NCBI GenBank assembly: GCA_014871385.1
Contig: CM026421.1
Span: 12,103,128-12,167,127, forward strand
Reading direction: 5' to 3'
Source: Ceratodon purpureus
Lineage: Eukaryota > Streptophyta > Bryopsida > Pseudoditrichales > Ditrichaceae
DNA: 64,000 nt
Shown: piece after piece, positions 1 through 64,000 of the stretch
Layout: every line of letters starts with the position of its first letter
Numbering within the stretch: the first letter of the stretch is position 1
Position numbers and translations under genes: made by a program
The notes under the pieces: model-generated
Seen by the model: the letters and a program-made list of their open reading frames with translations, nothing else
Database searches by the model: none
Told to the model about the DNA's origin: nothing

Positions 1-345
1 AAGAGCAACATCTCAAAGTTGGCAAAACCGCATCTCAAACTGACTTATGGAAGTATCACGTCATTGCGATGTGGACATCTGGGGCTGGGAAAAATCCCCA
101 TTGCCATTAATATGAATTTGGTGTCTGAAAGCTGAAATTGCATTGGTTGTGAGAATGTGAAGTTGCAGGAAAAGGGAGAGCTTGAAGGGACCCAGGAGCT
201 GGTAGCAGATCGCTGGCAGCACCGTCAAGCAGTAATTTATGCAAGTTTGCTGCACTTTGCTTCATCAGATGTCTGTCCAGGTTTGCACACTTGCAGATTG
301 ACTAGTTTCAGCAGGTTGGTTTGCTCAAGGTTTGTTGATTAAACA

Positions 346-3300
346 TTAGCATTTGACCTAGCCCAAGGATCTGAATGAGGTGTTATGGAAACCAGTTTTA
401 CGGTGGATTGTTGATGGTTGAGGCCCATATTTTAATCAAGTGTTATCTAGATCTGAATAATGTTTTCCTGCATTTTAATATCTAATTGTATATCTAAGTG
501 GCATTGTAATATCTAAGTAGAATTTAATATCTAATTGTATTAGCACATTTTAATGTGATTTTATTAGCATCAATGGTGTTTAATAGATGCTTGTGTTTAT
601 TTAATGTATGCTTGATTTTAAGTATATTATTATAAGTATGTATTATAGGTCTTTCATTAACAAATAATGTTTACAAATTGTTGACCTCATATTGACAGCT
701 GTCAATCTCAGCTAAGTTACTCTTTTTACATTATCCAATGTATGTATTAAATCTTTCAATGATAAAGATTTTTGAAGAATGTTTGGAGATAGATTACTTT
801 TTGTCCACCTCTATACCAGATCTATCATCTTTTTAATGACAAAAAATCTTATACAAAGTTTGAAGATAGATTATTTTTGATTGGATACTCGTGCCTGTCT
901 TGTCCGCTTTTGCACTAAATCTATCATCTTTCAACGTCAACATTTCTTAAACGATGTTTCAAGATAGAATAATGTCTGTCCATTCCTGCATGTCTTGTCC
1001 ACCTCCATACCAGATCTATCGTATTTCAATGACAAAAAATCTTATACAATGATCAAAGATAGATTACGTTTTGTCAACGACAAAAAATCTTATACAATGA
1101 TCAAAGATAGATTACGTTTTGTCAACGACAAAAAATCTTACACAACGTTTGAAGATAGATTACGTTCTGTCGGACACTTCTGCCTATCATGCCTGCCTCT
1201 GCCTATCATGTCCACCTCTGCACTAAGTCCATCATTTTTCAATGTCGGCATATCTTTAACGATGTTTGAAGATAGAAGATTATTATGCTTGTCTTGTCCA
1301 CCTCTATACCAAATCTATCATTTTCCAACGACAATGAGTCCTAAACTGTCAATGTTTGAAGATTGATAACTTTCAGTCACTTCAATTTGTCAACTTTTAT
1401 CTGTCTACTTCCGTTTGAGTACATGATCAACTTTTATATCCTCTTTTGTTTTTCTGTTTTATTCATCCAATTTTGTCTATGTACATTGTCAACTTTTATC
1501 ATTGTATGTGTGATAGATTTTAGATAACAATAAAATTTGAAGAATGTTTAATGATTGTATACTCATTTGTATCCTTGTCATCCCAAATGTATCCTTATTA
1601 TCTTTGAATTCTAATCTATCAATTTTTCTCATTGAATGGATTTTTATCATAGATATATCTTAATAACAAATATGGTTGAAGAATTTTAAATAAATGGTTT
1701 TACCCCTTTCTATATTTCACAAAAACGTCATTATTATATGATGATATTTTTGCTTTATATATTACATTATAAGTATAGAAAGAATTATACTTGTTCAATA
1801 TACAATAATGGATGGATTTAGAAGTTAGATAAAATACTGTAAATTTTGTTCCATTATTTTTCATACTAAAAAACCTATTCTTCAAATAGAAATTCAAAAT
1901 CAAAGAAGGTGACGATCTTTCAGGCATAGTCATTACGAGATATAATAAAAAGTTGTGGTCTTGACTACAGAGTATTGGTTTTGTGGTTGTTTCCCATATC
2001 AACCATGGAAGAACTGCTTGGCTTCACACCAAGGAAAGTCACAAGACCACTCTTTCCTCAACCAATAGCAAACTAGATAATTAGAAGATAATTGGATAAT
2101 TCAGTTTCTTTATTATGGATGAATTGACTTTGTTTAGGAACTCCAAAAGATTGATCTGTGGGCAATTTGGCTAGTCTGCCTTCCACTTATCACTGTATAG
2201 TTGATTCTTTTGCCATTGGTTAGTGTAGGTTGATAACAATGTCATGTGGTCCTCTCATTATTTTCTTTTTGCATTATTTCATTTGTTTTGAAAAAAATAA
2301 AAAATAAATTGATTCATATCTTTTATAACTAGTGTACTACAAAATTGTATGGTTGAGAATTTTTTACCTCTTTTCCATATACACCTATGATACATTTAAA
2401 GTTAGGCTATATTTTGAGTTTAATAAAAAAACTTTTGACCTTTAGGGATCAATGAATATAAAGTGGTTAAATTTCAACTTGGAATTTAGAAAATTTTATG
2501 TCCAATGTAACAAAGCGCAAGACAATTGCATTAAAAAGAAGTCATTGCTTCTCAAGGTGATGACTTTAATCCTTGTATGCAAAGCAATCAGAAAGTTGTT
2601 GCTCAAGGATCATTAACCTAGTTCTTCTTGAAAAATTTAAAATTTTACAAAACATCTTGAAGTATGAACAGAGAAACAAGTTCTGGCCCATAATGAATGA
2701 TTTTCAGATCATTTTTGGATTTTATACAAGGTCCCAAGTTTGAAACATGAAGTACCCTACAATATATTTTGGCAATTATAGCTCATTATTGTACAATTTA
2801 AATTTTGGTCATTTGAATGATCCTTTCCAATCAATGGCCACCTGACAACCTCAGAACCTGAAATTTCAAGTGGGTTTTCCATTGAAATTCAAAGTTTTGA
2901 ACTAATTCCTCAAATTGAGCATTCAATTGTAAATACAAGTTTATATTCTATCCCATGGATTTGTTTACTTTAAAAAACATTGTGAAAACAGGTCACTAGC
3001 ACTCACAGTAACGTCCTTCATCATCAATGTCAAAAAAGAAAGATTTTTTAGAAATCTATTAGAAATAATATCAAAGTTCTTCAAGACTCTTCTCAAACAA
3101 ATCACATTCATCCAAAAATCTCACAAGCTATTAAAACCAATTAAAGGCTGGTAATCAACACATTTATTCATAAGCCAAAACCAAATGACAAACAATATCC
3201 CTCGTTACTAGTGACAATACGAAACACTCGAATTAACATAATTGAAATCTGCCTTCAAGAAAATAGGTCCTAAGACTTAGAGATTATAGAAGCAAATACT

Positions 3301-3526
3301 TAACGCTCAGTTGACAGTAACTGCAGCTTTCTGAAATTTTGGACACTACTCAATAGCATATTAGCAGGTCCCAAAATCTGCAAACTACCGCAATCCACCT
3401 CATCAAATGACGTCAATTTGAAGGTGTATACGGATTCTAGAGCCATTTCCGAAGGATGCATAGACTCTGGAATGTTTATTGAATCTGCATTAAATGACTC
3501 AACTCAGACGATTCCTGTAACACTTC
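346..3526. other. AT-rich intergenic DNA with no gene recognised
   Basis: AT-rich sequence with frequent stops in all frames. The only longer open frames (995-1366 plus, 1700-2002 minus) look like chance or repeat translations. It contains the short tandem repeats listed at 1020-1170. Confidence 0.6.
1020..1170. repeat. short tandem repeat, about 48 bp period
   Basis: A motif around 'acaaaaaatcttataca' followed by 'gatagattacgttttgt' is repeated back to back three times with few changes. Looser versions spread over 740-1370 and reappear near 7080-7560 in unit 2. It looks like a local minisatellite in non-coding DNA. Confidence 0.65.
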
Positions 3527-6055
3527 TTATCCTTTTTTTGCATCGACTGCAGAGCCTTCTGCAAGGAGTATGACTGTGCTCAGCATCGCAATAGTAGTCG
3601 TTTCAACCCTCAATCGTTGCTGGCCTAACCCCACAGGTACTGCCCCTGCTCTGATCAGCAGCGAAATCTCCACTGGAGTAAAATCTGCTCAACAAACCCC
3701 CCGGTTAGCATTACCAACAAAAGCTCCCAAACAGGAAATTCTCCGAATGTTATACGAAAAAGACTGGGCCTTGTCAAACATTTCATACACATGTTCCAAA
3801 ATGATGCGTAATGTCATGTAATATCAGAACTAGTTCATTTCTCTTCCTGCCCCTGCTCAGCTCTTTTCAATCACACTCCTTGCAAACGGATTCAAAGGTG
3901 GAAGATTCACACCTCCTTCAGGGCCAATCAACAGTAGACCTCCTTGGGACAATGTTTCTGATCTCTGTATCAACGTCTGTCCCAAAGGAGGCGCGCCTGC
4001 AGAAGCAAAGAACGCTACCTTCGCCTTTCTCACCTGCATCTCACCATTTGAATTGGATAATCAGTTTAACTACATTGTTAATATCACAGGAGTGCAATTG
4101 TTGAAATCATTTTAGATGCGTAAGTATACCCACGCATGCAAGATAATCTATGCCAGCCCAGAACTTACTTCTGTCCACAATGATTTAATTCGTGTGGGTT
4201 CACGCACATCCAACTCGTCCGATCTTTGGCCTGCAAGATAAAAATATAAGAATTCACGTGTTCTTGAGTGATGCAAGTTTGTCTGCGTCGACTTGAAGCA
4301 TATGAAACTTACAATACCTCTCAGAATCGGATGGAAATTAGAGACGTAGAAGGAGAACTACATGTTGCAATACAACACTGTGAATGCTATATCACTTGTA
4401 AAGGAAACCCAGATACCTAAGCGTACATAAAGCTCACATACCGTAGTATTAATAAAGCTCCATAATCAACCAAATGTTAAGGAATTAAGAGAGTTCAAAG
4501 AGATCGTACATTGCTTACTGGCAACCCTGCCTATACGGCGCCACCGCTCCATATTGCACTCCTCAGCATCAGTAGCTGATCTTTGAGTGAGAAGTGGAGT
4601 CAGAGTTTGAGCTCCCAATTCCTTCGACCAGCCATTGAACACAACGGAAGGTTTTGTGAGCAGCAAGGAAAATCTCAGATGAGAAAACTTAAACAACAAT
4701 CAAGATAGTGGTCAAAAGAAACTTCAAGCATGCACACTTGGGAATTTAGTGGGAACATTCACTATACACGACTTGGACTCTCAAGAGGAAGTGCAAAATG
4801 CAGAAGCAAATTACCGTGCATTTTTCCACGAGCCAATCTGCACGGTGCCCACTCAGATGACCTGTCAACATATCAACATATCAACATATCAACATATCAA
4901 GCGACTAAATTGAAGATGAAAAAGTTCTAGTAGGGTTGAGGACATCATCTTCTGGGAAACAAAAGATAGTACTACATCGTTGCCACAAGACTGAAATTGA
5001 AGACATACCAAAAGCGGCTGCTACATGCCACTTTGGACCTGTTTGTGGGAGCTGTGTTTGTTTCACAGTCGAATTTGCTTTAATTTCGGCGCAGTTCTCT
5101 GTCATCCGCAATAAAGTTTCCTCCAACATTCCTCGTTCATCAAGCAGATCAAACCTGTAATTTCACCTTCAAGCGATATGAAAGTGGTACCATCTCCGTA
5201 AGAAAGGAACAATTATAAGACTCTCTATATATGAAGGTCTGGTAACGATTTATTCAAAGGAATTCTCAGGAACTCCTGATGATCAGAAGCTCCTGAGAGC
5301 TAATAACTCACAAGTTATTAAAACAACGCCGTAATTGACTGAATAGGCAGCCGTATAAAATACCTGTCATTGAGAACCAATCGAAGAAGCCGTGTCATGT
5401 GCCAAAACTGACGTTTGAGAGTGAGGGGCTCGGCCTGAGAAAAGTTCATTCAAGTCTCAGAACGAGGGACACTTCAGTTCTACCTACTAGCAAATTATTT
5501 CGGCATCTAATATGACATCACACTCTAGCCTCCATTGTCTCCAGCCTTCTGCGGGTTCTCCCATTCAATGATTTCTAAGTGGATTGTGCTTCAGAAAAAT
5601 CAGAGAATTCTAGATAGGATCTTACCAGAGGATCGGCTTGTGCATGATCTTGCTTCACTTCACTGTCAATCGGCTGCACCTTGTTGCAAGCTTGAGTGTC
5701 ATACTCATCCTCCTCAGAGTCGGATACGTCAGAACATGATGGAAGATCTGGGACTTCAAAGCTGATGAGCTCCTCAGCATCCTCCCTGCTAGAGGCGCTC
5801 CCCATGTAAAACGCCATCACACACACCTGCAAGAAGACACCCACACTGAAACCCATCTTGCAAACTTCAGCTTCATATACTCACAACCAGGTCGATGCAG
5901 TCACACGCTAGCAAATTACCAGTAAATTCAGAGTTTCATGCTTATCATACCAGTGTCTTTCTGGAATCCATGCCACCTCAGGGGGCAAGTCTGCTTTTGA
6001 TCGATTCAGATTGTCAAAGGGCAGCATCTCAAAGTTGGCAAAACCGCATCTCAAA
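3527..6055 (-). CDS. chimeric RsmE-like rRNA methyltransferase, copy 1 (5' partial)
   Basis: Exons, read right to left: 5920-6055, 5626-5826, 5364-5434, 5009-5154, 4815-4861, 4510-4621, 4169-4230, 3913-4033, 3527-3684. The last seven match copy 2 (9870-12884), keep its phases and are open to the TAA stop. They carry WLVEKCT, ELGAQTLTPLLTQRS, RWRRI...SKQ, GPEG|DFT (split by an intron) and VGLGQQRLRVET, all typical of the SPOUT-fold RsmE family that methylates N3 of a uridine in small-subunit rRNA. The two 5' exons are unrelated to copy 2: one codes for LPPEVAWIPERHWYDKHE, the other for an acidic stretch with SDSEEDEYD. They join the RsmE part in phase 0. No transit peptide is visible. A start at the Met at 5817 would give 302 residues, but the frame may continue upstream. 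It could be a chimeric paralogue in another compartment or an early pseudogene. Confidence 0.6.
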
Positions 6056-6360
6056 CTGACTTATGGAAGTATCACGTCATTGCGATGTGGACATCTGGGG
6101 CTGGGAAAAATCCCCATTGCCATTAACATGAATTTGGTGTCTGCAAGCTGAAATTGCATTGGTTGTAAGAATGTGAAGTTGCAGGAAAAGGGAGAGCTTG
6201 AAGGGACCCAGGAGCTGGTAGCAAATCGCTGGCAACACCGTCAAGCAGTAATTTATGCAAGTTTGCTGCACTTTGCTTCATGTGATGTCTGTCCAGGTTT
6301 GCACGCTTGCAGATTGACTAGTTTCAGCAGGTTGGTTTGCTCAAGGCTTGTTGATTAAAC

Positions 6361-9300
6361 ATTAGCATTTGACCCAGCCCAAGGATCTGGGTGAGGTGTT
6401 TTTCAAACCGGGTGAGGTGTTTTTGAAACCAGTTTTACGGTGAACTGCTAATGGTGGAGGAATATTTTAATCAAGCGTTATCTACATCGGAATAACGTTT
6501 TCCAGCATTTTCGAAGTGGAATTTAATATCTGATTGTATTAGCACCATCAGCAGTAAATTATGCAAGTTTGCTTCACTTTGCTTCGTTTGGAGTCTGTCT
6601 GTGTTTGCACGATTGCAGATTGACTAGTCTCAATTGGTGTTCAGTGGGTTGGTTGAAGGTTTGCTCAAGGTTCATGTACATGATGTAAAGAGCGAGTAAA
6701 GCAGACTCAGTCCAAGTATCTGAGTTGGGCATTTTTCTCACCATTTTTACTATGAATTGTTAATGATGGAGTGATGTTATGGTCTGATTTTTTTTAATTG
6801 AAGCGTTATGTACAGTTAAATTAAAAGTTTACTGTATTTTTAAAGTGTAAATTACTTCTTAAATCTATTAACACGTATTGAAGAGATTTTATTAGCATCA
6901 ATGGTGTTTGAATGATGCTTGTATTTATCTGATGTGTACTCAATTTTGATTACACTATTGTAAGTGCGTATTTTAGATATGTTATCGGTGAGAATGTTTT
7001 AAAGGTTGTTTGCCTTTTATTGACCATTCTCGATTTTAATTAATTTTATACACATTATCCAATGCATATACTAGGTTTTTCAGTGATAAATTTTTTTGAA
7101 GAATGTTTGAAGGTGGATTAATACTTTCTATCCACGATTGTCTTTATTAGAATTATCATTTTTCAGCAACGTAAATTCTTTAAGAAATTTTCAAGATTGG
7201 GTACTTGTTGTCTAATTTTGCTTATTTCATTCACTTCTATACAAGATTTATTATTGATATTAAATCTTAAGAATGTTTGATGATAAATCACTTTTTGTCA
7301 ACTTCTAGACTTGATCTATCATCTTATAATGACAATAAATCTTAAACAATTTTTCAACATAAAATATTTTTTGTCCAATTTTGTTTGTCTTATCCATATA
7401 TAGCCTATGAAGCTTTCTACCAGATCTATCATCTTCTAACGACAACAAATCTTTAACATTGTTTCAAGTAAGCTTTTTCCTGTCCATTTCTACACAAGAT
7501 CTGTCATTTTCAATAAGACCAAATCTTAAACAATGTTCAAAGAGTGATTACTTCCTTCTCCACTTCTGACTGCCCAATTCTATTAGTGCATTTTTGTTTG
7601 CCCAATTCTATATATATGCCCAATTCTATTTGTCGGCCCGATTCTATATGTCCGTCCAATTCTATTTGTTTGCCCAATTCTATCTATGCACTTTTGTTTG
7701 CCAAGTTCAATCTGCCCACTTCTCTTTATCCGATTCTATTTGTCCACTTCTGTTTATTCAATTCTATCTGTCCACATCTATCTACCCAATTCTATCTGTC
7801 GGCCCAATTCTACATGTCAGCCCAATTCTACCCGTCGGCCCAATTCTATCTGACGACCCAATTCTATCTATCGGCCCAATCCTAGTTGTCAGCCCAATGC
7901 TATCTGTCGGCCCAATTCTATTTGTCTGTCCAATTCTACTTGTCGGCCCAATTCTATTTGTCGACCCAATTTTATCTGACGACCCAATTCTATCTGTCGG
8001 CCCAATCCTAGTTGTCGGCCCAATGCTATCTGTCGGCCCAATTCTATATGTCGGCCCAATTCTACATGTCGGCCCAATTTTATTTGTTTGCCCAATTATA
8101 TCTATGCACTTTTGTCTACCCAGTTCAATCTATCCACTTCTATTTACCCAATTCTATGTGCCCACTTTGGTTGACCCAATTCTATCTGTGAGTCAATTCT
8201 ATATGTCAACCCAATTCCATCAATCCACTTTTATTTGTCCACTTTTGTTTACATACATTATTAATTTTTATATCAAATCTATCAATTTTTGTCTATGTAT
8301 ATTGCCAACCTTTATGACTATTTGTTCACTTTTCCTTGTCCACTTTTGTTTGCGTACATCGTTAATTTTTATATCAAGTCTATCATTTTTTTGGTCTATA
8401 TATATTGTCAACCTTGATGACTGAGTCTTTGTGATAGATTTTAGACAACAATAATGTTTAAACAATATTTAATAATTGTACAGCCATATGTATCCTTGTC
8501 ATCTTTATTTTTTGACTTATCAACTTCACACATTATGTTTTTTTTCATAGTAAATCTTACTTCATAACAAGAATGTTCGAAGAATTTTTATAAATGGTTT
8601 ATCCCTTTCCAAAGTTTCACAAAATATTCTTACTATGTAATGATTGTTTTGCTAAATATACAATATCATCACGACATCATATTCATCATTGTTAGTGCAC
8701 AAAAGTCTATCAATAATAATGACCTAAAAAATATCAATTCATTCACAAATATAGAAAGAATTTCAATTGGATAATATAGAGGCTTGCTTAGAAGTTAGAC
8801 AAGATTGTTTAAATTTTGCTCCAGTATTCTTTCAAGTATCAAAAAAAACATTTTTGAATAAAAATTGGAAATAAAAGAGTTTGATAATTTTTCAAATATG
8901 ATCATTATTTTAGAAAAGAGAGCTTAATGGCCTCTAACCCCAAGGAAAACTACTTCTATCATCATAATTAATAATATAAATATTTTGTTTGGATTTGTGA
9001 ATTCATGTTATTTTTATTCATCTTTGGAATAACTCTAAGATTATTTGCAAGAATGAACATGCTTAAAGTAAATTGATTTGTTATAAAGTTTGATGATATA
9101 TATACCCAAATATTTAAATCAGTCTACAAAAAAATATTTCAATAAGTATAAACTAACTGTGTCCATTAATTTTACTGAAAAACTATATTAAATGTCTTGA
9201 GCTCCCAAGGGCAAAGTTGAATACTTCATGTGATTAAAACTCTAGGGAGCCCTTTCTCCATCATTTGAAGAAGGTTGCATTGGAAGTATGCACTGACAAC

Positions 9301-9869
9301 ACTCTGTGCATTGGTTGGAACGCTCTTATTCACTCTAAATCACTGAACCTATTAGCATCATGGATTTAGACTTGAAATTCAATTCCAGTCATTCGACAAA
9401 CCATTAGACAAATTTTCAATTTATTATTCTTGTTAGATGAAAATATTTTAGTTCTTCACCTAAAACTAGAATTCAACCACTAAATCTCACAAATTATTAT
9501 GAAAAAGTTATGACTTGTAATCAACAAATTTAAACATTTAAAACAAAAACATGTGACAAATAATATCACTCATTTATAGAGACAATATGAAACATTCAAT
9601 GAACACAATGAAAGTTCGACTTCACGTCCAGAGATTCCGAAGTTAAGGAAGCAGTCCTTTATGCTTTGTATCTGCAGCTTATTGATTTGGACACTTTTCA
9701 ATAGCAGCTCTCACAATCTCCAACCTACTGCATCTCTCCTGATCAAATAAGGTCAATTTGAGGAACCGAAGGTGTATACACATTCCAGTACCATTTCCAC
9801 AGGATGCACAGACCATGGAAGTGTTTATTGATGCATTAAATGACTCAACTAAGAGGATTCCTACTCTTT
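6361..9869. other. AT-rich intergenic DNA with no gene recognised
   Basis: Unit 2 counterpart of 346-3526. It is AT-rich and holds the minisatellite at 7590-8250. No reading frame here has protein-like composition apart from repeat translations. Confidence 0.55.
7590..8250. repeat. 18-bp minisatellite
   Basis: The unit 'cggcccaattctatctgt' and close variants (gtttgcccaattctat, gacgacccaattctat) repeat for about 600 bp, most regular between 7790 and 8090. Because 18 is a multiple of three, it opens a long plus frame (7594-8424) coding for repeated PILSVG/PILVVG. That frame has no domain or codon signal beyond the repeat, so I treat it as a repeat and not a gene. Confidence 0.85.
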
Positions 9870-12800
9870 CTATCCTTCTTTTGCATTGACTGGACAACCT
9901 TCTGAAAGTAGCATGACTGTGCTAAGAATCGCAATAGCAGCGGTCTCAACCCTCAATCGTCGTTGGCCTAACCCCACAGGTACTGCCCCTGCTTCAATCA
10001 GCAACTCTATCTCCTCTTGTGTAAAATCTGCTCAACAAACTCCCATGTTAACATTACCAACAAAAGCTCCTAAACCAGGAAATCCTCCAAAAATTATACG
10101 AAAAAGACTGAGCCTTGTCTAACATTTCATACACATGTTCCAAAATGATGCGAAATGTCATGTTATATCAGAACTTGTTCATTCTCTTCCTGTCCCTGCT
10201 CAACTATTTTCAATCACACTCCTTCCAAACCGATTCAAAGGTGGAAGATTCACACCTCCTTCAGGGCCAATCAACAGTAGACCTTCTTGTGGCATTTCTG
10301 AACTGTTTAACAACGTCTGTACTAAAGGAGGTGCGCCTGCAGCAGCAAGGAACGCTACCTTCGCCTTTCTCACCTGCATCTCACCATTTGAATTGGATAA
10401 TCAGTTCAACTGCACTGTTATCGGAAGAGTGCTATTGTTGAAATCGTTGATTAGAGAGCGGCAATAAGGGAGCAAGGTAGTTCTAAAATCTCGTTAACCT
10501 AATGCATTAGGCCAGAAATGCTTTCTCTAGAATTGTTGTGGTCAATGAATAGCCCTCATGCAAGCCTGACCTTTAAGGCTCCCCCTTCCCGACAAGAGAA
10601 ACCACACGTAAGAATACCCACACATGCAGGATTATGAATCCCAACCCAAAACTTACTTCCGTCAGCAATGATTCAAGCCGTGTGGGTTCACGCACATCCA
10701 AAGTGTGCAATCTTTGGCCTGCAAGATAAAAAAATATGAGCATTCACGCGTTCTTGAATGATAGAAGTTTGTCTGCGTCGACTTGAAAGGGCTTAGAAGA
10801 GTATATGAAACCCAAATTACCTCTCAGACTCGGATGGAGAATCAAGCAACTTATAGGCATAAAAGGACAACTACATTGTACAGTACAGTACAACACTGCT
10901 AATGCTCTATCACTTGTAACGAAAACTCGGATACATAAGCGTACACAAAGCGCACATGCCGTAGTGTTAGTAGGCTCAAACAAACACGGGACTCGGAGAA
11001 AGTTAAAAGAGATCGTACATTGCTTCGTGGCCGCCATGCTAATACGGTGCCACCGATCATTGCGTTGCTCAGCAACAGTACCTGACCTTTGAGTGAGAAG
11101 TGGAGTCAGAGTTTGAGCTCCCAATTCCTTCGACCAGCCATTGAACACACCGGAAGGTTTTGTGAGCAACACGGAAAATCTCAGATGAGACAACTAAAAC
11201 AACAATCAAGACAGTGGTCAAAAGAAGCTTCAAGCACGCACACTTAGAAATTTAGTGGGAACATTCACCAAACACGACTTGGACTCTCAAGAGGAAGTGT
11301 AAACTGCAGTAGCAATTACCGTGCATTTTTCCACGAGCCAATCTGCACGACCCCCCTTCAAGTTACCTGTCCATGCAACATATCAAGCCACCAGAATGAA
11401 CATGGAAAACTAGTAGGGTACTAGTGCACATTATCTTATGCAAAATAACAGACCTTACTAGAAGATTGCCGAAAACGCCAGATACTTTGAGGGCTTCTGA
11501 GCAAAGATTCACATCTCATTGATGTATTCAACTAGTTACAGAAATCATAGCAATGTGGGCTGAAATCCAACACACACCAAAGGCGGCAGCCACATGCCAG
11601 TTTGGGCCTGTTTGTGGGAGTGTTTGTCTCCCAGTCAATGCTGAAACTTCGGCGCAGTTCTTTGTCACCCGCAACAAAGTGCCCTCCACAATTCCTCCGC
11701 TTCCATCAAATAGTTCAATCCTATAATTGCACATTCAAGCTATATGAAAGTGGTATCCAACTCCGTAAGAAAGGAACAATAAGATTCTCTATGAAGGTTT
11801 AGTAAAGATTTCTTCAGAGAAATCCATAATCCAAGGTAAAGTCGGAAGGATTTCCTGAAGAACAGAAGCTCCTGAGAGCTAATAACTCACAAGTTATTGA
11901 AACAACGTCTTAGTTGAGTGAATAGGCTGCCCTATGAAATACCTGTCGTTGACATTCAGTCTAAGAACTCGTGTCATGTGCCAAAACTCGTCCCCATCAA
12001 CCTGAACGATCGTTCCCTACACACAAAAACGGTGCCAGCCTCTTAACGAATCCCTTGTAAGAGAAACCTTCTGCATTAGATTTACAACAAATGAACGGTT
12101 CTCCAGCATAAGCCCTAGTTGCTGGGAAAAAAACGGGTTTAATCATTCATGCAATCCAGCAGAAAATACCTTCAAAGCTGGAAGTGAAGTAACGTGGAAG
12201 CGCGGAAGGCCCCCTCGAGATTGGTCTGAAACCACTTCCTGCTCCTCGGCTTCCTTATGCAAGTCCTGAGAAATGGAAAACACAAATCCTTGAAAAAACA
12301 GCCTAGCTCTCGAAATTTTTCACAAACTGTTAAACAATGTCGTTGGACATAATATCGTCCCCTAGAAGTGCCATCTACCCATGTCCTGTTTCTTTACGAC
12401 TCACAGAAAATTCATGCACATTCAAATTCTAGGCATTGTTCAAACGGAACAAACAGAAACGATTTGCATCACTACAAATAAAGAGCAATGCAGAGATTCA
12501 GGCTTCAAGAGTCAAGCAAACTATCACCGTTACAGTTTCTAGGTTAAATTCACAACACAGGGATGGCAGAAAATACAAGCTAACAAAGAAATTGATGGCA
12601 CCGAGCTTGAGAAGTACTATCTTAAAAAATCCACATACCTTAGCAAATGCTGTGATGCGACTCGCATTGCCGCATTGAGCAGCTCTTCTTGCATTCCGAA
12701 AATCGTAGAACCCAGGTCTAGCAAATGAGCTCAGTGATAGCCCACGACTATTGAGCTGGCACACACCCTCCAAATCCCGCAGAGAGAGCGACGAATTGGA

Positions 12801-12884
12801 GTACGCACCACGAAGGATTGACGGAGGCGGCCACTTCACGTAGAACTTAAGCAGACTGGCCGTCGTAAAAGTAGACGCTACCAT
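9870..12884 (-). CDS. RsmE-like 16S rRNA m3U methyltransferase, organellar (copy 2)
   Basis: Nine exons: 12639-12884, 12170-12265, 11943-12016, 11578-11720, 11320-11366, 11019-11127, 10657-10718, 10256-10373, 9870-10027. They sum to 1053 nt, giving 350 residues. Residues 1 to about 80 are rich in S, R and A and poor in acids, like an organellar transit peptide. Then come the N-terminal RNA-binding part (FWHMTRVLRL, ELFDGSGG) and the SPOUT catalytic part with GGRADWLVEKCT, ELGAQTLTPLLTQRS, AATKQCQRLH, GLLLIGPEGDFTQEE and VGLGQRRLRVETAAIAIL. These are hallmarks of RsmE, which methylates N3 of U1498 (E. coli numbering) in small-subunit rRNA using S-adenosylmethionine. A role in chloroplast or mitochondrial ribosomes is inferred from the N-terminus. 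The start is the first ATG of the only exon with transit-like composition. Confidence 0.85.
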
Positions 12885-14824
12885 CTTCTAGATATCTTGA
12901 CCATGCGAGTAAAACCTGCCCTGCCTTTCAGATTCTGCTTCCGCTTGTCACCTTGAATATATTGCTTCCCTACCTCAAGCCGAACCTCCTTCTAGACAAA
13001 TAGATTGCGACAAAATGTGGTAGGCTCTAGAATCTCTCCTCAAAATTATCCTCCAAACATAAAAGACAATACTGAAATCCGGATGTAGCCGCTAGAATTG
13101 GGATTGGAGTACCGGAAAATGCACGGTCTGCCAGCACGTGGTTTCTAGAATCGGGAACAGAGGGAAGAAGTGGAGGCGTAGAAGTAGAGACTAGGAAGCG
13201 AACCCCAACTCTGCTCCAGAGCTACTCCGCATTTCTACAAAACTCTTGATCTTAGAATGGTTTTACCACTTCTGTAGCTCTACCACTCTTCCTAAAAGAA
13301 TTTGAAGACCATCGTTCTTCTACGCTGTAGCCACGCGAAGTCGAGCCACCCACAACTGTAGAGTTGTCCTCATCAAGTGTTCTCTTGAGCCCAAAACCCA
13401 AAACCCTTGACATGAGTAACTTCATTAGAATTTCTATCTACAAGGATAGGATAGAATCGATAGATAGGTGTACTTGACTGTACAAGCTTTCCGAGGTTCC
13501 CATTGCGGTGTGGTTTGTTCCGCATCCGTTGTGTTGTTTCTAAACCGCCATATCGCTCGACTTTCTCTACTGTGTTGGAAATTAGAAGAATGTGCAATTG
13601 CACAGAAAAATTTGCTGAAATGGGTGTGGTGATAGCCTGAGACTTGGGAGGAAATTGCCTCTTATTTCAAAAGAGATCTACACACATTGTTCTCGACACG
13701 ATTTGTGCACTAAAGAGCTATTCCTGAGTACACAAGACAGTCCAGTTGCCTCTCTGGAAAAGCTTTACATTCAGATTCGTCAGTAGTTTCTACAGAGGCT
13801 AAACTGGTGTTGAGTTTCGAAAGCTTGTTGATAACATTCAAGCTTGGTTGTAGAGATGAGCAAGTGAATTGAAGCAGAGATTCTAGTTAGAAGGATCATG
13901 GCATGTTGAAATCAACCGCATTTCTCCGTGCAAAATAAAACTTCTCCATAGACGAGGTTGTAACTGGTACGAAAGGTAGGCCTTCAAAAATCAGACAAGT
14001 TTTCTATGGTTGGTTTCTATCGATGTCCACAATTTCCGAATTTGAAGTAGCCAGGACGACAAAATAACTTGTCTTAACTTATCTAAACGTATGTTTATAA
14101 AAATGGCTTGTACCAAATGAGCCTTATTCTGGGCCCGTAAGCCCGTCAATGAGCAATTCTTCGAGTAAGTTACCAGGCCGCATTTTCCTGCTACAATAGA
14201 AGGGCAATGGATCTCGCCGCCAGGTAAGACAGAGAAGCAGCGCGGAAAGATGGGAGATGCCTAGTGTGAGAAAAATGCCGTCTAGCGCCATCTGAAAGCC
14301 ACCTTGTGCCCAAACCAAGCCGACTACTCAGCTCAATTCCACCTGAAATGACCCATGATACAATGACCGTGGCTTATGTGAGTGCAGAGAAATACTCTAC
14401 ACTCAATAAATGTGTGAGTGCGACAAGTTTCTTCTACCATCAATCACAATTTCCGTGAAGAACATTCAATAGGTCATCAGAAAACTAAGCTGACACTTCT
14501 CGCCTTGGACGAGGTAAGATTCGTGAAATCTAAGGCTATCAAGTCCTAAATTGAAAACTGAACCGTTTGCAAGACCCTAAAAACATTCGACTGAAGCAGG
14601 AAAAAACCAAAAAAAAAGAGTAAACAAAGAGGCACCACCGTATTTAGTGTACAGGAGCTAGACAAAGTCCAGCATAACTCAAATCCATGGTAAAGAGCGT
14701 AAATAATCGGCTTAAATGGTTGAAGTGTCAATTGTCCTAAAGCTTAGAATAGCTGCTAGAAGGTCTAGCTAGAGTCACTTCTAAAAGAAAAGAATTCAGA
14801 CAATTAGATCTAATGGTACTCAGT
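12885..14824. other. intergenic region between rsmE-like and SerRS genes
   Basis: About 1.9 kb with no convincing gene. Sequence just above 12884 should hold the promoter and 5' UTR of the RsmE-like gene; the part next to 14825 should hold the SerRS 3' UTR. I see no repeat or RNA gene in it. Confidence 0.5.
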
Positions 14825-17704
14825 CTAAAGTTTCAGTTGGTGAATGTCAGGTGTACCAGAGGCATTATCTGTGCCGACTTTCTTTTCTTGAGCTCCCGCG
14901 GCTGGAACCTGCCCATAGAATACCCCAGAAGTAAGATAGCATAGAATGTGTAATTAAACGTTTGCATTCCCGACTCAGTAATTTGAGGCAAATGATTTTA
15001 ATTTCGAATTCAAACATGACTATCTTCTACCAAGGGAATTGACCCAATTATAATGTCACTATATATTTACATTTTCCACCAAAATCTTCCAAAATATAAA
15101 TAGCAAGCCCATTAATTCGGTGGTTGCAAAGTCACCAAATCAGTAAAAAGGCTAAAAACATCATGAAGAAAACCATATGAAAAATCTTTGTACCTTAGTC
15201 GGAGGATTCTTCGGCTTAGAGTCCTTCTTGGTATCCTTCTTCGTATCTTTCTTAGAAGCTTCAGTAAAGGGAATGAACTCAGTGCCAAGCATGAATGGCT
15301 GCAACACCTCTGGAACCCTCACACCTTCTGCTGTCTGGTAATTCTCGAGAATGCAGCATAAGGTTCTCTCAGTTGCAGTAAGAGTAGAATTCAGCAAATG
15401 ACAGTAATTCTTGACTTGGTCATTCATCTGCATCACGCAATCGAAAGGTCATCATCTTGTAGAAAAAGCCTATCCTAACTCGAAGCAATAGATCATTCCA
15501 TAGCAAGCCAAATGCTACCCAATTTCCGTCTCTCAGAAATGGTGGATCAGATTTTAGGACAAGAATATATTCTAGAATGTCAAAGTCGAATCAAAATATT
15601 GGGGAATATCAACTGAAGTATTCCGATTCGAATTTCAGCAGAACTCTTTATTCATGGCTAAAACCACAAGGTGACTGGGCGGGGAAAAGAGTCTACCTTT
15701 TTCTGACCGTAGCGAATTTCGAGATTTCTTGCTTGGAAATCTGTGCAGTTCGAGCATGACACGAGCTCACGGAATGTCTTGGAAGCTGGAAACCATGCCT
15801 CCAAATCGTACTTCTTAGCAGCAGCGTCGTTAAGTGCTCCCGACACGATTGACACCACACGATATGGCAGACCCAACTACATAATAGCAAACAACCTGAT
15901 CAGCCATAAACACTTACTACTCGAGCGTATTTGCAATAAGAATAGCAAAGGCGTATATTTCATGTCGAGCAGAAAGATACACCACTTAGAACATTGCACA
16001 CATTGACTATGCACTGCATCAATACCTGTTGATAGAATTCTTCCGAATTCTTTATCATTTCGTCGAACATTTTCCAAGACTCATCATCATTCGGGCTTGT
16101 AATACAGAATTGTTCCACCTTCTCAAACTGATGGACTCGGAATATTCCGAGCGTATCCCTTCCGTGAGAACCTGCCTCCTTTCTAAAGCAGGTTGAATAA
16201 CCAGCATATCTACACACGACCAACCAATACATTTAAACCCGACAGAACTGCACATAGTCGCTGAGTTAAACCCTTGTTTCAGGTGAGCCAGACTGCTCAA
16301 GCTTTCCGCACTCCGAGACCAATAGAACCCGACGTTCAGCAAAAATAACAAATTGGCATTCATCATGCCATCTGACTATGCACTAGGTCGCATATCACTA
16401 ACAACGAAGCAGTACGTGGATAGATAATTTACTTCATGGGTACTGCCTTAGTGTCCATCCATTGGTTCCGGTGCAATGCGCACAAAGGTTGTTCTGCAGT
16501 GGCAATCAAATACTTGTCATCGCCTTCCCCAGTCACCTGCGGCAAGGCAGTGCCTAACGGGTCAGCTGCTAAATCTGTTCCACCATATTCATTACTCCTC
16601 ACAGATCTGCCAACGTACGTATCAACTCGTTGCAATCGTCAAACCCCCCATAAAACATCAAGATAATGCTCACCTTGTAAAGTTCCTCATCAAACTGCGC
16701 CAGTTGAGCGCACTGAGCCATAACCTCCTGTCGCATGAAAAAAGGGGTCTGCAGCAGAGTGTACCCTCGCTTGATCAAAAACGCTAAGCCAAAATTAATA
16801 AGTGCTTGGTTCAACATCACTCCGTAATGCTTCAAGAAGTAGCCCCGTCCCCCAGCTACATCAGTGCCTGCAGAAACAACACCCGCGAACAACACCTCTA
16901 ATTAGAAACCATGCTCCTTCCTTGCAGATAGAAAAAAACCTCATTAACTCATTCATTCCAAAACTCTCCAACATACTAGCCATTCACATAAGGCACTCGC
17001 CAGCAGCTACTCCGAACAACAAACAAATGTAACCCGACCATAAATTACCTGCTTCAAGCTCAACGATTCCCAATTTGTTCACGAGGTCTACATGGTTCAC
17101 AAGGCCAGACTCCTCTCTCGGAGTTCCCCACGTCCGAACAACCACGTTGTTGTCCTGTTTTACAATCACATCGTCAATTTCCAGCCAAACACTCCTAAAT
17201 TCAACCCCACTCTCCATCCCAACACACCTGCACTTAGATCCCAGACTCAAAAACCCACATCAAAACACCAGCAACACCTCCCGAACATACCTCATTGTCA
17301 TCCACAGGCACAGAGTCATGCACCAAGTTGCCAACCAAGCGCAATTTCGCCTCCATAGCGGTCTTACAGTCCGCAGCCTCGACCTCCAACGACGCCTTCT
17401 CCCCCTCCAGGCGGGTCTTCTCCGCGACGAGCTCCCCAGTCTCGCGCTCCAGCACGGCCTTCTCGTCCTCCTTGCCGCTCTTCCCCGCCTGCGCCATGGC
17501 CATCTTCTTCTTCTTGATCCCGTCCTGCACCTGGTTGACCTCCTTGCGCTTGGCCTCGACGTCGAACTGCTTCTTGCGCCATTCCTGGTCCAGCTTCACG
17601 ACCTCATCCACGAGCTCCACGCTGTTGTGGCGTCGCCGCTGCGACTCCCGGATGCACTCCGGATCGCCCCCCTTCTCCGCCCGGAACAAGTTGATGTCCA
17701 ACAT
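14825..17704 (-). CDS. seryl-tRNA synthetase, cytosolic type
   Basis: Eight exons: 17291-17704, 17049-17154, 16674-16867, 16433-16536, 16026-16209, 15697-15876, 15194-15427, 14825-14908. They sum to 1500 nt, giving 499 residues. The enzyme charges tRNA-Ser (and tRNA-Sec where present) with serine. The N-terminus [15 protein letters not shown] and the following charged stretch (about 30-125) match the tRNA-binding coiled coil of eukaryotic SerRS. The class II core shows motif 1 near [15 protein letters not shown], the serine/ATP-site segment [14 protein letters not shown], motif 2 [20 protein letters not shown] and motif 3 [17 protein letters not shown]. The C-terminus carries a lysine-rich extension ([15 protein letters not shown]) plus a short last exon, making the protein longer than the roughly 450 residues usual in flowering plants. 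There is no transit peptide, so a cytosolic location is inferred. Confidence 0.95.
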
Positions 17705-20020
17705 GGTGAAGCGACCCCGAGGGCAAGGAACCTAGTCGCCCGAATCGCGAGTGCCGGTTGCGAGCTCCGCGATGGCGATGGCGACGCCGAGGTGTGTGTT
17801 GTAAGTGGTGTGTGAGGTTTCGGGTTTGGCAGGGTTTTAGGGTTCTGTTTGGTGAGGGTTTTAGTTTACTGTTGTTTTCTTCTCCTTTCGTTACCTTCAG
17901 CCCCACTTCACATTACACATTACACATTATGCTATGTGGCAGTGCATTTATTATTTGCCAAAGAAAGGAAGAGAAAGAGGAGTTGCGGTTTTTGAAGGAA
18001 ATTGGAGTGAGTAAAGTGTATGTTTGTTGCCACTTGAGGATAGCTAGAGTTCTTTTTCAATTCATAAAATATGATGTGGAGATAATGCCTTTGTTGGTAG
18101 TTTCAAGGTTCAAGAATTGTTGTTAATTCTTATTACAAATATATTGTTCAATGTTTTGAGTTCTAGACGGTGATAAGCCTTGTTTGTTGATATAGTTTTT
18201 CACATTTAGTGTCTTTAGATTTATCACATGTAGTGCTAAGGTAATTTAATCAACAAACAGCATCTTTTAAACATGATTGTAAATAATATATGAAAATTAA
18301 AATGCATGTTAAATTAAGAATTATTATATTCTTTATCATTAAAAGGATGAACAACATGAGTTTTGGAATTTGAAATAGGCCATAAGCTTGTATGAAAATA
18401 TTATAAGTGAATAAAATCAATAAATGTTTTTGTAATGAATCCAATTTTTAAATTCCTAACAAATTTGTATCACTTTATAATTGCAATCTCTTTCAATATT
18501 CAACACTTGGGTGATTGCAAAAACAAAAATGCAAAAAATAAAAGAATTCAAAGAAAAATAAAATTGAAACATTCATATCCCATAGACTGCATTCATAGTG
18601 TTAAGTTGTTGCCTACAATGGCAATGTTCTCTTCATCATAAAATTCTACTATTTTTACCTACACACGATCAAAATATACATTCAAACCAAAACCACTTAA
18701 ACTAATTATTAAAGCATTGAAGTCACTAAAAAATGAATAATGCATTGAACGAATCTTAATATATATTAATATAATTATAATTATTTTATTTTAACTTCAT
18801 CAATCTAAAAAATCATTTGTCACTTATATGTATTCAATATAAATTCTATTTTAATATAAAACTAATGAATAAATCCAAAATTCCTATACTACTCATTTAA
18901 TATTAACTTTTATTCATTTCAATTATTAAAAGTGAATTCTAGATTTATTTGTATGTTCTAAAGTAGTAAATATTGTATAAATCCACATCTTGTTTATACA
19001 TTATTTAACTAAAGTTTTATAAATTATTGGATTTTTCTATTAAACTAAGTTGGGTATTTGAAGAAATAAAATTTTCACATTAATTAAATCTACTTTTTTG
19101 AATATTTTTTTGAAGCATGATTACAATTGATAATCTTATTTCATTTTATAGAGAAATTTCACAAACTTTCATATTTAACCTTTATCTCTAATCACTTATT
19201 CCAATTCCATCCATTAAAGTTTAAATATCAATAATTTATCATGTTTTAATACATATACTTCAATGTTTATCTCTATTAGACTACTTCAAACAAAATAAAG
19301 GTTATCAGAATATGAGATTAATACATTGATAAATAACTCAGTAGAAAGATTTTCCACTACAAAATCACAACTTAAAAAGGGAAATGTGAGTGCCATTATG
19401 TTTTATAAATGATGAAGAGAGCACCAAATCATATACATTACTATTTTATAGACAACTCTATTTTGAAGAAGACTTGCTATGTGCAAGGTACCCATAATCA
19501 TGAGCGTCCCTAATAATGAGTAAATCAGAATTATGCAGTTCAAAAATAATTTCCAAAACACTTTTATTTTTATTACACACTTCTTCCATCCCAACTCACC
19601 CTATGCAAAACCATCTTAATTCCATTACACAGGTAGCCCAAAGCCTATCCGCACTCAATGCCAAGGTTACCTCATAGTTACTGTTTGGAGGTCAGAAGAA
19701 CTTGACTAATCCTGCGATACGAAAAGAGCTCCAAGAGAGGTGGAGAGACCTCACATGATTAGACTTACAAATGGTGCAGAGTGTCCCTGCTTTATATACC
19801 CGTACCCCCGGTTTAAAATACCACTATGTACCAAACTTATTATCACTACACAATCCCTATTAAAAAACCAAAAGTATTAATTCATCTTCTCATCACCACA
19901 ATTATTCACCTCAATTACCCCAAATTCCGCCAACAGCCAGCACTCTTGCATCCACTATCACCAATAACTTGAGTCAGGTCGCCAAGGAATGTGTCTTGAC
20001 AATTACAAACATTTCTGCAG
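17705..20020. other. AT-rich intergenic DNA
   Basis: The first 200 bases should be the SerRS promoter and 5' UTR. 18,150-19,620 is very AT-rich with no usable frame. 19,620-20,020 leads into the 3' side of the UGT pseudogene. No repeat or RNA gene recognised. Confidence 0.5.
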
Positions 20021-22004
20021 CTAACGCTCATGTTGATCAAATGCGGTAGAATTCCGGCGACAACGCAATCTGAGGAGCTGCACATACGCGTCCAAGCTCC
20101 GTCGCGACGACCCTCCCGCGGCCGTGGCCTCCGCCGCGGCGTCGCGCATGCTCGCCATGCGCGCCCTCACCGCGGATCCCTCCTCCTCCCGCATCAGCTT
20201 GCGCACCTTCACCGCGATCTCCTCCCTGGTCACATGCCTCATGGGGTTCACCACCATGTTGTCCACGTCGTTCTCCGACGGAGGGTCTTTTTGCAGCTCC
20301 ATCGCCACTCGCGCCGTGTCCACCAGGAATCTGTGGACAATCAGGAGAAGGTAAGGTAAGGCAATTGGTAGAATCCTATGTGAGGAGAACACAGGATGGT
20401 GATCACGTTTGTTCTGACCTGCAGATGAGGTGCTGGTCTGCTCCTCGCGACCATCCGAGGATTGGAACCCCCGCGCTGACGCTTTCCAGGGTTGAGTTCC
20501 AGCCGCAGTGGCTGAGGAAGCCGCCTGTTGCGGGGTGGGTGAGGATGCTTGTTTGTGGTACCCATCCCGAGTAGCACATTCCTCGTCCCTTCACTCTGTC
20601 TTCAAAACCTGGCGCATGTCATGACAATGATGGTGTTAGGGTTTAGGGTTTTGGAGTTTTGGGGAGATGGTTGTGGATTGGGAGTTCGTGGATGGTTTAC
20701 CAGCAGGAAGGGAGTCTGATGGTCTCAGAATCCAGAGGAAAGGTTGGCTGCTGTTTTCCAATCCCATGGCCAGTTCGAGGACTTGTGAAGGTGCGTTGAC
20801 AGCGCCGCTTCCGAAGCATACTTAGAGGACTGAGGAGGGGGCTTGGGTGTCCAGCCACGTTAGACACGGATGCTGTTTCTCCACGACGCTTTCTCCGATG
20901 TTGGTTTGATCTGTGTCTGATGACAGTGGGCCGATGTCGAACAAATGCTCTGTCTGCACATCCTTACACATTTTTATTCCTGTTAGAGTGCACGTTGGTT
21001 TCGTCGTGACTTGGATTGGTTTCTATAGAAATGGCGTTTTAAGTACAGGCATGATGGTTATTGGATTTTGGGTGACGCTGACCTTTACGTAGCCCGTGCC
21101 AAGGACCTCATTCCGCACAGCGTCGATGGATTGCTTCTCTAGTTCATAGAAGGAGTTGACGAGGATCACATTCGCCCTTCCTAACCGGTAGTGATGGTAT
21201 TTCATCCAGTTGTAAATAGTGGGATTGCAGAAAGCGCCGGATAAATCCGATGGGTGACATGGCTGGAGGCCTGGGATATCTGAAATGACGGTGTCGCGCG
21301 CTTCTCTAGATGTGATGGGAAGGCGGCCTTCTTGCGCTAGCCGTTCTGACTGTCGCCACAACATATAATTCATGCATGTTTCATGTGAGTGCATGAATAT
21401 GAGTACTAGAGCCGTTTTACATAATGAATGGTTTGTGGAATCGAGCTCATACCTGAAGGTTGCCTGCGAGGTAGTGCACAGGCGAGACACACAGCAAATG
21501 CTTCTCAATGTGGAGCTTGTCTGCCACCACTTGCGCCCTAGTGGTGAAGATATCATGCAGGATGCACATGGGAGGACCCGCTGGGGCGACACCCCTCAGC
21601 TTTTGCGACTCCGATGATCCGACATCGATGACCAGTTCCTCAAGCAGTTTGATAGCAACGATCTTCTCGGGGCGTTCGCTGGGGTAACATCCGGGTGCGA
21701 AGTCTCGGCTAACTAAGAATGGGATCGGGTTGAACAGATCTATGATCTTTTCCTGTGGAGATCCGGATGTTGGTAATTCCTCTTCACTGTCTCTCAGCCC
21801 CAGAAACCTCAGCTGTAGCCCTTCTCTGGTGTAGTCAAGCGTTCCGAGTGCCTCTCTCAAATGTGAGATGTGTTTGTCGGAGCTCACGTATGTGATTGTA
21901 ATTCCGCAAGCTGCTAGCTGCTTCGCAAAATGGACAAAGGGCATGGCGTGCCCAGGGGCTGACATGGGCACCATCACGACGTGGGGTGGAGGAATCGACT
22001 CCAT
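20021..22004 (-). pseudogene. UDP-glycosyltransferase (family 1) with an internal stop
   Basis: Five exons: 21453-22004, 21083-21349, 20701-20953, 20419-20608, 20021-20330. They sum to 1572 nt, or 523 codons before the final stop, the normal length for a plant UGT. The N-terminal half has APGHAMPFVHFAKQL, where the His is the family's catalytic base. The C-terminal half has the PSPG donor-binding box, beginning [10 protein letters not shown] and including [16 protein letters not shown] and ending in DQHLICR. One codon breaks it: at 20822-20824 the frame reads TAA where the family has tyrosine (SVL-stop-VCFGSG against the common SVLYVCFGSG). This is codon 317, so translation would give 316 residues without the PSPG box. 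All splice sites and the rest of the frame are intact, so the lesion looks recent, or it is an allele or sequencing error. Confidence 0.85.
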
Positions 22005-24558
22005 CGTGTGAAGATGCTTGTGTCTCTCACCTGGATTTCTTAGACAACTGTGTCACATGTACGAAGATGTGATGACGTAGTTTAGAGGGATCACAATACG
22101 ACGACGGATTCAGTTGCAACTTCACCCGCAGAGATGACGAACCTTCTCAGTCAGGCTCGATCCAATTTACGAACCGGTTTAACACCTAGTGCTCGTCAAT
22201 CAGGTTGACTTCTCGCTGGACTCAGTCTTACGAATATCCTACTCGTACAGCAGTTCCTGGTAAGTGAGCCTGAACAACCAGTATGATCCCAGACGTGGAA
22301 ACCTGGTTGTCAATACTGGCTTGGTTTACTCTCCTATTATAATGTTCCTACGATCCAGAAAGTCCACTCTCAAATTCACATGTAAACAGGAGTGTGTTCT
22401 TGTGATCGAGCGGGCATGCTCACAAACCACTCCACGAAATCAGAGCTGATTAGATAATACTCTGCCCTCAGAAACCTCTCAGACAATATTCCTAGTTATC
22501 AACGATAAACTGATCAACATCTCTCGCACTCCTGGAAACGACGGCGCAGTGAGAGTTTGCCATAATCGCCCATTTGCCATCACAATACCAAGGTGCTACT
22601 CTCACTAACCAACAGACGTGGCTGAAAATGTGTACCAGGACGAACTTGATCACATGCGATTACTCGACGCTACCCTTGCAAGTCCAAAAGCTTGCAAGAC
22701 TGATCACTACTCTAGCTGAGTGGTATAAATGAGATCAAATCAAGTTCTATCTTCTGGTTCCTCAGTGATCGAGTTTTCCAACTATTAGATTATTGTGGAG
22801 AAATATTATATTTGTTCAGGATTGGACTGGAGCACGCGACACAAGGTCAAGAGCACGCGACATAAGGTCAAGAGTGACGAAGCAGTGGGAGGACCGCCCA
22901 CCTTGACATTTCTATATAGTGAAGTGCTTTCTTCGCTCCATTGTCACAATGGTGTCCCTGTATTGTAAGTGCTTTCTCCGCTCCAGCTGATAAAAGAAAA
23001 ATCAATTAAGCACCGACCTAGAGTCCACAGTTGAGCCGGGAGATGTATGATGTCTAGACGTTTCATGTTGTGTGTCAGATCAAAGCGTTCAAGCAGTGTT
23101 TGAGCCAATTGAAAGGGTGACATCTCAATCATATGCTGTATTGTTCGATCAAAAGGATTGTTAGAATCACTACTTCACAATGATTCCGTTTTCTTCACCT
23201 GCATGTAGGCTTCTTCTGCAGCGGTCAGTGACCAAAACCATCACAAGCTTGTACCCTCAGCTTTCAAAAGGTAGAAAAACTACCAAACTTGTCCATACTC
23301 AATTAAGATTCTAGTGGAGGGACCACAAAACTCTTTCATATCTATTGGTTATTTAGATGAGCAAATAAGGTTATTTTTAATCAAAAATCATGATCTTTTA
23401 AGGCAAATATTGGAGGGCTTTATAAGTAATTATTTTGAAAGTATCATTTAACAAGCTATAATAGATTTATTTATATGGATATGATTTATATGCCAACATT
23501 GAAGACTTCAATGTATTATTAACTTCCAACTTCATATTACTACTTTCATCCTTAAAGTTTTTATAAGATGTTCTTACAATCACACTCATCTCGTTGATTC
23601 TTAAAATTTTATCTTGAATCCTTTTGAAGAATGGAAAGAAACAAAATTGGTGAATTTTATTCACTTTAAAAAATAATTTGACAATTTACATACAATGATG
23701 CACAATTTTTTGACAGTTAAATGAATGGTCATATTTCTATAAGACAAGTTTATTATAAAGTAAATATATAAATAATATTAATGTTAGTAAGACATGTTAG
23801 AATATAAAATGTTAATATACAATTTGTATAGAATTTATTAATTTAATAGATTATATTTGAGAGTTAATATAAAAGTCATAAACGATGTTAAAATGAGATT
23901 CTTGAATCATGTTTCATGAATTGTATTATTTTCTACATCAAAAGAAAATTGATTATTTTTTAATGAATTTGAAGCATTTCTAAGTTTTTTTGAAACAAAT
24001 TTTGCAAGGAGATTCATAAAGTAATCATATATTTTGGATTTTTTTTGTAATTTTGGAATTAACTCTACACATTTTTAACTTCAATTGCTTTAAATGACAA
24101 ATATTTTATATGATAAAATGTTCATCTTTTCTACTTTAAATATTTAAAAAAATTCAAATAAAACAAAATTTGATAAGCAGGAAATATAAATTTTTAATCA
24201 AAGTAATGAATAAAATAAATACGTGTCTTGAATTTATTCTTATTAATAATTCAAAATTTCAAGGACAATTAGTGGGGCTGTAATGTGTATATATACTTAC
24301 AAAATTAATCTTAAATTTGCATTCATTGAAAAAATATTGATTCATGTATGTTCTATCAAACCTACAATCCACCATGATAGTTGAAATTTATGAAAGATAT
24401 TTCCTCAACTATGAAAGACAATTCCACAATTACAGTACAATTTATGTGTTAATTCTTACATTTAATTTATTTGGTAACAAAATTTAAAATTTAAAATCTC
24501 ATCATTTAAAAAAAACACCAAAGAAGTTCACCGTTGGTGTGTAAATTCTCACATATAT

Positions 24559-24849
24559 TTAGGGCATCCATATACTTCTTCTAAGTCTTTCAATAGGTTT
24601 GGGTGTTTCAGCCTTAGGTTTGACAATGACTATCTTATTTGCCTCTACAATAGATCTTTGAGGTTTTTTAGAAACCTTCTTTGTTCTTTTTGAATTCTTA
24701 ACTTTTGGTGTTATTGGTACTCTAGGTTTTGGTTCCCTTTTCTCAACCTTGGTATCTTTTTTGATTTCCGCTTTCTTCCCCCTTCTACTAGGTGAATTTC
24801 TAATTCCAAATTCTTTTTCCATGTTGAATTTACTTTGAGCATGTCCCAT
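24559..24849 (-). CDS. hypothetical lysine-rich small ORF
   Basis: A 96-residue frame from ATG at 24849, unusual for being open and highly basic in AT-rich DNA (repeated KKxxKK, PKPRVPITPKVKNSK and similar). I recognise no family. The charge resembles a nuclear or nucleic-acid-binding tail, but low-complexity frames of this sort also arise by chance in A-rich strands. It has no neighbours that suggest a role. Confidence 0.2.
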   Translation of the reverse strand: MGHAQSKFNMEKEFGIRNSPSRRGKKAEIKKDTKVEKREPKPRVPITPKVKNSKRTKKVSKKPQRSIVEANKIVIVKPKAETPKPIERLRRSIWMP

Positions 24850-27119
24850 ATATTATTGGACATAAAGCTCTAACCTAAATTCGTACCTCTAAAAACTAGG
24901 GAGAAAAATGTCATCTTCTTTCAAAATTGATGATAAACTTTTCATGAAAATAAAAAACCGTTCATATGTGTCTTTTCTTTTGAAAGGTCACAACCCATTT
25001 GACAAAGCTATCTAAGACCATGCAATATAGTAAAAATAATATAGCAAAAGTAAAATTTATAAGTAATTATATTGTTACTTATAAACAATAAAACTATTAT
25101 CCAAATATTTAACTATATATCTGTCGTATCATGTTTATTGTCAATAATTCAAACTTCTAAAATTATTATCACAAGGTTAATGTTTTATTTTCAGACTTAA
25201 GAGCTACTAAAATTTGGAAAGAGATATTACTCTTCCAAATTTTATTAGTGACAAGAGATCCATATGAAAAAGTATTTAATTGCATGATGAATTTAAGAGT
25301 CATGAATGTGTGGCCCTTGTCAATGCACAAGCTATGATCACGTGCATCCAAAAAGATGTTAGATTTGATTCAAAAGAATATGATTACCAAAGAGTCTTGC
25401 CTTCTAATACATTCACTAATAGGAAAGGTTGTATTTTTGACTATAAATCTGGAAAAGTGCTACTTTTTCTTGTTTATTGTGTCAATCTTGACTTATAAGC
25501 CTCTCCAATGGCTCAAAATAGAAATTAAAAGCGACATGTTTGCTATGAGTGATTAAAACAAACATAAATGAACTTTATGTTGCACTTATAGTTGAGTTAG
25601 AATCTGACTTTGAGCAATTCGTTATTGCTACTACTACACATTGCAAACAACTTGTCACAGATGATAGGTGTTTACATGGATTTTATTTAGATGCTCACAT
25701 AAAAAGATTTCGAGCATACTCAGATGCTCATATGCTTACAATACACATACGGTTGCAATTAAACTAATTAGTGATTAGCATATATTTGATTATATGTACC
25801 TTTAAAGTTTATAACAAAAAAGATTTTAATGCAAAAGGGACTATAAGGTGCTCCTTTGACCACTATTTATCCATGAGTGTCAGCTATAAAAATGCCCTAG
25901 AATTGCCAAGAACACATCCATTAGCCATCAAACTGATATCATTGGTGACAGCAAATGTAAAAGTGGTGGTTTTGGGTTGAAATTTGATGGAGTTAACATT
26001 TTATAGTGGTGGTAATGGAAAGACCATTAGGTATCAAATATGGTGGTCATTTTTTACCAAAATCATGTAGTGGTAATAGGTTTGATACATAATTTTTTAG
26101 ATATTCTTTGCTTTGCTATCATTTTCCATGTTATGAAAAAAAATTACATTTTAATTCCAAATAGAAGTATAAGAATAATTTAACGAACTTGAAATAGGTA
26201 GTTCTACTATGCTATAACACCCTTGTGCACATTTGATATTTGTGATAACAACTTAGAATAGTAACTACTTGAATTTGTTTTATAAAAATATCTTTCGTAA
26301 AACTTTAAAATCTTGGACCTTGTGACAAATTCATATGAACTTTTACTATAAATCACCGTGACATAAAAGATATTGAAATGTGTATGGTAGCACTATAGGT
26401 GGTTTATGTACCTCCAAACAAATACTTCTCTTCTTGAAAAGATAAGGTTTATTTCTTAACTAATGAATTTAGTGATTTTTTGTTTTTAAAAAAACCAAAA
26501 ACAGCCTCAAATGACTTGGAAAATAGCCAAATATTCCTTAAAAGAATCTCTTATATTTTTTTGCTATGCTTGAAATTTTCCAATTTTTGATTTATTTCAA
26601 AGTTATTTTTTGATGATTGAGGTGTAGGCTTATGGTAAGTGGAAAAAGCATATAAAGGCAATTTACACTACAAACTAAGAACTCATCGGATATAAGTCTA
26701 AAATCAGCTATTGGCTCCATCAACTTGTCAATCATAGATGGAGCCAATCACAGATTTTATCGCTACTTGGGACAAATTCTTGGTTTTGTAGTACAAACCA
26801 CCCCTAAATAAAATCTTCAAGTTAACTACATTAAAAACATCTACGACCAATATATTCCCAACTCCCACATTATAATTCCTTAATTCTCTCCAAAAAACTA
26901 AAATAAACCTAAAATGGCTCTAAAATAGCCAAATATCACGAAAAAAACTTCTCCAATTTTCATTCTCCTACCTTAAAATTTCCCAATAATTTTTCTTGTT
27001 TCAAAATTCTTTTTGGATGACCCAGCTTTGGAACGTAGAAAATGAAATTAACCTGAAATCTAGCTGTGAGCTACATTCAACATATCGACAACCTAAATCC
27101 TCCAAACTCCTGCCTCATA

Positions 27120-27530
27120 GCACGCCCTCAAGCATGGCCATCTTTCTTTTGCAGCGACAGCAGTGGCGATGGCGGAGAGGGAGACGCGGAGGCGCACAGA
27201 CGGCGCATGAGGATACTCACCACCCCAAGCAAACACGCTCTGATGCGCATCCCTGGATGCATTCGCACATGATCTGCCACAGTTTTCAATCCGAGCGCCG
27301 GCGTCTCCATGCCTCCCCTCCTCGCCGCTCCATGCTGCCCGCTTCGGGAGCCTGATGATGATTCGCAAAGATATTCGAGGCTGCGTGCTCGTGTCTGCCC
27401 GTGTGCGTCGAAGCGCGAGAGATTGATTTCTGTGGCTTCCTTCTGGGGGCTGCGGTTTTCTGGTCCTTGTGCTCCGCATGGGGTTCGCTTCGCGCAGCTC
27501 ATGACAACCTTGTTCGCTCGATGAAGGCTC
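27120..27530. promoter_or_regulatory. GC-rich island, possible plus-strand promoter/5' UTR
   Basis: A sharp local rise in GC within AT-rich surroundings, with overlapping open frames on both strands (27093-27502) typical of a CpG-rich block and not of a gene. It is followed by 'ggtttagggttt'-type sequence common in plant 5' leaders. No downstream coding exon was found. Confidence 0.25.
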
Positions 27531-28488
27531 TCTGTGGATTTTCTTCTGTGGTGGGGTTTTGGGTTTTGTGGGGTTGGATGAAGGTTTCTTGATTGATCTC
27601 GGTTTAGGGTTTGCTTAGGTTATAGTAGTTTTGCTAGTCTTTTGTTGGGGAATTCGCTTGGCAAGCGTTCTTATTGTATTGATCAACAATGCGTCCTGTT
27701 CTGCTTGATGAGTCGATCTCGAAGTAGGATTTATTTTAGGGTTTCCCGAAATGGATTGTTCACTCCACTCTTGGCATTGAGGATCATATTCGTTTAATGA
27801 GTAACTGTGAATGTGTGATACATCATAGTCTATCGGGTCTTTAGATTGCTGTCCAGCTGAAATAGCGTCGTTGGAACTGATGGTTTGCTTATCTTCAGCG
27901 AGGATCGGTCAGTTTTTGAAAAGGATAATAGACAGTTTTTCGCCATTTTCCCAAGCTTCACAGCTCCAGTACACATATTTCAGTTCTGTATTGGACCTTG
28001 GCATGAACAATAATTACCTTAAAATGGAAGTGACACATCGACCACTGACATATCATAGCATCTTGTATAAGTGACTGAAACAAAAATAAACCCATGTGAT
28101 TCGAATGAACGTTGCTGAACCAATGTCCAATTGGACGAGTATTTATAAATACAGGTGACTGGGAATGGAACTTAGTCTTTTCCGCGTCTTTACAAATCAG
28201 TAAAGCTGTCTGGGTCTAACTTCTATTACGTAATTCCTACCCTTAAATCCAGAATCTGCAACTGAATATAATCTTGTTGACAAGATACACAGCATTACTG
28301 CAATGCTAGTAATAAGCTACTAAACGAGTATTGAACAGGTTTGCATAAAATCGAAGCGTTCTACAATAACTTCATCATTTTCTCGACGTTTCCGGTCTGC
28401 AGCGGACAACAATTTTCTTTGAATACTGCCGAGAGAGAAATAATTCGTGGTCGCACTTATAAGCAATCGCTAGAGATTGTTATGAAGA

Positions 28489-31400
28489 TCAGGCCAGGCT
28501 ACTTCTTCGTGCGTTGTCCAAATCTTGACAGGAGAAAATGTGGTGCATTCTCGGTGGTCTTCTGATAACTGATCTGCCACGTCTAGGAGATTCGGATCTG
28601 GACCTGGATCTTGAAGGCGCAGGATTCTTCTTCTGATCGATTTTAGCTTGCTCCATTCGGAAGACGAAGGATTCCACAAAAAAAGCAACCACCACATTGA
28701 GTGTGAACGCAACTGCTACAGCCCAGAAGAAGAGGAAGAAGACACGGGACCAAGCAGTTCCGGTGACAACGGCGTATGCGTCCATGATGACATACCAGTT
28801 GTTGACGATGCACAGGTTGAAGGAGGTCACCATGGCCGACGCGTAATCGTTGTAATTGAATGCGTAGAGCCGACCAGCGGCATAATCTGTGTCTTCTAGG
28901 AGGCGGTTCCCCAAGTACACTTTCCCTCCGAATAAGTGCACTCCCAGGAGTGAGAAAAGAGTGCACACGATGAACTGCAGGGCGAGAATTGGAGCTGTGG
29001 CAGGGATTAAGTGGACAACAGTTTGGGCCATGAGATGCCAGCGTGAGACTACCTCAATGAAACAACAAATTCGAAGGCCTCGAACCAGGAACAGGATGGA
29101 CACCCTGCCAACAATTTGATCAAGGTAAAATCATCAGTGAAATCAAATATGACGCACGACCTTCTATGCACTTCAGCTCTTTAATAACTTAAGGAATGCT
29201 GGTGACTATATATCAAAGCTCTTCAGTTTGGCAGAGTTGAGAAGCAATTACCAGTGTTGCTCAATCAGGTGGAAGAAGACAGCAACTTGAGTGATTGTTG
29301 TTAAACATGTCAATAGAAAGTCGAACTGATTCAAGGATATGCGCCAATACTTGGTCCAGCCATGAATTACACTCATTTTCACCAGTACGTCCAGCACAAA
29401 AATCCATCCTGGAACCCACAAGAAAAGTGAGTACTGCTATAGGTTTCAATAATTAATCTTTACAAGTGCTACTTAGTGGGAAGAAAACTCCGTCAAGCTC
29501 AGTATACCAGTGCAACAGAAAATTGAAAAATTAATCTACGACTCGGTCATAGTGGATAAATACTAGTAAGAATATGACTTTTGCGTACCCAACACAATCT
29601 CAGGAATTGCTAATCTGTTCTTGATGTAGTTGGAGGTCACCTGGAACATAGAGACACACCAAACTCTGAGCTCACAATATTTCTTGAAAGATCTCAATGA
29701 CCAAGTGCTCATGTTGCAATCTTACACGAAAAGTTTGTAAGATGGTAAAGTCTCAGAGGCTGCAAGTAATAGAAACAGACCTCACTCTCACATATTGCGA
29801 CCACTACAGAAGCCAGCGTAAGACCCCAAATCATTTGGTCGTAGACTGGTTCTGTAATGATGATATGTTCAAGTATCTCTCCAGCCCTGCTTCGTGGGAC
29901 GCGGTGTTCGTGACGTAGACGTTCAATCGCATTGGCGACTACATCACAAAAACTATCAAACTCATCTTTCCATATTCTGAAATCACCTCGCCTATCAAGA
30001 GCTAGAAACACTTCATGCGATTTCTTGCTGGAATCAGGAATCTGACTGCAAGAGAGTAAAACATTGCGGTTTGCGTTCATCAGCCTACAAATTTTACTTG
30101 AAACTTATCAAAGAACTGGAAAAGGAATCCAAGACCGACATCCGGACTAAGAAACTTTTCATGTCAACATAGACCAAGATATGCAAGACCCAAATTTGTA
30201 AATTCTAAATTAAAAAAAAATTCATTGCCATCTGAGGTAACCCCAAAAAAATTTCTCTGTAACAATGTAACGTTAAATATGAGATTATCACAAGCAGCAA
30301 AAGAGATGAACCCAGAGTAGACTATGCCCATATAAACGATGAATAAACAGACCTGTAACTGCTGATAGCATTTAAAAGGGCAGTAATTTTGGCACCGTCA
30401 ATCCACTCTTGTTGTTTTGTGTCCAACATAACAAAGGCAACTCTCAGGCTTTGTTGGCGTGCTGTAATCCGCTTCTCAGCCTCAGTGGCCATCTTCATCA
30501 TTCATCACAAAGATCGTCAAAAAGAGGATTTTATGCAAGAACGACATACAAAAACCTCAGCCTAGCATATCTCCGAGGTGACTAGTAATGAAGTTTCCAT
30601 ACCTGCGCCTTATAGTTGTCGTAGATAACTGTAAAGACTAGATTCATGAGGAAAAATAACCCAACCACCAGGTATGTGAAGAAGAAAAAGAATGCCCGGC
30701 GGTCTGCAGTGTACGCATCGGCCCAGACGTTTGGATTGTTTGCAGTTGTTAGGAGTACAAATAAATTAAGTAAAGAAGTCCGGTAGTCTTCATACTCAGA
30801 GATAGCATCTCGAAATATTAAGGTCGCAAAATATGCTGAGAGCAGTATAAATAATCCCAACAAGACCTGGCATGTACAGGCATTAGTATCAAATTATATA
30901 TTCAACGTGGAAAGAGAAGCAAGCATCGCAGTGTTACTTAAGCAACTTCAAGGAATGAGTAGCATTACAGAAATAAAGGCATAGCGAAAAAGAGCCTACG
31001 GCAATGTCAGCAAAAGTATGCACAATGCGTATGGTCACGCGGAAGCAGACTCGTAAAGACCTGTCAAGAATAAAATTAAACAAGTGCAAGTTGAGTGCAG
31101 CAGAACAAAAAATGTAGATTTGTGCGACCTAGAATATGAGAATGGCCAGAATCAGCAACCATCAGGAGAATTTTGACTTTCAATTTACCTCTGTTAGCAA
31201 AGACTCAACTATTCTCACGATCAAGAAAAACCCTCTTTGATAAATAAAGAAAATATGGCTTGATTGTGTTTTAAGGGGATACTTGAAGTAGAATTCTACC
31301 TTGTGAAGACGACTGGTACGAGAACACGCAAGTACATGGACAGCTGAAAAGCTTCAAAGACTCCCGCAGCAGAGGCCGCTGCACTGATAATTAACGCAGT

Positions 31401-32776
31401 TAACAATACCACCTGATGAAGTATAGATGGTAAACAATTATCAGCGGACTCTGGAATATGAGGAGCGAACTTCGGAAACAAAGACATGTTTAAAAACCTG
31501 AGCTGCGCCAGCAAAGTAGTATAACTCACAGTTTACCTTCTTGGATACGCATCACAAGAAAGGTAAAGAGAGGCTCAGTGTTCTTAGAAACCAGGCAATT
31601 TTTTCGAAAGGAACACACCTTGATGATCGCTGAACTATACCCCGAGAAATGTGAACCCAAGTAGTAGAATTGCAACGCAACGGAACACATCAGCATAATC
31701 AAACACAAACTCTGCAGAGAAATTATCCAATCAATTAGCATGAACTAAGCCATTTAATCCTTGGCTTCAGCACATTGAAGATGCGCTTCGAGATATTTGA
31801 CCGCCAGAAATGAGGTATACACTTGACTGTTAAAGTTTCGAGCAAAGCCCAAGTATAAGAAAAACCTGACATTTTCTACAAACAAACAGTAGTGGCAAAC
31901 ATAGAGCTACTTGATTTAATACCTCAACCAACAACGATTGCCATCGATCAATGTACGGGAGGCCGCTAAGTTGATACGTCACCGGGTCTCCACAAGGATA
32001 TGGCAACTGCCCCTGACACCACACTGGAATCTGAAATATTCAAAGAATCGGGTTACTCATGTCCTGATGCTAATCTGCAAACTCTAATCGTCATACAGAG
32101 AGTCTCGATTTACTAAGGATTAGGGTAAACAATTTCACTCATAATAGATTTTTGGAACTTCATGTTTGAAATAGACTCATTTGAAATGCAAGCTTCAGAG
32201 AAGCTTCTCCTCTCTGCAAGCACTAAATCCAGCTTCATTCAGACGTGTAAATATCATAAGACAGAGAGAGGACAACAATTACCTCGAAAAAAGGCAAGGC
32301 CACCAGTGCAAGTATGCAGATTGCTCTGGGTATGTAAAGTCTATGGTACCAAAGGAACGCTTTTTTGGCGCTCTCAAAATTCTTATGGTAAGTCACTTCG
32401 ACTGGCATCCAACGCCCCTCCATTGCCTGCAGAGAAGGATAATAATTTGATTCCAGCAAGTAGTCCAAGATGAATTGAATCTCAACTACTCTACTGCAGA
32501 GAAGAATCATCGGTTAACTCGAGTACCCACAAGCAGACCAGACCGAGGAAGTTGAATTGTAAACAAAAATGGGAAGCTTAGGGTTTTCAATACCTGCTCT
32601 ACTAGTGCAGCAGCCATGCGCACGGGTGCTTGACCTCTAGAATCATTGCGATCCAGGAGAGGTGCAGCGTCCATAGTACCGGTATCTTCCTTATCTTCGA
32701 GCTCAGTAAAGATGTCAGAGTCACTGAGAAAGCGGCGTCGAAGGTCATTTCCCTCGGGGATCTCGTCCCAATTCAT
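28489..32776 (-). CDS. two-pore cation channel (TPC), type with animal-like pore II
   Basis: Twelve exons: 32594-32776, 32283-32480, 31923-32030, 31619-31711, 31300-31412, 31000-31060, 30603-30866, 30353-30492, 29781-30084, 29589-29640, 29252-29408, 28489-29104. They sum to 2289 nt, giving 762 residues: two six-helix channel repeats joined by a cytosolic linker. Pore I (within 253-340) has LLTTANNPNVW, as in plant TPC1. The linker has two EF-hand positions: the first (364-375) has lost most calcium ligands, while the second, DRRGDFRIWKDE (417-428), keeps the pattern of plant TPC1. Pore II reads CIVNNWYVIMDAY (656-668), close to the VNNW filter of animal TPCs and unlike the MGNW of flowering-plant TPC1. 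The S4 of repeat II reads VRGLRICCF, with Cys where TPC1 has another Arg. DAAPLL (36-41) fits a [DE]xxxL[LI] endosome/vacuole sorting signal. The acceptor of exon 2 is the least certain border. Confidence 0.92.
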
Positions 32777-34401
32777 CTCGACTTTCTTCTAATGGATCCA
32801 AACTCTTTGAATTGAAGGATCCAAAACTAATTTGAAGAAAACTAGGGCCCCTGATAATCCCATCCTATCAAGCGTCTGTGAATGAACTTGGGAGGCCATT
32901 CGTGCATTGCTTTGAAACTATGCAAATAAAGTTAAGAAGAAACTGAATATAGTGCAAGAGAATGCACTTGCGGAACAACCACCTTGATCGTTAACCCAGA
33001 TCAGTCTCAACATTACTATCCTAATCTAGAAATGTTCGAGCTGTATGGGCACACTTCTTGAAGGGTACGTCCATTTCAAGCTTTCAGTCCAAAACGCGCC
33101 AAAATAATACCAGACAGATAATCAAAAACCACGCATTGGCAACCCTGCGTGCAATTCACAACAGGCTTAAGCCATGACCACGTTAAGAAAATCCCAATTC
33201 TGTCACCACACCGACTGCTCTCCAATCAAATCCCCCAAACTCAACAACACAGAAACCAACTCCGTCAACCACAACACTACCTAGAACCTCACCCAACGCA
33301 CTAAGCAACATACACAAAAAATCAAAACCTTAAAAGTACAGCAACTCAACTTAATAGCCACTTCCATTCACAATCCACCCAATTACAGCACATACCTGCA
33401 CAGTGCCTGCAATCAACTTAACAGTGCTCACCCTCAAGATTGAATCAGCTCTTCATCACTGCAACCTCAACCTCATCGCCAACTATATATCACAAACTAG
33501 ACTCCAAAACTAGGATCATTAAGAGCTAGCACCTCCATGTCTGCAATCTAGATTCTAATGAAACGAAAACCGACAGCTCCGCAATCTGATAGTGACCAGA
33601 AAGAGGCAGCTTTGGAAGGACCCAGGTGAGTCCCGGCAGGTGCCAAGGAGTCCGTGGTGAGTGCGATAAGTTGACTAGACTGGAGAAGCTTGTCTGTGGC
33701 GATGGCAACCGTAGTACTCCGGTGGGAGAGGAGCAAGCAAGCAAGCTGCAAGTGTCATTGGGTGGCGATCCAACATGCCAGATGCGTGGGGAGCTGAAAT
33801 CTAAGAACGGGTTAGATGCACGGTTCGTGATGCGGCCTCGGGTTGCTTATGTGGCCACGTGACTCTGCTGCTCTCTTATTTTAAGCTTACAAAAAAGATT
33901 CAGAGCAAACTATGACTTTGGGCCGGTTTGTAGGGTTGAGGTACCTAAAACCACGGAGAACGCTATTTGCCATGTAGCGAAGGGTAGGGTTGGTGGGTCC
34001 CCGCCTCGGCGGCCTCGGTGTCCGTCCACGTAGGCGTCGCGTTTTTTCCCCTCGCCACCCCGTCGCGGTAAAACCAGACGCAGATAAGAAACACTGTCAC
34101 GAGAACACTGGGATGCAGAACAAATGAGACACTGGGACGCACGTAACACTATCGCATTCTGTGACACTGCCCGTGACACAAATTTAAAAAATCTGCCCGA
34201 TCTAGAAAACTTTGTAGGCGACGAACAGTGGCATAACAGACTTCGCAATGTCATTGTGTTTTCTGTTTTCGGGATCTAGGGCTGCGCCGGCCTCAGTCTA
34301 CCTGCACACGGAGAATTTACAGTCCATATCCAGTCCTCAGATCTGGTAGCGTTTGCAGCAACTTCAGGCACTTTCCCCTCGAATTGTTTGATCACGCTGC
34401 G
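32777..34401. other. intergenic region upstream of TPC and of the MULE remnant
   Basis: The TPC 5' UTR and promoter should lie to the right of 32776. On the minus strand around 33400-33420 a short segment is bounded by 'gattgcag' and 'gtatgtgc', which could be a small 5' UTR exon. No coding gene recognised before the MULE frame at 34402. Confidence 0.4.
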
Positions 34402-37400
34402 ATGGATCCGGGGGAGAGCTCGACCGTGGAGGAGAAGGTTTACAACCCATGTCTGGAGGACGTCGATGTGGACTTGAGTGCTTTCGATCTGCATGCCATA
34501 CAGCTCCGAGCGATTGAAGAAGCGGTGCAGAATCCTCCGCCGGGAGTGTTCGGACCAAGGGACTTGAAGTGGGAAGTGGAATACCGAGCACCTCGTGGTG
34601 AACACAAGAAGGCACATGTTGTGCAGCAGTGTTACGTACCATCTTCGAGGATTGCGGACTTCATAGAGGGCATGCAGTGTGGGAAGGAAGGTGCGCAATG
34701 TCGATTCCGCCCCAACAAGGAGAATCGGAAGCCGAACCAGTCTAGGGAGGGGCCTCGAACCGCATTGAATTTTGTAAGGTGAGATTCTTTCGCTACTTTC
34801 ACAACACTGTTACATGTTAATGGTGGATAGGGTAGGGTAATTGATCCATTACCGGTTATGCCCTAATGTGCTTTGCTGAATTCTTGGGCATTCTCTACGG
34901 ATTAGGGTTCCATCTTCCATGCCTGCAGAGAACAGGACACTGTGATTAGGGTTTACGTCAGTTCAATGCGTAGGGTGAAACTAATCACACGTCAGTTCGT
35001 TTTCTATGTGGGCTTTACCCGTTGTTTTTTACATGTGCTGCTGGAGCAGGTACAAGTGCGAATACGGCCCTAAGGATTTCAGTAGGATAGTTAAACCGAT
35101 TACAGAGAGTCTTCGGAAGAAACCGAGGAAGAAGGCCACAGTCCCTGTTGTTGTGCAGGAAGGTAATGCGCTCGCTCCAACGAGGAAGGCCCGTGCAAAA
35201 AGAGGTGATGGCCAACAGACTAGGAAAGCGCCCAGACGGTTCAAACCTAAGCCAGGAGGATCACTAGTCGACGCAATGGAGTGGATGGTAATGGATCCAG
35301 TCAAGCCTGTTAAAAAACGTGGACCACGGAAGAAGACGTCGGATCAAAACAAGGAGGTGGCACATAAAGATACAGACGCCCAGAACGAAGGTTTTGCTAT
35401 TCCAGACTTGAATGAAGTGCCCACAGTTGATGTTTCTCCTACAGTGCCCGTAAAGATTGTACGGAAGAGAGCTACGAAGAAAACACCAACGGAGTGCAAC
35501 TTGAGCGAGTCTGTGACACAGTCCCACAATGTCACAGCAATTCGCAAAAAACGCGGGCCGAACAAGAAGAAGATAGCATCATCCGATGCCCTCCCCAACT
35601 GTTCCCAAGGTAATGGCGATGTGTTAGATGCGGAGGGCGGAAGCTGTGATATCGCCATGTCCGATCTAGGCACGATGACAGTGGGATCTGCTCCGACGAA
35701 GACAGTTAGGAAACGTGGTCCGAGAAAAAAGGGTGTAGTGCATCAAAGTCTCTCAGGTACTGTCCCTAACAATGATCATGCGCCATGTGGGAATCCCGCG
35801 TTATCGACATCTATCGTCTCTAAAGAGCATGCGACATCGTCCTCACAAGATTCACAATGCTGCCAAACATGTTCTCCTATTTCTGGGTTCGGGTCGTACA
35901 TTCCCGTCGATCTGAATGGCTTAGATCTGCCAGGTGATTTAATCACAAAGACAGGGAATCTCGCCAACGCACCCATGGGATCCTGTGTTGATTGTGACAC
36001 TGAAATGAGGGACTGTCCATCTAATGGTAACACGGGCGAGGTGGTGAACGTCGTGGTGCCAGACGCCAGATTCCCGGGACAGGAGGAGCCAAACGTAGGG
36101 AAGGGTGCGACCAAGAAGCCAAAGACTGAAAGGGACTCCAAGAAGAAATGGGGTCAGTCCATTAAGAGGGGCTGCAGGGCCCAGTTCACAGTGAAGACTT
36201 TCCTCTACCTTCCACATGTATCAGAGATTACCATAATCCAGGAGAAGCATGTTGATTGTGATGGTCTGGTTGTGCATGGTGGGATGAAGGTGGGAGATCG
36301 TAGTGCATTTTCGGCACATTTGTCTCCAGAAATTAGAGCATTTGTAGAGGAGTGTCTAAGGAAGAAGGACAATCCTATGCAGAGAATGAGGAAACATTTA
36401 GATCTCTTGAAGAAGTACCAGGCAGAAGGCAAAGATATTACGCGGGATTTACTTTTGAGCACCAAGGACATACGGAATATATCTGGAAAATTAGCCCAAG
36501 AAACATATATGTTGCACAAAAATGACGCTTAGAGTGTCAGGATGTGGGTGCAACGTAATCCAGAGAAGGTATTTTACTACAGCGAGTCAAATCAGCTAAA
36601 ACCTGAAAAAGGTTCAGGGAGAGTTAACAGGTCAGAACATGCCTTTCACCATTGGCATACAGACAGCATGGCAAAAGAAAATGATGCTTGAGCATGGGCA
36701 TAGGAGAGGAATATCAGTGGATGCGACGTTTGGCACCAACGAGAGAAAGGTAAAATTCAGATCTTACACTCGGAAATTTCACTTATAAGTAATCATGTTT
36801 TTAAAATTCTGAAATATGCAATTTATCCAGTACGTGACACTGACTGGTTTTCTAATGTCACATGCAGTTTCCCCTCTACACGCTCATGTTTTTCGACGAG
36901 TGGCACAATGGAATACCGGTGGCTTTTATTCTTACTTCAAGGTGTGCCCAGACAGATTTAACACCTTGGATGAAGGCACTGAATGAAAAAATGGTCGAAG
37001 AGAAGCCAGACTGGGAGCCTGCAGCGTTCATTGTCGACTGTGCCCCATGAGAGATCAATGCAATCAAGTATACCATCAATACCAACTCAATAGTCTAGTT
37101 TGATATTCTGCATTTGCGTCTCTGTGTAATATCTGTGACACTGAATTGTAATGTAATGCATATGTCCTTTTTTGAAAAAACTTAAGTGCCCGGCTAATTT
37201 GTGAATATTACTGTGCATTTCCTCAGTGAAACATGGCCTGGTACGGCAGTGTTCCTCTTCTTATGGCATGTGCGGCGCGCGTGGCAAAAAAATTCGTGCT
37301 ATAAGATATCGAATTTGGTTCGTAGGGCAGCAATAATGAAAGATTTAGGAATGCTCATGTACGACCGGTCTGCACCGTCTGGAGAAGAGGGAAGGGCATG

Positions 37401-38382
37401 GGCCGAACAGAGAATTGAAGATCTGGCCAAAAAATACCCAGGAGAGGTAGAGTTCTGGGAATACATGAGGACTCAATGGCTAGACAAAGTGCATGTGTGG
37501 GTAGTGGGTTTCCGGAAGCTAAGTTACTGTGGGCAGGACACTAATGCAGCTATCGAGGGATATCATGATTTCGCAAAGTCTATCTTGAAGTCAGAAAGGA
37601 GTAGAATGACAGGTAGGAGGGTGGACTGGTGTATTACTCCATTGACTGAAGACGTCCTCGACCACTACTGGTATACGGACCTTCAAAAGGAGAAGGGGTT
37701 TATTGATAATAAGAAGATGCAAGACTGCGTGGTAGAGTCTATCTTGAAGGCCAGGGCGATACCAGATGAGGATGTGAGACTACCTACTGAAGAGTGTGAC
37801 ATTGCATATGTTACCTCTACTGAGCATCGGCACTTGAGATACACTGTTCATAATCCCGGGTCAGAGTGGGCTCTCTGCAACTGTATATGGGCGCAACGGG
37901 GCAACATGTGTAAGCATCATGTTAAGGTCGTCACGATGATGCATCCTGAAATCGCAGAAGGTACTATTGCTTGATACTGTGGTCGTCTTGCAGGCAATGT
38001 AAACGGGGGTCTACAGCAACTCCTCACTCCACGAAGAGAACAATTCCCTGCACCTTCTGCATCCAATACACCAGTCACAGTTCCTAGACCCACTCCGACT
38101 AGAAAGAAGGTGGCGGATTTACCTACTGCATTGGAGAATTTAGTGATGCAGTTAGGTGAAGAAGTTTTAGGGGATACGGTAATGATGGAGCACTTGTTTA
38201 CGGAGTTTAATCAAACATTAGGTCGTCTTAAAAGGATCAAAGCAGATATTAGGTCGGGTTCTGTTCACCCCATGGAAGGTACCGCAGTGTTCCATACAGT
38301 AGACGACGGACAAGGATTTAAACTCGGGCGCCGCAAAGACTTTCTCGAACGCCTCTGGAAGTCGGTTATTTGTCGGCTATAG
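34402..38382 (+). pseudogene. MULE-type transposase with SWIM zinc finger, decayed
   Basis: Reconstructed exon track: 34402-34778, 35050-36749, 36868-37067, then from 37227 on. The N-terminal part has RYKCEYGPKDF, many KKRGPRKK-like basic blocks and a GCRAQFTVK segment like the DNA-binding region of MULE/FAR1 proteins. The core has the DDE-type landmarks SVDATFGTNE, FPLYTLMFFDEW, FIVDCAP and NAAIEGYHDF. The SWIM finger is CNCIWAQRGNMCKHH. It is broken in several places: TAG at 36530-36532, a one-base frameshift near 36610, TGA at 37048-37050 and TGA at 37972-37974 (probably from CGA). Similarity in tone but not in detail to the transposase at 49266 puts it in a different MULE-like family. It sits directly left of the composite element, so it may be the older copy of a neighbouring element. 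Confidence 0.8.
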
Positions 38383-38571
38383 GTGCGTCCAAAGATTCCA
38401 TCTGAACCTCGGAAAAGAACGGAACAATGTTACGGGTATGGGTCCTCTTTCATACTCCGCCTTCTTGCTTGGTATTTATAAATGCGTAGACTTTCAGCCC
38501 GTCATTCTTCCAAGCAATCTTCACTATTTTCATATCCCAGTACTCTTTGGTTAGTCGACTAAGCATGTTCC

Positions 38572-38843
38572 GGGGAAAGTTCGTACGTGAGCGGAGAGCG
38601 TAGAGCGGAGAGCGGTGAGCGCAGAATGGAGAGCACAGATTTGACAATTATGAAAATTTTCAAAAGCAAAGTAGACCCTATAACCGTGGAAAATTACTAA
38701 ATTAAGGCTTAATTTTGACACTTTTTTTAGGTGAAGAGTATATTACCGTGGAAATCAGGGTTAGCTCTGGTAAGAATTTTTTACGTTTGTTCTCTAAGAT
38801 AAAAATTAGGGCTGATGTCATGATGACGTCATGCATACATTCC
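38572..38843. repeat. left terminal region of element A
   Basis: Matches 53464-53745 over about 270 bp: ggggaaagtt, then a GAGCGGAGAGC-type tandem repeat, 'gatttgaca', 'aaccctataaccgtgga'-like sequence and 'gatgtcatgatgacgtcat'. The same block lies left of both methyltransferase genes, so it marks an element end or a shared 3' region. Confidence 0.7.
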
Positions 38844-39742
38844 ATGAGATTTGTCATGGGTTTAGGCAATATACAATGATCAGGCGTTAAGTTTTAGATT
38901 AAACAAATAATTCTTTCATAGGGTTATGTAAATGCACAAGGAAAAAAACAACTTTCACAGAACATGAAGGAGGCAAGGTTTGAAAACTTCCTAGAATATT
39001 TCAAAATTTGTGTATAATATCTTAACTGCTGAAACCAAGATATACCTTGTTAGAGTCCTTGTCTTCATCGAAGATTACTCTGTCTACCTAGGCAGCGAAG
39101 CATCTTCATTTCAGTGATACAAGTAGGAGATTTTCATCATCAAACAGCACTTGGTAAGCTGGGTTCCAGAGAAGGAGGTCACTCTTGGTTTCTATAGCTT
39201 GTTCTTAGGTGGCGTATTAGGATAGTGACACAGTCCTTGGCATTCTGTGGTGTATTCGAAGGTAGCGATGGAGTTCGGGGGGGTCAATCCGTAGGCTTAC
39301 GTGGAACGTTTTAAGACTACAACAACTTACTGTGTTGCGCGATGCCGAAGGTGTGTAATGCAAGATCGAGGAGGACGAGAGCGGCTGTAGGTTTGCCCCC
39401 AAAAGCACCGGCGAGTTATGAGGAGCTGCGGCCGTGGCTGTTGGAGGTGGAGCGCGCCAGAGATCGAGGCATGGACCTGCCACCGTTTAGGCACATCGGA
39501 AGCCTCCATGTTGGTGAAGGTGAATGGCGTTGGACAGTGCTTTGTACGAATGAGCTTCTCCGTATTATGGAGCTGTCTCTAATCCCGTATCCCTTGCTAT
39601 CGAACGTCGATGAGAATCCACTTGTTCAGCTGCCCGAAGTGATCATATCGGATGGCGAAACTTGCTGGTTTGATATGGACAAGAGTTGGACTGTATATCC
39701 TCCGAAGGATTAGTACTGTGAAGTCTAGTGGGGTGTTTGGAG
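38844..39742. mobile_element. 899-bp insertion in element A flanked by ACATTCC direct repeats
   Basis: Element B reads continuously from 'gacgtcatccattcaatcc' to 'tttagatttggtccc'. In A the equivalent sequence is split by 899 bp, with ACATTCC at 38837-38843 and again at 39743-39749, as expected for a target-site duplication. No clear inverted repeats or poly-A tail at its ends. It carries the ORF at 39342-39713. Confidence 0.65.
39342..39713 (+). CDS. hypothetical 123-residue protein inside an insertion
   Basis: An ATG-started frame of 123 residues with good compositional balance. It begins with a basic N-terminus (MPKVCNARSRRTRAAVG) followed by SYEELRPWLLEVERARDRG and a W/F-containing C-terminal half ending in WTVYPPKD. 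I do not recognise a family. It lies wholly inside the 899-bp insertion that is absent from element B, so it travelled with that insertion and may be a captured gene fragment or the insertion's own small gene. Whether it is expressed is unknown. Confidence 0.4.
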   Translation: MPKVCNARSRRTRAAVGLPPKAPASYEELRPWLLEVERARDRGMDLPPFRHIGSLHVGEGEWRWTVLCTNELLRIMELSLIPYPLLSNVDENPLVQLPEVIISDGETCWFDMDKSWTVYPPKD

Positions 39743-40221
39743 ACATTCCTTTAGATTTGGTCCCTTACTGGATCTAGATACGAGTATTCCAGCATAATGG
39801 CTTAGATAATATAGACAATTCTAGGAATAAGACAAGTCGAAACAAGCTTCCGAAATGGTCTTAAAAGTTAGTGGAATATTTCAGAGTTCGTGTATAGTAA
39901 TGGAGTGGCAGAAACCAAGATGTACACCAAGTCAAGAATAGGTAACATGGCTATGGAAATGTGGGATTTTGAATGATTAAATTATAAATTACAGCGCAAT
40001 ATTAATTTTGAGCATTTCTTTTGTAACATTTCATTATTCATAAGACAGCTCTTCGAAGACTTGCAATTTTAGACCTTTACATACACGAGTATAAACTGAA
40101 CACGAGAATCATAAATTTTTTAGTGGTTTGCAATAGAGTAGACGATGCAGTATGTAATGAACTCCACTGAAATCAAATCAAATCAAATGGAAACAATGAT
40201 AGAGCGAGGCCTCTTTCAAAC

Positions 40222-43200
40222 TTAGAAGATGCTACAGTCGCTACTTCCACTCTCAGAACCCGATGACTCAGACTCTCCTTCTACAGCCTCTTCATCGACA
40301 AAAAGAAGGGCCCTGGGATCGAAATTAGTGGGCCGACTAGGAACATATCTAAGTGCACCACATTGAAGCGCTTGTGCTAAGTCCTCTGCATAGTCCGGAA
40401 GAATAAAAGGCTGAACCGGGCTGGAATTAAGACGCCAAGATGGAGGGAACACGGCTCTATGCCCACTTGGCGGTGTTGTCACAACTACTCTGCAATAGAA
40501 AGCCAGAAGTGGTTAGATCGAATAAGTAAATTTGCGTACAGAAATAATACTGGATGCATTGCACGAAACATACAAATTCTAGAGTAAGACTTACAATACT
40601 TAGTGGGTCTTTGTTTCTTTGCTGGTGCTTCCTCTGCTGCTGCCGGTCTAGGATGTTTAGGGGGGCCCATGGGAGATTTTGCTGCCATATACGGTTTGAG
40701 AAGGGCGTTGAATATGGCTTCGTCATCCTCAAAAGCTATAATATGACGACCAATAGCCTGGCAAGCCTTGACAGAGGCCCCTGCAACTCAAAGCAAGGTG
40801 AAGACGTGAGAAACTGAGGAAGGAATGAGAGAAATAATTCTGTAGAGACATGTAAGAACGGTTACCTGTTCCTGCCTTCCAGTCCAGGACTATGTCGCCG
40901 GGCTTCGAGAGCTCTCCAATTATGCTCTGCATCATCCCAGGGGATTTTTCCCTTGGCCCTCTCCATGGAACATCCCCATTCATTTGCTGAGAATCAACGT
41001 CGATAAAGTTGAAAATCGCATCACTCTCGGTAATGTTGAGGTCGCCATGTATGACATCGGATTTCTTCGTTTGAAAGGAGAACTTAGATGGAGGCTCGCC
41101 ACCACGAACGAAGACCCGGATCCAGAACCGATTAGTCTGCAATCAACCAAATTATGTCAGAATGAATAAACGGAAGGGATAGTACGAAGTAAACTGAAGG
41201 AAAGGAAAGGATGAAATTACCAGGTTTCCGGGGTTCGTAGGAGAAGTCAGGCCGAGCTCATTGAAGCCCCACCAGTCTTTGTAAAGGACAAACTTAGTGG
41301 CGCTAGCTTCTTCGAGAATTTCCGTAGCCAACGCTTGATCATTGTTGTAGATGATGCACAGAGCGCCATCATTTTGCAAGTAAAGACTTGCGAAATAGAA
41401 AATGTCGTACACATAATCCTTTTCACGGGAGTTCCAAGGAGGAATCACGGTAGGAGGATAGGAAACGAGAGGGACAGGAAGATTCTCAGGGATGTCAACG
41501 ATGATCAAGTCGACTCCCAGATGATTCTCAACCTGGCACCGCTCAGGAACTTCGTTCTGGCGGCCACGTCCAAACTGGAGAAACAATGCTATAGGGTTAG
41601 ACTGTATGAAATTAATTGAAGTGTATGTAATATCGAATTATGTAAGAAGAGAATCATACCTTGCGCACGAAGTCTAGAGTTTTCACCCAATCCGGATGGC
41701 CACCCTTGTCTTTGAGCTCTATGTTACGAACCAGTAACGGGGTCACGGATGAGTTGATGATAGAAACACCAGTGGAATGGAGAGTTCCTGCGGAGGAGGT
41801 GCTTGCCGGGAGAAGTCTGGCCTTCCTTTGTTCCAGAAGACCTCTGGTGATAGCGGATGCACTGACCGATGAAGGCGCAGGAGTAGGGGACGGATTGGGA
41901 ACGACAATCACAGGAGATGGAATGGCAGCGCCCTTCTCCGGTGCGGAGGACTCTGCACCAGTCTCCTGAGAGCCCTGGGACGTAGCACCCAGCTTTCGCA
42001 GTCGCCGCCCCCGCCCTTTCTTCGGTGGAGGTGCAGATGATTGATCCTGGAGGCCTTCGGCCTCATCAGAACCGTCTCCAGAGTCGTCGATGGCTATTGA
42101 TCCCGCGTCAAGCTCAGCTTTGAGCTCCGCTTCAGAATCAACAACGAAACCTCGAATGCAATCGAGGTACCAACAACCAGCGGCTAGGTGCGGAGAGCTG
42201 AACCTCTTCAGCTGCAGAGGAGTATAGATACACTGATCAGAGCCTCTCTGAATCCACGAGGCGAAGTATGAAGGGAACTTCTCAGGATCAATTGCACCTT
42301 TTGGAAGCAGCTCTCTGTTGAAGTACCTAATGAAAATCAAGTGCCATATTGATCAGAATCATAGTATTGACAGTAAATAAAAGCGAAAAAGAAAAAAAGA
42401 TAAAAATTCGAAGTGCATAAAAGTCATACCGGTATGTCACACGCTTAACAACATCTGCTGCTCCCGGATAAGTGGAAAAATCAGACTTCTTATCAAAAGG
42501 CTTTTCTGCGCGGGTACTTATAAATGCGGGGAAAGCCTTTTCCCAAAGGAGAATACGCCAACTCTCCACATATGCGTCTGGCCGCAACAGTCCCGGGAAG
42601 GACTTCCACTTGATGACAAGGTTCTCGGTCTTGCAGATGTCATCAAACTCCCGGGTAACAGCATCCTCTATCTGCGATTGAAAGGTAAAGTCATCGACAT
42701 AAATATTGACATGGGACAAAGAAGAAGTAGTATCTGTAATTATTTCGAAGTATGAAAGTACTGTACCCCAGCCCAGAATGTTGCCTTGCTCAACCAAGGG
42801 TCAAAGTCGGCCTCCTTAAAGTCCTGGGGCAGAAATCTGTAAGATTGTCGTGCACTTGCTGAAGAGTTCCACCACCTCAGCCAACGCGCCTTGAACTTTG
42901 CATCAACAGCTGCAGGAACAATCTTCTGAAGCTTCTCCACTGTCATCTCCGGCTTGGAGAAATCACTGTAATGCCGATTGATCTGGGAAGTGAACATTAC
43001 ATGAACGGGAAGGTTAGTGTTTAGATTACTTATTCAAAAGTAAAGTAGAGATGTGAAGAAACTAACCTCCGCGAGGAAGTCATCACCGTTTTTGGGATTG
43101 GCAATGGCGAGGTACTTGGTGAAGTCCTTCTTCTTAATGTAGTCGACCATGTTGGTCGAAGCGGCAGACATGGCATCCCATACACCTGCCGCCGTTTGCT

Positions 43201-44239
43201 CTGTTATGGGTGTTTTCTCCTTGTAGGCCCGGGCAGCTTCGTCAGAAGCAGCCACGATTTCTCTCTGGAAAATAAAATAATCAACTTCTGAGTATAAACA
43301 GCATGGCAATTCATGACATTTAGAAGCGTGAGGGGGGGGGGGGGGGTGGAATTGCTTACACGATAAAGAAATGTGATGAAGATTTTGGTTGGCAAAGTAA
43401 ACCATCCAGGAATTGATGGTTTGTGATTCAAACATATTTGGTACTCCGCTGGTGAGAGCAGATCCTTGAATTCCTCCAATTTCATCACACCAAAAGAGCG
43501 AATACGGAAGAGTTTTGCAGGAAGATTACTCTTCACGTAATCATTCTCTGTAGACCTGCTCGAAGATATGGTAGTTAGTTAAAGCCGTGTAGTGAAAGTT
43601 CAAGCAGCTTTCAAGAATTGAGGACAAGAAGTAGGGAAAAAATGCTTACCAGTTGATGTCGTGCATGGCATGAAGAAGGTTTCCCACACGACCGCGTGGG
43701 TCAAGAACAATGCAATGCACGGAGATGTGCCAAGCTGGATCATCATAGTGATGGTTGTTGATATGTCTGTACCATGCGGCAAGGCGATGGTTACCTTCCC
43801 AGACATAGAACATCTTCCCGGAGAACTCCTTCCAGTCCGGATCGGCCAAGAGCTCATCCTCGAAAGCATCGTTGACTTTCTGCCAACAAGGGCTCCAGTC
43901 AGCCTTGATCTCCTCAGTGACATCGGCGGTCTTCTCTTCGTGGTTGTACATGGAAATGTACATGACACGGTCTCCATCTCTATATCCATTGACAAACTCT
44001 CGCTCCAAATGTTGAACTCCCATTTCTCCTACAGGTCGCACTCTTGCCATTGACTGCATCCTGCAGAGGGGTACGAGGATACGGGACTTCGTCTTTGGGA
44101 GTATTCGGAGGTCGTTGATGACGGTTGTAGAGTCCAATTTGAATTGTTTTCTGTGTTCCAATTCACTGTCCACTGCATTCGTCAATTCAATCGGACAAGA
44201 TGGCGCTGGCAACTGATCCTGTGTTTGTGTTTGAGTTAC
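40222..44239 (-). CDS. ParB-like domain plus amino-type DNA methyltransferase, element A
   Basis: Ten exons: 43650-44239, 43360-43555, 43067-43264, 42767-42982, 42430-42671, 41660-42326, 41221-41574, 40866-41136, 40595-40780, 40222-40487. They sum to 3186 nt (1061 residues), all in frame. Residues 60-190 resemble the ParB/sulfiredoxin fold: RVRPVGEMGVQHLEREF, then a strand-rich stretch, then VWEGNHRLAAW (148-152 is EGNHR). Residues 200-480 are not recognised. 481-703 is low-complexity with PPPKKGRGRR, a likely nuclear signal. 704-970 is a permuted methyltransferase: LIIVDIPENLP where motif IV (DPPY) is expected, GALCIIYNND, then PWRGPREKSPGMM, KPGDIVLDWKAGTG (motif I) and KACQAIGRHIIAFEDDEA, the order found in beta-class N4C/N6A DNA methyltransferases. 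The DPPY motif is degenerate, so activity is uncertain. The first exon starts at an acceptor site with no conserved Met, so the true start lies upstream or at an internal Met (MQSMARVRP). Confidence 0.8.
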
Positions 44240-44379
44240 CTGTCAAACGTCATACTTATTTAGAGTTGATTCAAAGATAATGAACGTAAGCAAATCAAAA
44301 ACAATAATGTAGAATATAAGAATTACTTCGCAGACTGGTACATCTCAGACTGCAGCAGAAATAAGTAGAGCTTAGGCCA

Positions 44380-47300
44380 CTATGTGCGTCGTGCACGACT
44401 ATAGTACTCCCTAGCCTGTCTACAGTTCCAGTGACGGCGCCTCTTCCAAAATCGCCTAGTCTGCTGGACAGGGCATGGCAGTATCGCCGGGAGGGCGAAG
44501 ACAACATGGGCTGGCCTCCTCACTCTAATAGGCGAGGATGGAGAAGGTGGAGACATAGGCGGGGTCCCAAGTCTTGGAGAGGTAGGCATGTAGCCCGGGG
44601 ATGTAGGCTCATAGACAGGAGACGTAGGCATGTACTGAGGAGAGTGGACCTCGAGAGGTCCACTACCTAAACCTACAGGGCTGCCCAAATCACATCTACA
44701 TAAATAAGGCTGATCAAAAGAATCCGAGAGGTCGGAGACATTGATGACTGAGATTGGCGAACTGATGGACAAGGGTGCATCTGAGAATACCTAGAGAAAT
44801 AGAACAAAGACAATGTCAGATTCCCAACTAAGCTTTCAAATGAAAATTAGAAAGGACTATGGAGGTTAAATATACTATGCTATTCTTAATTGAGAAGACA
44901 AATTCCAACAACTTACCTCAGTTTCAGCTGGAGTTGGGCCATCAAAGTCACTTGCAGTGAATTGCTCTGTGACCTCCTACAATACAAAGGGAAAACAAAT
45001 AATCAGAAATCATTAGAAAACACCAAACAACAAGAAGAAAGCAACAGTTGACATTTAAACATATTCATTCCCCAGATATAATTCTTATTGTTTTTAAAAT
45101 TAGCCTCCTTCTCCCCCTCCTCCTCCCCCACATCCTCCCCCTCCTCCAGGGGGGGTGTCGGCTCCGAATGCGCCTTGGCGGAGGCACCTCCCCCCGGGTC
45201 AGGGGCCTCCCACTCTTCCTCTGTGGCTGCAAGCATGAGCACGAGGGCCGCGGCCATGGCCTCCGCATTGAGCCCCTGCATAGCACTGCTTGCCGCCCCC
45301 GCAATCACCCCCTCCTCCAGGGGGGGTGTCGGCTCCGAATGCGCCTTGGCGGAGGCACCTCCCCCCGGGTCAGGGGCCTCCCACTCTTCATCTGTGGCTG
45401 CAAGCATGAGCAGAAGGGCCGCGGCATTGGCCTCCGCATTGAGCCCCTGCATAGCACTGCTTGCCGCCCCCGCAATCACCCCCTCCTCCAGGGGGGGTGT
45501 CGGCTCCGAATGCGCCTTGGCGGAGGCACCTCCCCCCGGGTCAGGGGCCTCCCACTCTTCGTCTGTGGCTGCAAGCATGAGCAGCAGGGCCGCGGCATTG
45601 GCCTCCGCATTGAGCCCCTGCATAGCACTGCTTGCCGCCCCCGCAATCACCCCCTCCTCCAGGGGGGGTGTCGGCTCCGAATGCGCCTTGGCGGAGGCAC
45701 CTCCCCCCGGGTCAGGGGCCTCCCACTCTTCCTCTGTGGCTGCAAGCATGAGCACGAGGGCCGCGGCCATGGCCTCCGCATTGAGCCCCTGCATAGCACT
45801 GCTTGCCGCCCCCGCAATCACCCCCTCCTCCAGGGGGGGTGTCGGCTCCGAATGCGCCTTGGCGGAGGCACCTCCCCCCGGGTCAGGGGCCTCCCACTCT
45901 TCATCTGTGGCTGCAAGCATGAGCACGAGGGCCGCGGCCATGGCCTCCGCATTGAGCCCCTGCATAGCACTGCTTGCCGCCCCCGCAATCACCCCCTCCT
46001 CCAGGGGGGGTGTCGGCTCCGAATGCGCCTTGGCGGAGGCACCTCCCCCCGGGACAGGGGCCTCCCACTCTTCCTCTGTGGCTGCAAGCATGAGCACGAG
46101 GGCCGCGGCCATGGCCTCCGCATTGAGCCCCTGCATAGCACTGCTTGCCGCCCCCGCAATCACCCCCTCCTCCAGGGGGGGTGTCGGCTCCGAATGCGCC
46201 TTGGCGGAGGCACCTCCCCCCGGGTCAGGGGCCTCCCACTCTTCCTCTGTGGCTGCAAGCATGAGCACGAGGGCCGCGGCCATGGCCTCCGCATTGAGCC
46301 CCTGCATAGCACTGCTTGCCGCCCCCGCAATCACCCCCTCCTCCAGGGGGGTGTCGCCTCCGAATGCGCCTTGGCGGAGGCACCTCCCCCCGGGTCAGGG
46401 GCCTCCCACTCTTCCTCTGTGGCTGCAAGCATGAGCACGAGGGCCGCGGCCATGGCCTCCGCATTGAGCCCCTGCATAGCACTGCTTGCCGCCCCCGCAA
46501 TCACCCCCTCCTCCAGGGGGGGTGTCGACTCCGAATGCGCCTTGGCGGAGGCACCTCCCCCCGGGTCAGGGGCCGCCCTCTCTTCATCTGTGGCTGCAAG
46601 CATGAGCACGAGGGCCGCGGCCATGGCCTCCGCATTGAGCCCCTGCATAGGACTGCTTGCCGCCCCCGCAATCACCCCCTCCTCCAGGGGGGGTGTCGGC
46701 TCCGAATGCGCCTTGGCGGAGGCACCTCCCCCCGGGTCAGGGGCCTCCCACTCTTCATCTGTGGCTGCAAGCATGAGCACGAGGGCCGCGGCCATGGCCT
46801 CCGCATTGAGCCCCTGCATAGCACTGCTTGCCGCCCCCGCAATCACCCCCTCCTCCATGGGGGGTGTCGGCTCCGAATGCGCCTTGGCGGAGGCACCTCC
46901 CCCCGGGTCAGGGGCCGCCCTCTCTTCATCTGTGGCTGCAAGCATGAGCACGAGGGCCGCGGCCATGGCCTCCGCATTGAGCCCCTGCATAGCACTGCTT
47001 GCCGCCCCCGCAATCACCCCCTCCTCCCAGGGGGGTGTCGGCTCCGAATGCGCCTTGGCGGAGGCACCTCCCCCCGGGTCAGGGGCCTCCCACTCTTCAT
47101 CTGTGGCTGCAAGCATGAGCACGAGGGCCGCGGCATTGGCCTCCGCATTGAGCCCCTGCATAGCACTGCTTGCCGCCCCCGCAATCACCCCCTCCTCTAG
47201 CTCAATCTCGCCCTCTCTCAATGCTTTCAAAAGAGTCAGGCCCCAATTCGTCTCTCACTCATGACCCACAAACAGAACCCCAACAAATCTAAACACCCAC

Positions 47301-48468
47301 AAATCATAAAAACCCAAAACCCGAACTTCGATCCTCACCTCCTCGGTGGCAGGGCCGCGGTCTGACCTGCCATCCTCACTCGCAGTGACCTCCTCCAGAC
47401 GCTCCTCTCCATGCTCATCTCCTCGGTCCGCCATCTCCTTACCTGTGCCCTGCTCTACCGTGGCCGCGGGTGCTTCTTCCGATGGGGCTTGCAAAGAGGC
47501 CTTCCCTCTCCCACCTCGACCCTTACCCCTCCCTCGACCCCTCACCTCCGACTTTCGACCTCTCCCTCGGGCCGACCCCTCATCCATGTCCACTTCTGGA
47601 CCTGGACTTCCCGCAATGTCAAGCGAATGATCATCCTCCCCACTAGTTTCAGTAGGACTTCCAGGGTGCCCTCGCCCCGCTCGTGTAGCAGCAAGTAGTT
47701 CCCCACCTTCGCCCGCCTCCATAATTTGGCGTCTCGCTCTCCTAGCGACTTTTCTCAAGGTCTCATGATCTGACTCCTCGCCCGTACCCACTTCTGGCGT
47801 CTTCTCCTCTTCAACGTCTTGCTCAATCCTAAACAAGTCGCCAATCTGCGCAAATGTTTAGGACTATGATGAAATTTACTACTCCACTTTTATTTTGAAC
47901 AACCGTTCAGATTCATGCAGCTTCACTATTCTAAACAGTAAAACAACGAACTCGCAGCAAAGACATTACTTCAAACGGACTATAATTTACATTTAATATC
48001 TTTTTATTGATGGATTCTGAAACTTACCACATCTATATTACCATGGTCGCCCGACTGAGAACCCGTCCCTTCAGTCGAACACTCCTTGAATCCGAAAGAT
48101 GGTTGCGGTGTCTCCAAAGTCGGACTACAATTCAATCCTAGCTCTTCCGTCATCTCCAGATGTTTCTCTCCGCTACTTATTACTTCATGCTCCTCATGCT
48201 CAACTGCGATATCCTCTAAAACCTCATCTTCCGCCTCTACTATGGACTCTAGAATGAGTTTACGGATGCTACAAAATTTAATTGCCACAGGCAGCCCAGC
48301 TCCTCGAACCTTCAGAGGTGCACTCAAGAGGTTGCCTTTCGACTTTGACTTCCTACTTAATTCTCTCCTCTTCCTCGATCTCCTGTTAGTAAAATCTGTA
48401 CCACCTGGTTTTCTTCTACGCCTAGGAGTGACAAAAGTGGAGGGAGCTGACCCTCCACTCTCCTTCAT
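44380..48468 (-). CDS. basic/heptad-repeat protein module, element A
   Basis: Supported exons: 48028-48468, 47339-47845, 44917-44976, 44380-44790, all phase 0. The 171-bp repeats (45121-47210) lie between exons 2 and 3 and may add a long repeat exon. Exon 1 is basic ([20 protein letters not shown]) with a conserved [20 protein letters not shown]. Exon 2 is acidic and G/R-rich. The last exon has three Y-x-P-T-S-P-x heptads, then [24 protein letters not shown] and a stop after CRQAREYYSRARRT. The start is the first ATG shared with element B (HMKESGG/HMKQSGG); a longer open frame to the right begins with GTG and was not used. This is either a separate protein ending at 44380 or the 5' part of the methyltransferase transcript: exon 3 (ending ETE) and the ParB exon (VTQTQ) are both phase 0, so skipping the heptad exon would fuse them. 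I recognise no enzyme domain. Confidence 0.55.
45121..47210. repeat. GC-rich 171-bp minisatellite, 12 copies
   Basis: Twelve head-to-tail copies of 171 bp (anchor ctcctccagg at 45141, 45312, 45483 and so on). On the minus strand each codes for 57 residues, beginning EEGVIAGAASSAMQGLNAEA and ending in HSEPTPPL. The frame is open through the array except for a one-base deletion near 46348 (six G instead of seven), which splits it into two overlapping frames. Copies differ at few sites (T/D before EEEW, A/V, M/N). The long plus-strand frames over it are mirror effects of a 57-codon period. Confidence 0.9.
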
Positions 48469-49265
48469 ATGTCTAACTAACGAGAGAAGTCTCCTCACAA
48501 TATAGCTCTCCTCCTAACTTCCCTCTAACTTATGTATCCCAAACCTGCAACCCCCCTGACTCAGCCCTAAATACTTTCCATATTCTAAACCTACTTGAAT
48601 TAATGAAAACTAAAAACAAATTGCAACTTGAATTAAAGCTGATGAGATCAATCTATATTTGAAGAGAATAAACCAAGCCCACATAATATTAAAAGATTTG
48701 AATTAAGCACAGGAATACTTGTATTAAATATGGATGCAAGTGACGGCTCACTCTAATCTCACTCACAGTCTATCTGTCCAGCACTTTATTATGAATATTG
48801 AGGAACTCTAACACTAAAAAAAATATAGAATTTGAATAAATCATATGCTTGCATTAGTCCTATAAATATAAAACTAATGCATGAATTTGATTTATTCAAA
48901 TTCTATATATTTATTGTTTTAAATGCAGAAAGAGTAGACGGCTCTTTTTAATCCAATCAAACCCCATAAAATATAGAATCTGCTCCACCATTCAAATACG
49001 CGAAGCAATATTCTAAAAATCTTCCTACATATTTATGGGCCTGCAAAAAGCAACATTATAATTAGTTAGCGCCGTCTCTCTTTAATCATTCATTCGTTAC
49101 GTAGCAGAATGAATCATTACCTAGTCGTCCACATGGACATTCCAATTTGAATAAAATGATCAACAGCGATGCATCATTCCTCTCACTCCGCTCTCGCGAT
49201 ACTGCTTTGCTACTACACTCACTCTTCTTCCTTCTTCCTCTAGTACATTTGTGTTGCCTGCGAAT
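48469..49265. promoter_or_regulatory. divergent promoter region of element A
   Basis: About 800 bp between two genes pointing away from each other; in element B the same interval is about 600 bp (62757-63355). AT-rich, with a hairpin-forming inverted repeat at 48824-48909. It probably holds both promoters and 5' UTRs. I do not assign individual TATA boxes. Confidence 0.5.
48824..48909. repeat. inverted repeat, about 35-bp arms
   Basis: The left arm (48824-48857, starting tatagaatttgaataaatca) is nearly the reverse complement of the right arm (48874-48909), with a 16-base loop. It could be a MITE remnant or a hairpin in the divergent promoter. The equivalent interval of element B does not obviously contain it. 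Confidence 0.75.
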
Positions 49266-52200
49266 ATGGGGATGGTCTGTCTGTACGCCCAAGGCATGGG
49301 CATCCCTCTTAGGTTTCGCGTAGATGACGATGGTCTAGCTACGGTGTCCTCTCTTCGCCTCAGTCTCAGATTCCATTTTCGTGAGGATTCCATCAGTATA
49401 GAGGAGGAGATCTTTGATGACGTTACTGCCGAGGTTACCCACACTCTCGGGCAACCTTCAATGAGAGATGAGAACAACATGTTGCAGTGGAGACTCCTCC
49501 CTGGATCCTATAGAGTCTATGGTCTTACTGATTCTCTTATGGCTGCATCCACTGAGATCCTCACCCCCCGTCGCTCTTCTACTTGCACAATTCAGACTCC
49601 CTTACCTCGTGATGTCAAAGTCAAAGTCGAGCCTGGTACCGAGACTTCAGATGTAGAGAAACCTCCTCCGACCGTCATATCTCTCTCTTCTGATGACGAA
49701 GTCAGTCCCGTCAAGTTGGTGCCCAAGGTCCACGCTGATGCTCCTCCTTCCAATGTCTCACCTCCATTGTCCCAGGTCACAGTTAGCATTGTTCCGCTCC
49801 TTAAAGAGATTGCTAAGACGCGTGGGTCCAAAAACATTTTGAAGAAGATAGACTATTCCACTATTAGACACGAGAGAGTAGAGTACTTACCTGCGAAGTT
49901 TGATGGTCCCGTTCTTTTTGAGTTGCCCCCAGCTGCTGCAGGATCCTCTAAGCTCGCCGCCAAGTCTATGCAGGGAATGGATAAACGATACGACGGACAC
50001 TTGTGGACCAAGACCATCACAACAAACATAAAAAACGACTTCGGACTCTCTTTCCGAAGTTCCACCTGCGTCGGATGGTTGCGTTGCACGAACGTGGAGT
50101 GTGACTTCCTCAAGCGTGTTCCCAAGATCTTCGAGGTTAACGAGACTGAGTTTGAAGGCTGTACCCTGCAAGCTTTTGTCATGGACCAGCCTCCTCCATC
50201 TGACTCCACGCTAGTGTGCAAGGTATGTAAAGAACCTCCATCATGTGTAGCTACATGCGAGGCTAAGATTTATTACGTTGTGGGCAAACCGAATCAGACT
50301 AGAGCGTGTATTCACATAGGAACACATCATCATCCAGTGAAAGTAGGAGACTACAGAGACTCTAAAGCAGAGATTAGTAGCTTAATAGAAGAGCAGGTCG
50401 AGATGAACAACAAAGCAACAAAGAGCGCCGTTGTCCTGGAGGCGAGCAAACTCCTCATCGGGAGCTACCTCCTACAGCCCGAGGATGCACCACCGAGGAA
50501 GCTGACGATGGAGGAGCTGGTTCCTGTTCTGGATCGATGCAAAGACATGGCGTCACCAAACATCCGCAACAAAGTCGCCACCTTCAAAAAATTCAACAGG
50601 TACGGAATCATGGACGGTATCACCAAGCTCCGTGGTAACAGTCTCTGGGCGTATGTCCAGGAGAATAGGTTTCCTGGTCAGGGAGCTATGCGTGACAAAG
50701 TCTTCGTCTTCAAGATGTCGGAGGTCGGGCCGGGAAGTGGTGTCGACTTGGTCAGCCGTATGCAAGCTGGTGGCGACTTGGAGAACGCGTGGATCATGTT
50801 CAACCATGTCAAACGCGTCAAAGACTGGTCGACGATGGCGTGCCATGTGTACGACGCCACCTACTGCCGCGTGATGACAATCGCCACTTGCGACATGCAG
50901 TCCGAGGACACGGACGCCCAGCTCGTCTTCTGGAAAAACCTGAACCTGGTCATGGAGATCAATGGCGTTGCAGCGCCGAACTTCAAGGGGTTCATGGCGG
51001 ATAACGCACAGGCCAATTGGAATGCAGTGCGAATCCTTTACGGCAATGGCAACAAGGAAGACCCAATGGAGGACCGGGAGAGGTCGTGCTTGTTCCACTG
51101 GACTCAGAACATGGTGGCGTATACGCAGAAGCACTTCCCCGAAGAACTTTGGGAACAGCACAAGAAGATGTGCACTCAGTACAAGAATGCGACCAGCATG
51201 GCAGAGGCGGAAACTCTGTACCACGCGTTGCGAGCATGGTGGGCCTCCACCGGGGTCGTTGGCGAGAGCGGGCTCATCAAACTCGATCAGTGGCTGTCAT
51301 TCTGGCACCACCGCTTCCGCCAGTGGGGGGGATTCATGACCGAGGTATTATCTCTGCACTCTGTTTTCATGTTTTTGATACTAGTTTCCTAGCCCTAACC
51401 TAGAAACCTGTAATCCGTGAATCTAACGGCACCTACTGTCAAATCTGCAGAAATTCACGAAAGAAGAACTCACAGAGATGCCCACCTGTAACCTCGCCGA
51501 AACAGTTCACAACAAGTGGCTCCAAGCTTCAGGAAACAATGGGAACGACCTGTACGTTGCTACCGTGGACGATTTCGTTCGGGCTTTTCTACAGGTTGTC
51601 AACTACTACCAGTTCCTCAAAGGTGACGTCGGCGGAACAGGACCATCCAAGAAGGAACTCAGGCTCCGGATGGCTGAACGCAACGCGAAGAAATGGGGAA
51701 ATCCTACAGTGCTCGACAAGCCCATGCTCGATATGCCAGGCGCGGATGAGTTCTGCACTCGTCAGCCTATCATGCCTGGAGCGGAAGTCTTCGGTTCACA
51801 GAAGCGAAAAGCCGACGTCCTTATCGGAGCTGACGAGGAGTCTCATCGCCCGGACAAGACAAACTTCTCACGCCCAAGAGGCCCAAGACGTGCTGTCAGG
51901 GCTCGCCCTATGCAAATGCCCGTCATTGAGGAAGACGACTCCGAACACGACACCGAGGTACAATGTACGCAACCTCCTGCCCGGGAAGTTCATTCCCCTT
52001 TACCTTCACCTGTGAACAAGGGCGGCATTCGCCATGTCAACGCGGTTGAAGAAACCAAGGTGGACGTAAAGGAGTGGCACATTTCCAGACTTCACAAACT
52101 TTCTGCAAAGTGCTGCTGGGCCCAAAGAGCTGAAACGAAGAAGAAGTGCACTGAGAGAATCGTCAGAGGGCCCCATTGCACTGCTGCACCGACCTACACT

Positions 52201-52944
52201 GGGCTCTGGACTAACTATCGCAGGAACCTAGTGGAGAAGACTGAGTTCTTCTTCTGCTCCGACGATATTGAGCGCTGCGTGAAAGGCTCTAAGCGCAAGT
52301 GGGTAGCGCACTACTCAAAGGACCAGGAATTCCCCTCCATTCCAGAGGTCTGGCCAGTGAAACTAGGTACTAATCTAAAACTGACTGAGATTCTTGCCCT
52401 CGAAGCAGCAGGCTTTCAACTTCCGCCTAAAAAGCCGGTCTCCCCAAGACGCCTCTTCTCCTCTGCCCCGCCCCCTGCGAATCTCAACTCGGTGCCAGTC
52501 CCTGCAGACGCTGACCGCTACCCAGGCAAGAGAGACGGCAAGATGGTGAAGCGCACTGCCACTCGTCCCAATCCGGCGCAGCGACTATCCATGGGCTCCT
52601 CCGAGTCTCTCAAAGCGCGCCTCCGTTCCGTCACCATGATACCTGAGCCGGGCCACGGTTGCATCATTGGGCTGGATTCGGGCGTCGCTCCTCACATCAC
52701 ACGTTACCAGATTACCATCAGTTCTTACCCTGGTTGCATTTGCCCAGCATTCAAGAAGACGATGACTACGTTCAAAGGCAGGACTCAGTTCACGTATTGT
52801 AAGCACCTTTACTACATACTCTTGAAGGTCTGCAACCGTGATCCCGAAGCCGAGCTTTTCATCCATGCGCCTACCTTTAGCTTCAACGAGGTCAAGCTTC
52901 TCCTAGAGAGTGGAATCTTGCGTCACCCCTTGGCGAAGAAGTAG
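49266..52944 (+). CDS. MULE-like transposase with SWIM zinc finger, element A
   Basis: Two exons, 49266-51344 and 51451-52944 (2079 + 1494 nt, 1190 residues), intact. Residues 1-150 form a variable N-terminal domain shared with element B; it contains a SUMO-acceptor-like VKVE and a SUMO-interaction-like VISLSSDDE. The core follows the MULE order: YDATYCRVMTIATCD (first acidic residue, about 528), FMADNAQANW (second, about 576), CLFHWTQNM (the C-x2-H-type motif after it) and MPTCNLAETVHNKW (candidate third acidic residue, just after the intron). The C-terminus has a SWIM finger, GCICPAF...YCKHLYY (about 1119-1142). Such enzymes cut and paste DNA between terminal inverted repeats. It starts at the first ATG; a GTG 15 bases upstream was not used. 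Divergent from the 34.4-kb MULE. Confidence 0.85.
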
Positions 52945-53463
52945 GTAGCCCTCCTACTTTAGAACTGCCATTTCCACGATGGCCATTTGTCACGTAGTGA
53001 ATGATTTTAGTAATATACCATGTACTAAGTCAGCTATTCAGAAGCTGTATTGACTTTTTCATTATATTAAAGGCTTTGTCGTTCACATTGATTGCATTCT
53101 ATTTCAATACATTCTATCTTGAAGAAGTGCACTATATACCTCGTATCCTCTGACATGTACCCTTTATTACAGCAAACATATACTTGTTATTAGATGTCCT
53201 AATCTTCGAACCTAACACGTTTAGGGTTGCCCACTACACTATCAGCAGGGCTCCGAACCTCTGACTGTACTACAGGACAAACTACATTCGCATTCACTTT
53301 CGTTCCCACACTTGGAGCGTGTCCTTGGTATGATCGTTTCAGCAATGGCCCACCTCCCCGCCTCCGATTCACTGATTCCCTGGAATAGGTTCCCCTTGGG
53401 ATCTTTCCAACCCTGGAGTATGCATGAGTTTGCAAAGGCACATCTGCGTCCTCCTCCAGCACT
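52945..53463. other. 3' flank of transposase A up to element B
   Basis: Transposase 3' UTR followed by sequence with a minus-strand frame (53199-53462) that lacks an ATG start and has no recognised domain. The right end of element A must lie in or near this stretch, but no inverted copy of the left end is visible. Confidence 0.4.
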
Positions 53464-53745
53464 GGGGAAAGTTAGCATGTGAGCGGAGAGCGGAGAGCGG
53501 AGAGCAGAGAGCAGAGAATGGAGAGCAGAGATTTGACATTTAGCCAAATATTTTAAAGCAAAGTAAACCCTATAACCGTGGAAAAAAACTAAAAAAAGGT
53601 ATGGTTTTTTTACTATTTTTAGTAAAGGAGCGTATTCCCGTGGAATTCAGGGTTATGTCTGGTAAAAATTTTTTTACGTTTTATTTTTTTGGTACAAATT
53701 AGGGCTGATGTCATGATGACGTCATCCATTCAATCCTTTAGATTT
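53464..53745. repeat. left terminal region of element B
   Basis: Counterpart of 38572-38843, with the same ggggaaagtt start and a longer run of GAGCGGAGAGC-type repeats (53480-53530). The conserved 'tgatgtcatgatgacgtcat' includes an inverted TGATGTCA/TGACGTCA-like core similar to a bZIP binding site. Confidence 0.65.
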
Positions 53746-54135
53746 GGTCCCTCATTGGATCTACATAGGAGTATTCCAGCATCATCTTCTTAGATCACAG
53801 CATTAAATATGTAATAGAAAAGTAAAGGAAAAAAAAAATCACAAAAGGTAAAGTTTATGGTCTGAAACCTTAAACTTTATGGTCTGAAAGCTAAAGTTTA
53901 TGGTCTGAAACACTAAATTTTGAGCATTTATTTTATAACATTTCACTCTTCGTGTTATATTTTGAGCTTCACAGTTGGCGTTTCATCCTTTACATACCCC
54001 GAGACGAATTGGAAATGAGAAACATAACTACTTTAAGATGTTTGGAGTAGAGTAGACGAAGGAATAGGCAATGAACTCCAATTCAATCAAATCAAATCAA
54101 ATGCAAACAATGAAAGACCGAAGCCTCGTTCAAAC

Positions 54136-57100
54136 TCACAATACACTAGAATCACTACTTCCACCCTCAGAACTAGATGACTCGGAATCTCCTTCTACCG
54201 CCTCGTCATCGACGAATATCAGAGCTCTAGGATCGAAAGTAGTTGGCCGACTAGGAACATATGTGAGGGCTCCAGATTGAAACGCCTGTGCTAAGTCCTC
54301 CGCGTACTCCGGAAGTATAAAAGGCTGTATCGGGCTGGAATGAAGACGCCACGATGGAGTGGACACTGATGTTGGCCCACGTGGCGGTGTTGCCGAAACT
54401 ACTCTGCAATAGAAAACCGATTGTGGTTAGATTGAATACGTAGAGGTGCAAAGAGAAGAAATGCTTGGAGAATTTGAACAAAGAATAGAAGACTTACACC
54501 ACTTATCAGGTCTTCTTGCTCTCTTTGGAGGCGCTTCGTCTGCTGCTGCCGGCCTAGGATGTTTAGGAGGGCCCATGGCAGATGACGTAGCCATATACGG
54601 TTTGAGAAGGGCGTTGAAGATGGCTTCGTCCTCCTCACAAGCTATAATATGACGACCAATACTCTGGCAAGCCTTGAGGGAGGCACCTGAAAACACGTAG
54701 CATAGATAAGTAGTGAGTTCCTGTGGAGAAAATCAGAGGATTGGAAATGCAGAAACTGTTATTGGAGGATTACCTGTTCCCGCCGACCACTCGAAGACTA
54801 TGTCACCGGGCTTGGTCATCTCCTCAATGATGCCCTGCATCATCTCAGGGGCTTTCTCCCTCGGGCCTCTCCACGGCACCTCTCCATTCATGAGCTGCGA
54901 GTTTAGCTGGGTGAAGTTAAGAATGGCATCACTCTCGGTAATGTGGAGGTCGTTGTGAACGACATCGGATTTCTTCGTTTGAAATGAAAACTTGGATGGG
55001 GGGGTACCACCACGAATGAAGACGCGCACCCAGAATCGAAGAGACTGCGAGAAACAACAATGTGTAAGTGCAATTAAGAGGATAACTTAGTAGAATTCAA
55101 AGACAAGCAAAGATTATGATGTACATACCAAGGAGCCGGGCATCGTTGGGTGAGCCAAGCCTAGTCCATTGAAGCCCCACCAGTCTCGGTGCTGCACGAA
55201 GCCATCCTCAGCAGCAACTTCGGAAATCTTCGAAGCGAGACGTTGGTCGTTGTTGTGGATGATGCAGAGAGCACCATCAAACTGCAAGAAATGTCTTGCG
55301 AATTCGAAGAGGTCATCCAAATAATCCTTGCCGCGTTTGTTCCAAGGCGGAGGGACGTAGGCGGGATTGGATATGGTGGGGACCGGAAGATTCTCAGGAA
55401 TGTCGGCAATGATCAAGTCGAATCCCAAGTGATTCTCCAGTTGGCATCTCTCAGGAACTCGGCTGTCGCGGCCTCCTCCAAACTTGAATAAACAAGAAAT
55501 CAGAGTTTAAAAATATAAGGATTACAGAATATCAGAATTGAAGGGAAAGAATGAAACAACGAATCATACCATTCGAATGATGTCTAGAGCCTTGTTCCAT
55601 TCGGGATCGCCACCAATGTCTTCAAGTTCCTTGTGTCGGGATAGAACCGAAGGCACAGAGGAGTTGATGACATAAACCTGAGAGGAATTGAGAGTTCCAG
55701 CCGAAGAGGTACTCTGTGGGAATTTCTTGGTTTTCCTCTGCTCGAGGAGACTTCTGGTGACCTCGGAAGCACTGATCGAGGAAGGAGCCGGCGAAGAAGC
55801 TGGAGAAGGCTTCGTAACGACAATACCTGGAGACGGCTCTGGTGCCTTCTCAGCTGGCGCGGAAGACTCTGCGCCAGTTTGCTGTGATGCCTCTGAGTGA
55901 GAACGCAGAGATTTCAGTCGCCTTCCTCTCCCTTTCTTTGGTGGAGGAGCAGAAGATTGATCCTCTTGACCTTCGTCTTCGTCTGCACCATCCAAGGAGG
56001 CTTCGACCCCCACCTCACCCCCATCATGTAGCATCTTGACGTCCGCCTCCGAGTCAATAGTGAAACCACCAATACAATCAAGATACCAGCATCCAGCATC
56101 CAGGTGAGCAGCTTTATACCTTTTTATCTGCTTCGGAGAGTACATACACTGGTCCGAGGTTGTCTGCGTCCAAAGCTTGAAGTACATGGGAAGCTGCTGG
56201 AGCGTGATAGCCCCCTTCAAAACAAGCTCTCGCTTGAAGTACCTATGAGAAGACTTAAAGAAGGTAAGTATAAGAAACAATTACAATGAAAATTATGAAA
56301 TGGAAATGCGATTAAGTATGGTAACCTACCGGTAAATAACCCGCTTGACAACTTCAGCGGTTCCAGGGAATTTTGCGAAGTTGGACTTCTTGTCGAAGTG
56401 CTTCTCAGCCTTTTTTCCAATGAACGTAGGGAAGGCCTTGTCCCACAAGAGAATACGTGAACTCTCGACATAATCGCCGGGCTGTTGGACATCAGGAAAT
56501 GCCATCCAATTTATATCGAGGTTCTCCGACTTGAATATGTCCTCGACTTCGTGGATGACGGCTTCCTCCAACTGTAATACAAAATTGGTATAAGTAGCAA
56601 CGAAGAAGGAATACGGTGCAAAAATAAAGGAACAACGAATTGGAAAGGATTTTTTATGAAAATTACCCCAGCCCAGAATGAAGCTTTGTTCAACCATGGG
56701 TCGAATTCGGTGTCTTTAAATTCAGATGGCAGAAATCTGTAAGACGATCGAGAATTTGGGGATGAATTCCACCACTTCAACCAACGAGCCTTGTATTTGG
56801 CCTCAACGGCCGCTGGAACAACCTTCTGAAGCTTATCGATTGACATCTCAGGCTTATTGTTGAGACTGTAATGGCGATTGATCTGCAAGAAGCACCGAAG
56901 TTTTAAAAAGATAAGTACAGAAATTTTTAAATTCATAAGAAACATTCAATTGAACAACGATCAGTGAGTCACCTCATTGAGGAAGTCGTCACCATTCTTG
57001 GGATTTGCGACAGCCAAGTACTTGGTGAAGTCTTTCTTCTTGATGGCTTCGACCATTCTCTCTGATGCCTCATTCATGACATCCCAAACTGCACTTGCAG

Positions 57101-58121
57101 ACTGCTCATCCACGGGTGTCTTCCTGCGGTAGGCATCGGCTGCCTCATCGGAGGCCGCAGCGAGTTCCCGCTGTAGAAATATAATTTAGCCTTAGGAAAG
57201 TCCATGAGAATTCAATAATAAGAATGAAATTCAGAGTGGAGGTAGGACTTACTCGATATAGAAATGCGATGAAAATTTTAGTTGTCAAGGGAAACCAGGA
57301 GGGATTAGGTGGCTTGTTCTTCAAACATACGTCATACTCTTGAGGACTGAGGAGGTCTTTAAATTCCTCCAGCTTCATCATTCCGAAAGAGCGGATTCGA
57401 AATAGTTTTGCCGGGAGATTACTCTTCACGTGGTCATTCTCAGTCGACCTGAAAATAAATCAAAATAAGTATGATGAATAATAGAGATGAAATAAATGTA
57501 CAAATGGAAAAACAGGAAAAAAGAAACAAGTACTTACCAGTTGATGTCATGCATTGCGTGAAGAAGATTGCCAACATGGCCACGGGGATCGAGTACTATG
57601 CAGTGCACAGAGATGTGCCAAGACGGGTCGTCTGCATGATGCTTGTTGATATGACGAAGCCATGCTGAGAGGCGATGGTTACCTTCCCAGACAAAGAACA
57701 TCTTCCCCGAGAATTGCGACCAGTCCTCGTCACTTTGAAGCTCAGATTCAAATGCATCATTCGCGTGCCTCCATAATGGGCTCCATCTAGCCATGACCTC
57801 ATCTGTAACATCTCTTGTCTGCTCTTCGTGGTTGTACATAGAGATGTACATGACGCGGTCGCCATCTCTGTACCCCTTAACGAACTCCCGCTCCAAATGC
57901 TGTACCCCCACTTCGCCCACTGGTCTAACCTTTGCCATTGGGATCATCCTGCACAGGGGCACTGACATTCGAGACTTCTGAGATGGCTTGAACCTGAGCT
58001 TGTTGATGACGGCGTTGGAGTCCACTTTGTATAGGGATTGATGTTCCAATTCCCCTTCCGTAGCAGTCTTCAAGTTTATCGGACAAGATGGTTTTACTAA
58101 CACATCTTGTGTTTGCGTAAC
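54136..58121 (-). CDS. ParB-like domain plus amino-type DNA methyltransferase, element B
   Basis: Ten exons: 57538-58121, 57253-57448, 56973-57170, 56667-56882, 56330-56571, 55570-56242, 55129-55482, 54774-55044, 54498-54686, 54136-54401. They sum to 3189 nt (1062 residues), with the same phases as element A and no stop or frameshift. Exon lengths are the same or differ by multiples of three. Key parts are kept: KVRPVGEVGVQHLEREF and VWEGNHRLSAW (ParB-like); LIIADIPENLPV at the motif IV position; GALCIIHNNDQ; PWRGPREKAPEMM; KPGDIVFEWSAGTG (motif I) and KACQSIGRHIIACEEDEA. The most variable parts are the linker (KKGRGRRLKSL region) and the extreme ends. Retention of both methyltransferase motif regions, including the unusual DIPE, in two diverged copies argues that DIPE is the family's real motif. 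As in A, the first exon needs an upstream start or an internal Met. Confidence 0.8.
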
Positions 58122-58266
58122 CTGCGAGAAGGTGCGCAAATTAGGAGAACAAGCACAATCAAAGAAAGGTATTCAAAGTAGACAAGTGTGTAAAAGAAAG
58201 TAACAATATATCTTCATACTGTCATCTCTCTTTTAACAACTCAATCATCATCTGTGATTGATAAAA

Positions 58267-61200
58267 CTATCTACGTGAGGATCGACTATAGTACTCCTTA
58301 GACTGTCTACAGTTCCAGTGACGGCGCCTCCTCCAAAAGCGCCTGGTCTGTTGGACAGGGCACGGCAGAATAGCCGGCAGAGCGAAGACGACATGGGCTG
58401 GCCTCCTGACTCTAATCGGCGAGGAAGGAGAGGGTGGAGACATCGGCGGAGAGCCCTGTGGAGGAGACGTAGGCATATAGCCCGGGGAGGTTGGCTCATA
58501 CACAGGGGATGTAGGCATGTACACTGGAGATGTAGGCATGTACACTGGCGAGGTAGGCATGTACTGAGGAGAGTGGACCTCGAGAGGTCCACTTTCCACA
58601 CCTACAGGGTTGGCTACATCACAGGTACAGTAGTGCTGATCAAATGAATCCGAAAGATCGGAAACATTGATCACAGAAATGGGGGAAGTGGCGGACATCT
58701 CAGGAGCATCGGAAGATACCTAGAGTAGAAGAAATGAAGTGAGGATTAACTTAAATTTTTAAGGCGAAAAGAACTGGAACTCATAAGCAGAAGAGAACAA
58801 TATAAATTGAAAATTGAATGAAATACCTCTGTTTCTGCTGGCGTCGGGTCTTGAGGTTCGCTCCCCAGATGATCTCCATCAGAATCCTAAGCAATGTGAT
58901 AATTAATTGAAAATATAGCAATTATGAAGAATCAAATAACAATGTCAACACGACTCCCAAAGAACTTTAAAAACATATAAAAAGTCCTAAAATCATAAGC
59001 ACGAAAAACTCCAAAAAACCCACCAAATTACATGGTTTTTTTCACATAAATTCAGATTTTCAATCAGAGTTTGAGAACATAATCCCATGCACATAACACA
59101 CAATGTCGAATAAAAATCAAGATAAAAAAATTAAAAACAAAATCCCCAAATGAAGGCTTGTACTCCCGGCCTACTGTCGTTGACGACAGTAGGTTCGGGA
59201 GTTTTTTAATTTTTTAAAATGTCCAAAAATTCACGAAATTACGTATTTTCCTTCAAATTAATTAAGATTTCCAATTAGAGATTTAGCCATAATCCCATGC
59301 ACATAACACACAATATCCAATAAAAATCAAAATAAAAAAAATAAATAACAAAATCCCCAAATGAAGGCTTGTACTCCCGGCCTACTGTCGTTGACGACAG
59401 TAGGTTCGGGAGTTTTTTAATTTTTTAAAATGTCCAAAAATTCACGAAATTACGTATTTTCCTTCAAATTAATTAAGATTTCCAATTAGAGATTTAGCCA
59501 TAATCCCATGCTCATAACACAAAATATCGAATAAAAATCAAAATAAAAAAAAAAAAAAAACAAAATCCCCAAATGAAGGCTTGTACTCCCGGCCTACTGT
59601 CGTTGACGACAGTAGGTTCGGAGTTTTTTAATTTTTTAAAAAATCCAAAAATAACCATCAAAATACGTAAAAACATTCACAGAAATTCATATTTGCATTA
59701 AGACGATTTGAGCATACAATCATTCCATAACACATAATGTCGAAGATAAAACATAATAAAAAAACAAAATACAAAATCCCCAAAATCAGCCTGGTACTCC
59801 CGACCTACTGTCGTTGACGACAGTGGGTTTGGAGTTTTTTATTTTTCCAATAAATCCAAAAAAACCATAAGAATAGGTGTGAGTCTTCACTAAAATTCAA
59901 AATTAATTAAGACTTTGAGACAATATACGTATGTACAGAACACATATTGCCAATAATATACGAAAAAAAACAAATTCATGAAAATCCCCAAAATGACCCC
60001 TGTACTCTCGGCCTACTGTCGTTGACGACAGTAGGTTTGAGGTTTTTATATGTTTTAAGAATTCCCAAAAAACCACGAAATTACATGTTTTTTTTCACAA
60101 ACATTTTGATTTCCAATAAGAGTTTTAGCCATAAATCCAAGGAGATAACACACAATATCGAGTAAAAATCAAAATTAAAGAATTAAAAAAAAAATCCCAA
60201 AATACGTGCTTGTACTCCCGGCCTACTGTCGTTGACGACAGTAGGTTCGGGAGTTTTTTAATTTTTTTAAAAATCCAAAAAATCACAAAATTCAGTTTTT
60301 CTCTTCAAATTAATTCAGGTTTCTAATAGGAGTTCTAGCCATAAATCCATGGAGATAACACACAATATCGCATAAAAATCAAAATTAAAAAATTAAAAAA
60401 AAAAATCCCCAAATACGGGCTTGTACTCCCGGCCTACTGTCGTTGACGACAGTAGGTTTGGGAGTTTTTTAATTTTTTAAAAAATCCATAAATTCACAAA
60501 ATACAGTTTTACTCTTCAAATTAATTCAGATGTCTAATAAGAGTTTAAGCCATAAATCCATGGAGATAACACACGATATCGAATAAAAATCAAAATAAAA
60601 AAATTTAAAAAAAAAAATCCCCAAATACGGGCTTGTACTCCCGGCCTACTGTCGTTGACGACAGTAGGTTCGGGAGTTTTTTAATTTTTTAAAAAATCCA
60701 TAAATTCACAAAATACAGTTTTACTCTTCAAATTAATTCAGATGTCTAATAAGAGTTTAAGCCATAAATCCATGGAGATAACACACGATATCGAATAAAA
60801 ATCAAAATAAAAAAATTAAAAAAAAAAAATCCCCAAATACTGGCTTGTACTCCCGGCCTACTGTCGTTGACGACAGTAGGTTCGGAGTTTTTTTATTTTT
60901 TAAAATATCCAAAAAATTCATTCTCGGGTTTTTATAATTTTTTAAATTTAAAAAAAAACCAAATAAATTACACCTACTTTATCAAATATATGCAAATTTA
61001 TAATAATATTTGGTGACCATTATTCATTTATATGAGGCTGCAACGAATGCACCAAAGTCTCGAGGCAGGATCTCTGGCCATGCTTGAATGTCCCAAGAGC
61101 AAGCGATCCGGCAAGCAAAGCAGCAGCCCGGCAGTTCATCAGACCAGGAAGTTCATAACAACCACCAATCCACTAACCCGGACAATCGGCAACCAGTCAC

Positions 61201-62756
61201 AATTGCCCACTACTCACAATCCGCAAACAAGCAAGGGGTATCGGAACTCACACACATTGGAAACCCAGCAGAGAATACTCAAGAAGAACCCAACAATAAA
61301 TCTCGAAAACATCATCAACAACAATGAGAGCCGGGCTGATGTTCCGGTATCGCTACAGGCGATGCTTATGCCAAGTTGATTACTATCTCAACTGACATGA
61401 TGCGGCCATCCACGAATCAGCAGAAGACCATCAACCCGCAACCCACAATCCCCACAACAGATCCCCAACTCGAAATCCCCAACTCCAAATCCCAAAAGCA
61501 AGTGTACATCTGCAAATCCCCAACTCGAAATTCCCAACTCGAAACCAAGCGTGCAGGCTAACAAACTCGAAATCCCACAAACCATCACACCACAAACCAC
61601 CACACCGAAACCCATTACAAGTACCCACAACCAACAGACCTCAACCCAGAACCTACAACAACAAACTCAACTCAGTCAAACTAAAGCGACCCGTACAACA
61701 AGATTGTACGGCCAGATCTCAAAACCCCAAAACCCAACCCATTCAAATAACTCATCATTGAGGAGGTCTGACCAGCTCAGACGCCGTACCTGCTCTCCGT
61801 CCTCAAGGTCCTCCTCCCCGTCGTCGCCGTCCGTACGCTCCCGGTCGTCGGTCGCCTCCCCAGCCAACCCGACCTGCTCATCACCTCCTCCTTGCTCGTC
61901 CGCGACCATGTCGCCAAGGTTCTGCCCCGCAGCCACTCCACCGACTTGTTCCTCGTCGTCTCCCCTCATCAGCTCCAACCTTGCTGCCATTGCCTCTCCC
62001 CCTTCCCCTGCTCTCAATATCTCGCACCTCGCCCTCCTTGCAATAGCCACCAAATGCTCCAGTTCGCTCCCCTCTCCTGCAAGTGAGCCTCCAGTCGAAT
62101 CTCCAAGTTCCCTTATCCTTGGGTATCTCTAAGCATAATTTCAAAATATTTACACTCGTCAGTTCTGAGGCATTCTTGTGAGATCAGAGAATCCATTGGA
62201 AATAAGCGTAATACAAAGAAAATAACGTTTATAGTAAAGCATCCTCCTAATATAATACTGAATTAATATAAACAATCAAAATCCGTCAAGACGGTAAAGA
62301 ATAACTAACCTCATCCGAGTTAAAATGTAGATTTGATTGAGAATCCGTCTCCCCCGTCAAAGAGTCATTGAACTCGATAGACGGCTGCGGTGACCCCAAT
62401 CTTTGACTACAATTAAAGACTAATTCTTCCGTCATGGCCTCACGTGCACCTCCACTTGAGAATACCCCTTGTTCTTGCTCGTGTTGTTCAACGACAGAGT
62501 TCTCTAAAAAATCTTCCTCTCGCTCTACTATTGAATCCAGAATGAGTTTACGAATGCTACAAAACTTCAAGGCTACAGGCAGTCCTGCTCCTCTCCTTTT
62601 CACGGGTGCACTCAAATGATCACTTTTAAATCCCACCTTCTTACGTGATGCTCTCCTCTTCCTAGCTCTCCTATTTGTAAAATCTGTACCACCTGCTTTT
62701 CTTCTAGGTTTAGGAGTGACATAAGTGGAGGGAGATGGCCCTCCACTCTGCTTCAT
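58267..62756 (-). CDS. basic/heptad-repeat protein module, element B
   Basis: Supported exons: 62310-62756, 61790-62128, 58827-58886, 58267-58719, all phase 0 and homologous to the four in element A. Exon 1 has the basic [20 protein letters not shown] and the conserved [20 protein letters not shown]. Exon 2 has [19 protein letters not shown], matching A. The last exon has five Y-M/E-P-T-S-P-x heptads (A has three) and ends in a stop after [14 protein letters not shown], at the same place as in A. The 211-bp palindrome satellite and about 900 bp of Q/T/N-rich low-complexity DNA lie between exons 2 and 3 and are probably intronic. Additional exons in that gap cannot be excluded. Confidence 0.55.
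59140..60900. repeat. 211-bp satellite, 9 copies, each with a 24-bp palindrome
   Basis: Nine AT-rich copies with period 208-212 bp. Each contains a palindrome of 11-base arms CCTACTGTCGT / ACGACAGTAGG around TG, at 59170, 59381, 59593, 59804, 60012, 60222, 60433, 60645 and 60857. Outer bases (ctcccgg ... ttcgggag) extend the stem, and a T-run follows. The palindrome is kept in all nine copies (one change in copy 4, 'agtggg'), while the AT-rich spacers vary. Confidence 0.92.
61020..61720. repeat. low-complexity C/A-rich stretch in element B
   Basis: C/A-rich sequence with imperfect repeats such as 'cccaactcgaaat' (61440-61560). It opens plus frames rich in Q, T, N and P and minus frames rich in G, W and V. 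No domain; I regard it as intronic or spacer DNA of the minus-strand module. Confidence 0.4.
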
Positions 62757-63355
62757 GTGTCTAAGTAACCTAATGACCTTCCTCACAATAAAGGACACCG
62801 TAGAACTTCAGCTCTGCTTATATACTCATCATTCCTAACAACTGCTGAAGAACACCTCGTATCATAATATTAATGATCACTGACATGTACCTCTAAAAAT
62901 GGTCACTGACATTGTACAACTAAAGATATATGAATTTTGAATTAAAGTTCATGTGCAAATAAATATAATTAAAATTCATCCGGAAATCAATATAATCTCC
63001 ACTTAAATAGATTTTATGACAAAGGGTCACCCATTACTGAGGCGTGGCCATGAGTCCCAGACTGAAAGGCGGCTAAAGCTAATCCTTGACATCTTGTCTT
63101 CATCAAAAAATCAAAGCACGATCTAAAGTGGTACTGACATGAGTTAATATAAGTACACTTAAATTCTCATTACGGCGCCAGGGATAACTAACTCTGTTAC
63201 TTACAATCTAACTAACTTCCGTTACTCGTGATTCAGATTCATTTCCTCAGATGCAACTACAACTGTATATAATCATTGTACTCGACCACATCAGTCTCTC
63301 ATTCCGGTGCACCTTCACTCGATTAGTGTCATATCCCTCTACTCTACGTTTCACT
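62757..63355. promoter_or_regulatory. divergent promoter region of element B
   Basis: About 600 bp between the minus-strand module and the plus-strand transposase, equivalent to 48469-49265. AT-rich with no gene inside. It should hold both promoters. Confidence 0.5.
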
Positions 63356-64000
63356 ATGGCGTACGCAGCTCCTCGGGAAGTCCACGGCACAGTCGTCCTT
63401 TATGCTCACGGGCTTGGAATCCCTCTCTCTTTTCAGACGAATGCCGATGGTCTGGCTAGCGTGTCCTCCCAGCACCTAAGTATGAGATTCACTTTTAGAG
63501 AGGATACAATCAGGGTCGAGGAGGAGATTTTTGACGAGATAACAACTGAAATCACTCACACTCTAGGTCAGTTGTCCGAGAGGGGTGAAGATGGAATTTT
63601 GTACTGGCGCTTGTATCCTGGGACATATAGAGTTTATGGACTTACAGAGTCGCAGATGCAGACGTCTACTGAGATTCTTACTTCCCGTCGTTCCTCTACT
63701 TGCACTGTTGAAACTCCGCTTCCTCGTCACGTCAAGGTCAAGGTAGAGTCTGGCGTGGATGCTACTCTTCATACTCCGGTCATCTCCCTCTCTTCAGATG
63801 AAGAAACTAGTCCTCCAATGTCGTCCCCTCCTGTCACAGAGGACGCTGCAGAGTCCAGGCCCCCAGTCCCCCCTCCAGTAAAGTGCTCCACTTCCTCTCA
63901 AATTTTAGAGTATAGTACCATCAGTATTGTCGATTCACTTCGCAAACTTGCCGAGAGACCTGGTAGTAAGAATATTCTGAAAAAACTAAACTACTCTAGA
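63356..64000 (+). CDS. MULE-like transposase, element B (N-terminal 215 codons)
   Basis: An open frame from ATG at 63356 to the window edge, homologous to residues 1 to about 200 of the transposase at 49266. It shares GIPLSFQTNADGLASVSS, EEEIFDEITTEITHTLGQ, YRVYGLTESQMQTSTEIL and GSKNILKKLNYS. It keeps the SUMO-acceptor-like VKVE and the SUMO-interaction-like VISLSSDEE. The catalytic core and SWIM finger would lie beyond the window. No stop or frameshift in the visible part. Confidence 0.8.
   Translation, partial: MAYAAPREVHGTVVLYAHGLGIPLSFQTNADGLASVSSQHLSMRFTFREDTIRVEEEIFDEITTEITHTLGQLSERGEDGILYWRLYPGTYRVYGLTESQMQTSTEILTSRRSSTCTVETPLPRHVKVKVESGVDATLHTPVISLSSDEETSPPMSSPPVTEDAAESRPPVPPPVKCSTSSQILEYSTISIVDSLRKLAERPGSKNILKKLNYSR

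Follow-up and report, generated by a model that had tools for sequence, protein, structure and literature searches.

DNA transposons that carry a gene for a ParB-like protein with a methyltransferase domain have already been published. The Sola1-1_Ec32 element of Ectocarpus is described as carrying, opposite its transposase, a gene for a 1104-aa protein with ParB-like and N4C/N6A-type methyltransferase domains (PMC12477816). The same article cites similar proteins on red and green algal transposons (Iyer et al., 2011; Petroll et al., 2025, Bostrychia) as well as giant EnSpm elements of red algae with several accessory genes. According to a phage survey, fusions of ParB-like and N6_N4 methyltransferase domains are frequent in phages (PMC12704722), and Hiun, a MULE of Arabidopsis, is reported to carry an extra gene, vanC, with an anti-silencing function (PMC6446971).

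In this study, we analyzed a stretch of 64,000 nucleotides of the moss Ceratodon purpureus (the window; position 1 is its first letter), which contains a transposon family comparable to these systems. Like Sola1-1_Ec32, as that element is described, the moss family is a DNA transposon with a methyltransferase-type gene, hereafter the partner gene, lying opposite the transposase, inside the element ends and in multiple copies. The Ectocarpus element belongs to the Sola-1 superfamily and to a brown alga, whereas the moss family is MULE-like and inhabits a land plant; the other algal cases, as cited, likewise involve other carriers and other hosts. The phage fusions have the same pair of domain types that is proposed for the moss partner protein but are prokaryotic. 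They show DPPY-type motifs and are not known to contain introns. CcrM and DpnA resemble the moss protein detectably in sequence and likewise have motif IV ahead of motif I, the permuted order, but the aligned chains read DPPY where the moss protein reads DIPE; neither is known to have a ParB-like part. The likeness to Hiun lies in a Mutator-like element with an extra gene, as proposed here for the moss family. VanC is not known to be a methyltransferase-fold protein. Fungal KDZ transposons, which Iyer et al. are said to have described in 2014, reportedly carry TET/JBP genes as DNA-modification-type cargo; their transposase is of a different superfamily and the cargo is an oxygenase, not a methyltransferase. 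Searches of an open-access library listed no moss or MULE case of such cargo. What is new here is the MULE-like carrier, the moss host, an altered motif IV and a CTD-like exon.

Nested elements A and B

The elements and their ends were placed as follows.

38572..53463, plus strand: left part of element A; copies elsewhere begin at 38572 and continue beyond 53463
38572..38631, plus strand: terminal inverted repeat at the left end of A, GGGGAAAGTT followed by GAGCGGA-type repeats; right boundary approximate (by eye)
38980..40080, no strand: segment of 1,101 bp, shared by the window copy with 2 of the 10 copies fetched and missing in the other 8
53454..53463, plus strand: target duplication of element B, CTCCAGCACT; second copy at 68326-68335, beyond the window
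53464..64000, plus strand: element B in the window, cut by the window end; the whole element (genomic 53464-68325, 14,862 bp) lies inside A
53464..53530, plus strand: terminal inverted repeat at the left end of B; right boundary approximate (by eye)

The preliminary description had started the region at 38572 and read it as two tandem copies. The left limit proved to be the left end of element A, since copies elsewhere start there, A beginning at one and the same position in unrelated flanks. The tandem reading had to be abandoned: B interrupts A between 53463 and 53464, its target duplication is perfect (10 of 10 bp), and the sequence of A picks up again at 68336, right after B. In other A copies, a further 1.1-1.3 kb follows to the right of 53463 before the right end of A is reached. 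Target duplications of 10 bp flank all five A copies for which both ends were retrieved (of ten fetched) and, with B included, 6 of 6 insertions. The terminal inverted repeats of both elements are imperfect and about 55-60 bp long, as compared by eye. A and B are two nested members of a large DNA-transposon family in the moss genome, and the gene pair is mobile.

GAGCGGA occurs nine times in B, and eight of these copies are no more than about 70 bp away from one of the ends. Such end repeats may be of use to the transposase only, a counterpoint to the accessory role of the partner protein considered below. Rfam and tRNA searches of the window gave no match.

Genes and copies of the family

Within the two elements, the following genes, exons and arrays were delimited.

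40222..44239, minus strand: ParB-like/amino-methyltransferase gene of A, ten exons, 1061 aa from the first exon found
40866..41574, minus strand: methyltransferase exons of A, seventh and eighth of ten; motif IV DIPENLP, motif I LDWKAGTG
43650..44239, minus strand: first ParB-like exon of A, motif WEGNHRLAAW
44380..44790, minus strand: exon E1 of A, three YxPTSP units and a terminal stop
45137..47197, no strand: tandem array of 171 bp inside A, its length differing among copies
47339..47845, minus strand: tentative exon Y of A, read by eye, with phase 0 at both boundaries
48028..48468, minus strand: exon X of A, basic, starting MKESGG; limits by eye
49266..52944, plus strand: transposase of A, exons 49266-51344 and 51451-52944, 1190 aa, with a SWIM-like CxCx(n)CxH close to the C-terminal end
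54136..58121, minus strand: ParB-like/amino-methyltransferase gene of B, ten exons, 1062 aa from the first exon found
58267..58719, minus strand: exon E1 of B, five YxPTSP units
59041..60920, no strand: AT-rich tandem array of 211 bp in B, matching A's 171-bp array in position
62310..62756, minus strand: exon X of B; limits by eye
63356..64000, plus strand: transposase of B in the window; whole gene 63356-65482 and 65587-67080, 1206 aa, stop-free

Each element contains one pair, a plus-strand transposase and a minus-strand partner gene, as had been described beforehand; the partner gene, however, is the left member of the pair and the transposase the right one, and the two are transcribed divergently. 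The partner genes of A and B are open throughout, have matching splice sites and share 69% amino acid identity; their lengths are counted from the first exon found, the initiating exon not being fixed. The idea that E1 opens the ParB-like gene directly was rejected: all 10 fetched A copies share the position of its stop, and no fitting conserved donor was seen by eye near its end. The 171-bp and 211-bp arrays showed no similarity in a blastn comparison of the A and B units. Pairing with a SWIM-like gene just left of 38572 (about 34237-38382) was also rejected; blastp between that region and the element transposase gave only short chance-level matches (E 0.003 or worse).

Mutator-like elements make target duplications of 8-11 bp, and a SWIM zinc finger after the catalytic region is common, though not universal, among MULEs. 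Both transposases contain CxCx(n)CxH and, by eye, a D...D...CxxH pattern. Pfam MULE and Transposase_mut gave no match to either transposase at E 10, and Pfam SWIM matched only the B transposase, below the cut-off (E 0.041). The earlier label MULE is likely from the duplication length, inverted repeats and SWIM-like motif, but no Pfam model reached its cut-off. On the same features, the carrier is most likely Mutator-like. Another DDE superfamily with similar target duplications is improbable: Zisupton/KDZ-type elements also carry complex transposases and the Pfam results leave room for such a carrier, but the 10-bp duplications in 6 of 6 insertions, the inverted repeats and the SWIM-like and D...D...CxxH patterns speak against it. 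A local tandem duplication of two host genes, to which the adjoining of two related units might point, is refuted by the precise insertion of B with its target duplication and by the continuation of A beyond B, and the dispersal of copies over many contigs leaves it practically no probability.

At least 35 near-full-length A-type and at least 20 full-length B-type partner-gene matches are spread over many contigs of the genome, window copies included, beside several diverged partner clades, at least two of them multi-copy. In the labels exon 8 and exon 9, E1 is counted as exon 1, so that they denote the seventh and eighth of the ten partner-gene exons. The match lists contain the best 150 of about 1,690 candidates. 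Exon 8 was found at 218 or more distinct places in the genome, and for the linkage count 218 distinct places, drawn from two lists (70 of 150 and all 150), were compared with 40 listed transposases. In 29 of the 40, exon 8 of the partner lies on the expected side, on the opposite strand and within 26 kb, where 0.008 was expected for each; one further transposase is linked through an exon-9 match, giving at least 30 of 40 in the same arrangement, and the other 10 had no correctly placed partner among the matches listed. The partner beside transposase C6:84337316 is of the 73% type. Five exon-8 places stand in another arrangement near listed transposases, two of them beside transposases that are also correctly partnered, the other three adjoining the unpartnered transposases C1:16699350, C2:19293551 and C9:14391236. 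The central proposal of the preliminary description, a transposon family carrying its own ParB-like plus amino-methyltransferase gene, is upheld by the termini, the target duplications, the dispersed copies and this linkage.

Between A and B, w was 0.185 for the partner gene, 0.104 for the transposase and 0.29 for the methyltransferase region, and exon 8 gave 0.23-0.60 in 13 comparisons. Comparison of the window copy with other A copies gave 0.21-0.37 for the partner gene (8 of 10 copies, those with at least 20 synonymous changes) and 0.07-0.19 for the transposase, which was identified in seven of the copies. Judged by these ratios, the partner gene and the transposase are both under purifying selection. 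Most of the fetched copies are decaying: the partner gene is clean in 3 of 10 fetched A copies and has a stop or a 1-nt deletion in 7. No transposase in direct orientation was found in 3 of the 10 (within the 19 kb retrieved, one orientation searched), one of which, C9_14.2, has an inverted right-end piece with the last part of the transposase; one more copy has lost over half of its transposase.

Fold and motifs of the partner protein

From its N-terminus, the predicted partner protein runs through a ParB-like part and a long middle to an amino-methyltransferase fold of permuted order. Pfam N6_N4_Mtase matched the spliced A protein with E 1.8e-7 (31.8 bits against a cut-off of 26.7) over profile positions 160-218 of 221, which is the motif I part; the B protein matches as well. 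For the spliced protein this clearly exceeds chance; single exons alone reached only E about 0.1. A PDB profile search returned DpnA (E 5.5e-4) and, weakly, CcrM (E 0.032), the latter aligned over 726-937 in the permuted order, with motif IV at 730-733 and motif I at 905-912 of the A protein. The whole protein also drew two transcriptional regulators (E 0.04, residues 471-581), and seven methyltransferase-type PHROG families were matched with E up to 0.27. Among phages, tblastn gave partial methyltransferase matches in 97 records, with less than 80% of the query covered in every case, and 25 stretches of viral contigs fit a pattern, none being a relative.

The ParB label has support only at the level of a short motif. 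V-W-(D/E)-G-N-H-R...A-W, which resembles the (D/E)G(N/H/Q)HR pattern in a conserved hydrophobic setting expected of the ParB/sulfiredoxin-like fold, is present in 5 of 5 sequences. Pfam ParB_N gave no match in the proteins scanned and none in a six-frame genome search at E 0.001, where the control was positive in 10 of 14 genomes. With hhalign, the ParB-like part reached a probability of 0.7% against one phage ParB; against seven, it reached a score of 30.6 (P 0.0013, probability 18%) over 19 columns, the best of 60 column shuffles being 26.7. A PDB profile search with the ParB-like exons returned just ribosomal proteins (E 0.047 and 0.5), and PADLOC and PHROGs gave only weak single matches for this part.

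The earlier label methylase is doubtful here. Of 32 sequences compared, 28 have DIPE as motif IV, and the remaining four have DIPQ, DIPQ, NIPE and NIPK; an aromatic residue is present in 0 of 32, a departure from the (D/S/N)PP(Y/F/W) pattern. The first aspartate and last proline of motif IV are kept, as is AGTG of motif I. Other clades in the same genome read DQPY or DQPF, with the aromatic residue, or DVPE. For comparison, the rotifer N4CMT study gives motif IV as SPPY, DPPY, NPPY, DPPY/F and DPPW, and reports its APPA mutant, with Ser and Tyr of the motif changed, to be inactive (PMC8885841). Because motif IV is DIPE and not DPPY-like, DNA methylation by the partner protein of this family is doubtful; given the kept residues of motifs IV and I, residual or changed catalysis may persist.

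Possible roles of the partner protein

Taken as a whole, the best explanation, to which we give about an even chance, is that the partner is a non-catalytic accessory factor of a nested, MULE-like family. The protein would bind the element's own DNA, perhaps at the GAGCGGA repeats clustered at both ends, and, once bound, could keep copies transposition-competent, either through counteracting host silencing or through a part in assembling the ends. Its methyltransferase fold might serve to bind SAM or DNA, or to pair with another protein; given DIPE instead of DPPY/F/W in motif IV, such a use seems more likely in this family than the deposition of 6mA or 4mC.

An active amino-methyltransferase that modifies the element with 6mA or 4mC, a role put forward for the algal proteins and in print for Ectocarpus (PMC12477816), is somewhat unlikely. 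Through such methylation the protein might serve protection, timing or escape from silencing, as the preliminary description suggested. Purifying selection on the methyltransferase region (w 0.29 for A versus B, 0.23-0.60 for exon 8), the intact AGTG and the aromatic DQPY/DQPF of sister clades in the same genome agree with it, but DIPE in 28 of 32 sequences without one aromatic residue, together with the loss of rotifer N4CMT activity in the reported mutant (PMC8885841), weigh against it. A host gene captured once and carried as passive cargo, with no role for the element, is very improbable. Mutator-like elements are described as tending to acquire host gene fragments (PMC6446971), and 7 of 10 fetched copies are decaying; against this stand the w values (0.185 for A versus B; within-family values of 0.21-0.37), the conserved exon structure, linkage in at least 30 of 40 listed transposases, and several diverged clades, at least two of them multi-copy. 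A more far-reaching version of the accessory-factor reading, which we consider unlikely, is that a bacterial-type methyltransferase has become a non-methylating, ParB-like SAM-fold DNA binder that would defend the element from silencing, with a second product whose YxPTSP heptads would imitate the RNA polymerase II tail. The DQPY/F sister clades would then still be catalytic, so that enzyme and pseudo-enzyme forms would coexist in one moss.

With these findings, ParB-methyltransferases carried by transposons, reported from algae before, are extended to a land plant, where the carrier is MULE-like and has clean ends. The DIPE, DVPE and DQPY/F versions within one genome form a natural test series. 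In addition, with clean ends, more than 200 exon-8 places, some young and intact copies, and a host that is probably a culturable model, this family allows a direct test of whether transposons put methyltransferase proteins of bacterial type to use on their own DNA, and whether they do so catalytically.

Nested arrangement and gene structure of the elements

Homology between element A and its relative, element B, begins abruptly at 38572 and 53464, where both start with GGGGAAAGTT, and copies of A elsewhere in the genome start at the same base within unrelated flanks. The two elements had been described as tandem copies, a reading that the right-hand boundaries overturn. Element B ends at 68325 and is 14,862 bp long; a second copy of the 10 bp directly before it (CTCCAGCACT, 53454-53463) occupies 68326-68335, and from 68336 onward the sequence is again that of A, with 264 bases identical to another A copy. 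Therefore, B jumped into A, and element B is an insertion nested inside element A. On the right side, the six A copies with enough sequence continue beyond 53463 into common sequence that is found after B in the genome. The remainder of the right end of A did not appear in the 9 kb of sequence examined, so that element A is probably interrupted once more.

Each element carries a plus-strand transposase gene beside a minus-strand ParB-like/amino-methyltransferase gene, here called the partner gene, as follows.

Genes of elements A and B (partner genes from the mutual A/B alignment)
44239-40222, minus strand: partner gene of A, ten exons, 1061 open codons
58121-54136, minus strand: partner gene of B, ten exons, 1062 open codons
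49266-51344 and 51451-52944, plus strand: transposase of A, two exons, 1190 aa
63356-65482 and 65587-67080, plus strand: transposase of B, two exons, 1206 aa, extending beyond the window

Both minus-strand genes of the preliminary description thus exist, with splice sites that match across all ten exons, reading frames open throughout and a protein identity of 69%; the transposases share 74% identity with each other. A different SWIM-like gene (34237-38382, plus strand, CxCx(n)CxH) adjoins element A on the left; it is unrelated to the transposase of A, and comparison of this gene with both transposases gave nothing beyond short weak matches. Internal tandem arrays lie at an equivalent place in both elements (45137-47197 in A and 59041-60920 in B), with a GC-rich unit of 171 bp in A and an AT-rich unit of 211 bp in B, and the length of the A array differs from copy to copy. 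A 1,101-bp segment (38980-40080), with a short ORF at 39315-39713 and no evident target duplication, was present only in the window copy and two of ten other A copies.

Upstream of the ten exons, three further exons, X, E1 and the tentative Y, are conserved wholly or partly. E1 (44380-44790 in A, 58267-58719 in B) contains heptad units, three in A and five in B, which we take to resemble the repeats of the RNA polymerase II tail (C-terminal domain). Between A and B its identity is 85% and w is 0.118; its terminal stop occupies the same place in all ten A copies, one of which has an internal stop. Judged by eye, the splice phases let X and Y join either E1 or the first ParB-like exon. A third product separate from the partner protein is therefore possible, as is alternative splicing.

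Linkage, copy number and selection

DNA searches of the genome, counting the window copies, returned 38 matches for the A partner gene, at least 35 of them nearly full-length at 92-100% identity, and at least 43 for that of B, at least 20 of them full-length at 94-100%; the transposase search gave at least 40 matches at 97-100% identity. Linkage was assessed with 218 distinct places matching partner exon 8, drawn from two protein searches that each covered the best 150 of about 1,690 candidates (exons 8 and 9 are numbers seven and eight in the list of ten exons). Among 40 listed transposases, 29 were accompanied within 26 kb by an exon-8 match that lay on the opposite strand and on the side expected, against a chance expectation of 0.008 each, and a thirtieth had an exon-9 match alongside. 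The proposed pairing of the two genes as a transposon feature is thus borne out in at least 30 of 40 cases. The other ten showed no correctly placed partner among the matches listed, three of them having an exon-8 place nearby in another arrangement, and may still have a partner outside these truncated lists. Among these matches, transposases 97-99% identical to that of A often had a partner exon 8 just 73-74% identical to A in protein, for example the transposase at C3:22269399-22273077 (97% DNA identity) and exon 8 at C3:22282225-22282575 (74% protein identity). Such mixed identities suggest that element halves have been exchanged between elements.

Ten further A copies were compared with the window copy. 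The partner gene was free of stops and frameshifts in three, and stops or a 1-nt deletion, at differing positions, occurred in seven. No transposase in direct orientation was found within the 19 kb examined in three copies, one of which had an inverted right-end piece; in one copy the transposase ran off the edge of the sequence examined, and another lacked more than half its length. Two of the five complete transposases were clean, and the remaining three each carried a stop or a 1-nt deletion. In the comparison of A with B, the partner gene had a w of 0.185 and the transposase one of 0.104. Against the window copy, w for the partner gene was 0.21-0.37 in eight copies, and 0.58 and 1.17 in two very young copies with only 4 and 1 synonymous changes; for the transposase it was 0.07-0.19 in the seven copies in which this gene was found. 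These w values indicate that selection has preserved both genes and has acted more strictly on the transposase.

The two parts of the partner protein

The methyltransferase label holds for the fold family and falters at the catalytic motif. In its motif I region, the C-terminal part exceeds the curated cut-off of Pfam N6_N4_Mtase (E 1.8e-7). It also matches phage methyltransferase families and, in the PDB, DpnA at E 5.5e-4 and CcrM weakly at E 0.032. The motif order is permuted, with motif IV preceding motif I. Motif IV, however, reads DIPENLP. Across 32 sequences (A and B of the window, the ten A copies and twenty picked from the best 150 of about 1,690 exon-8 candidates), it was DIPE in 28, DIPQ in 2, NIPE in 1 and NIPK in 1, with an aromatic residue in none. 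Known enzymes are described with SPPY, DPPY, NPPY, DPPY/F or DPPW, and the APPA mutant of rotifer N4CMT as inactive (PMC8885841).

Other clades of the same genome carry DQPY or DQPF (loci L050, L051 and L053) or DVPE (L052). Tracing three of the four upstream showed them to be co-linear as far as the ParB-like exon, and the DQPY/F clade is multi-copy. Within 2.5-10.5 kb around the four loci, and around L054, L055 and L056, a transposase of this type gave just one weak match (E 0.14).

The N-terminal part contains W(D/E)GNHR followed by AW in all five sequences compared. When aligned by hhalign with seven phage ParB proteins, this part falls on the ParB motif with a score of 30.6 (the best of 60 shuffles scored 26.7), P 0.0013 and a probability of 18%; with a single phage ParB the probability was 0.7%. 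One clade gave a weak DndB match below the cut-off (E 0.012); the DndB family has a related DGQHR motif. The ParB assignment is retained for its motif, although a Pfam ParB search of the partner proteins and the genome gave no match; given this combination, "ParB-like" is best read as a motif-level statement.

Carrier class and proposed role

Target duplications of 10 bp were found in all five A copies with both ends in view, of the ten compared, and in six of six cases with B. The inverted repeats of A and B, compared by eye, are imperfect and about 55-60 bp long, and eight of the nine GAGCGGA occurrences in B lie within about 70 bp of an element end. Duplications of this length, together with the inverted repeats and the SWIM-like motif, make a Mutator-like element the probable carrier. 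Neither transposase reached the Pfam MULE profile, and Pfam SWIM gave E 0.041 in B and no match in A; we therefore keep the earlier MULE label only as "MULE-like".

The transposase would move the element, and the partner protein would most likely act as an accessory factor on the element's own DNA, possibly binding the end repeats and influencing silencing. Because motif IV is altered, a non-catalytic role seems a better bet than methylation in the A/B family, and the DQPY/F clade would be the better candidate for methyltransferase activity. In the Ectocarpus transposon Sola1-1_Ec32, a gene opposite to the transposase, as in the moss element, encodes a protein of 1104 aa that combines a ParB-like domain with an N4C/N6A-type methyltransferase domain. 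The authors of that study refer to comparable cases in green and red algae and suggest that proteins of this type bind their own transposon and modify it (PMC12477816). Our search of the open-access literature listed no moss or MULE case. With Sola1-1_Ec32 and the algal cases in print, a transposon-borne ParB-like/methyltransferase gene is thus of a kind already known, of which the moss element is a variant.
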